From contig PATE01000024.1 in NCBI GenBank assembly GCA_002712305.1, positions 27,536-66,357 of the forward strand: a stretch of DNA of 38,822 nt, given 5' to 3'. Numbering within the stretch: the first letter of the stretch is position 1; every line of letters begins with the position of its first letter. The translations under genes were made by a program, and so were the position numbers. The DNA is from Gemmatimonadota bacterium (GTDB lineage Bacteria > Latescibacterota > UBA2968 > UBA8231). Below are positions 1 to 38,822 of this stretch, one piece after another. Below the pieces are notes generated by a model that had not been told where the DNA came from, ran no database searches, and saw only the letters and a program-made list of their open reading frames with translations.

Positions 1-194
1 ACGAAGATCTGCGGAACCGTCGTGTCCCCACCACTTCGTTCGACCATTTCCCGAAAGGCACGTGTCGGGAGCTTGACCCCGAGATACATTCGAATCGGAA
101 TCTTGTGCACCTCGACTCCCTTGCGTCGCAAGAGCCAACGCGCTTGCCAGCAGAAGGGGCACAGGGGGCTGGAATAGATCTCGATTCGTGGCAT
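1..194 (-). CDS. Glutaredoxin family protein, 3' end cut by window edge
   Basis: The first 64 codons read as a thioredoxin-fold protein: a short beta strand (PRIEIYSS), the redox motif C12-P-F-C15, a basic helix, and the cis-proline stretch TVPQIF near the window edge, which is the glutathione-binding TVPQIF signature of glutaredoxins. Family members reduce protein or glutathione mixed disulfides in the cytoplasm. The start is the ATG at 194. The gene is divergent from the FMN reductase remnant, with 42 bases between the two starts, so both promoters would have to lie in that gap. The basic insert between the active site and TVPQIF is typical for the group. The C-terminus is outside the window. 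I am confident of the family but not of the physiological partner. Confidence 0.85.
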   Translation of the reverse strand, partial: MPRIEIYSSPLCPFCWQARWLLRRKGVEVHKIPIRMYLGVKLPTRAFREMVERSGGDTTVPQIF

Positions 195-236
195 GGGCGC
201 CAAACCCTTAGTTACTCGATTCCTTGAGAGCACTTC

Positions 237-822
237 ATGAACGAACGCAACTCCATACGCATTGCCGCCATCATCGGCTCAGTCCGCCCTGACAACTATA
301 CGGCGAAGGCCGTTGCCCTTGTGGAGGATGAGTTCGCCTGTCGGCACCCGAGGTCACTTTCGATGTCGTGGATCCTCGCCATCTGAATCTGCCCGGGCCC
401 GGGTCGGAGACAGACGACGCCAAGTCGATGCAGGAGATTGTGGGTGCTGCAACGGGGGTCATCCTCTCCACCCCTGAATATCACGGAAGCTACAGCAGTG
501 CCATCAAGCTCGTGATTGAGAACATGAGTTTCCCGTCAGGCTTGGGGTAAGCCGGTGGCGATGCTTGGGGTGGTGGCCGGGCGCATTGGTGCCATCAAGG
601 CCCTCGAGCATCTCAGTTCTGTCGTTACTCACGTGGGTGGTCATGTTCTGCCCGGTTTCGTTTCTGTGGTGGGGTGTCCAGGATGTGTTCGATGAAGCCG
701 GCAACTGTACGGATGCGTCCACAGATGAACGCATCCGGGCGCTGGCAGGCAATCTGATGGAGTACATGCACAAGTATCTGTGCCCTCGACAGTGCATGGA
801 AGCGGTCTCGCGAGAAGTGTGA
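237..822 (+). pseudogene. NADPH-dependent FMN reductase, broken by three frameshifts
   Basis: Reading across three frames gives a near full-length (about 190 residues) flavodoxin-fold reductase. The N-terminal IAAIIGSVRPDNYTAK segment is the GS-x-R phosphate loop that binds FMN phosphate. The middle piece contains STPEYHGSYSSAIK, matching the family's TPEYN(H)GS-x-P/S-x-x-LK motif. The next piece has KPVAMLGVVAGRIGAIKALEHL and the last piece DEAGNCTDASTDERIRALAGNL. The frame changes near 340, near 547 (a GGGG run) and near 675 (another GGGG run). The last two are each repaired by removing one G. Intact homologues reduce FMN or quinones with NADPH. Homopolymer indels can be sequencing errors, so this is either a young pseudogene or an intact gene misread in the assembly. 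The start is the ATG at 237. Confidence 0.8.
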
Positions 823-1288
823 TTTGGCGATTTCCGCCAACCCAACGTGTCATTTCGCCCACATTTGATCAAAAAGGTGGAATCGGAGATCGGCAGATTG
901 TCTGAGATTGTCGGACAAGTTGGTGATGTAGGAAAAAAGTGTTGGTCTGCCTCAGATTTCCTACAGTCGTCCTGCAATGTTTTCATCTACTGCCATGCTG
1001 GCAGGCGGAGAAAAGCAAGAAGCCTATAAGGTGTGGTTATTGCGGTAGTTGTGAGAGGCCCCAGGCGTGCCATCCCGGCCTGATGGTCGTCTCAGGCGTT
1101 TGTTCTCCCGAATGTTGCGAGAATCTGTTGCCATGGCGAGTGACGGTTAGCACATCGTGTCACGGGCGATTTGTCGAACAACACACTGAAGGCCATAGAC
1201 TTAGCCCCATCTTCGGCCAAGAACGGCTCTATTGGCGCGGGATTTGCGTGTGTTTTGATGCAATCACACCGGCAAGGATGCCGAACAC
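823..1288. other. 466-base stretch with no convincing gene
   Basis: Open frames on both strands here are short, lack Shine-Dalgarno sites, and give no recognisable protein pattern. One plus-strand frame (939-1301) is cysteine-rich around its centre (CGYCGSC, then CSPECC), which I treat as chance or as the remnant of something unrecognisable. A GTG-started frame at 847-1029 gives an amphipathic stretch but no homology that I recognise. I see no tRNA, no strong hairpin with a U tract and no clear promoter. Confidence 0.5.
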
Positions 1289-1300
1289 GGAGGTGATGTG

Positions 1301-1531
1301 ATGCCCCACTATCGTTATTACGAAGCACAAGGCAGCGAAGACGAGATCACCGTCATCGAAGACAAGTCGATGTTCGTCAAGGACCAGAATGGCAACTGGG
1401 CCCCTGGTTTCGAGTTCATCGATACGCAGACGGTGAAAGCGCACCCTTCCATCATTGACGCCCTGCTCGAAGATTCCGAGCGGCTCTGGTCGATGGACGA
1501 AGTCCTGGCTGAGATCGCCGACGTTGCCTGA
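1301..1531 (+). CDS. Small acidic protein of unknown function (76 aa)
   Basis: A 76-residue frame begins with ATG at 1301, placed 7 bases after a good GGAGG site at 1289-1293. The GTG at 1298 is in frame but too close to that site. The product is acidic and soluble-looking, with a beta-rich first half (YRYYEAQGSEDEITVIED, then WAPGFEFID) and a helical C-terminal half (SIIDALLEDSERLWSMDEVLAEIADVA). There is no signal peptide, membrane segment or metal motif. It stands alone: the FMN reductase remnant lies upstream on the same strand and a decayed esterase converges from the other side. I do not recognise the family. The ribosome-binding site and the balanced composition are the reasons for calling it real. 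Confidence 0.65.
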   Translation: MPHYRYYEAQGSEDEITVIEDKSMFVKDQNGNWAPGFEFIDTQTVKAHPSIIDALLEDSERLWSMDEVLAEIADVA

Positions 1532-1688
1532 GTAGTCCCTCTCCCTGCGCACCGGATGGTTCAGGTGCGTTTCGGTGTGCCATGGCTGGTCTGTTGGCCA
1601 TTCGTCCACCGCCGGGCCCCTGTGCCCTGCTTCTTCCCTGAAAAACGACCGCCGACTGCGGTGGCATCTTCATTTGTCTGTTTGGGGA

Positions 1689-3021
1689 TCAATCGACCTG
1701 TGCTCGAACAAAGTCTCCAGCGAGACCGGCGATCTCGAAATGGGTCACCGCCTCGCCGTCGCGCGTCGTCAGACCGCGAGCATGATCAAACAAGATCCGC
1801 AGGCTCTGGCCCTCTCGTGTCAGACGGACAAATCTGGGTCCCTGGTCCTGAATACTCCGCATACGATAGGTCCGATTCAGGGCAAGATTGGCAAGTCTCA
1901 CACCCACCGTGCGTTTGTCACGGGGATGGATGTCGGCCACGTCGCCCACATCATTGATCGCCACGTTCGCCAGCCGGGTCGGCACCCTGTTCTGAGCTTC
2001 CCACAACACGGGTAAGTGACTCGGGTTGCCATAGCGGAAAGGGGCCAGCTGTACGAAGTAGAAGGGCAATGCGCCCTGACTATCAGGTCCTTGCCCGCCC
2101 AGGCCGCCGGGATGTTCAGATGACGACGAAACCATACCAGACCATCGAAATCGGCCAGCCCCCCATCTTCCCACATGTTGGGGATCGCCATGGTCTGCCA
2201 TTGGCGATCGTCCAGGCCCGGGTCCGCCAGCTCACCTGATAAATCTGCTTCAGCCGCGTGTAGTGCCTCGCCTCAGCATTGCGCTGTTGGGCCATGACCA
2301 GATCCGGCGCGATCTGGTCTCGCCGTGCCACCGCGCTGGTCACCACCTGTGTAGCTGAGGAATCGAGTCGCCCGATCAGCCAGTCGATGTGCGCTGCGTC
2401 GGTCCACGGTTCGATCCGTGTGCCACCCCAGTTGCTGCTGATGAGTCCGACGGGCACGTTCGGTTCTCGGTGCAAGCGGCGCCCAAAGTGAGTACGCCAC
2501 GGCCGAAAAGGGGCGGGCCGTTTCCGGAGTGCAGATCTGCCAGGACGCATCGATGGTCGTCCTCGGCGAAAAGGCGGTTGTACGGGGAACGGTCAGCAGC
2601 CGAATCTGTGAGTGCTGTGCAGCGTCGATGGTGGCTTCGGCATCGTGAGTCTGCGCCATCGGCCACTGCATATTCGACTGACCCGATGCGATCCAGACTT
2701 CGCCGATCAGTACATCCTCCAGCGCCACGCGCTCGTTGTCCGTCTCCACGATGAGGTGATAGCGTCCTCCCGCTTCTCGTGCTGACAACTCGACTGCCAA
2801 CGGCCGTCTGCGCCAACGGTCGTTGTCGCTGCCCCGTCATTTGCGAGACCCACCAAGACCTGCTGGCCCGGCTCGGCCGATCCCCCAACGCGAATCGGCG
2901 TCTGGCGCTGCAGGACCATGTGATCGGTGAAAACGTCTGCCACCTGCAACGGTGAAGCGGCGCCGGGAAGCATGCCGGCCATGATGACGAAGACGACCAC
3001 AAAAAGGCGTTGGATTTGCAT
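1689..3021 (-). pseudogene. Sialate O-acetylesterase, decayed (frameshifts, internal deletion, short C-terminus)
   Basis: The start is clear: ATG at 3021 with AAGGAG just upstream, the site overlapping the stop of the upstream sulfatase, then a signal peptide (QIQRLFVVVFVIMAGMLPGAAS). The frame breaks near 2798, 2493, 2232 and 2077. Joined pieces show the SGNH-type esterase hallmarks: GEVWIASGQSNMQWPM with the nucleophilic serine, [47 protein letters not shown], and the catalytic histidine region DVADIHPRDKR. Between AAWAGK and FYFVQL the family normally has well over 100 residues (a jelly-roll segment and the YQGESN region). Here they are nearly adjacent, so an internal segment is missing. 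The C-terminus stops soon after VTHFEIAG, earlier than usual. Intact relatives remove O-acetyl groups from sugars in the periplasm. The deletion argues for true decay rather than read error. Confidence 0.82.
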
Positions 3022-3034
3022 CGTGGAGTTCTCC

Positions 3035-4447
3035 TTAGAACTGGGGGCCGACGGGTGCCACGCGAAGAATCGGGTACTCAGAGTTGAGCAGGGACGCATC
3101 ACCACTGTCGCGACAGCGCGCCCACATCTGACGGCAGAGGCGTTCAAGGTGTTCTCGACAGTCGTCGTCATGTACGCGATTGTGAGTCTCGTCTGGATCG
3201 GTCTTCAGATGGTACAACTCGTCTTCATCAAACCCGTTGAAGACATATTTCCAATCTCCGTCCCACACGACTCGCTGGGTGAGCAGCATGCGACCACCAA
3301 AATACTCCGCATACCCCTGCTGCCAGTCGGCCGTTTGCTGCGGTTGATGCAGCAACTCATCAAAGGACCGGCTGTCACCGCCGGTATCCATCGATTCACA
3401 GCCGGTCAGCTTCAGCAACGTCGGTCCCAGGTCGTGCAGACCGACGCGGCCGTCACACACCTGACCTTGACCTACACCAGGTCCTGCGAGGGTCATGGGA
3501 ATCCGATAGACCTCTTCGGCAGCGGTGAAGTTCTTGCAGTACAGACCGTGTGCACCCAGTAGTTCACCGTGGTCGGAGGTGAGAACGACGAGGGTGTCAT
3601 CGAGTTGCCCAGCAGACTCCAGCCGACTCAACAGAGCGCCAAACAGATGGTCGATTTCTGTGATGGAGGCGTAGTAACAGGCGGCAGCTTCGCGATGCTG
3701 ACGCGGCGTCATGTGGGCCCAGACCTTGGCCGCCTTGCGATAGATACCCGGTCGATTCACCAGATCGTCATCGACGGATTCCGGGAGAGGGATCGAGTCG
3801 ATGTCATAAGCGGACAACGCTTCAGACCCGCAGACGAAAGGATCGTGAGGTTCCTGCAGACTCAGCACACAACACCATGGATTGTCTCTACTGCTCGCAT
3901 CGTCCAGAAACTCCTCGGCAAGTCGAACGCGTGCCCCGACCCGTCTGTCTTCGGGTGGAGTATCGACGGCGCCATAGAATCGACTCGATCCATACCCGGG
4001 GGGCTGGTCGAGGCTCCACTCCAACGACCACGGCGCATCCCCAACGACGTGTGCGTCGTTTGCCTGCAGAGCAGGCGATCCCTCGCACGCGAAGTCCTGC
4101 CAGCCGAAGGTGTTCAACTGTCGAGAGCGCTCCACATGCCATTTGCCGAAGTAGCCGGTTCGATAACCGGCCGTCTCCAGACCCTGGGCCCAGTGGGGCA
4201 GATCGGTGCGCAGGCAGCACTGGTCGTCATCGACGGTGTGGATGACACTGAGAACACCGTGGGCATGGGGCAGTCGGCCCGTCATCAGACTCGCCCGAGC
4301 GGGGGAACAAATCGCGTTGGGTGTGTAGGCCCGCGTGAAACGAGTGCCACGAGCCGCGAGTCGATCCATGTGGGGTGTGTGGCAGACATGGCCGTCGTCA
4401 AAGACGTCGCCCCGCAACTGATCACACATCAGAATCAGTATGTTCAT
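3035..4447 (-). CDS. Sulfatase, cysteine type (S1-like), no signal peptide
   Basis: The 470-residue product is an alkaline-phosphatase-fold sulfatase that hydrolyses sulfate esters. The N-terminal NILILMCDQLRGD supplies a metal-binding aspartate (MCDQ). C47-S-P-A-R is the core C-x-P-x-R signature, whose cysteine is converted to formylglycine. GKWH follows near residue 102, and LTSDHGELLGAHG near 290 supplies the second metal pair. The C-terminal part (WDGDWKYVFNGFDEDELYHLKTDPDE) is the usual sulfatase tail. No signal peptide precedes the first strand. The ATG at 4447 overlaps the TGA of the zinc-ribbon gene by one base (TGATG), so translation is probably coupled; a GTG at 4450 is the alternative start. 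The esterase pseudogene follows after 13 bases. The substrate cannot be read from the sequence. No formylglycine-generating enzyme lies in the window. Confidence 0.93.
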   Translation of the reverse strand: MNILILMCDQLRGDVFDDGHVCHTPHMDRLAARGTRFTRAYTPNAICSPARASLMTGRLPHAHGVLSVIHTVDDDQCCLRTDLPHWAQGLETAGYRTGYFGKWHVERSRQLNTFGWQDFACEGSPALQANDAHVVGDAPWSLEWSLDQPPGYGSSRFYGAVDTPPEDRRVGARVRLAEEFLDDASSRDNPWCCVLSLQEPHDPFVCGSEALSAYDIDSIPLPESVDDDLVNRPGIYRKAAKVWAHMTPRQHREAAACYYASITEIDHLFGALLSRLESAGQLDDTLVVLTSDHGELLGAHGLYCKNFTAAEEVYRIPMTLAGPGVGQGQVCDGRVGLHDLGPTLLKLTGCESMDTGGDSRSFDELLHQPQQTADWQQGYAEYFGGRMLLTQRVVWDGDWKYVFNGFDEDELYHLKTDPDETHNRVHDDDCREHLERLCRQMWARCRDSGDASLLNSEYPILRVAPVGPQF

Positions 4448-4739
4448 CACCAGGTCTTCCGATACGTCTTCATATAGTCTCCCGGGTGGTCATTGGGATC
4501 CATGCGTGGGACCTGATTCTCACACGAAGGACATGTCAGACCATCGCGCAGGACGACGGCGCCACACGTTGGGCAGGCTCTTACCATTCGATAGGACAAC
4601 AACACACCGATGGGGCCCAAGAGCTCCCATGACGGCGCGCCACATGCAGGGTCCACAGTGCGGCGAGGACCCACAGGATTGCTAGAACTGCCGAACCCAA
4701 CAGGAGCCACCTGACCAGATCGTCGTCCATCGGCGTCAT
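4447..4739 (-). pseudogene. Small membrane protein with zinc ribbon, one frameshift
   Basis: From the ATG at 4739 the frame gives a short acidic N-terminus (TPMDDDLVRW) and one strong membrane helix (LLLGSAVLAILWVLAALW), then runs out of frame near 4630-4645. The next frame continues with ELLGPIGVLLSYRMVRACPTCGAVVLRDGLTCPSCENQ and ends at 4447. The two CxxC pairs 11 residues apart form a classic zinc ribbon. Joined, the product would be about 96 residues: a membrane anchor followed by a cytoplasmic zinc ribbon, a common small architecture of unknown role. It lies 10 bases after the acetyltransferase and overlaps the sulfatase start by one base, so it belongs to that operon. Either the frameshift is a read error or the gene is newly broken; the coupled overlap suggests it was functional recently. 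Confidence 0.65.
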
Positions 4740-4749
4740 GTCCAAGTGG

Positions 4750-5355
4750 TCACAGGTGCAGGATCATGTCGTGGTTGTCGACGCCACCGGCGAAGAATCC
4801 ACGTATGCGCTCAAAGCCGAACTTCTCGTAGAAGTGACGCGCTCGCGGGTTGTCGTCGCGCACCCCACCCATCAAGATGATCTGCTGACGACCCACACGT
4901 CGCGCGGCATCGGTGACGACGGGGAACATGGCACTGCCCAATCCGTTTTCCTGCCATCGATCGGCCACCACGGGGGCGAAGGTGGCCGTGATCGTGTCAT
5001 CCAAGGGGTGATCCACTTCTCGATATCGACCCGCGTCGCCGGGACGTACACCCAGTTCGAGAATCATATATCCCGCGACCTGCTCAGGGGTCTCGCTGGC
5101 AGGTCCCAGGGCGATGAATCGTAAACTCGTGGCATAGTCGATCTGTTCACACAGAACCTGCGCATGTTCACAGTTCAGGGGATGGGGGCCATAGACACGA
5201 CGCGACGCATCAGCGAGCGAATCGAAGAAGACGCCGAGGGCTGTGGCGTCCGTATTCCGCAAGGGTCGCACGAGGAAAACGTGGCCCTCCCTGTCGGACA
5301 CCTCCGACGCAAGCGGTGATGGATCGGCGGCAATCTGTGTTGGGGTCAGCGACAT
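4750..5355 (-). CDS. GNAT family N-acetyltransferase
   Basis: The 201-residue protein carries a GNAT fold, which transfers an acetyl group from acetyl-CoA to an amine. The beta4 strand and P-loop read TATFAPVVADRWQENGLGSAMF, with ENGLGS matching the Q/R-x-x-G-x-G/A acetyl-CoA-binding motif. The C-terminal NPRARHFYEKFGFERI is the typical motif B (N-x-x-A-x-x-x-Y-x-K-x-GF). The start is the ATG at 5355, 16 bases after the glycosidase stop with GGAG upstream; longer frames upstream only overlap that gene antisense-free in another frame and lack coding character. The first 30 residues are a low-complexity leader before VFLVRPLRNTDATAL. The acceptor substrate is unknown. Its place between a glycosidase and a sulfatase could mean an amino-sugar substrate, but this is inference. 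Confidence 0.88.
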   Translation of the reverse strand: MSLTPTQIAADPSPLASEVSDREGHVFLVRPLRNTDATALGVFFDSLADASRRVYGPHPLNCEHAQVLCEQIDYATSLRFIALGPASETPEQVAGYMILELGVRPGDAGRYREVDHPLDDTITATFAPVVADRWQENGLGSAMFPVVTDAARRVGRQQIILMGGVRDDNPRARHFYEKFGFERIRGFFAGGVDNHDMILHL

Positions 5356-5371
5356 GGCATCCACTCCGTAC

Positions 5372-6325
5372 TCACGAGCCGGGCCCATCCCAGGAGGCGG
5401 TACCGATGGCGAAGTACTTGTGCTGAAATGGTGGAGCCGGGCGCGACGCATACCACATTCGCCAGCGGCCATCGTGCAACTGCTGAATCGATTGACTCGT
5501 CGTATAGTGAGACTCCCAGGCGCGTGCTGCATCTGGACCGAACACGGGGTTGTGGTCGCTCTTCTGCCAGCGGATGCCGTCTTCTGACACCGCCACGCCC
5601 AGAGCCGTCTTGTGTGGATCGGCACTCTGATAGCTGCCATACCACATCACGAACAGCTTCGGCTCTGGCTGCAGCACATACGGGTAGAACAGACGACCCC
5701 ATTCCCAACTCTGATCCAGCTCAAGCACGGGTGCCTCGGTTACCGACCAGTGGTGGCCGTCTTCACTGCGGGCATGGCGGATACACCAGGGCTCGTCGGA
5801 GACATCGGTGTACCACAATCGATATTCACCCGCGACCTTGAGTACGGAGGGGGCGTAGGCGTTCTCCAGTTGCACATCGGAAGGTGAATCCCAACAGAAC
5901 CCATCGTCACTGGTCGTGTCGTGAAGAGTGTGGCGCCCCGTGCCCGTGGGGAAGTCGGTCGACGAATACCAGAGTCGCAGTCGGCCGTTTTCCCGCACGA
6001 TCTGGCCAGTACCCTGGCGCAACAGCGCAGGCGTCAGAATCGAATCGTTGCTGTGGTCGACCTCGAAGACTGGCCCCTCAGGATTCTTGCGGAAATGCAC
6101 GCCGTCGGTCCCTGAGGCATGTCCCAGTTGGAAGACACGACCACCCACATCGCCGGAGGACCCGGAGTAATAGAGCCGGAATTGGTCATCTTCCCACAGG
6201 GCGCAGGGCGCGAACAGGTGCATGTCATCAAAGGCACCCTCCTCGCCAAGGCCGATGACCGGATCTGCCTTTCCATCCCTCTTCCACCGTTGAGGCTCGA
6301 GCCAGGCCGCCTGCAGATCTCCCAC
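5372..6325 (-). CDS. Five-bladed beta-propeller glycosidase-like protein
   Basis: The 317-residue product shows repeated propeller-blade patterns: FRLYYSGSSG, LRLWYSSTD, YRLWYTDVSDEPW, LFVMWYGSYQSAD and WRMWYASR, each followed by a GxxxSxDGxxW-type strand (ASGTDGVHFRK, TTSDDGFCWDS, ARSEDGHHWSV, AVSEDGIRWQK). This is typical of the GH43/GH32/GH130-like superfamily, which cleaves or phosphorolyses sugar linkages. There is no signal peptide. The start is a GTG at 6325, directly abutting the TAG of the upstream sulfatase, with AGGGAG inside the sulfatase end serving as ribosome site, so the two are translationally coupled. The exact family and the catalytic acids cannot be assigned by eye. Coupling to a sulfatase suggests that it acts on the desulfated product. 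Confidence 0.75.
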   Translation of the reverse strand: MGDLQAAWLEPQRWKRDGKADPVIGLGEEGAFDDMHLFAPCALWEDDQFRLYYSGSSGDVGGRVFQLGHASGTDGVHFRKNPEGPVFEVDHSNDSILTPALLRQGTGQIVRENGRLRLWYSSTDFPTGTGRHTLHDTTSDDGFCWDSPSDVQLENAYAPSVLKVAGEYRLWYTDVSDEPWCIRHARSEDGHHWSVTEAPVLELDQSWEWGRLFYPYVLQPEPKLFVMWYGSYQSADPHKTALGVAVSEDGIRWQKSDHNPVFGPDAARAWESHYTTSQSIQQLHDGRWRMWYASRPAPPFQHKYFAIGTASWDGPGS

Positions 6326-7786
6326 CTAGCTCCCTAACGCGGCCGGGTAATCGAAGTGCCACCGCCCCTGACCAAAGTCCGCGTCGTCCCACAAGGGCGT
6401 GTTCCCGATACTTCGGTCGCTGCCGGCAGCGGCAATCGACACCAGCAATTGGCGCGTGAGTTCCCCATCGAGACGAGCGGCAATGCCACGGGTCTCATCG
6501 GACTCATGTTGTCGATCGTTCTGTTCGTGGGGGTCCTCATCTACGTTGAACAAGTGACTTTTTCCGGTGCTCGAGTTCTTCACCCACTTCCAGTGTCCGT
6601 CCGTGTTCATCATCGCACCACCGACAAATCCAAAGACGCGCTCGCGTGGGGCATCGGGTAGGCCCAATTCGGGCAACGTGCACGAATCGTAATAGTCAGG
6701 ACGATCCACGCCGGCCAGACCCAACAGGGTGGCCGTCACGTCGGCCAGGGACACGACATCCTCACAGATGACAGACTGTCGCCTTGCCGGCTGTCGCACA
6801 ATCAGCGGTACGTGACAGCTACCCTCATAGAAATTCATCTTGCCAATCAGATCGTGGTCTCCAAGCATGTCTCCATGGTCGGAACCGAAAATCACGACCG
6901 TGTCTTCGAGTTGCCCCGTCTCTTCGAGGGCTACCACGATCCGCCCCACCTCGTCGTCGATCTGTTTGACCAGTGCCGCGTAGTGCTGTCGGACCTTCTG
7001 CTTGTGGACATCAGTGAAGACGGAGTAGTCAACACCATTCCAGTCGCCGCGGTTTCCCCGGATGTTTGCCTCGCGCAGGGGGCCATCGTGATCCTCCACA
7101 AAGGCGGATGCTGTGGGGATCTTGCCTACATCAATCTGGTCCAGTGCCTCGGCGCACGGATCGTATGGACAGTGAGGACCGGGAAAACCGACCATGGCGG
7201 CGAAGGGGCGATCGTCATCGTATTCCTCGATGAAGCGCACGGCCTCTGAGCCCACATACCCATCCCACGAATCTTCCAAATCGTAGGGACAGATGATGGC
7301 ACCACGATTCTCTTGGTATCCCTCGTGATCGCGTCCGTGCAATTTGCGCAGGCCTTTTGCCGATAGGTGCCGGAAATAGTCGTCCTCGATGGTCAACCAA
7401 CGCTTGTCTTCACAGATGACACGATGCTCGAACCCAAGCGAAGCATCCCACGGATAGAAGTGCATCTTGCCGATGGAAGCGGTCAGGTATCCGTTATCGG
7501 AGAGGATCTGTGCCCAGGTCTGAATCCCACATTCGTTCAGGTCGGGTCGCAGGAAATGGGAATTGTCCAGCACGCCGTTCTTGATCGCATCGCGTCCGCT
7601 CAGCAACAGACATCGCGCAGGAACACATACAGGGGAGGGCGAATACGCTCGCGCATACCGAACCCCTTCAGATGCGAGGGCGTCGATGTGGGGTGTCGAG
7701 ACGAAATCGGCACCGTGGCAACTGAGAAAGTCGGCCCGCAACTGATCGGGCATGATGAACAGGAGATTCGGGCGTGGTGTCGACAT
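6326..7786 (-). CDS. Sulfatase, cysteine type (S1-like), no signal peptide
   Basis: This is a 486-residue sulfatase. The N-terminal RPNLLFIMPDQLRAD gives the first metal aspartate. The formylglycine motif is C54-V-P-A-R, followed by LLLSGR. The histidine and lysine segment is SIGKMHFYP. VVIFGSDHGDMLGDHDLIGKMNFYEG is the C-terminal metal site and substrate lysine region, and NTDGHWKWVKN begins the small C-terminal domain. The ATG at 7786 puts the first strand at residue 6, leaving no room for a signal peptide; the longer frame to 7906 is not supported. It is the first gene of the minus-strand run that continues through the beta-propeller protein. The ribosome site (GCGAGA) is weak. The substrate is unknown, and it differs clearly from the other two sulfatases in the window, so recent tandem duplication is unlikely. 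Confidence 0.93.
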   Translation of the reverse strand: MSTPRPNLLFIMPDQLRADFLSCHGADFVSTPHIDALASEGVRYARAYSPSPVCVPARCLLLSGRDAIKNGVLDNSHFLRPDLNECGIQTWAQILSDNGYLTASIGKMHFYPWDASLGFEHRVICEDKRWLTIEDDYFRHLSAKGLRKLHGRDHEGYQENRGAIICPYDLEDSWDGYVGSEAVRFIEEYDDDRPFAAMVGFPGPHCPYDPCAEALDQIDVGKIPTASAFVEDHDGPLREANIRGNRGDWNGVDYSVFTDVHKQKVRQHYAALVKQIDDEVGRIVVALEETGQLEDTVVIFGSDHGDMLGDHDLIGKMNFYEGSCHVPLIVRQPARRQSVICEDVVSLADVTATLLGLAGVDRPDYYDSCTLPELGLPDAPRERVFGFVGGAMMNTDGHWKWVKNSSTGKSHLFNVDEDPHEQNDRQHESDETRGIAARLDGELTRQLLVSIAAAGSDRSIGNTPLWDDADFGQGRWHFDYPAALGS

Positions 7787-7881
7787 GAGTCTCGCATGGG
7801 CGCATTGATGGGTTGGGAACACGGCGCGTATCATAGGAAAGGCGCCGTCCGCTCTCCAGCGGCCAGTGAAGAAGACGACCA

Positions 7882-8375
7882 GTGGAGAAGAAGGACAGCT
7901 TGTCAAAACCGATCAGGTCACTCTGTGTCATTCTCGCTGTGATCGCAGGGTTGTCCTGCGGCAGCGACTGTTCATCCACACCCACGACGCAGACGATACC
8001 CGACCATGTGGCCGACGTGCAGTCGATGTCTTCGGTGAGCCGGGTGCCTACAGTTTCCGGGTGACCGTCGCCAGTCCGGACAGTGGGTGTGGGCTGTAAG
8101 CCGACTGGTGGGAGGTGGTTACGACAGAGGGGCAACTGCTCTATCGGCGTGTGTTGCTGCACATTCACACCAACGAGCAGCCCTTCGCACGCAGTGGGTC
8201 GCCCGTTCCCATCGCCTCTGACCAGCAGGTCTGGGTGCGGGCGCACATGAAATCAGATGGATACGCAAGCGATGCGCGGAACGGCTGCAACGGATTCGAA
8301 GCGGCCGATCTGGATCCAGGCTTCGCCGCAGGTGTCGTCGACGAGGAACCGCTGCCGACGGGATGTGCTTTCTAG
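7882..8375 (+). pseudogene. Small lipoprotein gene, broken by a frameshift and an in-frame stop
   Basis: From the GTG at 7882 the frame starts with a lysine-rich lipoprotein signal (SLCVILAVIAGLSCGSD, lipobox LSC-G). After about 45 residues the frame is lost near 8024. In the next frame VDVFGEPGAYSFRVTVASPDSGC continues naturally. It is stopped by TAA at 8097-8099 and then resumes in the same frame as ADWWEVVTTEGQLLYRRVLLHIHTNEQPFARSG to the end. I recall conserved small lipoproteins with tyrosine just before ADWWEV, so TAC or TAT to TAA is the likely change. The tail has VRAHMKSDGYASDARNG. The function of this family is unknown. Its stop codon overlaps the stop of the convergent sulfatase. 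Two independent lesions make true inactivation likely. Confidence 0.7.
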
Positions 8376-9682
8376 TTTAGCGGTGCAGACTGAAACGGAT
8401 CTGCTGATGCACGCAGCCAGCGCTTGAGCCATTCCCGATGCTGGCCAAGGGCCGCCGGTGACACCGGGGCCAGTGCCAGGTTGTGGCACTCACCTGGATC
8501 ATCGCCCAGATGAAAGAGCATCTCCGGGCGCTCGCCCGAGTTGAAACACAGATACTTGTGATCGCGACTGCGCAACATGCGCCCCGCCAGAGACAGATCC
8601 TGTGTATCTGGGTATAGCTGGCTCACGACAAACTCACGTCCCTGACCCTGATCCTGCCCCCGATCAGCGATGGCGGGAAGCAGACTCTCCCCAGCGATCG
8701 ACGGAATCTCAACCCCCGCTAGATCACACAGGGTTGGCAAGATGTCGACACCACTGGCTAACTGTGAGCGTGTTTCACCTTGCGGGATGTCTGGGCCGCG
8801 GACCAGCAGCGGTACCGAGGCGGCCGGCTCGTACAGGTTGAGTTTGACCACCAGTTCGTGCGCTGCCATACCTTCTCCGTGATCGCTCGTGAACACGACG
8901 ACCGTGTCTTTCTCGAGACCGGCCTGCTCCAGAGCGGACAACAGGCGCCCGATCTGCACGTCCACCAGATGCGTCAACCGGTAATATTCTGCTAGATAGG
9001 CCTGCCACCTCTGCATCGACCAATCCGGCGTGGCCATGTTCTCCTGTCCGTAGTGATCGCGCAGCCGGGCGGTCTGGACAAACTCGGGTTCCTGGGGATC
9101 ACGCCTGAAATTGGCAGGCAATTCAGGCAGTGGACCCGATGGAATAGGTGCGTCGCGATCCATGATCCAGTAGCAGATGTCATGCGGATTGCACAGTGCC
9201 ACACCCAGACAGAACGGCCGATCGTGGGTTCGTCGAAGAAACGTGATCGCTGCATCGGTGACCGGTTCGTCCGTGGACGCGCCAAGATTGCGTCGTGGGA
9301 GGTGGTTGAACGGATCTGGTAAAACACACTCGAATCCCGGCGGCGACGTGGACTGCGTCGGATACGGTTCAGGCAGATGCCAACGACCAGACCAGGCGGT
9401 TTCGTAGCCACCCCGCTGTAGCAATTGGCCGAAGTTCTCGACTCCATCACGCAGTGTCATGCCGTTGACGAGCACTCCGTGATCATGGGACATTCGACCC
9501 GTCAACAGACAGGCGCGGGACGGTCCGCACACTGGAGAGCCGCAGTAGGCATCGGTGAATCGCACGCCCTCGGCGGCGAGGCTGTCCATATGGGGTGTGT
9601 CGACCCACGGATTGCGGGCGGCACCCATGGCCGTGCGCGACTGTTGGTCGGTGCAGATGAACAGGATGTTGGGGCGGTCCAA
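8372..9682 (-). CDS. Sulfatase, cysteine type (S1-like), TTG start
   Basis: The 436-residue sulfatase begins RPNILFICTDQQS. The formylglycine motif is C52-G-P-S-R, followed by ACLLTGR. WSGRWHLPEP is the first histidine segment, ALCNPHDI an intermediate ligand region, and VVVFTSDHGEGMAAHELVVKLNLYEP the C-terminal metal site. I choose the TTG at 9682 because GGAG lies about 7 bases upstream and the first strand then starts at residue 4, as in homologues. A longer frame to 9751 would overlap the divergent methyltransferase start. There is no signal peptide. The gene ends at 8372, where the palindrome CTAG supplies the stop for this gene and for the convergent lipoprotein remnant. The C-terminal domain looks complete (RMLRSRDHKYLCFNSG, then DDPGECHNLA). 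Confidence 0.92.
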   Translation of the reverse strand: MDRPNILFICTDQQSRTAMGAARNPWVDTPHMDSLAAEGVRFTDAYCGSPVCGPSRACLLTGRMSHDHGVLVNGMTLRDGVENFGQLLQRGGYETAWSGRWHLPEPYPTQSTSPPGFECVLPDPFNHLPRRNLGASTDEPVTDAAITFLRRTHDRPFCLGVALCNPHDICYWIMDRDAPIPSGPLPELPANFRRDPQEPEFVQTARLRDHYGQENMATPDWSMQRWQAYLAEYYRLTHLVDVQIGRLLSALEQAGLEKDTVVVFTSDHGEGMAAHELVVKLNLYEPAASVPLLVRGPDIPQGETRSQLASGVDILPTLCDLAGVEIPSIAGESLLPAIADRGQDQGQGREFVVSQLYPDTQDLSLAGRMLRSRDHKYLCFNSGERPEMLFHLGDDPGECHNLALAPVSPAALGQHREWLKRWLRASADPFQSAPLN

Positions 9683-9710
9683 ACCGTGTCTCCGGAGAAA
9701 GGGACGAAAG

Positions 9711-10325
9711 ATGGATGTACGACAGAAATGGGACCAGCGGTATGGGGACACCGACTATGAGCCGTCTTCGGAGCCGTCTCCCTTTCTCACCGAAGCGACG
9801 GCAACACTGACACCGGGTACAGCTCTTTGTCTGGCTGCCGGCGATGGCCGCAATGCCGTCTGGCTCGCGCGAGCAAGCTGGAGTGTCACCGCCGTCGACA
9901 TCTCAGCCAAAGGTCTTGAGTGGTGTCAGCGGTACGCCAGAGAAGAAGGTGTCACGATCAACACGATCGAGGCCGATCTTGCCTCTTTCGATCTGGGCCA
10001 CCAACAATGGGATCTGATCACCATGATCTTCTTTAACGATCCTGCATTGTTTCCCAGTGTTCGCCAGTCGCTGCGCCCCGGGGGACACTTCCTGTTCCAC
10101 ACCTTCAGCGTTGGTCAACGCCGGCAAAAATGGGGCCCATCCAATGCGGCATTTCTGGCGCGCCGCCAGGATCTGGAGGACGGTTTCGGCGATTGGCCCT
10201 GGCCACGATTCGGCGACGATGACTATGCCCGATCCGACGGTCGCATCGAGAGCAGTCTACGGCTCTTGGCAACCAACCCTCCAAACACCAACCCCGCAGA
10301 CACCGACCGCCCAAGTTCCGACTGA
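9711..10325 (+). CDS. Class I SAM-dependent methyltransferase
   Basis: The 204-residue protein opens with DVRQKWDQRYGDTDYE, typical of the TehB-like/methyltransferase-25 group. Motif I is LCLAAGDGRNAVWLA (residues 39-53). TAVDISAKGLEWCQR supplies the acidic residue that binds the ribose, VTINTIEADLASFDL is motif II, and LRPGGHFLFHTFSV is motif III. The C-terminal WGPSNAAFLARRQDLEDGFGDW resembles the closing segment of homologues that methylate small thiols or halides or are of unknown substrate. The ATG at 9711 follows an AG-rich stretch (GAAAGGGACGAAAG). The start lies only 28 bases from the divergent sulfatase start. It converges on the epimerase with a short hairpin between them. The final 15 residues are proline/threonine-rich and may be unstructured. 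The substrate is unknown. Confidence 0.85.
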   Translation: MDVRQKWDQRYGDTDYEPSSEPSPFLTEATATLTPGTALCLAAGDGRNAVWLARASWSVTAVDISAKGLEWCQRYAREEGVTINTIEADLASFDLGHQQWDLITMIFFNDPALFPSVRQSLRPGGHFLFHTFSVGQRRQKWGPSNAAFLARRQDLEDGFGDWPWPRFGDDDYARSDGRIESSLRLLATNPPNTNPADTDRPSSD

Positions 10326-10326
10326 T

Positions 10327-10340
10327 GACCCCAAGGGGTC
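10327..10340. terminator. Short hairpin between convergent genes
   Basis: A perfect 6-base inverted repeat, GACCCC-AA-GGGGTC, sits in the 20-base gap between the methyltransferase stop and the epimerase stop. Its position between convergent genes suggests a role in stopping transcription, but there is no clear U tract and the loop is very small. Confidence 0.3.
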
Positions 10341-10345
10341 TGACT

Positions 10346-11254
10346 TTAGTTGCGGTTGGCCAATACCGCCTCTGCATGTGAGCGAAGACCCTCGACCAGC
10401 GGTGTGGACGGCACCGCGGCGCCGACTGATCTCAGCCGTGACAGATCGTAGATCCTGTGACAGAGAAAAGGAGCGGATGCCGGGTTGTCCTGCAGATAGG
10501 CATCTACCGACAACTCTTCGATCTGCAGCTCCACGCCCAGCAGATCTGCGATGATCGCATAGAAGGTTCGTGACTCCACGATGTCAGGGCCCGCAGCCTG
10601 AAAGATCTGACCCTCTGCCCGTGGGCAATCGACGAGGCTGAGCATGAGATCAGCCAGATCGGCGGCGAGAATCGGCTGCTGAAGAAAATGACCCCCACCG
10701 ACCAGCTGCAGAGTGTCTCCTCGCCGCATCCGTTCGATCAGATCCTTGTCTCTCCCATGCGCAGGGAGACATCCCAACAGCGACCCGGGGCCGTAGATGT
10801 GACAGGGGCGCACCACCGTCCACTCCATCTGCCCACAGTCGCTGTCGAGCAACACCTGCTCACACTGACGCTTCTTGCCGCCATAGGCCTGTGTCAGATA
10901 GTGCTGTGATTCCTCTGCCTGGGGGAACTGTCGGTGGGCTGGGTCGAAAACGAAGTCTGTCGAGACAAACACGAAACGTTTGGTTTGATTGCGAAACTGC
11001 TCCACATCCTGTACCGCATCCTCCGGATCGTAGCCAATACAGTCGACGACCAGATCGAAGGAACCACACGTCGACAGGGCCGCGGCGAATTGCGTCTGAT
11101 CCTTGCGGTCGGCGGTGATTCCTCGCACACCCTCGGGAAGTGGGCGCTGTCCACGACTCACGACGGTGACGTCCCACCCCGCCTCGACGGCACGTCGCGC
11201 GAGGGTGCCACTGACGAATCCACTGCCACCGATACTGAGAAGGGTCTGTGCCAT
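10346..11254 (-). CDS. NAD-dependent epimerase/dehydratase (extended SDR)
   Basis: The 302-residue enzyme has the Rossmann glycine motif LLSIGGSGFVSG (residues 5-16; GxxGxxG-like with S for the first spacer), an arginine at the end of beta2 for NADP or NAD phosphate contact (VVSRGQRP), a DLVVDCIGYDP strand, serine in RFVFVSTD, and Y124-x-x-x-K128 as the catalytic pair. WTVVRPCHIYGPGS is the conserved segment after the active site. Relatives oxidise or epimerise nucleotide sugars; close homologues in chloroplast-type RNA-binding groups share the fold without activity. It is the last gene of the long minus-strand series and overlaps the upstream PhyH stop by one base (TAATG), so the two are coupled. 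The substrate cannot be deduced from sequence. Confidence 0.88.
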   Translation of the reverse strand: MAQTLLSIGGSGFVSGTLARRAVEAGWDVTVVSRGQRPLPEGVRGITADRKDQTQFAAALSTCGSFDLVVDCIGYDPEDAVQDVEQFRNQTKRFVFVSTDFVFDPAHRQFPQAEESQHYLTQAYGGKKRQCEQVLLDSDCGQMEWTVVRPCHIYGPGSLLGCLPAHGRDKDLIERMRRGDTLQLVGGGHFLQQPILAADLADLMLSLVDCPRAEGQIFQAAGPDIVESRTFYAIIADLLGVELQIEELSVDAYLQDNPASAPFLCHRIYDLSRLRSVGAAVPSTPLVEGLRSHAEAVLANRN

Positions 11255-12096
11255 TATCCGTCCTGCTTTCGCTGAGGCTCACGGGGCAGTAGCGGCTGGG
11301 GCTGCACGATCTGTCGACGTTCAGGGGTCAAGCGCTCCAACAGCTCCGGCGAAGGCGCATAACCATGCCGGAAGTTCCCCCACGATGGGCCATAACGATG
11401 CACGATGATGCGGCGCTCGCCCGGATTGGCACGACGTGCAGATCCGTGGCTGATCCCATCGACGAAGACCACGGCATCTCCCGCCTGCAGATGAACCTCA
11501 ACGGCGCCCTCGATGCCTTCGACGGTGGCCCCCTCCGGTTTCATTCGGTGTTCGGCGGCGTGAGGATGGGCAAAGTTCGACTTGTGACTTCCGGGAATCA
11601 CCATCGTGGCGCCATCGCCATCGCCGATGTCGGTCAGCGCCATCAGCACGTTCACCTGACCACACATGAAGCGGCCTCCGTGGTAACGAAACTGATTGCG
11701 GTTTATGGGAGGATGGCCACCCGAATGCAAGCCGATGGCTTCACCGGGTTCCCGGAAGTTTGCAAAACACTCGTCGATGAACAAAGGCCCATGATGGTAG
11801 TCGAACGTGCCTTCGCCACCGACGAAGTATTTGATGTGTTCGATCCAGGAAGGATGGTCAATGAGGGCTTCGAAGGGGGCTCCGGCCTCGTAGATCTGCT
11901 GATAGTTGTAGCCGTCCTTCGTGCCGTACGTGTGGGCATGCAGATAACCAAACCACTCACCTGGTTCGACGCGTGGCAGCTCGTCGAGAATCGCATTCAG
12001 CGCGGCCACCTCTTCGGCGCTCAGGGCACCGCGTAGGAAGACATATCCACGCAGGTCAAACAGATAGGTGTCGAGTTCAGGAACCATCCGTGTCAT
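11254..12096 (-). CDS. Phytanoyl-CoA dioxygenase (PhyH) family protein with H-x-G motif
   Basis: The 280-residue protein has the jelly-roll pattern of Fe(II)/2-oxoglutarate oxygenases: YLFDLRGYVFLRGALSAEEV at the N-terminus, then LTDIGDGDGATMVIPGSHKS, and LQAGDAVVFVDGISHGSARRANPGERRIIVHRYGPSWG with distal His217 and the 2-oxoglutarate arginine (R228 or R229). The proximal site reads G-L-H124-S-G126-G-H128, so the aspartate of the usual H-x-D facial triad is not visible. From memory, a large PhyH subgroup in sulfatase-rich uncultured bacteria has a similar LHGG segment. Start ATG at 12096 with a weak site (GAAAG); an ATG at 12087 is possible. The gene is cytoplasmic and coupled to the epimerase. 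Whether it hydroxylates, halogenates or is inactive is open. Confidence 0.9.
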   Translation of the reverse strand: MTRMVPELDTYLFDLRGYVFLRGALSAEEVAALNAILDELPRVEPGEWFGYLHAHTYGTKDGYNYQQIYEAGAPFEALIDHPSWIEHIKYFVGGEGTFDYHHGPLFIDECFANFREPGEAIGLHSGGHPPINRNQFRYHGGRFMCGQVNVLMALTDIGDGDGATMVIPGSHKSNFAHPHAAEHRMKPEGATVEGIEGAVEVHLQAGDAVVFVDGISHGSARRANPGERRIIVHRYGPSWGNFRHGYAPSPELLERLTPERRQIVQPQPLLPREPQRKQDG

Positions 12097-12146
12097 CTTT
12101 CATCAGTTGTTCTGTACTTGGCAAGAATACCTAACAGGGGGGCCGC

Positions 12147-13277
12147 TCATCTGGCCAGTCGCGTCAGCCAGTGATGCCCGCCCGGATTCCAGGTCGAGTC
12201 GAGGACATGAACCCCGGCTGCAAAACGAGGAGGACTCCGCTGCGTCGTTTTGACGACGAACTCTCCCAAGGCAACAGTGGAGGGTAGTGCATCCAGCGCC
12301 GTAAAATCGAAGCCAATGCCGTTCCCATCCTGCACGATCTGAGTGCACTCCACATGCGCCAGTTGTGACCACGCGCTGGGTGTGTCCGGCGCCAGCCAAC
12401 GATCAGGTGCCTGCCCGATGCGCGTCAATGCCGCGACCCAGTCGTCGATGACTTCATCATTTCGTGACGGGTCCTGATGCAGCAGGTTGGGCCAGTGCAA
12501 ACCGATGATGGGGCCGTCCACAGCCTCGGGGGGTGAGGCGGCTACATGTTTCCATGACGGAGATCCGCCGCCTCGATCGACCGTCATCACGCCGCACTCG
12601 ATCGCGATGCGGTCCGTCTGCGGCGTTGCCAGTTGTCGCATCGAAGAGAAAGGCGTCGAGACGTAGCTGATGCCAACCTGTGCCAGCAGCCCAGCAATTC
12701 CATCGGAACCCTCTCCAAAGCTGTGGCGAAAGGCACAAGGAACAAAAAACGGAGGCAATCCTTCGTGCTCCCCTGCAAGCCCGTTGCGCCGCAAGATCGC
12801 GGCATATACCTCCAGGTGACGCTCCAGCAGGTGGCGAGGACGCATCACACCCTCAGGATTCGCCCATTCGGCCCGTTCCATGGTCGGGCCACCCCACCAC
12901 TCGTGGGCCAGGCCGTGCACGACGATTTCCAGGTGATCTGCCTCGTCGTTGAGGATCTGCGCCGCCTCGTCGAGATGCGGATGCTCACACCATGGATGAT
13001 TCCAGTCTCTGCCCATCCAGGTGGCTTCCGGTAACTCGCGCAAGAGGAGATCACGATCCCAATCGCACAACATCATCGCCGCCTGAGGTCGCATACCCAG
13101 CCGATTGCCGAGGCGCGCGATAGCGACGTAATCGGCCGGCACATGAGCACGAGGCATGCCGCTTCGGAAGGGTTCGTCCTTCGCGCTGCCATCGGTGGGC
13201 GTCCACCAACCCACGTCATCGATGACGATCTGAATCGGCAGGGGCACAACCACATCTTTCAACCCTGAACTCGTCAT
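12147..13277 (-). CDS. Polysaccharide deacetylase-like protein
   Basis: The 376-residue product has an N-terminal strand IQIVIDDVGWW with the D20-D21 pair typical of NodB-fold deacetylases. LEIVVHGLAHEWWGG follows, in which H121-x-x-x-H125 matches the metal-binding H-[S/T]-x-x-H of motif 2. Later, PPFFVPCAFRHSFGEGSDG and WKHVAASPPEAVDGPIIGLHWPNLL could supply the remaining barrel strands and a C-terminal histidine. Such enzymes remove N- or O-acetyl groups from sugars using a divalent metal. There is no signal peptide. The ATG at 13277 overlaps the stop of the enolase-superfamily gene by four bases (ATGA), so translation is coupled. The middle of the protein diverges from the family as I know it, so the deacetylase assignment is moderate. 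Confidence 0.6.
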   Translation of the reverse strand: MTSSGLKDVVVPLPIQIVIDDVGWWTPTDGSAKDEPFRSGMPRAHVPADYVAIARLGNRLGMRPQAAMMLCDWDRDLLLRELPEATWMGRDWNHPWCEHPHLDEAAQILNDEADHLEIVVHGLAHEWWGGPTMERAEWANPEGVMRPRHLLERHLEVYAAILRRNGLAGEHEGLPPFFVPCAFRHSFGEGSDGIAGLLAQVGISYVSTPFSSMRQLATPQTDRIAIECGVMTVDRGGGSPSWKHVAASPPEAVDGPIIGLHWPNLLHQDPSRNDEVIDDWVAALTRIGQAPDRWLAPDTPSAWSQLAHVECTQIVQDGNGIGFDFTALDALPSTVALGEFVVKTTQRSPPRFAAGVHVLDSTWNPGGHHWLTRLAR

Positions 13278-14284
13278 CCGACGCGGTATTTCTCCACGGC
13301 AGCCATGTCGAGTTCGACGCCCAGTCCTGGCGTGTCGGGTACATCGACGAAACCATCCTTCGGCGTCAGGGCGCCGCCGATCAGATCATTCTCCCGAGTG
13401 AAGTGTAGCGAATCGGAGGGGATCGTCGCATTGCGGATCACCGCGTGTACGTGGGTACCATAGGCCCCAGACACGCCAAGCCCGAGTCCAACTGCCTGCA
13501 ACCAAACAGGCAGTCCTGCCGCCTCGGCCATTCCTGCCATGATCAGCAACGACTCCACGTGGCCACCCATGTTGAACATGTCTGCCGCTTCGGCACGGAT
13601 CGCGCTCATCAACACCTTGGGGTCACCCAGGTGTGGCGCCAGGGGGATGATGGAATGCTGGCGAAAATGATGGTAGGAGTGCCAACCCGGCAGATACTGA
13701 AAGGGATCTTCGAAGGCTTCGATGTTGTAGGGCTCCAGTTCGCGGGCCAGACGAAGGGAGGTGGCCAAATCGCCGAAAGAGAAATTCGGGTCCACGATAA
13801 TCCCATAGTCGGGACCGGCGACCTCCGTCATCAGTTTGACTGTCTCCACGATATTCCACGGTCGTGCCTTCAGTTTGTGGGTCTTGTATCCGAGGCGGGC
13901 GCCCTCTTCGGCCATCGCTGCAAACTCGGCCGGTTCGAGGGGGGGTGACCACCAGCCGACAGGAACTCGATCGAAGTGTTTGGAGCCCATCAGTTTGTGC
14001 GCGGGAACTCCCAGCGCTTTGCCGACGATATCGAAACAGGCCATCGCCACGGCTCCACCCATGGTGGTCAGATTCAGCGACAGGGGATCGGTGCCGACCC
14101 AAGCTTGTTCGACCCCTTCCATCAAGTCGCCGCGGCCCCCCTCTCCGATGCCGACGATGCCCTCGTCGGTGTGTACGCGGATGATGGTGATAGGCCGTTC
14201 CTTGTAGTCACCGGGACGGCTCTTCTCGATCGACGGAATATGGGGGACGGCGGTCACGAAACGTTCCACTTGAGTGATCTTCAC
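13274..14284 (-). CDS. Enolase superfamily (mandelate racemase/muconate lactonizing) enzyme
   Basis: The 336-residue protein has the capping-domain start KITQVERFVTAVPHI and GEGGRGDL, then the barrel with T-H-K137-L-K139 (the K-x-K base motif), IIVD165PNFSF and AFE192DPF as the first two metal ligands, and a C-terminal segment ending with LGVELDMAAVEKY. Members abstract an alpha proton from a carboxylate, usually to dehydrate or epimerise sugar acids. The third metal ligand is normally an acidic residue after the next strand; here that strand reads IIPLAPHLGDPKV, leaving H218 or D221 as candidates. The GTG at 14284 is the start. The gene overlaps the deacetylase-like gene by four bases. The context suggests sugar-acid catabolism; the exact substrate is unknown. 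Confidence 0.87.
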   Translation of the reverse strand: MKITQVERFVTAVPHIPSIEKSRPGDYKERPITIIRVHTDEGIVGIGEGGRGDLMEGVEQAWVGTDPLSLNLTTMGGAVAMACFDIVGKALGVPAHKLMGSKHFDRVPVGWWSPPLEPAEFAAMAEEGARLGYKTHKLKARPWNIVETVKLMTEVAGPDYGIIVDPNFSFGDLATSLRLARELEPYNIEAFEDPFQYLPGWHSYHHFRQHSIIPLAPHLGDPKVLMSAIRAEAADMFNMGGHVESLLIMAGMAEAAGLPVWLQAVGLGLGVSGAYGTHVHAVIRNATIPSDSLHFTRENDLIGGALTPKDGFVDVPDTPGLGVELDMAAVEKYRVG

Positions 14285-14286
14285 GA

Positions 14287-14346
14287 TTAGACTCTCTGTT
14301 CAGGTGTGGTCAGGGGTGTCGGGATTTCGAGACGATCGATCTTCAT
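14287..14346 (-). other. 19-codon micro-ORF resembling the start of an enolase-superfamily gene
   Basis: ATG at 14346 opens a 19-residue frame beginning MKIDRLEIPTPL and ending with TAA at 14287, just before the intact enolase-superfamily gene, which begins with MKITQVERF. The micro-ORF start overlaps the stop of the broken hydrolase by four bases (ATGA), a typical operon junction. It may be a fossil N-terminus of a deleted gene of the same superfamily or a short leader. Being so short, it could also be chance. Confidence 0.3.
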
Positions 14347-15405
14347 GGGCGAAATGTCGGTCGCCAGAGTTGCGGCGGAAAGTACCATCCGGCAGACGGT
14401 GCGGCGTCGCGCAATGTGCGGTAGTAACGGATCACATTTTCTGCCGCCAGGCGTGCGATCTTCTCGTCAGGCCGCCACTCCCGCACGATATAGGGTCCAC
14501 CATTGCGACCCGGGTAGAGGCTGGCGGTGTACTCGAAGCCAGAGCCCGAATCGTTGAGCAGCATCTTGATGAAACCTAGCTGCGGCACCTGCTGAAGCAG
14601 TGTCCGAATCAACTCCGCGTAGTGCCAGCGCACGGCCGGATGCGCCACCGACAGGGTGTAGCGAGGCAGATGGATCGGAAGGTGTGATCGATGCATGCGC
14701 TGCGCAGGTGCGGCCAACGGGCCAGCAAGCTCTCCGGTACTGAACGAGGGTGTGCGGCGTAGAGCCCGGGGATCAAGCCATACTGCTGTGCCACTTCCGC
14801 GGTGCGTTGCAGCAGGTCGAGGTTTGCGCCCAGGTACTCACGCGGATAGGTGCCCGCATTCAGTCAGTTTCGACATACTGATCGATATCGGGCGTGTAGT
14901 CGTAGAATCGATAGTACACCTCTCCTGCGGGCCCGGTCTCAAAGGACCGCGGTGCCAATTCATTGATCACCACGTGTGTACAGCCAAGCCGGGCAAGTTC
15001 CTGCATGGAGGCGTGGATATCGTCAGGCCCGATGGGCTGTTTGCGGCGCCGCAGGAATCCATAGCGACCGGTGAGCCAGGTGAAAGTGGGTCGTAACCAG
15101 CGACCCTCCCGGAACTGCTCGACAGGCTCGTGTCCCCATTGATCACGGATGCGAGCATAAAGGCTGAACAAGACAGCGGGTGAGGAGGCAAGCATCTCGC
15201 CATCGCCATCTGTGCAACTCACGCACGCCCACTCACCCTTCTCTTTCTCGTGACCCTCCCGACGTACGCCGATCTTCAACGTCCCCGTACGTTCATCGTC
15301 GCTTACGTGCGAGCAAGCCTTCAGGGCGGTCGCCACCGTTTCACACACGGGGTCATCGAATTCGAAAACGGGAACACAGGTCTGCAGTGTTTGGCTCAGT
15401 GTCAC
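14343..15405 (-). pseudogene. TIM-barrel glycoside hydrolase-like gene, two frameshifts and short 3' end
   Basis: The GTG at 15405 starts 6 bases after the stop of the upstream gene. The first 181 codons form an N-terminal alpha/beta domain (TLKIGVRREGHEKEKGEW) followed by a barrel entry (GPDDIHASMQELARLGCTHVVINEL), as seen in GH67/GH20-like enzymes. The frame breaks near 14862, continues as NAGTYPREYLGANLDLLQRTAEVAQQYGLIPGLYAAHPRSVPE, breaks again near 14685, and continues as LPRYTLSVAHPAVRWHYAELIRTLLQQVPQLGFIKMLLNDSGSGFEY to RYYRTLRDAA. After that the sequence loses family character and stops at 14343, with the second half of the barrel absent. The exact GH family is not recognised. Intact relatives would cleave glycans or uronosyl linkages. 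Truncation points to genuine decay. Confidence 0.65.
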
Positions 15406-15411
15406 AGATCT

Positions 15412-16959
15412 TCACTTTCGCCGGGCCACGACGACCTTGGGATCAAACTGCGTGATGTTGGGATAGAGGATGGGCGTGGTTTCATCGGCGCCGGACAACT
15501 CGGCAGCCAGCCGCAGTAGAGCAACCGGCACCGCGCTGTCGATGCCGGTGACATCGTCGGAATTCGAACCACTCGATGTGAACAGACCGTCAACGATGTG
15601 GGAACTCACCAATCGGCGACCCAGCGAGACCGCCGATGTGAGAAGTCGCTCGTCGCCACTGGCGGCATGCAGGTCGAGCAGGGCTTCGAGGGCACAGGCA
15701 TCATTCTGCCCACCGTGGGCGCGAGTGTCCTCCGTCTGGGTCGAGATAGACCCGAGCGTCTGGAAGTTAACAGGACCCGTATCGAGATCTCCCCAGCCCA
15801 TAGCACGTGCCACGTCGTGGGCCATCTGACCAAAGGCCTGGTTGCCCGTCACGCGGAAGGCACGTGCGTAGGACAGCAGTAGGAGCCCATTCGCCTTCAC
15901 GGGACGTAGTTTCACCGGTTGGCAGTACCCCACGTCTTCGGTGTGTTCGGGCGTCAGGAGCGTGCCATCGTTGAGCGCGGGTTGAAAGGTCCCCGTGTTG
16001 CTCTGCCAACTGTGCCGCGCCAATGCATCCAGATCACGGCAAACCAGATCGACGAAGGGTGCACCCTCGTCTCCCAGCAGCATCGCTTGATTGAGCAGGC
16101 ATACGGCGACTCGGCCATACCGGGCGCCGATCACATTGTTGGTAATCACGCTGGTTTCGTTCACATCGGCTCGTTCGCCCATCTGGCCGAGGAATGACTG
16201 CCGTACTCGGCAGGGTTCACGATGATTGAACTGATATCCTGCCAGCCCTGTGTTGGGATGACGAATCGCTTCATAACACGACAGCAGACGCAGTCCCCAA
16301 TCGAAGGGCGCACGGTCACCGGCGAGCCGGTAGGCTTCGGTGGCCGAATAGATCAGATCAGATCCGGTGTTGATAAAGGAGAGGGCGGTGTTTTCCAAGA
16401 GGGGCAGCGAATCGGTGCCGTCAAACGATTTTCCGAATCGAGTCGTCCGATCCCAGCTCTCGTACTCACCGTGACGATTGAACAGCAGCGTCGACCAGTC
16501 CCAAATGTGCGCATGCCAGAAGGCGTCGATGAACCCCGATGTGGATTCTGGGTCGATACGGTGCAGGTATTCGTAGTAGGGAAACACACATTTGAGTTCG
16601 TGATTGCCCCGCAGGATTTGATCTGTCCCCAGATCCCAGGCGGTGTGGCCACCCCAGTACCACAGATCAGATTCATCGTCTCGCAATTTCTGCAGGGCGT
16701 TACCGATCCACTCCTCCGCCACCTGCTGCCACAGTTCGGCGCCGGTGAGACGCGCCAACCCGTCGAGAGATCGAATCAAATTCTGCTGGCAGCTGAGGTC
16801 TGATACGATGGCCGATTCCCACCGCATGGGATCCCGCGATGACAGGTGATAACCGTCGGCAAGCAGTCCCGTGGCAGGCCCCCAGCGATCCCGACATCGC
16901 TCCAACGCGGTACCCGCGTGCGTGCCCACGGCGTCGACGAAGAATGTGGTGTCACTCAC
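15412..16959 (-). CDS. (alpha/alpha)6-barrel carbohydrate-active enzyme, lyase-like
   Basis: The 515-residue protein is almost entirely helical hairpins, as in (alpha/alpha)6 toroid hydrolases and polysaccharide lyases. Recognisable points are DLWYWGGHTAWDLGTDQILRGNHELK, then FIDAFWHAHIWDWSTLLFNRHGEYESW with N-R-H-G-E-Y at 161-166, which resembles the segment seen in pectate-lyase-like families, and LSFINTGSDLIYSATEAYRLAGD. The C-terminal half repeats helical motifs (NDACALEALLDLHAASGDERLL). It lacks a signal peptide. The GTG at 16959 follows a strong GGGGAGG site by about 6 bases. It lies 24 bases after ogt and 6 bases before the broken hydrolase. I infer a role in degrading uronic-acid-containing glycans; the family number and mechanism are not established from sequence. 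Confidence 0.65.
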   Translation of the reverse strand: MSDTTFFVDAVGTHAGTALERCRDRWGPATGLLADGYHLSSRDPMRWESAIVSDLSCQQNLIRSLDGLARLTGAELWQQVAEEWIGNALQKLRDDESDLWYWGGHTAWDLGTDQILRGNHELKCVFPYYEYLHRIDPESTSGFIDAFWHAHIWDWSTLLFNRHGEYESWDRTTRFGKSFDGTDSLPLLENTALSFINTGSDLIYSATEAYRLAGDRAPFDWGLRLLSCYEAIRHPNTGLAGYQFNHREPCRVRQSFLGQMGERADVNETSVITNNVIGARYGRVAVCLLNQAMLLGDEGAPFVDLVCRDLDALARHSWQSNTGTFQPALNDGTLLTPEHTEDVGYCQPVKLRPVKANGLLLLSYARAFRVTGNQAFGQMAHDVARAMGWGDLDTGPVNFQTLGSISTQTEDTRAHGGQNDACALEALLDLHAASGDERLLTSAVSLGRRLVSSHIVDGLFTSSGSNSDDVTGIDSAVPVALLRLAAELSGADETTPILYPNITQFDPKVVVARRK

Positions 16960-16983
16960 GGCAAACCTCCCCGGTAGGATGAC

Positions 16984-17466
16984 TCATCTGGTGGGACGAG
17001 CCAGGGCGCGTCGTTCGAGATCAAGCAGTTGTTGCTTGGTCTCGAGACCACCGGCAAAACCGGTGAGTCGTCCGTCTGCGCCAATCACTCGGTGACAGGG
17101 AATCACGACGGGCAGGAGATTGCGATTGTTCGCCCCGCCCACGGCTCGGGATGCGGTCGGCTTTCCAAGGGCATACGCCACCTCACCGTAGGTCATGGTA
17201 ACGCCATAGGGAATCATTCGCAGTTCGGTCCACACCTGCAACTGAAAAGGCGTCCCCTGTGGATCCAACGGCAGTTCAAACTGACGCAGGTCACCCGCGA
17301 AGTAGGCGCTCAACTGCCGCTCGACATCAAAGGGCGCGGGCTGTGGTCGTATCGCCGGATCGGGCGTGCCGTTGAACTGAATCCTGGACAGGCCCACCTC
17401 GCTCCATTGCACGAGCAACTCACCCACAGGTGAGCGAATCAGACAATGGCCCACAGGTTCATGCAT
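16984..17466 (-). CDS. ogt: Methylated-DNA--[protein]-cysteine S-methyltransferase
   Basis: The 160-residue protein repairs O6-alkylguanine and O4-alkylthymine by moving the alkyl group to its own cysteine (suicide reaction). The C-terminal domain has the helix-turn-helix entry GTPFQLQVWTELRMIPYGVTMTYGEVAYALGKPTASRAVGGANNRN and the active site P-C124-H-R-V, followed by G-x-LTGFAGGLETKQQLLDLE, all complete. The N-terminal domain (SPVGELLVQWSEVGLSRIQF) is short, as in the Ogt type without an Ada domain. The start is ATG at 17466. The gene sits inside a sugar-catabolism series, 24 bases before the lyase-like gene, and overlaps the end of the FN3 remnant, so it is probably carried along in the operon. 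I expect it to be functional. Confidence 0.95.
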   Translation of the reverse strand: MHEPVGHCLIRSPVGELLVQWSEVGLSRIQFNGTPDPAIRPQPAPFDVERQLSAYFAGDLRQFELPLDPQGTPFQLQVWTELRMIPYGVTMTYGEVAYALGKPTASRAVGGANNRNLLPVVIPCHRVIGADGRLTGFAGGLETKQQLLDLERRALARPTR

Positions 17467-17931
17467 GGATGTGCCTCATCGAGTTGATCAGGGCTTTGCC
17501 GTCGGCCGTCGGAATATAGAGGACACCCTGTTTCTGCGTCACCGAATCGGCACAAGCGTCTCGGTGGCAGTGATGATTACATCCTGCAACCGTCGGGTCG
17601 TCTGGTCGGCCGAGACCTCTCGTCGTCCTCGATATCTCGGGGGGTCCCGAAATACCGGCCTGAAATCGTGCCAAAGTCCACAAAACTGTCGGCCAATTCG
17701 TCCGTCGCCCATGTGAGAATGGCCGTCGCGTCTGCCGCCTGTACCAAGACATCGCTGATCGTCGGCAACGTCGCATCTGACTCGGCATCGGTCATGAAAC
17801 TGTCGATCGTCGTCGTGGTCGGGCCGTTGTTGCTCAGATCGGTGGACCTCGTCTGGAAGTAGTACGTCGTGCCCGCTGTCAGGTTGGTAAGGGGACCTGC
17901 ACGTCAAGGGGGCTGAACCTACGTCCACTGG
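17459..17931 (-). pseudogene. Remnant of a fibronectin type III-like secreted protein
   Basis: One frame contains NLTAGTTYYFQTRSTDLSNNGP, the E-F strand pattern of FN3 domains (x-L-x-x-x-T-x-Y-x-F-x-V/T-R), followed by LPTISDVLVQAADATAILTWATDELADSFVDFGTISG, the start of the next such domain. The segment before (near 17892-17905) and after (near 17640) changes frame, and no start codon or signal sequence precedes it. A further frame ends at 17459, overlapping ogt. The fragment is about 150 codons of what is usually a multi-domain extracellular protein. It is probably left from a deleted larger gene. It lies between the EamA transporter and ogt, with no sign of its own promoter. Confidence 0.6.
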
Positions 17932-17967
17932 GTAACCATCCAGTCGTCAGACTTTCGTCCTTTTTTC

Positions 17968-18822
17968 TCAAGCTAGGCGAAGTAGGACGAGTCCTATGGT
18001 GACGCCGCTCACACCTGCCAATTTCCATCGATCGAAGCGTTCGCCCAACCACACCACACCGGCAGCGGCCCCCACAACGATGGAACTCTCTCGTGCGGCA
18101 ACGATGTACCCGACCGGTCCCATCTGGTAGGCGAAGAGGATGATCAGATACGTCAGCATGGCGCCGATCCCGATTCCGCAGATCAGTTTCCATGACTGTC
18201 GCCAGATCCGAGACACCCTGGCGCGACCCTTTCTGAGCACCAGTGGTGCCAGCAGGACGCTGGTGAGCAGATACATGACCCAGATGTAGATGACGGCTGG
18301 TACCAGGTGTGTGCCTACCTTGTCGACAATCGAGTACAGCGGGATCGTGGCTCCTACCGCCAAGGCGAGGCCCACGCCATGCGTTCGATGGACAACCCAG
18401 GCAGGAACTGCCAGCAGCAGAATTCCCACGCAGACCGCGCCAATGCCGAAAACGCCTGTCGTCGAGATCGATTCGCCCAGAAGCACATGTGCGATCAGCG
18501 CGGTCAAGCCGATCCCTGAGCCACGTGCGATCGGGTAGATGACGGAGATCTCGCCTCGCTCATAGGCCTTTCCAAGGAGGAGGAAGTAGAGCGCGTGAAT
18601 GACACCCGTGAGCAGAATGCAAACCAGCGCCGCCGGCGTCGTCGCCCAGGGATCGACGCCGAGACTGTATCGAAGAGCAGCAAAGGGAGTGATGAACACC
18701 GTTGCAACGATCCCACCGAGCCAGAGCACAGTCAGATCGCCGCGAAGACGTCGCGTCGCCAGATTCCATCCTGCGTGGCAGAACGCGGCGAGCAGAACCA
18801 GGCCGAAGACGCTCAGCGACAC
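17968..18822 (-). CDS. EamA/DMT-family transporter
   Basis: The 284-residue protein has ten hydrophobic segments in two similar halves of five, the drug/metabolite transporter architecture. The first half opens LSVFGLVLLAAFCHAGWNLATRRLRG and contains LGKAYERGEISVIYPIARGSGIGLTAL; the second half contains ILFAYQMGPVGYIVAARESSIVVGAAAGVVWLGERFDRWKLAG, the matching conserved segment. Such proteins export or import small metabolites in the inner membrane. The GTG at 18822 is the start, 27 bases after the desulfhydrase-like gene. The gene is followed by the FN3 remnant. Its place between amino-acid and sugar enzymes suggests a small-molecule substrate of this pathway, but the direction and identity cannot be read. 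Confidence 0.9.
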   Translation of the reverse strand: MSLSVFGLVLLAAFCHAGWNLATRRLRGDLTVLWLGGIVATVFITPFAALRYSLGVDPWATTPAALVCILLTGVIHALYFLLLGKAYERGEISVIYPIARGSGIGLTALIAHVLLGESISTTGVFGIGAVCVGILLLAVPAWVVHRTHGVGLALAVGATIPLYSIVDKVGTHLVPAVIYIWVMYLLTSVLLAPLVLRKGRARVSRIWRQSWKLICGIGIGAMLTYLIILFAYQMGPVGYIVAARESSIVVGAAAGVVWLGERFDRWKLAGVSGVTIGLVLLRLA

Positions 18823-18849
18823 GGCGGCTCTTTGGTCGGAATCAGGAGG

Positions 18850-19881
18850 CTATTCGATGACGTCGGCTGCGTAGCCGAAGAGGGCCGAGTAGCCGCCCGT
18901 GTGCAGGAACACGACGGGTCCGTCGTCTTTCGTCAACTTGCCGCTGCGGATGTGGTCCATGAGGGCGGACATGGCTTTGCTGGTGTAGACGGGGTCCATC
19001 AACAACCCCTCCGTCCGGGCGACGAGGTGAATCGCTTCCAGGCCGGCCGGTGTCGGGATGCCGTACCGCTCACCCACATAGGAGTTGTCGTTGTCGAAGT
19101 CGCCCGCGCCTAGCTCGATGTCGAGGCCAGCGCGCCGGGCCCCCTGATTGGCGATCCTCGCCATCTCCTCGAACCGACCCTCCCAGCCTTCGAAGGGCGA
19201 GATGCCGCGGACCTTGGTGTCGCTTTCCACATAGCGCAATCCCAACACGATCCCCGCCTGGGTCGTGTCCAGGGCGCACAGATACAGCCAGGCCGGATCG
19301 ATACCCAAGTCTCGCGACTGTTGTACGATCTCCAGGGCCGATTCGGCGTAGGCCAGCCCGTCTAGGTCCACCGTATCGTCTTCCCGAGGTCGATAAACAT
19401 TGCGGCCTTCGCCACGCAGCCGCTCCACCGTTTCAGAGATGATCTCCTGCTGCCGTGGTCGATCGGTGTCAGACAGGACGGTCACATGGGCGCCGAACAA
19501 TCGCATGAGCAGATGATTGCCCTGCACTTCCTGATGGTCGATCGGTCGTACAGGTCTCAGAATCAGGTATAGTTCGAGGCCCAATCGGGCACAGGCTGCA
19601 GCCATTTGCCGGCAATAGTTCGATTGCACGGCGGCACCGAACACGATGACCTCGGCCCCTTTCGCCTGGGCATCAGCCATGGCGAATTCTAGCATTCGTG
19701 TCTTATTCCCCCCGAAGGCCAGTCCCGTCAGATCGTCCCGCTTGATGTAGATCTCCGGCCCACCCAGTTCATTGGAGAGACGTGGAAGATGCTCCAGAGG
19801 AGTTGGTCGGATCGAGGCCAGGCTCAGGCGAGGCAGGGACCCGATGGCTTGCTGCAGTTGGTCTTCACGTTCGCGGCTCAT
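18850..19881 (-). CDS. D-cysteine desulfhydrase / ACC deaminase family enzyme (PLP)
   Basis: The 343-residue enzyme belongs to fold type II PLP enzymes. I-K-R-D-D-L-T-G-L-A-F-G-G-N-K60-T contains the lysine that binds PLP, followed by AAVQSNYCRQMAAACARLG, the asparagine/glutamine loop that contacts the cofactor. The glycine-rich phosphate cup normally reads GTGGT; here that region reads YLCALDTTQAGIVLG, an alteration. The C-terminus has VFLHTGGYSALFGY, the conserved TGG segment. Known members release pyruvate, H2S and ammonia from D-cysteine or open aminocyclopropane carboxylate. The ATG at 19881 starts 9 bases after the Gfo/Idh gene, so they are co-transcribed. The family is clear; the replaced phosphate-cup glycines make the substrate uncertain. 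Confidence 0.85.
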   Translation of the reverse strand: MSREREDQLQQAIGSLPRLSLASIRPTPLEHLPRLSNELGGPEIYIKRDDLTGLAFGGNKTRMLEFAMADAQAKGAEVIVFGAAVQSNYCRQMAAACARLGLELYLILRPVRPIDHQEVQGNHLLMRLFGAHVTVLSDTDRPRQQEIISETVERLRGEGRNVYRPREDDTVDLDGLAYAESALEIVQQSRDLGIDPAWLYLCALDTTQAGIVLGLRYVESDTKVRGISPFEGWEGRFEEMARIANQGARRAGLDIELGAGDFDNDNSYVGERYGIPTPAGLEAIHLVARTEGLLMDPVYTSKAMSALMDHIRSGKLTKDDGPVVFLHTGGYSALFGYAADVIE

Positions 19882-19890
19882 GTTGATTCC

Positions 19891-21000
19891 CTATCGATTT
19901 CCCTGGGGCCAGCCCTTTGCGGGCAGCTTCGACAATTTGGCCTGGCGGTGGCACTCCTCCATCACGGCCATCTGAACCTTCACCTGCTGGGGAGTCACTT
20001 CGAGTTTAGCCCCATTCCGGATACAGGTATACAGGTGGTCGTAGAACTGTTTCGACATCCATCCAAACGCATTCGCCTGAGCCTTTGAGGGCGCCCAATT
20101 CTTCTCCGTAAACGCCAGCTTTTCACCACAGTAGCTGGGGCCGGGCAACGGCTTGCGCTGCAGCTTCTGCTTGGGTGCTTTCTTAGGATTGAAATATCGC
20201 CACCGCAACCCCGAGCCGCCGCCAGACAATCCGCCCTGGGTGCCGTGGACGGTGATCATATCGCCGGGATAGGCATCACAACTCGAGATCTCCAGATCGA
20301 TGACGGGTGCACCCTTCTTCTTCAACACGACCTTCACATAGTCTTCGGCATCGCCGTAGGTATTTGCCCGGTCCATGGCACAGAAGATCTCGTCGGGCTT
20401 CTTGAAGCCCTGTAGACAGACGGCCCAATCGACAAAGTGAGGTCCCGTGTTGAGCAGGTTGCCTCCCCTGTGCTCCTGCAAGGTCTGCCAGTCCCAGCGT
20501 CGCGCGAATCCATTGGCGGTGATCCGCACCTGCACGATCCGACCCAGAACACCCGAATCGATGACGTCGAGGGTTTTGCGAAACAGGGCGCGATATCTGG
20601 ACTGCTGAAAGGGGGCCAGGATGCGTCGTGCGTTGCGAGCGGCGCGAATCATCTTGTCCAGTTGGGCAACATTCCAGGCGGCCGGTTTCTCCGTCACCAC
20701 ATTATGCCCGGCTTTCAACGCATCGATCGTGACCGGTGGATGCAGGTGACTCGGCAGAGAGTTCACCACCAGATCGAGATCATCGCGGGCGAGCAGGTTG
20801 TCCACCGAGCGGTAGCTGTCGCAGCCGAATTCTTCCTCAGCGCGCCGACGGCGGTCAGCGAGCAGGTCGGCGACGGCCACGATCTTGTACTTCCGGGGGG
20901 ACTGCTCAAACCACCGTGCATGAATGCTCAGTCCACTGCGTCCCTGACCCAGGATTCCGACCCGGATGGGTCCACCAGCTTTGGCGCGTGTGGCACACAT
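19891..21000 (-). CDS. Gfo/Idh/MocA family oxidoreductase
   Basis: The 369-residue enzyme has the Rossmann start IRVGILGQGRSGLSIHARWF, the strand YKIVAVADLLADRR, NSLPSHLHPPV, and the signature E104-K-P106 (VVTEKPAAWN) whose lysine takes part in hydride transfer. The C-terminal domain holds GGNLLNTGPHFVDWAVCLQGF, with the histidine of the G-x-x-x-D/T-x-G-x-H motif. Members oxidise or reduce sugars, inositols or their derivatives with NAD(P). The ATG at 21000 is preceded by AGGAG at about 9 bases. It is the first gene of the long minus-strand series and so its leader probably holds the main promoter. The product ends in lysine-rich segments without a signal peptide, so it is cytoplasmic. The substrate is unknown. 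Confidence 0.92.
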   Translation of the reverse strand: MCATRAKAGGPIRVGILGQGRSGLSIHARWFEQSPRKYKIVAVADLLADRRRRAEEEFGCDSYRSVDNLLARDDLDLVVNSLPSHLHPPVTIDALKAGHNVVTEKPAAWNVAQLDKMIRAARNARRILAPFQQSRYRALFRKTLDVIDSGVLGRIVQVRITANGFARRWDWQTLQEHRGGNLLNTGPHFVDWAVCLQGFKKPDEIFCAMDRANTYGDAEDYVKVVLKKKGAPVIDLEISSCDAYPGDMITVHGTQGGLSGGGSGLRWRYFNPKKAPKQKLQRKPLPGPSYCGEKLAFTEKNWAPSKAQANAFGWMSKQFYDHLYTCIRNGAKLEVTPQQVKVQMAVMEECHRQAKLSKLPAKGWPQGNR

Positions 21001-21037
21001 GAAGAAGAACTCCTAGGCAGAGAGAATGGCTGTCAGT

Positions 21038-21053
21038 GGCGCTACGAAGCGCC
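21038..21053. promoter_or_regulatory. Hairpin/operator-like inverted repeat in the divergent Gfo/Idh-cupin region
   Basis: GGCGCT-ACGA-AGCGCC is a perfect 6-base inverted repeat. On the minus strand it lies between a TTGACA hexamer (21072-21067) and the Gfo/Idh start at 21000. It could be an operator or a leader hairpin. No good -10 hexamer is visible at the right distance, so the promoter itself is not proven. Confidence 0.35.
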
Positions 21054-21083
21054 GACCCCGAGCCGGTGTCAAGGTGCTCGCCT

Positions 21084-21896
21084 TTGCCATCCAAGGGGGC
21101 CACCGTACTTTATCACGCTGCCTCAGGCGCTGTTGCTCCTGCCTCCTTCGCTGCGGATCCGCCACCACTCGTGCACACCCAACTCGATCAGATTCAGGCC
21201 TCCGTCGCGACTGACCTGTTGCAGAACATCGAGGCCCAGACGCCCTGGACGGGGCTGCAACTGGTTGACCTGGTCGATGGGCAGGCGATCGGGGCAACGA
21301 GTTCCGAGGAAGTGACGCTGCTGCTGTTGCAGGGCCAGGGGGTTACAGCGACGGGTGACGGTTTGCAGGCGCCCGCAGCGGTGGTCACGGTGGCTGACTC
21401 CAGGGCCTTTACTTCCGCCGGCGCGGCACGAGTTCTGTCCGCTCGTGTCGAGATGCAGAACGAGTCGGCCGCAGCGACGCATTACGACCGGTTCGATGCG
21501 CAGCAACTGACGTGGCGCGATTCGATTCACGGAGGCAGCGGACGAATCGCAACGCGCCATCTCTGGCGCCCGGAGGACTTTGCGGGGGATGGGTGGGTCT
21601 TCGTCGACCACGCGATCCTCGGTGAAGACAGTTCCCTGGGTCACCACTACCACGGTGCGCTGGAGGAAGCCTTCGTCGTGTTGAAAGGCAAGGGTTGGAT
21701 GACGATGGGCGACAGCACCTTCGAGGTGGGACCCGGCTCGGTGACCTTCCAACCTGTGGGTGTCGGTCACGGCTTGTACAACCCCTTCGAGGAAGAGCTC
21801 GATTTCGTACGGCTCGCCGTCGGCATTCCGGGAGAGACATTCACGACCATTGATCTGGACAGCGATCTGCGGGATCGCCGACCGGGAGACGGATGA
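21084..21896 (+). CDS. Cupin-domain protein
   Basis: The C-terminal half is a well-formed cupin: SSLGHHYHGALEEAFVVLKGKGWMTMGDSTFEVGPGSVTFQPVGVGHGLYNPFEEELDFV, with G-x5-H-x-H-x4-E-x6-G (motif 1) and a second histidine in VGVGHGLYN (motif 2), giving the usual 3-His/1-Glu metal site. The N-terminal half (VHTQLDQIQASVATDLLQNIEAQTPWTGLQLVDLVDG) may be a degenerate second cupin, so the protein is probably bicupin. The start is uncertain. I prefer the TTG at 21084, which has AAGGTG about 8 bases upstream and gives MPSKGATVLYHAAS. GTG at 21066 and GTG at 21171 are alternatives, and the frame is open from 21036. It overlaps the DUF3500 start, so the two are coupled. The substrate is unknown. Confidence 0.8.
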   Translation: MPSKGATVLYHAASGAVAPASFAADPPPLVHTQLDQIQASVATDLLQNIEAQTPWTGLQLVDLVDGQAIGATSSEEVTLLLLQGQGVTATGDGLQAPAAVVTVADSRAFTSAGAARVLSARVEMQNESAAATHYDRFDAQQLTWRDSIHGGSGRIATRHLWRPEDFAGDGWVFVDHAILGEDSSLGHHYHGALEEAFVVLKGKGWMTMGDSTFEVGPGSVTFQPVGVGHGLYNPFEEELDFVRLAVGIPGETFTTIDLDSDLRDRRPGDG

Positions 21897-22873
21897 TGAA
21901 TAGCGATCGCAATCACGCAGATACGGTCAAGCGAATGACCGATGCGGCGTTGGCCCTGCTGCAATCCCTCGACGATGGACAACGAAAACAGGTTTGCCTG
22001 CCCTTCGATGGCGACGTGCGCACCGACTGGCACTATGTCCCCAGAGGCCGACCGGGATTGCCGTTGAAACAGATGGATGCCATCCAGCAACAACTGACGC
22101 GCATGCTTGTGTCAACGGGTCTGAGTGCGACGGGCCACCACACGGCGATGACGATCATGGAGTTAGAAACCGTTCTGGCCGGGATCGAGGGTGGCGGAAG
22201 GCGTTTTCCACGAGATCCCGAGCTCTACTTCGTCAGTGTTTTTGGCGATGTTGGCAGCGATCAGCCGTGGGGATGGCGCTTCGAAGGCCACCACATCTCC
22301 ATCAATCACACGATCTTCGATGGCCGTCAACTCGCCACCGCGCCGGTATTCTTTGGCAGCAATCCGGCTCAGGTACGTCACGGAGAGCGGCAAGGTCTGC
22401 GGGCCCTGGCGGCAGAGGAGGATGTGGCTCGCGATCTTCTGGCTCAACTCGATGGCGATCAACGAAGCGAAGCGATCATCTGCGCTGAGGCACCGACGGA
22501 CATTCTCACAACCAATGTGGTCAGCGTTACCGATGAAGTGCGAATCGAAGGCCTAGTGGGGCAAGACATGACCGCTGCGCAGAGGCAGACGCTCGAGGCA
22601 CTCATCCACGTCTACATCTCGCGCATGCCCGAGGCGGTGGCAGAAGCGGAGATGGGCCGGGTCAGGAACACAGATCTGACCAAAGCCTGTTTTGTCTGGG
22701 CAGGATCCACCGACCCGGGCAAGGGTCACTACTACCGTGTCCAGGGCGACTGTTTCGTCGCCGAGTATGACAATACGCAGAACGACGCCAATCATATCCA
22801 CGCTGTCTGGCGCGACCTGCAGGATGATTTTGGCCAACAAATGTTGCGCGACCACTACCGCGCAAGTCACTGA
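21893..22873 (+). CDS. DUF3500 domain protein
   Basis: The 326-residue protein matches the DUF3500 pattern as I know it: an N-terminal MTDAALALLQSLDDGQRKQVCLPF, then DWHYVPRGRPGLPLKQMDAIQQQLTRMLVSTGLSATGHHTAMTIMELE, the core FEGHHISINHTIFDGRQLATAPVFFGSNPAQV, and the signature end DCFVAEYDNTQNDANHIHAVWRDLQDDFG. The function of the family is not established; conserved histidines (FEGHHISINH, NDANHIH) suggest a metal site. The paired ATGATG at 21893/21896 overlaps the cupin stop. GGGAG at 21884-21888 fits the second ATG slightly better, so the mature start may be 21896. There is no signal peptide. Pairing with a cupin is consistent with a joint oxidative or hydrolytic step, which is inference. 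Confidence 0.9.
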   Translation: MMNSDRNHADTVKRMTDAALALLQSLDDGQRKQVCLPFDGDVRTDWHYVPRGRPGLPLKQMDAIQQQLTRMLVSTGLSATGHHTAMTIMELETVLAGIEGGGRRFPRDPELYFVSVFGDVGSDQPWGWRFEGHHISINHTIFDGRQLATAPVFFGSNPAQVRHGERQGLRALAAEEDVARDLLAQLDGDQRSEAIICAEAPTDILTTNVVSVTDEVRIEGLVGQDMTAAQRQTLEALIHVYISRMPEAVAEAEMGRVRNTDLTKACFVWAGSTDPGKGHYYRVQGDCFVAEYDNTQNDANHIHAVWRDLQDDFGQQMLRDHYRASH

Positions 22874-22930
22874 TCGTAACCCCTCGTCGTAGGAAATCCC
22901 ATCAGCCCCCAAGTGCTTCGTCATCTGGGG

Positions 22931-22962
22931 TTGACCTCAAATCGGTCGCCAACCCTTACACT
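22931..22962 (+). promoter_or_regulatory. Possible promoter upstream of the FKBP gene
   Basis: TTGACC at 22931-22936 and TACACT at 22957-22962 resemble -35 and -10 hexamers, but the 20-base spacer is longer than ideal. The leader would be about 100 bases to the ATG at 23068. The same TACACT hexamer appears in the better candidate in front of the NfeD gene. Confidence 0.35.
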
Positions 22963-23067
22963 TGAAGGTCCCGTCTTACGAGCAACCATCTTGCCCTTAC
23001 AATCACGCCTCCTGCGCCTGGACTGGCTAGGTGCATCGCTGGAGGCCATCTCAAATCAGGAGACAGT

Positions 23068-23775
23068 ATGACCGCTTCCCGTTCCCGCAGTATTCGTCGG
23101 CTGACGCTGGCCCTGGTGCTGGCCTGTGCCGCGTGGTCCTGCGGCGCGTCCGATTCATCGTCCTCATCTGCACAAGTGACGGTGACGACGGCGCAGGACA
23201 GCACCCTGTACGCCATCGGGCACGGCATGGTTCAGCAGTTCCGCATGCAAGGCATGTTCAACGAACAAGAGGCCGCCATCATCGCTCTCGGTTTTACCGA
23301 TGCCATCTCTGGCATCGAATACGACCTGGTCGACCAGATGCAGAAGATGAACGAGCTGATGGTGGCTCGAAATGAGAAAGTGCAGGAGGCGAAGAAGGCC
23401 GAAGCGGAGGTGTTCCTCGCCGCCGAGGCGCAGGTCGAGGGCGCCCAGCGCACCGCCTCGGGGCTCGTGTACCAGGAGGTGGTCGCCGGTACGGGACCCA
23501 ACCCCACGGTCCAGGATTCGATCACCGTCCACTATCATGGCACGCTCGAGGACGGAACGGTCTTCGACAGTTCGGTTGAACGGGACGAGCCCATCAAGTT
23601 CGCTCTTGGGCAGGTGATCCCCGGCTGGCAGGAGGGCTTGCAGATGATGAAGGAAGGTGGGAAGGCGAGGCTGGTCATTCCCGGTGATCTGGCCTACGGC
23701 CCTCGTGGCCAGGGCACGATTCCGCCAAATGCCACACTCGTATTTGAGGTCGAGCTGATCACCATTCACCGTTAG
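23068..23775 (+). CDS. FKBP-type peptidyl-prolyl isomerase, lipoprotein
   Basis: The 235-residue protein resembles FkpA/Mip. It has a lipoprotein-type signal ([17 protein letters not shown], cysteine 20 or 25), a serine-rich linker, and an N-terminal helical domain ([38 protein letters not shown], then a long coil rich in K/E/A) that mediates dimerisation in relatives. The C-terminal FKBP domain has [80 protein letters not shown], which retains the conserved aromatic and Y-G-x-x-G residues. It speeds proline isomerisation of proteins outside the inner membrane. AGGAG stands a few bases before the ATG at 23068. The sugar isomerase follows after 13 bases. This is a complete, typical gene. Confidence 0.93.
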
Positions 23776-23788
23776 AAGGAGTTATTCC

Positions 23789-24595
23789 GTGTCGAGTATC
23801 GGAGTCATTCACTACAACTGGCCGGGTTACGATCTGGAAGGATTCGCCCGACGCGCCAGTGAAATCGGCTACACGTCGTGCGAGTTGCAGATCGGAGATA
23901 TCTGGGACGAGGCCAACGACGATGACGGCCGCCGCGCCGAACAGGTGCGGGAGTTGTTCGACAGTGTGGGCATGAATATCTCCGCCGTCGCCGCCGGCAA
24001 CGATTTCATTCAGGCCGAGCGATCAGATTGGGAGGCCCAGGTGAAGCGCTATCGGCGTGTCTGCGAAATCATCACCCATACGGGTACGGACATCGTTCGC
24101 TCTGATGGGGGGTGGAATCGCGGAGGTCTCGTGGACGAAGGGGAGTGGGATGGCATGATGCTCGAAGCCTTCAAGGAGTGTGCCGACTTTCTCGAGGAGT
24201 TCAATGTTCGCATCGCCTTGGACAACCACGGCGTGTCAACGAATGACGGCGACTGGCAATTGAGTCTGATCGAGCGGGTCGGCTCCTCACGGCTGGGCGT
24301 CAATCTCGACACCATGAACTACCGGTGGTACGGCCATGATCTGGACAAGATCGACCATTTCTATGAGATCCTCGCGCCCCACGTCTTTCATACGCATATG
24401 AAGGATGGCAACGGTTCCAGAGAGAACTACAAGGGTGCCACCCTCGGCGAGGGTGAGATCCATCTGCATCACGCCCTGGAGTGTGTGAAGAAGGCCGGAT
24501 ATGATGGAGCCTGGACTGCCGAATACGAAGGTCCGGAGGCCGAAGGCGGGGTGGGTTATGAGAAGTGTTACACCTGGCTCAAGGCCAACGTCTGA
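23789..24595 (+). CDS. Sugar phosphate isomerase/epimerase family protein (TIM barrel)
   Basis: The 268-residue protein has the xylose-isomerase-like AP-endonuclease-2 fold: IGVIHYNWPGYDLEGFARRASEIGYTSCELQIGD at the start, SVGMNISAVAAGNDFIQ, then IALDNHGVSTNDGDWQLSLIERVGSSRLGVNLDTMNYRWYGHDL, HVFHTHMKDGNG, and a terminal GEIHLHHALECVKKAGYDGAWTAEYEGPEAEGG. Acidic and histidine residues at strand ends (E/D in LDNH, NLDTMN, H-T-H-M-K-D, A-E-Y-E-G) fit a metal site. Members isomerise or epimerise sugars and inositols. The GTG at 23789 follows AAGGAG by about 8 bases. It is the last gene before a strong terminator. It could act with the Gfo/Idh enzymes of the same window, as such pairs are common, but no substrate is evident. 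Confidence 0.9.
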   Translation: MSSIGVIHYNWPGYDLEGFARRASEIGYTSCELQIGDIWDEANDDDGRRAEQVRELFDSVGMNISAVAAGNDFIQAERSDWEAQVKRYRRVCEIITHTGTDIVRSDGGWNRGGLVDEGEWDGMMLEAFKECADFLEEFNVRIALDNHGVSTNDGDWQLSLIERVGSSRLGVNLDTMNYRWYGHDLDKIDHFYEILAPHVFHTHMKDGNGSRENYKGATLGEGEIHLHHALECVKKAGYDGAWTAEYEGPEAEGGVGYEKCYTWLKANV

Positions 24596-24671
24596 CTGCG
24601 GCGTTGGATCGTCGTCCAAAGACCGGCGAGTTCACAGGTCAGCAGCCAGTCTGCACGAACAGTTGTACATG

Positions 24672-24709
24672 AAAAAGGCGCCCCGTCGACGATGACGGGG
24701 CGCCTTTTT
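24672..24709. terminator. Strong bidirectional Rho-independent terminator
   Basis: A perfect 16-base inverted repeat (24672-24687 pairs with 24694-24709) with a 6-base loop (GACGAT). The stem core is GGCGCCCCGTC. An A tract precedes it and a T tract follows it, so it works in either direction. It closes the plus-strand sugar isomerase operon and the convergent minus-strand small coiled-coil gene that ends at 24749. Confidence 0.93.
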
Positions 24710-24748
24710 TAAGATGTTCGCGGTCGGTCCAACCCGCCCCCGGCGAAA

Positions 24749-25069
24749 TCAGGAAACCCGGCGAGCCTTCGAGCGCTCCCGGCGCGCCGATTCCTCTTCC
24801 TGCATCTCGCCCATTTCCTTTTTCAGTCGCCTGATCTTCGTCTCGATCTTGGCCGTCTTCGTGTTCAGAATACTCTTGTTCCTGTCGATAATCGCCTTCT
24901 GGCTCTGGGCAGCCTTCAACCGACCCATAGCTTCGATCTTGATCTGAGCCACCTCGTTGATCTGGCGGTTCATTTGGCCGATCAACTGGGTCGTCATCAC
25001 CTTGGCGACAAGGACGCTAAGAGAGATGGCGAGGGCACCCAGCATGGCGGGCATTTCGAGAGCTTCCAT
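24749..25069 (-). CDS. Small membrane-anchored coiled-coil protein of unknown function
   Basis: The frame from the ATG at 25069 gives 106 residues. An N-terminal hydrophobic helix (ALEMPAMLGALAISLSVLVAKVMTTQLI) is followed by a lysine/glutamate/alanine-rich helix (MNRQINEVAQIKIEAMGRLKAAQSQKAIIDRNK, then TKTAKIETKIRRLKKEMGEMQEEESARRERSKARR), which scores as a coiled coil by heptad pattern. It resembles small peripheral membrane proteins rather than any enzyme. It has no known family. The start codon has only a weak GGA site; a longer frame to 25117 adds an unlikely arginine-rich leader. It converges on the sugar isomerase operon through the shared terminator and lies downstream of hrpA, from which it is separated by about 110 bases. 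Confidence 0.6.
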   Translation of the reverse strand: MEALEMPAMLGALAISLSVLVAKVMTTQLIGQMNRQINEVAQIKIEAMGRLKAAQSQKAIIDRNKSILNTKTAKIETKIRRLKKEMGEMQEEESARRERSKARRVS

Positions 25070-25178
25070 TCCATTCCGACGGATGGGAGAAGCGGATGGG
25101 CCCCTTTTCAAGGCCACGACGTCCTATATATATAGGTTGTGTACGCTGAGGAACAAGTGTTATCCACAAGGGCCGGTT

Positions 25179-28100
25179 TCAGCCGCCTGCCTTGTCCACC
25201 GCCTCCAGCTGGGTCTCCAGACGCTTGGGAGACACCCGCTGGGCCGTGCCCAACTCCTGAGCGAAGATGGAAACGCGGTATTCCTCGAGAAGCCATCGAT
25301 ACTCGTCCATCTGTGCACGTTGGGCAGATCCGGCCTCCAGCAGGGCCGAACGCAGGCGCTCGAGATGCTGATCAAATGGCTCGATCAGGCGTGCCTTGGT
25401 CCGGTCCCGTGAGCCGTCAGCGCGGAAACGATCCGCGCGGATGTGGACGGCTTTCAGATATCTCACCAGGTCCGGCATCCTCTCCACATCGGTTGTGGCC
25501 AGAAAACCTGTGGGCAGCAGTCTCTCGAGGTCGGTTGCCAACTCGGGGTAGGGCTGGCCCATGGCGATGATCTGTTTCCTCCAATCGATGATCTGCTCCA
25601 CACTGTCCAGATATCGCTCCGACAGGCCATTGAGACGCACCTGGGCCTCTAATACACGAGCCGAGAAGCGTGCCTGGGTCAGGGGCAGAAGTGGTGGGGG
25701 CAAAAACAGATGCCGGGCCACCGATTGGTAGGCCTGAGCCTCGAGTTGAGCGGGTTCGCCGAGGGACCGGTGGTCGCCCACGATATGGCGCAGATTGCGC
25801 AGTTCTCTCTGCAGCCAGGCGACTTCCTGGGGCATGGCCAGTTCACACAGACGTACCAGACCTGCCGGTGTGGAGGATTCTGCCTGCTCGCGTTTGGCGA
25901 AGACGCGCACGTGAACACTATCGTCACTCAATAGCAGCCCCGGGAAACCAAAGACCGGAACGCCCGAAACCTCCGTCACCTCCAGTCGTTCGGGGAGGTC
26001 CGCGAAGGTCCACTCGGTCACCTCATCGTGCTCCCACGGTTTCACGGCCTGCTGCCAGGCGTCTCCTGATTGCTCAGGTGTGATGGCCGGTTTCTCCAGG
26101 TGGGAGGTCAGCGACGACAGATCACGTCCTGCGACGATGGTCTCGCCCCCCCGGCCCTCCACCTCCACGCGCAGACTCAGATGCGGTGGGATCTGACTGG
26201 CATCCCACTCTGAGCGACGCACCTTGATGCCGAGTTCTTTCTCGACGCAGATCTCGAGTGCATCGAGGAAGGACCCATCACCGGGTGAAAGCTTCGGCGC
26301 CAGCTGGCGTGCTGTCTCCGGCACTGGCACAAAACGCTTGCGCAGCGCTTTGGGCAGGGATCGCAAGAGGCAGGTGATCTTCTCCAGACGCAGTCCTGGA
26401 ACCAACCACTCCAATACATCCGGGCGAACCGCATCCATCAATCGATAGGGGACGCGCAAGGTCACACCGTCTTCATCCTGCCCGGGTGCGTAGGCGTAGG
26501 ACAGGGGCAATTGTTCACCGTTGTCCAACTCGATGGCGGTGGGAAAGGCCTCATCGTCGAGGTCGAGATCATTCCCACCCAGCAGCAGCCCCTCGTCAGC
26601 GAAAAGGAAATCGTCGCCGCCTTGTTCGCGGATCAGCTTGTTCAGATCCGCAACCGCGCCGACACCCTCCGGCAGGTGTTCGGCATAGAAATCGTGAAAT
26701 GCATTGTCCAGATCGACAGCGTGGCACTGTCGTTGACGCGCCTGCCAGGCTTCCAGACGGGCAAACAGCTGTCGATTGTGATCAAGAAAGGGATGGGTGA
26801 TGCCATCGACCTCATCGGCGATCAGGGCTTCGCGAATGAAGATGTCTGTCGCTTCTCGTGGCGCGATTCGGCTATAGCCAACTCGGCGGTTGGCGATCAC
26901 CAGTCCATGGAGGCGTACGGTTTCGTGTGCGAGCACCCGAGAAGCAGATCGGCTCCAGTGTGGATCTCGATGGCTGACGCGACACAGATACGCACCGAGT
27001 TGCTCGATCCAAGCCGGTTCGATGGCAGCCACCGTGCGGCCATAGAGTCGATTCGTTTCCACCATCTCCGCCGTCACAACCCAAGCCGGATTCGACGTCT
27101 TGCGAGCCGGTGTCTTGGAGTCTTTCTGTTTGCCGGGTCGTTGGAACAGACTCGATCCGGGGAAAAGCATCACCTGACGGCCGCGTGCTGCGTTGTAGAG
27201 ATTGAACGCCTTGGGTTCCTGCTTCTTCTGCGCCACGTTGCTGAACAGGCCTGTCAGAATACAGCGATGAATCGCGTCGTAGGCCTCGGCGCCGATCCGC
27301 ACGCCTTGTTCCGCCACATTCTGTCCCGCAGCGGAGGCCGAACGACTCGGTGCCGCATCTCGTCCGAGACAACTAACATCGAGCCGGAAGCCGCCCTTTT
27401 CCCGCAGAGTGGCTGTCAGTTGCGCATGAATATCCCGCCACTCGCGCATACGCATGAAGGACAGGAAGTGCTCGCGGCAGAAACGCCGCATCTGACTCTG
27501 CGTACCGGTCTCGAGTCGGTCGTGGTAGGCATGCCAGATGTTGTAGAGAGAGACGAAGTCTGAACGTGGATCGAGGAAGCGGCGATGCTGGGCATCGGCT
27601 TCGGCTGCCTTGTCTGTGGGTCGCTCGCGCGGATCCTGAACCGAGATCGCGGCAGCGATGACGAGCACTTCGGGCAGGGCGCCTTCGGCATGGGCCTGCA
27701 GGATCATGCGCGACACAGTGGAGGAGATGGGCAGGTGAGCCATGTCGACGCCGAGACGCGTAAGTCGCTTGTCTCGATCGATGGCGCCCAGTTCCTCCAA
27801 CAGTTGGTACCCACCCTTGATGGCGGCCGGTTGCGGTGGATCGATGAAGGGGAACTTCTCCACCTCCCCGAACTCCAGATCGAGCATGCGGAGAATGACG
27901 TCGGCCAGATTCGCACGCTGGATTTCGGGTTGTGTGTATTCAGGGCGCGAGCCGAAGTCCTCTTCGCTGTACAGTCGCACGCAGATTCCTTCCGCCACAC
28001 GACCACAGCGACCTTTGCGCTGCTCGGCACTCGACTGGCTGACGGCTTCGATGGGCAGACGCTGGGTCTGTGTGCGAGGGTTGTACCGACTTACTCGAGC

Positions 28101-29252
28101 AAGACCCGTGTCCACCACGAATCGAATGCCCGGAATTGTCAGTGATGTCTCGGCGATGTTGGTCGCGATCACGACACGGCGTCCGCTGTGTTCGCCGAAG
28201 ACCCGGTGTTGCTCGGCTGCGGACAACCGCGAGAACAGAGGCATCACCTCTACAGAGCCGAGCCCCTTGGCGGCGCCCAATCGAGCGGTCAGTAGATCCC
28301 GGGTTTCGCGGATATCGCGTTCCGATGGCATGAAGACCAGTACATCGCCTCGGCCACCCTCGGCCAGCAGACGCTCTACGGCGGTGACGGCGCCGTCGGT
28401 GTAGGAGAGGTCTCCTGATTCCGTCTCAAACAGCTCCTCCAAAGACCAATGCCGGACTTCGACCGGGAACATGCGTCCCGACACTTCGATGATGGGTGCA
28501 TCGTCAAAGGCCTCAGAAAAACTCTTCGTGTCGATCGTCGCCGACGTGATGATGATCTTGAGATCGGGGCGACGCTCTCGCAGCGACCGGAGATAACCGA
28601 GGAGAAAGTCGATATTCAGGGAGCGCTCGTGGGCTTCGTCGACGATGAGAGTGTCGTATTCGAGCAGATCGCGATCCGAGCGGATCTCGGCCAGTAGCAT
28701 CCCGTCAGTCACGAACTTCACCAGTGTCTGCGGGGCGGTCTGATCACGAAAGCGGATCTTGGCGCCCACTTGCTGTCCCCATTCCACCTCTAGCTCTTCG
28801 GCCAGACGCCGGGACAAGGAAAGTGCCGCCACTCGCCGGGGCTGCGTGACGGCGATGCGTGCCTGGCCCCCTCGGCCCGCTTGGAGACAGATTTTCGGGA
28901 TCTGCGTCGTCTTCCCAGAACCCGTATACCCGGCGATGATGACAACCGGGTTTTGCTCGATGGCCTGTCGGATGTCGTCGACGCGGGCGCTGATCGGCAA
29001 CTCATCCGGATACCGAATGGTGACCGATTCCAATGCCAGGTCCCGTTGCCGCCGGGTACGTTTCGAGCGATTCAGTTGCTGAGAGATGTGCTCCAGATCG
29101 GCGGTCAGTCGTTTCGGAGGTCGTCCCGCTTCGAGACTCTCACGCAGTTTTCCCAGCCGCCGTCCCAGCCGCACTCGTTCGGCCAGCATGGCCTGTTCGA
29201 GGGACTGCTCGAGACGGGCGAGCTTTTGGTCGGGAGCAATCGTCGTTGTCAC
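25179..29252 (-). CDS. hrpA: ATP-dependent RNA helicase HrpA
   Basis: The 1357-residue DEAH-box helicase is close to the E. coli HrpA length of about 1300. Motif I is G-Y-T-G-S-G-K-T-T-Q (108-117). QPRRVAALSLSRRLAEEL is motif Ia, D-E-A-H (205-208) is motif II, and IIITSATID is motif III. ATNIAETSLTIPGIRFVVDTG and Q-R-K-G-R-C-G-R are motifs V and VI. After the helicase-associated domain, the long C-terminal region (to about 1357) contains the DUF3418-type segment usual for HrpA. The protein unwinds RNA and is linked in E. coli to mRNA processing and ribosome rescue. The GTG at 29252 is the start; no strong ribosome site is visible. It is divergent from the MscS gene. The intact 4-kb frame argues against a generally error-rich assembly. 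Confidence 0.95.
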   Translation of the reverse strand: MTTTIAPDQKLARLEQSLEQAMLAERVRLGRRLGKLRESLEAGRPPKRLTADLEHISQQLNRSKRTRRQRDLALESVTIRYPDELPISARVDDIRQAIEQNPVVIIAGYTGSGKTTQIPKICLQAGRGGQARIAVTQPRRVAALSLSRRLAEELEVEWGQQVGAKIRFRDQTAPQTLVKFVTDGMLLAEIRSDRDLLEYDTLIVDEAHERSLNIDFLLGYLRSLRERRPDLKIIITSATIDTKSFSEAFDDAPIIEVSGRMFPVEVRHWSLEELFETESGDLSYTDGAVTAVERLLAEGGRGDVLVFMPSERDIRETRDLLTARLGAAKGLGSVEVMPLFSRLSAAEQHRVFGEHSGRRVVIATNIAETSLTIPGIRFVVDTGLARVSRYNPRTQTQRLPIEAVSQSSAEQRKGRCGRVAEGICVRLYSEEDFGSRPEYTQPEIQRANLADVILRMLDLEFGEVEKFPFIDPPQPAAIKGGYQLLEELGAIDRDKRLTRLGVDMAHLPISSTVSRMILQAHAEGALPEVLVIAAAISVQDPRERPTDKAAEADAQHRRFLDPRSDFVSLYNIWHAYHDRLETGTQSQMRRFCREHFLSFMRMREWRDIHAQLTATLREKGGFRLDVSCLGRDAAPSRSASAAGQNVAEQGVRIGAEAYDAIHRCILTGLFSNVAQKKQEPKAFNLYNAARGRQVMLFPGSSLFQRPGKQKDSKTPARKTSNPAWVVTAEMVETNRLYGRTVAAIEPAWIEQLGAYLCRVSHRDPHWSRSASRVLAHETVRLHGLVIANRRVGYSRIAPREATDIFIREALIADEVDGITHPFLDHNRQLFARLEAWQARQRQCHAVDLDNAFHDFYAEHLPEGVGAVADLNKLIREQGGDDFLFADEGLLLGGNDLDLDDEAFPTAIELDNGEQLPLSYAYAPGQDEDGVTLRVPYRLMDAVRPDVLEWLVPGLRLEKITCLLRSLPKALRKRFVPVPETARQLAPKLSPGDGSFLDALEICVEKELGIKVRRSEWDASQIPPHLSLRVEVEGRGGETIVAGRDLSSLTSHLEKPAITPEQSGDAWQQAVKPWEHDEVTEWTFADLPERLEVTEVSGVPVFGFPGLLLSDDSVHVRVFAKREQAESSTPAGLVRLCELAMPQEVAWLQRELRNLRHIVGDHRSLGEPAQLEAQAYQSVARHLFLPPPLLPLTQARFSARVLEAQVRLNGLSERYLDSVEQIIDWRKQIIAMGQPYPELATDLERLLPTGFLATTDVERMPDLVRYLKAVHIRADRFRADGSRDRTKARLIEPFDQHLERLRSALLEAGSAQRAQMDEYRWLLEEYRVSIFAQELGTAQRVSPKRLETQLEAVDKAGG

Positions 29253-29323
29253 GGGAGCAGGTTTTCCAGGACGGTGAACTTCAGGACGGTGGCGGCGTCG
29301 AAATGAAGCAACCAGATTGCCGG

Positions 29324-29355
29324 ATGGGGCCCCATATTAGGTAGCAGAATCTACC
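29324..29355. promoter_or_regulatory. Paired inverted repeats in the hrpA/mscS divergent region
   Basis: Two symmetric elements lie side by side: the palindrome ATGGGGCCCCAT (29324-29335) and GGTAG-N6-CTACC (29340-29355). The hrpA and MscS starts diverge at 29252 and 29421, so both promoters must lie between them. These sites may bind a regulator or form a leader hairpin. No clear -35/-10 pair is visible, so this is only a lead. Confidence 0.35.
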
Positions 29356-29420
29356 CCACCCCGGTGAACAATGGAAACCCTGAATCGTGTGCCGGCAGCC
29401 CCGGTGCCAAGAGGCAGCAA

Positions 29421-30632
29421 ATGAGTGAGATGTGGCAGCAGTTGCAGGCATGGATGAACACACATGGGGCTGCGGCGCCCTTTGTTCGCGCAGTGGCGGT
29501 GCTGATCCTGGCATGGGTCAGCAATGTCGTGACGCGCCAGGTCTTGGTTCATTGGATCGGTGGGTTGATTCGCACGACACGTACCCGTGTGGACGATGTG
29601 CTGCTGCAGCGTGATGTCCTTCGACGTATGGCCCTGCTGGCCCCGGTGATCGTCCTCTACTACGGGGCCGACGCCCTGCCCGGCGATCAAGCTCTGGTAC
29701 GCCAGGCGGTCAGTGCGACGTTGATGCTGGTGCTGTTGCTGATCACCGGCGCCATGATCAACGCCTTTCAGGAACTGTCGAACGACTTTGCTAGCGCCAG
29801 CGAGGTGCCGATCAAGAGTTATGCCCAGATCGTCAAACTCGTGGTTTACATCCTCGGTGGTCTGATGACGGTGGCCGTGCTCACGGGTCGATCACCATGG
29901 GTTCTGCTGTCGGGCGTGGGCGCTCTGATGGCGGTGATCATCCTCGTCTTCCGGGAGACGATTCTCAACATTGTCGCCAGCGTCACGATTACTGCGAACC
30001 GGCTTGTGAGGGTTGGCGACTGGATTGAAGCACCCGCCTTCGGCGCCGACGGAGATGTCATCGACATCGCCTTGCACACGGTGAAGGTGCAGAACTGGGA
30101 CAAGACGATTACCACCATCCCGACCTACAAACTGGTGGAAACATCGTTCAAGAACTGGCGCGGCATGTCGGAGAGTGGCGGGCGCCGAATCAAGCGGGCC
30201 ATCTACATCGACATGAGCACGATTCGGTTGTGTGATCAGAAGATGCTGGAGCGTTTCGAACGCTTCGAACTGTTAAGCGATGACCTTCGAGCTCGACGTG
30301 CCGAGGTGGAGCGCTACAACGAAGAAAAGGGGGTCAACACCGAGGAGTTGATCAACGGACGACGCCTGACGAATGTGGGCACCTTCCGCGTCTACGTGGC
30401 AGCGTACCTGAGGAAACATCCGAAGATCCATCAAGACCTGACGTTCCTGATCCGGCAGCTGGCGCCCACCCCCAAGGGACTGCCCATCGAGATCTACGTC
30501 TTTACGAATGACATTGAATGGGCGAACTACGAGGGGATTCAAGCAGACATCTTCGACCATCTGCTCGCCGTGGTGCCCATGTTTGAATTGAGGGTGTTCC
30601 AGGAGCCTACAGGAGCAGACTGGCGGCGTTGA
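29421..30632 (+). CDS. Mechanosensitive ion channel, MscS family (YbdG-like)
   Basis: The 403-residue protein has several N-terminal membrane helices (VRAVAVLILAWVSNVVTRQVLV, MALLAPVIVLYYGADAL, AVSATLMLVLLLITGAMIN, IVKLVVYILGGLMTVAVLT), then the pore-lining helix region PWVLLSGVGALMAVIILVFRETILNIVASVTI, and the MscS beta domain starting NRLVRVGDWIEAPAFGADGDVIDIALHTVKVQNWDKTITTIPTYKLVE. The insert NWRGMSESGGRRIKRAIYID is characteristic of YbdG-type miniconductance channels (about 415 residues in E. coli). It opens on membrane tension and protects against osmotic downshift. The ATG at 29421 follows AGAGG; the frame is open from 29364 but the upstream residues look non-coding. The gene is divergent from hrpA and convergent on the FG-GAP remnant. 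Confidence 0.9.
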   Translation: MSEMWQQLQAWMNTHGAAAPFVRAVAVLILAWVSNVVTRQVLVHWIGGLIRTTRTRVDDVLLQRDVLRRMALLAPVIVLYYGADALPGDQALVRQAVSATLMLVLLLITGAMINAFQELSNDFASASEVPIKSYAQIVKLVVYILGGLMTVAVLTGRSPWVLLSGVGALMAVIILVFRETILNIVASVTITANRLVRVGDWIEAPAFGADGDVIDIALHTVKVQNWDKTITTIPTYKLVETSFKNWRGMSESGGRRIKRAIYIDMSTIRLCDQKMLERFERFELLSDDLRARRAEVERYNEEKGVNTEELINGRRLTNVGTFRVYVAAYLRKHPKIHQDLTFLIRQLAPTPKGLPIEIYVFTNDIEWANYEGIQADIFDHLLAVVPMFELRVFQEPTGADWRR

Positions 30633-30678
30633 TCGCAACACGAGCTAGCAACGCCTCATCACGAATCTCTACGCGATT

Positions 30679-31418
30679 CTACGGGATCGCCTTGGACTGG
30701 GGGCGTTGATCGTAGGGCGGCGGCCGCTGAGTAGACGTAGAGGCTGACACTCCATCCAAAATCTGAGTACCACCTCCGTCGCTGGCGGTCAGGCGCTGTG
30801 TTCCGACCCAGTTGTCCAGCGAATCAGGCTCGAAGACGTGGGCGGCTCCGGCGTCGACACCCATCCACTTCGCCTTGGGTGCGCCCACAAGTAGAGCATT
30901 GCTGGAAACGGCGATGGAGTAACCGAAATAATCGTTGGGGAAACGGCCATCGGGTTGCAGCATCTGCCGCTGAACCCACTTCTTGCCCCGCAGCACGTAG
31001 ACGAAAACAGCGCCTGATTGCTGGTCTGGGTATTCCCCGTTAACGACGGGAGTTCGCGGCGCATCCGCGTCAGGGTCGAATCATAACGACTCAGCACCGA
31101 CACGAAAGCAGTGCTGCCAGCGACGGTGACGCGCCAGCCGAATCGGTCGCCCTCACGAGCATCTGGGTCGAACAGCCCGTCTTCAAGGGTCCACCGCTTG
31201 CCGCGCTTTCTGAAAACGAGGGCATACCCGGCGTCCTTGGCCTTGTAGTCTCCGGAAGCAACACCGGCAACAATGAAGAGCTCATTTCCAGCAGCGGTAT
31301 TAGCAAAACCGGCGTTTGGTTCGGCCTCTTCGTTGATCAGGCCCACAGGAGAAGCGGCATCCACTCGCGCAGACGAGAGCAGTCCAGCCAGTAACCCAGT
31401 TAGCAGCCACCTGGACAT
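30679..31418 (-). pseudogene. FG-GAP repeat (beta-propeller) secreted protein, one frameshift
   Basis: The ATG at 31418 gives a signal peptide (SRWLLTGLLAGLLSSARVDAAS) and the start of an FG-GAP/integrin-alpha-like propeller: ELFIVAGVASGDYKAKDAGYALVFRKRGKRW and DREGDRFGWRVTVAGSTAFVSVLSR-type repeats. Near 31080 the frame changes; the continuing frame reads FDPDADAPRTPVVNGEYPDQQSGAVFVYVLRGKKWVQRQMLQPDGRFPNDYFGYSIAVSSNALLVGAPKAKWMGVDAGAAHVF, clearly the next blades. It stops at 30679 after a short proline-rich tail, fewer blades than the usual seven. The intact protein would be exported and could bind a ligand or surface. One frameshift alone could be an assembly error; the short end makes decay possible. 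It is downstream of the Gfo/Idh gene. Confidence 0.7.
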
Positions 31419-31501
31419 GTGAGGCAGTTTCAACGGCACCAGGCGTGGGTTTTCCAGCATGGGGATGCGAAGGGGTTCATCTCGACGACTCGAGCAGGCC
31501 G

Positions 31502-32491
31502 TTATCCCGTACCCAATACACGGTCCATGACACGTGCTGTCCGCAAGGCCGACTCACCAGTACTCGGACACTGTCCCCGACCGAGCAACTCGTCAACGAC
31601 GCTCTGGATCAGTGGTTGTTGAACGTGATCGGGAGGTGCGATGGTGACGTCCTTGATCGTTCCCGCGGGCCGCTCAAGCCGTAGCGGAGCGGCGAGATCA
31701 AAGGCAGAACAGAAAATGCGGCCTTCACTGCCGACAATCTCGATCTGCTCCGTCCTGCTGTCCTTGAAGGCGGTGAAGACCCAGAGACCACTGCCCACCA
31801 CGCCCGAAGAATGTCCCCAGGCGGCGGTGACGGCATCGTCACAATCGTAGAGTCCAGCCTGATTCACAGACTGACCGGACATGTCGTGAATGGGGCCCAG
31901 CAGATAGTCGAGCACGTCGAGCTGATGACAGCCCAAATCGTGGAAGTAGCCACCCTTGCCAGCCACATCCGCTTGCACGCGCCAACCCACACCGGCTCCC
32001 GACAGATCAGCTTGTGAAGGGCCGCCGAACAGTCGGATGCTGACGAATCGAACGTCGCCGATGGCGCCTTCCTTCAGCCATCTCTCCACCTGAAGGAATA
32101 TGGGCAATCGTCGCCGGTAGTAGGCGACGAACAAGGGTACCCCCGCCTCCGTGCAGACGTCGTGCATCTGCTGTGCCTGCGTTCCGTCGGGGGCCATCGG
32201 CTTTTCCACATACACCGGTTTGCCCGCCGCGGCCACCTTGCGCGTCAATTCCAAATGTGTCGATGGCGGTGTGGCAATATAGACGGCGTCCACGTCGGTG
32301 TTTCCGATCAGGCTATCGGCATCCGACGTCCAGGTGGGCACATTGTGTCGGCGGGCGAAGTCTTCGGCTCGCTCTGCGTCCCGGCGCATGACAGCTACCA
32401 ACTCAGATCCTTCCGCCTTTTGCAGACCCGGACCCGATTTCACCTCGCACACGTCGCCGCATCCCAGAATTCCCCAGCGGATCGTCGTCAT
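31502..32491 (-). CDS. Gfo/Idh/MocA family oxidoreductase
   Basis: The 329-residue enzyme begins with the Rossmann motif TIRWGILGCGDVCEVKSGPG, continues with the strand SELVAVMRRD, DVDAVYIATPPSTHLELT, and the signature E96-K-P98. The C-terminal domain has KGGYFHDLGCHQLDVLDYLLGP, with the H of the G-x-x-x-D-x-G-x-H motif intact. It oxidises or reduces sugar-like substrates with NAD(P). The longer frame to 33067 overlaps the upstream membrane-protein gene, and the ATG at 32491 overlaps that gene's TGA by four bases (ATGA), so the ATG is correct and translation is coupled. It differs clearly from the other Gfo/Idh gene in the window (19891-21000), so it is not a recent duplicate. Its partner genes suggest a small pathway with the amidohydrolase. 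Confidence 0.92.
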   Translation of the reverse strand: MTTIRWGILGCGDVCEVKSGPGLQKAEGSELVAVMRRDAERAEDFARRHNVPTWTSDADSLIGNTDVDAVYIATPPSTHLELTRKVAAAGKPVYVEKPMAPDGTQAQQMHDVCTEAGVPLFVAYYRRRLPIFLQVERWLKEGAIGDVRFVSIRLFGGPSQADLSGAGVGWRVQADVAGKGGYFHDLGCHQLDVLDYLLGPIHDMSGQSVNQAGLYDCDDAVTAAWGHSSGVVGSGLWVFTAFKDSRTEQIEIVGSEGRIFCSAFDLAAPLRLERPAGTIKDVTIAPPDHVQQPLIQSVVDELLGRGQCPSTGESALRTARVMDRVLGTG

Positions 32492-33513
32492 CGCAGCACC
32501 GCCACGTGACCCCAGGCATAGACGGCAAAGATGGCTGTCCACAGGACCTGTCGCCCCCACTGGGGATAGGTGCGGATACCCGTGCTTACGACGACGGCGA
32601 GAAAAACGGCAGCGATCAAGGCATAGAAGGGATAGGGGAGCCACAACAACCAGATGGCACCCGGCACGAGCCAACCCATGGTGAGCAGGATGCGTTTCGG
32701 GTCTCGCCGGTTGCCCTGTTGGGCGCGAAGACCCAACACGATCAGGAACAGGATCAGCGCCGCCGTGGCCAATGTTCCCGACAGCGTCATGCCCCCAGCC
32801 ACTCGCCCCAGTCCCTCGACGATCTGCATGGGTGCCGGGACTTTGCCAATTCTCTGCTGTAGGAATCGGGTGAGCGGGTCGGCGAACAGGCTGACAAACA
32901 GGGCGAGGGGAAGAATCTGGGCGATCCACCACAGCTTCTGGCGTGCGTGGGTGCGTTCTCGTCTGATCAACATACACGCAGACTGTATCAGGGGCAGGAC
33001 GTAAAGACCGCCGTGAAGCATCTGTGCGGCGAGGCTGGCCGCAACCCAGCCCACCAGCCACTGACAATTTCCAGCACGGAGAAACTCAAGAAAGCAGAGG
33101 CACGACACTACGATCGTGATCAGTGCGAGACTGGAGGGCGACACACGTACTACGTGACCGACGATGAAGGGGGAACAACAGATGAACCACATCGCGCCCG
33201 TGCTGGCATGAACGCCACCCAGACCGCGCAGGACACGTGGTGTGAGAACCAATCCAACCAGGCCGGTCAGCCAACCGAATGCATGCAGCCATCCCGGGCT
33301 CACCGACAGCGACGCCCACGCGTTCAGCAACAGCAGGTATCCGGGAGAATAACCAAAGTGCAGCCAGTCTGAGAAGGCCAGATCCGCCCGGGTCAGGGCG
33401 ATGGCTTCTACCAAGTCCAGGGGATGACCCAGACGCAGCAACCCGAGGACGAAATAGGCGAGAAGCGGCCATCGGTGGGCGCGCCAGGACGTGATGGAAT
33501 CCGTCTCGGCCAT
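32488..33513 (-). CDS. Multi-pass membrane protein, glycosyltransferase-like
   Basis: The 341-residue protein has about eight membrane segments (WPLLAYFVLGLLRLG, GYLLLLNAWASLSV, GWLTGLVGLVLTP, SSLALITIVVSCLCFLEFL, WIAQILPLALFVSLFADP, LATAALILFLIVLGL, ILLTMGWLVPGAIWLLWLPYPFYALIAAVFLAVVVS). The early DLVEAIALTRADLAFSDWLHFGYSP loop, with acidic residues before an aromatic segment, recalls GT-C type (GT39/PMT-like) glycosyltransferases, which use lipid-linked sugars at the membrane. That assignment is tentative because the diagnostic pair of acidic residues is not certain. The ATG at 33513 overlaps the amidohydrolase stop by one base, and its stop overlaps the next gene by four bases, so this trio is tightly coupled. 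The partner amidohydrolase and Gfo/Idh enzyme do not explain its substrate. Confidence 0.6.
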   Translation of the reverse strand: MAETDSITSWRAHRWPLLAYFVLGLLRLGHPLDLVEAIALTRADLAFSDWLHFGYSPGYLLLLNAWASLSVSPGWLHAFGWLTGLVGLVLTPRVLRGLGGVHASTGAMWFICCSPFIVGHVVRVSPSSLALITIVVSCLCFLEFLRAGNCQWLVGWVAASLAAQMLHGGLYVLPLIQSACMLIRRERTHARQKLWWIAQILPLALFVSLFADPLTRFLQQRIGKVPAPMQIVEGLGRVAGGMTLSGTLATAALILFLIVLGLRAQQGNRRDPKRILLTMGWLVPGAIWLLWLPYPFYALIAAVFLAVVVSTGIRTYPQWGRQVLWTAIFAVYAWGHVAVLR

Positions 33514-34769
33514 CAGTCACGCCACAGTCTGACGACACCGCGACCCTGTGTGCCAGGTAGATTGAAGTAATCCGGGCCGCCGTCGGTCCAATCGGGGCAG
33601 GACAGACCTGGTCGATCCCAGAGAATCTGACCCTCACGGACCGTCAGTTCACATTCCAGGCGTTCATCGGAGGCGATCCGACCCCAACCACAGTCCCGCA
33701 ACGTGTATTGTCCGGGCGTGCGACGCAGCACGGCCACGTCGGCGACGGCACCGGGTGACAAGGTCCCCAGTTCGGTGTGTCCAATCGCCTTGGCGGGGGT
33801 GACGGTAGAGCGATAGATGACCTCGTTGAAGTCCATACCCATGGCCATACACTTGGCCATCGTGTCGAGCATCGAGTGAACATGGCCATGGATGTTGCCC
33901 ATATGCAGATCGGTGCTGATCGAATCGGGCGGGAATCCCTGATCGATGGCGGGTACGCCATTGCGATACCAGAAACTGGCCGCGCCATGGCCCACGTCGA
34001 AGTGGATCCCTCGTTCGCGTGCGGCGAACATGTGATCGTACACCTTTCCCTGCTCATCCACGATAGGGAACTGCCGTGCGAAGACGTGGGTGTGGATGTC
34101 ACCGGGCCGCAAGTGTTTGAGGATCAGATCGTCGTAAGGGCGCTCCGGGGGCCGAGGCCAGAAGTCGACCATGACCGGCATGCCACAGATCTCGCCCGCT
34201 TCCACGGAGAGATCCACCGAGGCCCAGGGCGGATGAGCCTCATCGAAAGGCAGCTTCGTCCAGTAGTGGGCCGTCTTGATGCCGACCACCACATCGCTGT
34301 GATCGCTGGCGGCGGCAGCCGCCTTCTTCGGATCGAGATTGCTCACCGTCTGTTCCGGATCACCCATGCCTGGTGCTGAGATGTTCACATAGGCATACAT
34401 GCGAATCTTCGAGCGTTCGATCACCGTCTCGCGGAAGTGAGCGATCTCCTCGCTGCCGGCCGTGCCAGTGTCGACACAGGTCGTGACGCCCTCCTTGAGG
34501 AAGTGCGCATCGCCATCTACGCTGCCCCCAAAACCACCGACACTGGAGCTGCGGGTGATATAGGTGTGGACGTGGATATCGAGCAGACCCGGTACGACCC
34601 ACAGGCCGCTGCAGTCAACTGTGTGCGTCGCCGGGCCTGACACCTGGCTGCCGACGGCGGCGATCTTGTTGTCTCGAATAGCGACATTTGCCGCGCCATC
34701 TATGCCATTGGCGGGATCCACGACATGACCACCGGTGAGCAGCAGGTCGAAGGGGGTCTCAGAAGACAT
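33513..34769 (-). CDS. Amidohydrolase/deacetylase family metallohydrolase
   Basis: The 418-residue protein follows the dihydroorotase/EF_0837-type pattern: LLTGGHVVDPANGIDGAANVAIRDNKIAAVG (the small beta domain), WVVPGLLDIHVHTY with metal histidines H66 and H68, GVTTCVDTGTAGSEEI, and later VVGIKTAHYWTKLPF, whose lysine fits the carbamylated lysine site of the family. HTHVFARQFPI, FDVGHGAASFW and ISTDLHMGNIHGHVHSML supply further ligands. AIGHTELGTLSPGAVADVAVL is the usual C-terminal return to the beta domain. Members hydrolyse amide or ester bonds of small metabolites. The ATG at 34769 has GGAG about 8 bases upstream. It is the first gene of a coupled trio with the membrane protein and Gfo/Idh. 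The exact substrate is not known. Confidence 0.9.
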   Translation of the reverse strand: MSSETPFDLLLTGGHVVDPANGIDGAANVAIRDNKIAAVGSQVSGPATHTVDCSGLWVVPGLLDIHVHTYITRSSSVGGFGGSVDGDAHFLKEGVTTCVDTGTAGSEEIAHFRETVIERSKIRMYAYVNISAPGMGDPEQTVSNLDPKKAAAAASDHSDVVVGIKTAHYWTKLPFDEAHPPWASVDLSVEAGEICGMPVMVDFWPRPPERPYDDLILKHLRPGDIHTHVFARQFPIVDEQGKVYDHMFAARERGIHFDVGHGAASFWYRNGVPAIDQGFPPDSISTDLHMGNIHGHVHSMLDTMAKCMAMGMDFNEVIYRSTVTPAKAIGHTELGTLSPGAVADVAVLRRTPGQYTLRDCGWGRIASDERLECELTVREGQILWDRPGLSCPDWTDGGPDYFNLPGTQGRGVVRLWRD

Positions 34770-34860
34770 GGGAAAGCTCCGGGCAGGATGGGGTCAAAAG
34801 CATGACGGAGGCCCAAGGTAGGCCGGGGTCCTTCTCAGGGTCAACGAGGCCACGTCGTCG

Positions 34861-34890
34861 TTGACAGCCCTCTTGCGGACAGGGTACACT
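34861..34890 (+). promoter_or_regulatory. Sigma70-type promoter in front of the NfeD/FloA operon
   Basis: A consensus -35 TTGACA (34861-34866) and a -10 TACACT (34885-34890) are separated by 18 bases. Initiation would be expected near 34897-34900, only a few bases before the ATG at 34902 and about 15 before the ATG at 34914. It therefore makes either a leaderless mRNA or one with a very short leader. It lies in the 132-base gap between divergent operons. Confidence 0.65.
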
Positions 34891-34901
34891 CTAGACTCAC
34901 C

Positions 34902-36371
34902 ATGGTGAGTTCAATGAACCCAATCTCCCACGCCCGACCCTCCTTGTTGAATCCACGATTCGGCCACCGATTCATGTGTCTGGCCCTCTGTGTCCTGGTC
35001 GCCGGTGGCCTGAATCTCATGGGCTCCGGATGGGCCGTTGCCGACACCGGTTCTGTGCAGCTGACGGACGGTGTGATACCGACGGTGGCCAAACCGGTCG
35101 TACATCTGCTCAAACTGCGCACCGTCGACACCGAAGGCGGAATGATCGATCCGGGGCTGACGGCCTACGTGGAACGTGTGGTGGAGGAAGCCGATTCAGC
35201 TGGAATTGATGCGCTGGTGTTCGATATCGACACCTTCGGGGGAAGGGTCGATGCAGCGACCATCATTCGTGATGCGATTCTGGACGCGGATCTGCTGACC
35301 ATCGCCTTCATCAACAACCGCGCCATCTCCGCTGGTGCCCTGATCTCTCTTGCCTGCGACAAGATCGTGATGGTCAAGGGCGGGACCATCGGTGCGAGCA
35401 CACCCGTTTCGGGTGGCGGCGAAAAGGCGGGTGACAAATATGTGTCGGTCATGCGCGCCGAGATGCGGGCCACTGCCGAGCGCACCGATCGAGACACGGA
35501 AATCGCCGAGGCGATGGTGGACGAACGCATCTACATCCCCGGGTTTTCAGACGAGGTGGGCCAGCCGGCTACACTGACGACGGAACAGGCCCTTCAGTAT
35601 GGGATCGCGGACGAGACGGCCGGATCGCTGCAGCAGATGCTGGAGATCTACGATCTGGGAGACGCCAAGGTTGTAGAGATCGAGATCAACTGGGCAGAAC
35701 GTGTGGTGCGTCTGCTCACACACCCCATCGTCACCTCCATTCTTCTGTCGGTGGCGATCTTCGGCCTCATCGCCGAGGTGCGCACGCCGGGCTGGGGGTT
35801 AGGTGGCTCGTTGGCGCTGATGGCCCTGGCCCTGTTTTTCGGCAGTCATCTCATCGTGCATCTGGCCAACTGGGAAGAGCTGGTCTTGTTCGGGATCGGT
35901 CTGGTGCTGCTGTTTGTTGAAATCGCCCTGATTCCCGGATTCGGTTTCGCGGGCGTGGCAGGCATCGTCTGCATGTTGGCAAGCGTCCTGTTGACGAGGC
36001 TGCCCGAGTTCACGTTCTGGAGTGTCGATCAAATCGGCGCCGTAGTGGGGCAATTCGCCCTGTCCATGATCGGCGCGGTGGTCGTTTCGGTCTTCGTGCT
36101 GAAGTCGCTACCCAAGGTGGCCGCCTTCAATCGCCTGATTCTGAGCAGCGACACGAAGGCTTCGGATGGTTATGTCTCGGCACCGACCACGCAGGATCAG
36201 GAATTGGTCGGACTCACGGGCGTTACCGTATCCGAGTTGCGACCGGTGGGCATTGGCTCCTTCGATGGGCGTCGTCTTGACATCATTGCCGAGGGCGAGT
36301 TCATCGCTCAACAAACGACGGTCAAAATCATCAGCGCCCATGGCAGCCGTATCGTCGTACGCGCCGTATGA
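34902..36371 (+). CDS. Long NfeD-family protein (ClpP-class serine protease, membrane)
   Basis: The 489-residue protein is NfeD1b-type. A signal-anchor (FMCLALCVLVAGGLNLMGSGWAV) is followed by a ClpP-class protease domain with VDIDTFGG-like DIDTFGGRVDAATIIRDAI, the nucleophile S143 in RAISAGALISLACDKI, and the general-base lysine K179 in GDKYVSVMRAEMR. Then come membrane segments (VTSILLSVAIFGLIAEVRTPGWGLGGSLALMALALFFG, LVLFGIGLVLLFVEIALIPGFGFAGVAGIV) and a soluble OB-fold C-terminus (GLTGVTVSELRPVGIGSFDGRRLDIIAEGEFIAQQTTVKII). Relatives cleave membrane proteins and act with stomatin/flotillin. Starts at 34902 and 34914 are both possible; the promoter position and GGTGAG favour 34914 or a leaderless 34902. 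It leads the operon with short NfeD and FloA. Confidence 0.94.
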   Translation: MVSSMNPISHARPSLLNPRFGHRFMCLALCVLVAGGLNLMGSGWAVADTGSVQLTDGVIPTVAKPVVHLLKLRTVDTEGGMIDPGLTAYVERVVEEADSAGIDALVFDIDTFGGRVDAATIIRDAILDADLLTIAFINNRAISAGALISLACDKIVMVKGGTIGASTPVSGGGEKAGDKYVSVMRAEMRATAERTDRDTEIAEAMVDERIYIPGFSDEVGQPATLTTEQALQYGIADETAGSLQQMLEIYDLGDAKVVEIEINWAERVVRLLTHPIVTSILLSVAIFGLIAEVRTPGWGLGGSLALMALALFFGSHLIVHLANWEELVLFGIGLVLLFVEIALIPGFGFAGVAGIVCMLASVLLTRLPEFTFWSVDQIGAVVGQFALSMIGAVVVSVFVLKSLPKVAAFNRLILSSDTKASDGYVSAPTTQDQELVGLTGVTVSELRPVGIGSFDGRRLDIIAEGEFIAQQTTVKIISAHGSRIVVRAV

Positions 36372-36379
36372 AGGCTACA

Positions 36380-36412
36380 ATGAGAGTCCGAATGAGAGTG
36401 GCTACGCGATGA
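36380..36412 (+). other. Short coupled leader ORF before the short NfeD gene
   Basis: ATG at 36380 opens a 10-residue frame (MRVRMRVATR) that stops with TGA at 36410-36412. The stop overlaps the ATG of the short NfeD gene (36409) by three to four bases, so ribosomes finishing it could reinitiate there. It might be a coupling leader. It is short enough that chance is quite possible. Confidence 0.3.
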
Positions 36413-37035
36413 TCGAATGGGTTGCCGGCGATGGTCTTCCCTGGGTCTACGCCATCGGCCTGCTGATTCTCGGATTCCTGTTGATCTTGCTCGAGATCTT
36501 CGTCATCCCGGGGATGAACATCTTTGGTGTCCTCGGATTCGGTACCGTCTGCATCGGTGTCTTGTTCGCTTACCGACGCCTGGGTCCAGAGGCAGCCGTC
36601 ATCATTGGCACCTTGGGTATGGCTGGCACAGCCGCCATGGTGTGGATGCTGGTTCACAATCGCGCCTGGCGGCGGATGGTGAATGAAGGCAAGACCGATC
36701 GTGCGTCGGGCTTTACGTCGGCGCCAGACGGACTGGCACAACGGCAAGGCGAGATCGGCACGGCCACGACCGACTTGCGCCCGAGTGGCCGCGGGCGATT
36801 TGGCGAAGAAGTCCTCGACATCGTAACCCAAGGAAGTTTTCTCGACGCCGGTGAGCGCATCGAGATTATCGAAATTCACGGAAATCGCGTTGTTGTTGAA
36901 CGAAGTGACGACACAGATTCCCCCAATGTCACCGAATCTCAAGCGCCAGCTGAGGCCGCCGAAGCGTCGACAGACCCGTCGGCGGAAACATCGGTTGAAG
37001 ATCCGGTCGACGATTCTGGACGAGAAGGAGTGTAG
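36409..37035 (+). CDS. Short NfeD-family membrane protein (OB-fold)
   Basis: The 208-residue protein has three N-terminal membrane segments (LPWVYAIGLLILGFLLILLEIFVIPGMNIFGVLGFGTVCIGVLFAYR and AAVIIGTLGMAGTAAMVWMLV) followed by a soluble C-terminal OB-fold domain (GEIGTATTDLRPSGRGRFGEEVLDIVTQGSFLDAGERIEIIEIHGNRVVVE), the NfeD short type. It lacks the protease domain. A final acidic/threonine-rich tail is low complexity. The family stabilises or links flotillin-like scaffolds and is nearly always next to a flotillin or stomatin gene, as here (floA starts 6 bases downstream). Its ATG at 36409 overlaps the small upstream ORF. It repeats the OB-fold of the preceding gene, so the operon carries two NfeD paralogues that differ in the protease domain. 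Confidence 0.92.
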   Translation: MIEWVAGDGLPWVYAIGLLILGFLLILLEIFVIPGMNIFGVLGFGTVCIGVLFAYRRLGPEAAVIIGTLGMAGTAAMVWMLVHNRAWRRMVNEGKTDRASGFTSAPDGLAQRQGEIGTATTDLRPSGRGRFGEEVLDIVTQGSFLDAGERIEIIEIHGNRVVVERSDDTDSPNVTESQAPAEAAEASTDPSAETSVEDPVDDSGREGV

Positions 37036-37041
37036 AACACG

Positions 37042-38019
37042 ATGGAAGCTCTCTTTTATCTGGCGATTCTCTTTGCCATCATCATTTTCCTCAGCCTGTT
37101 CACGTACTTCGTGCCCATCGGGCTGTGGGTGACGGCCTATTTCTCCGGCGTGAAGGTCAGCATTTTCCGTGATCTGGTCGGAATGCGCCTGCGCAAGGTG
37201 CCACCGGGTGCGATCGTGCGGCCGAAGATCAGCGCCGAGAAGGCAGGCATCGAGGTGCCTCTGGCAAGGATGGAAGCCCATTTCCTGGCCGGTGGTCACG
37301 TGGAGCAGGTCATCCTGGCCCTGATCAGTGCCGACAAGGCCAACATCGAACTCACCTTCGAGCGCGCAGCCGCCATCGACCTGGCAGGACGCGACGTGCT
37401 GGAAGCGGTGAAGGTCTCGGTGAACCCGAAAGTCATTAATACACCCTTGATTGCGGCGGTCGCCAAAGACGGAATCCAGGTGAAGGCGACGGCGCGAGTC
37501 ACGGTGCGCGCCAACATCGACCGCCTCGTCGGTGGCGCCGGCGAAGAGACGATCATCGCCCGCGTCGGTGAAGGTGTCGTGACCACGATCGGTTCAGCAG
37601 AGACGCACAAGAAGGTGTTGGAGAATCCGGACTCGATCTCCAAGACTGTTCTTGGCAAGGGACTCGATTCCGGTACGGCCTTCGAGATTCTATCCGTCGA
37701 CATCGCCGATGTGGACGTGGGCGACAACATCGGAGCCAAGTTGCAGACCGAACAGGCGGATGCAGATCTCAAGATCGCTCAGGCCAAGGCCGAGGAACGT
37801 CGTGCCATGGCGCAGGCCAGGGAGCAGGAGATGACGGCACTCACCGAAGAGATGTCTGCGCGCGTGAAAGAGGCCGAAGCGGAGGTGCCCAAAGCCATCG
37901 CCGAAGCGTTCCGAGATGGCAATCTTGGCATCATGGATTATTATCGAATGCGTAACATTCAGTCCGATACGGACATGAGACAGTCGATTTCCGATTCGGA
38001 CGAAAGCACCGAGAGTTAG
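37042..38019 (+). CDS. floA: Flotillin-like protein FloA (UPF0365)
   Basis: The 325-residue protein has an N-terminal membrane hairpin ([35 protein letters not shown]), then the FloA core [94 protein letters not shown], the SPFH segment [59 protein letters not shown], and a C-terminal coiled coil ([36 protein letters not shown]) ending in [27 protein letters not shown]. It forms oligomeric scaffolds in membrane microdomains. Its length matches the family. It follows the short NfeD after 6 bases. All family landmarks are present and the gene appears functional. Confidence 0.95.
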
Positions 38020-38022
38020 TCC

Positions 38023-38661
38023 GTGGAACAGCTTCTCTTTATCCTTTTTGTGCTGTTCAGCATCGGTTCGGCACTGTTGGAGCGCCGCAAGCGTGCCAAG
38101 GCGCTGGAACAGGCGCAGCAGCGAGAGGACGAACGGAAACGGCGACAGGAAGGACAGGAAGCGACCCGTCCTGCGTCGACTCCGATCGAAGAGGACGACG
38201 ACGACGATGAATGGGGTGGATGGCCCTTTCCCGGTGGCGGCGATCCTTTCGAACAGCCTCGACCGAGAACGGAACCGGCCAGACCCCAGCGGACCGCAGC
38301 ACCGGCTCCGGATACGGAGTTGGCCGAAGAGCCGGCGCCAGAGGTTGCCGCACCGGTCATGGATGTGCGCGCGTTGCTGGAACAGATTGAGCAACGGTCG
38401 CATGAGGCCGAACAGCGGGCTCGTGAAGAAGAAGAGCGGGCCATGCGTCGTGCCGAAGAGGCCCGCAGAGCAGCGACACCCCATAAACGGATCGGCGAGT
38501 TGATGCAGCAGAAGATCAGCGAGGCGATGCCGAGGGGTCCGTCGAAGCGAGCGGCCACGTCATGGCGGTTGACGCCGACCACGGCTCGCAAAGCCGTCGT
38601 GTACGCCGAAATTCTCGGACCGTGCAAAGCGGAACAGAAGGACGAGGACCGCTGGTCGTAA
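38023..38661 (+). CDS. Charged coiled-coil membrane-anchored protein associated with floA
   Basis: The GTG at 38023 follows the floA stop by three bases. The 212-residue product has an N-terminal membrane segment (EQLLFILFVLFSIGSALLERRKRAKAL), a charged coiled coil, an acidic spacer (IEEDDDDDEWGGWPFPGGGDPF), a proline/alanine-rich linker, a second coil (LLEQIEQRSHEAEQRAREEEERAMRRAEEARRA), and a short C-terminal segment (TTARKAVVYAEILGPCKA) like the A-x-x-x-x-E-I-L-G/D-x-P motif found at the end of proteins downstream of floA in other bacteria. I recognise that ending from memory, not from a search. Function is unknown; the position argues for a role with the FloA/NfeD scaffold. Confidence 0.7.
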   Translation: MEQLLFILFVLFSIGSALLERRKRAKALEQAQQREDERKRRQEGQEATRPASTPIEEDDDDDEWGGWPFPGGGDPFEQPRPRTEPARPQRTAAPAPDTELAEEPAPEVAAPVMDVRALLEQIEQRSHEAEQRAREEEERAMRRAEEARRAATPHKRIGELMQQKISEAMPRGPSKRAATSWRLTPTTARKAVVYAEILGPCKAEQKDEDRWS

Positions 38662-38693
38662 CCTCCACTGCCTACAGCGCGGGCAGTGGCGGT
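38661..38693. terminator. Hairpin after the floA operon, no U tract
   Basis: ACC-T-CCACTGCC at 38661-38672 pairs with GGCAGTGG-C-GGT at 38682-38693 (12 positions, one mismatch, 9-base loop). It lies directly between the last operon gene and the tRNA. Without a run of U it could be a factor-dependent stop or a processing signal upstream of tRNA-Leu. Confidence 0.45.
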
Positions 38694-38727
38694 CTGAAGT
38701 GAGGTTGAAGCTAGAAGTGGCTCAATG

Positions 38728-38814
38728 GCCGAAGTGGCGGAATTGGTAGACGCGCTGGATTCAAAATCCTGTGTTCGCAAGGGCGTGTGGGTTCGAGTCC
38801 CACCTTCGGCACCA
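38728..38814 (+). tRNA. tRNA-Leu(CAA)
   Basis: The 87-base gene folds as a class II tRNA. Acceptor GCCGAAG (38728-38734) pairs with CTTCGGC (38804-38810), followed by A and an encoded CCA. The D-loop has AATTGGTAGA, the anticodon loop TTCAAAA carries CAA at 38762-38764, a long variable arm (GTTC/GGGC with two G-U pairs) follows, and the T-loop has GTTCGAGTC. The anticodon stem CTGGA/TCCTG has a U-U mismatch at its second pair. It reads UUG codons. Confidence 0.95.
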
Positions 38815-38822
38815 TCATAAAA

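Follow-up and report, generated by a model that had tools for sequence, protein, structure and literature searches.

Probable recent gene losses in a contig segment of a metagenome-assembled genome taken as Latescibacterota

Broken genes at the locus and their counterparts in relatives

The stretch of DNA analysed here (the window; 38,822 nucleotides, bases 27536-66357 of contig 45) comes from a metagenome-assembled genome (MAG) of 4.77 Mb in 146 contigs, with a completeness of 90.9%. It carries the remains of seven genes that a first-pass annotation, made from the letters of the window, had described as frame-broken, together with the site of an eighth loss, an alpha-amylase-like gene, that had been overlooked (Table 1). 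All seven lie at about the places first given for them, and six are broken as described, while the FN3-repeat remnant is truncated by deletion rather than frame-broken. The in-frame TAA of the lipoprotein gene, the missing internal segment of the esterase and the missing second half of the hydrolase, all singled out at that stage, were borne out by comparison with relatives. The long genes that had been read as intact (hrpA, floA and both NfeD genes) are indeed intact.

Our comparison set consisted of one same-genus genome (JABJJN01, 'Gemmatimonadetes bacterium SI074_bin69', JABJJN010000039.1; G001, hereafter the sister genome), itself a MAG, of 7.1 Mb, and 23 further genomes of the family, of 3.5-6.6 Mb. 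The matches of FloA that follow the sister genome are to sequences named Latescibacteria or Latescibacterota, with identity up to 84%, and the organism is taken here, from its sequences, as a member of Latescibacterota. Nearly all of the window shares its gene order with contigs 33 and 82 of the sister genome, and contig 33 is also collinear with much of the 27.5 kb preceding the window. This collinearity makes a gene-by-gene check of the lesions feasible, and we carried it out as a purpose-written frameshift-tolerant protein-to-DNA alignment against the sister genome. Over-long open reading frames in both genomes produced numerous apparent lesions close to their N-termini; these were rejected as start-site artefacts, and most of them disappeared with a codon-usage gene finder. 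An apparent stop and frameshift in a pectate lyase (15415-17224), whose conserved 515 aa are open, are of this kind. An in-frame TGA at 1256-1258 was likewise rejected as a lesion, as it precedes a conserved ATG that is the likely start of the small intact ORF in Table 1.

Table 1. Broken genes and intact controls in the window (positions are those of the window)
Feature	Position	Strand	Observation
NADPH-dependent FMN reductase pseudogene	237..816	+	Three frameshifts near 346, 548 and 672; Pfam FMN_red in three pieces
Small conserved ORF, intact	1301..1528	+	87% identical to the sister genome
SASA-type carbohydrate esterase pseudogene	1701..3006	-	Four frameshifts; internal segment of ~490 bp (160 aa) gone at ~2080
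Zinc-ribbon membrane protein, broken	4450..4730	-	10 aa gone and a frameshift, near 4624
Lipoprotein pseudogene	7906..8372	+	One frameshift and one in-frame TAA
Hydrolase (739 aa) pseudogene	14342..15405	-	Frameshifts near 14864 and 14670; second half gone at ~14390
FN3-repeat exported protein remnant	17625..17891	-	Deletion has left 89 of 1475 aa
Lost alpha-amylase-like gene, site	22871..23023	+	Gone at 22871-22947; possible 36-aa tail at 22916-23023
hrpA-type helicase, intact control	25179..29252	-	82% identical to the sister genome over 1338 aa, no lesion
FG-GAP repeat protein fragment	30682..31460	-	One frameshift; Pfam FG-GAP_2 in two frames

The comparison with close relatives that had been proposed as a check finds five genes intact at the same locus in the sister genome, namely the FMN reductase (195 aa), the esterase with its SASA domain (676 aa), the zinc-ribbon protein (104 aa), the hydrolase and the FN3 protein (domains FN3/Pur_ac_phosph_N). 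The alpha-amylase-like gene is an 804-aa ORF there. A lipoprotein homologue (192 aa) is intact on contig 95 of the sister genome and is absent from the syntenic place, and for the FG-GAP fragment no counterpart was found among the other family members searched; its only matches, at 35-41% identity, come from a different family of the class. Comparison at the DNA level shows that stretches of ~0.5, 2.2, 2.5, 2.6 and 3.5 kb are missing relative to the sister genome, with deletions overall of 0.5-5 kb. The longest of the five, between window positions 14382 and 14399, took in the end of the hydrolase and two further genes of the sister genome; those of ~2.6 and ~2.5 kb flank the FN3 remnant, and that of ~2.2 kb corresponds to the alpha-amylase-like gene. 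An intact second copy of the FMN reductase was not found in the source genome, where only distant paralogues (27-33% identity) occur.

Several features beside these genes were recorded as well. A cluster of three sulfatases (3038-9751) is intact, none with an obvious signal peptide, and a tRNA-Leu (CAA) at 38728-38814 terminates the contig and occupies the same place in relatives. Two remnants that the first reading overlooked lie upstream on the same contig, one at window-relative -1192 to -448, from a histidine kinase with a CBM9-like domain, the other at -22593 to -21722, from a heparinase II/III-like gene; both genes are intact in the sister genome. On contig 3 of the source genome (~5000-5841), only adjoining fragments are left of two genes that the sister genome has, a pattern that a single deletion could have produced.

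Age of the losses and residency of the genes

Pairwise synonymous change between the source genome and the sister genome is near saturation (pS about 0.7). The dN/dS-type check suggested at the outset was run as pN/pS, which is 0.29 in the broken and 0.21 in the intact genes, a contrast that is if anything understated because the broken set includes two genes with a start-site artefact only. Differences in the broken genes are mostly at third positions (a share of 0.59, against 0.66 in the intact genes). Since the signature of selection is thus mostly kept, as expected of genes that worked until recently, the broken genes were functional through most of the period after the two genomes split. 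Private changes in the source genome and in the sister genome stand at 66:32 for the broken and 281:240 for the intact genes, an excess in the broken genes of the source genome (p = 0.015); with the hydrolase limited to its reliably aligned part, the broken genes give 57:32, which is not significant (p = 0.08). An initial hydrolase count of 29:10 was inflated in part by an unalignable end and was replaced by 20:10 within aa 1-347.

Copies in other genera allow most of the losses to be placed on a branch. The FMN reductase is uninterrupted in two such genomes (G005 and G009), open copies of the zinc-ribbon gene at 40% identity and homologues of the alpha-amylase-like gene at 54% identity occur in the same two, the hydrolase is uninterrupted in G005 and, up to the contig end, in G009, and homologues of the FN3 protein are present in G009 and G002. 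Because of these copies, the five losses most likely fall on the branch of the source genome. The loci fetched yielded no outgroup copy of the esterase, so this assignment does not extend to its loss.

Taken as a whole, the lesions very probably represent ordinary pseudogenes of fairly recent origin, along with partial deletions, in dispensable genes and on the branch of the source genome. These genes would have been inactivated by small indels, a single stop and several deletions (0.5-5 kb), and neighbouring genes would have stayed under unchanged selection throughout. We infer that the broken genes have ceased to yield products and that the loss was neutral or nearly so.

Not every broken gene need have been a resident. 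Some of them, specifically the FG-GAP fragment and the lipoprotein gene, could be failed acquisitions, given that the former is unmatched among the other family members searched and is not at the same place in the sister genome, that the latter is located elsewhere in the sister genome, and that failed transfers are a common source of prokaryote pseudogenes (PMC522871). We hold this reading to be tentative and on balance unlikely, although the FG-GAP fragment could be a truncated arrival; five of the eight genes have intact orthologues at the same locus in the sister genome, and these, at least, were resident.

Lesion density and genome reduction

The first-pass annotation had called the density of broken genes unusual, a claim that the comparison did not establish. 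Five of 34 orthologues in the window are broken (one contig-end case being excluded), against 4 of 85 in five other collinear 20-kb stretches of the source genome, with one N-terminal artefact set aside and a stretch of contig 7 excluded as not collinear with the sister genome; the difference is not significant (p = 0.12), and reaches p = 0.02 without two doubtful baseline cases. With a simple codon-usage gene finder, the coding density of the window comes to 84.8%, and 5 of 16 other stretches of the source genome lie lower, which makes it ordinary for this genome. Over all seven sampled stretches, contig 45 included, broken orthologues are more frequent in the source genome than in the sister genome (11/142 versus 1/133, p = 0.006; 9/142 under stricter counting, p = 0.02), an excess that may reflect assembly quality.

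The same excess would fit a Latescibacterota species in which lineage-specific gene decay has only begun, with some 8% of orthologues disabled (1% in the sister genome) while coding density and genome size have yet to change; we consider this improbable. Decidedly doubtful is the proposal, made with the first reading, of ongoing genome reduction in a possibly host-associated lineage of which the window would be a sample. In its favour are the asymmetry in broken orthologues, the larger size of the sister genome (7.1 versus 4.77 Mb) and the existence of sponge-associated Latescibacterota (PMC12993501). Against it, coding density over 284 kb of the source genome is 87.3%, the same as in the sister genome (88.1%) and in other family members (87-92%); 4.77 Mb at the completeness of this MAG is a normal size for a family that spans 3.5-7.1 Mb; and several genes of the source genome are absent from the sister genome, so that turnover runs in both directions. 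Also against it, the SI074 in the sister genome's name suggests, on the basis of the name only, an origin in the Saanich Inlet water column. Host association finds no support in the data examined, and nothing in them links the source genome to the sponge-associated members of the phylum. Reduction in a host-associated lineage is therefore not supported.

A bias of loss toward secreted and accessory functions had also been proposed. A signal-peptide-like start, judged post hoc by eye and with a crude hydrophobicity scan, is present in 4 of 8 broken and 2 of 31 intact genes (p = 0.01), which is suggestive of a bias toward exported proteins, but the window retains intact sulfatases, the pectate lyase and other carbohydrate-acting enzymes.

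Placement of the lesions and comparison with known gene loss

In a gene and lesion list compiled by the analyst, 14 small lesions are confined to 6 of 38 genes. If uniform scatter is modelled as random placement over coding bases, so few genes are hit with P about 3e-4, and in 200,000 simulated trials the hit genes never comprised so few bases. The 4-kb hrpA gene, in which 1.6 lesions would be expected under uniform scatter, has none. Because the lesions are concentrated in few genes and accompanied by large deletions, uniform error is not their main cause, and the claim that they exceed simple read errors is further supported by the intact orthologues at the same loci. That assembly or sequencing errors lie behind most of the lesions is thus very improbable: the overall excess over the sister genome and the FMN reductase lesions, which lack accompanying substitutions and of which one sits within a G run, would agree with error, but the multi-kilobase deletions, the clustering by gene and the ~30 kb of lesion-free neighbouring genes, hrpA among them, would not. 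The FMN reductase is the sole gene of the set that an assembly problem might still explain; because it has three indels without an excess of private amino-acid changes (9 in the source genome and 11 in the sister genome), its lesions apparently either arose very recently or stem from the assembly.

The frame breaks noted in the first reading are hence mostly true gene losses, which is useful for annotating the source genome, and a cluster of broken genes within one window is by itself no sign of genome reduction. They are best read as ordinary bacterial gene turnover; our literature search found no paper on pseudogenes in Latescibacterota.

The window resembles genome decay in recently host-restricted bacteria in that several recent pseudogenes stand beside intact housekeeping genes, and is unlike it in its normal coding density and genome size, with no host indicated. 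In prokaryotes, pseudogenes usually make up 1-5% of gene-like sequences (Liu et al. 2004, PMC522871), and the local fraction is higher (5/34 in the window, 11/142 over all stretches), but was counted against a sister genome and by another method. In kind, the broken genes are like the ordinary prokaryote pseudogenes of that survey (PMC522871), since in both cases frameshifts, stops and truncations affect dispensable genes of which relatives have intact homologues.
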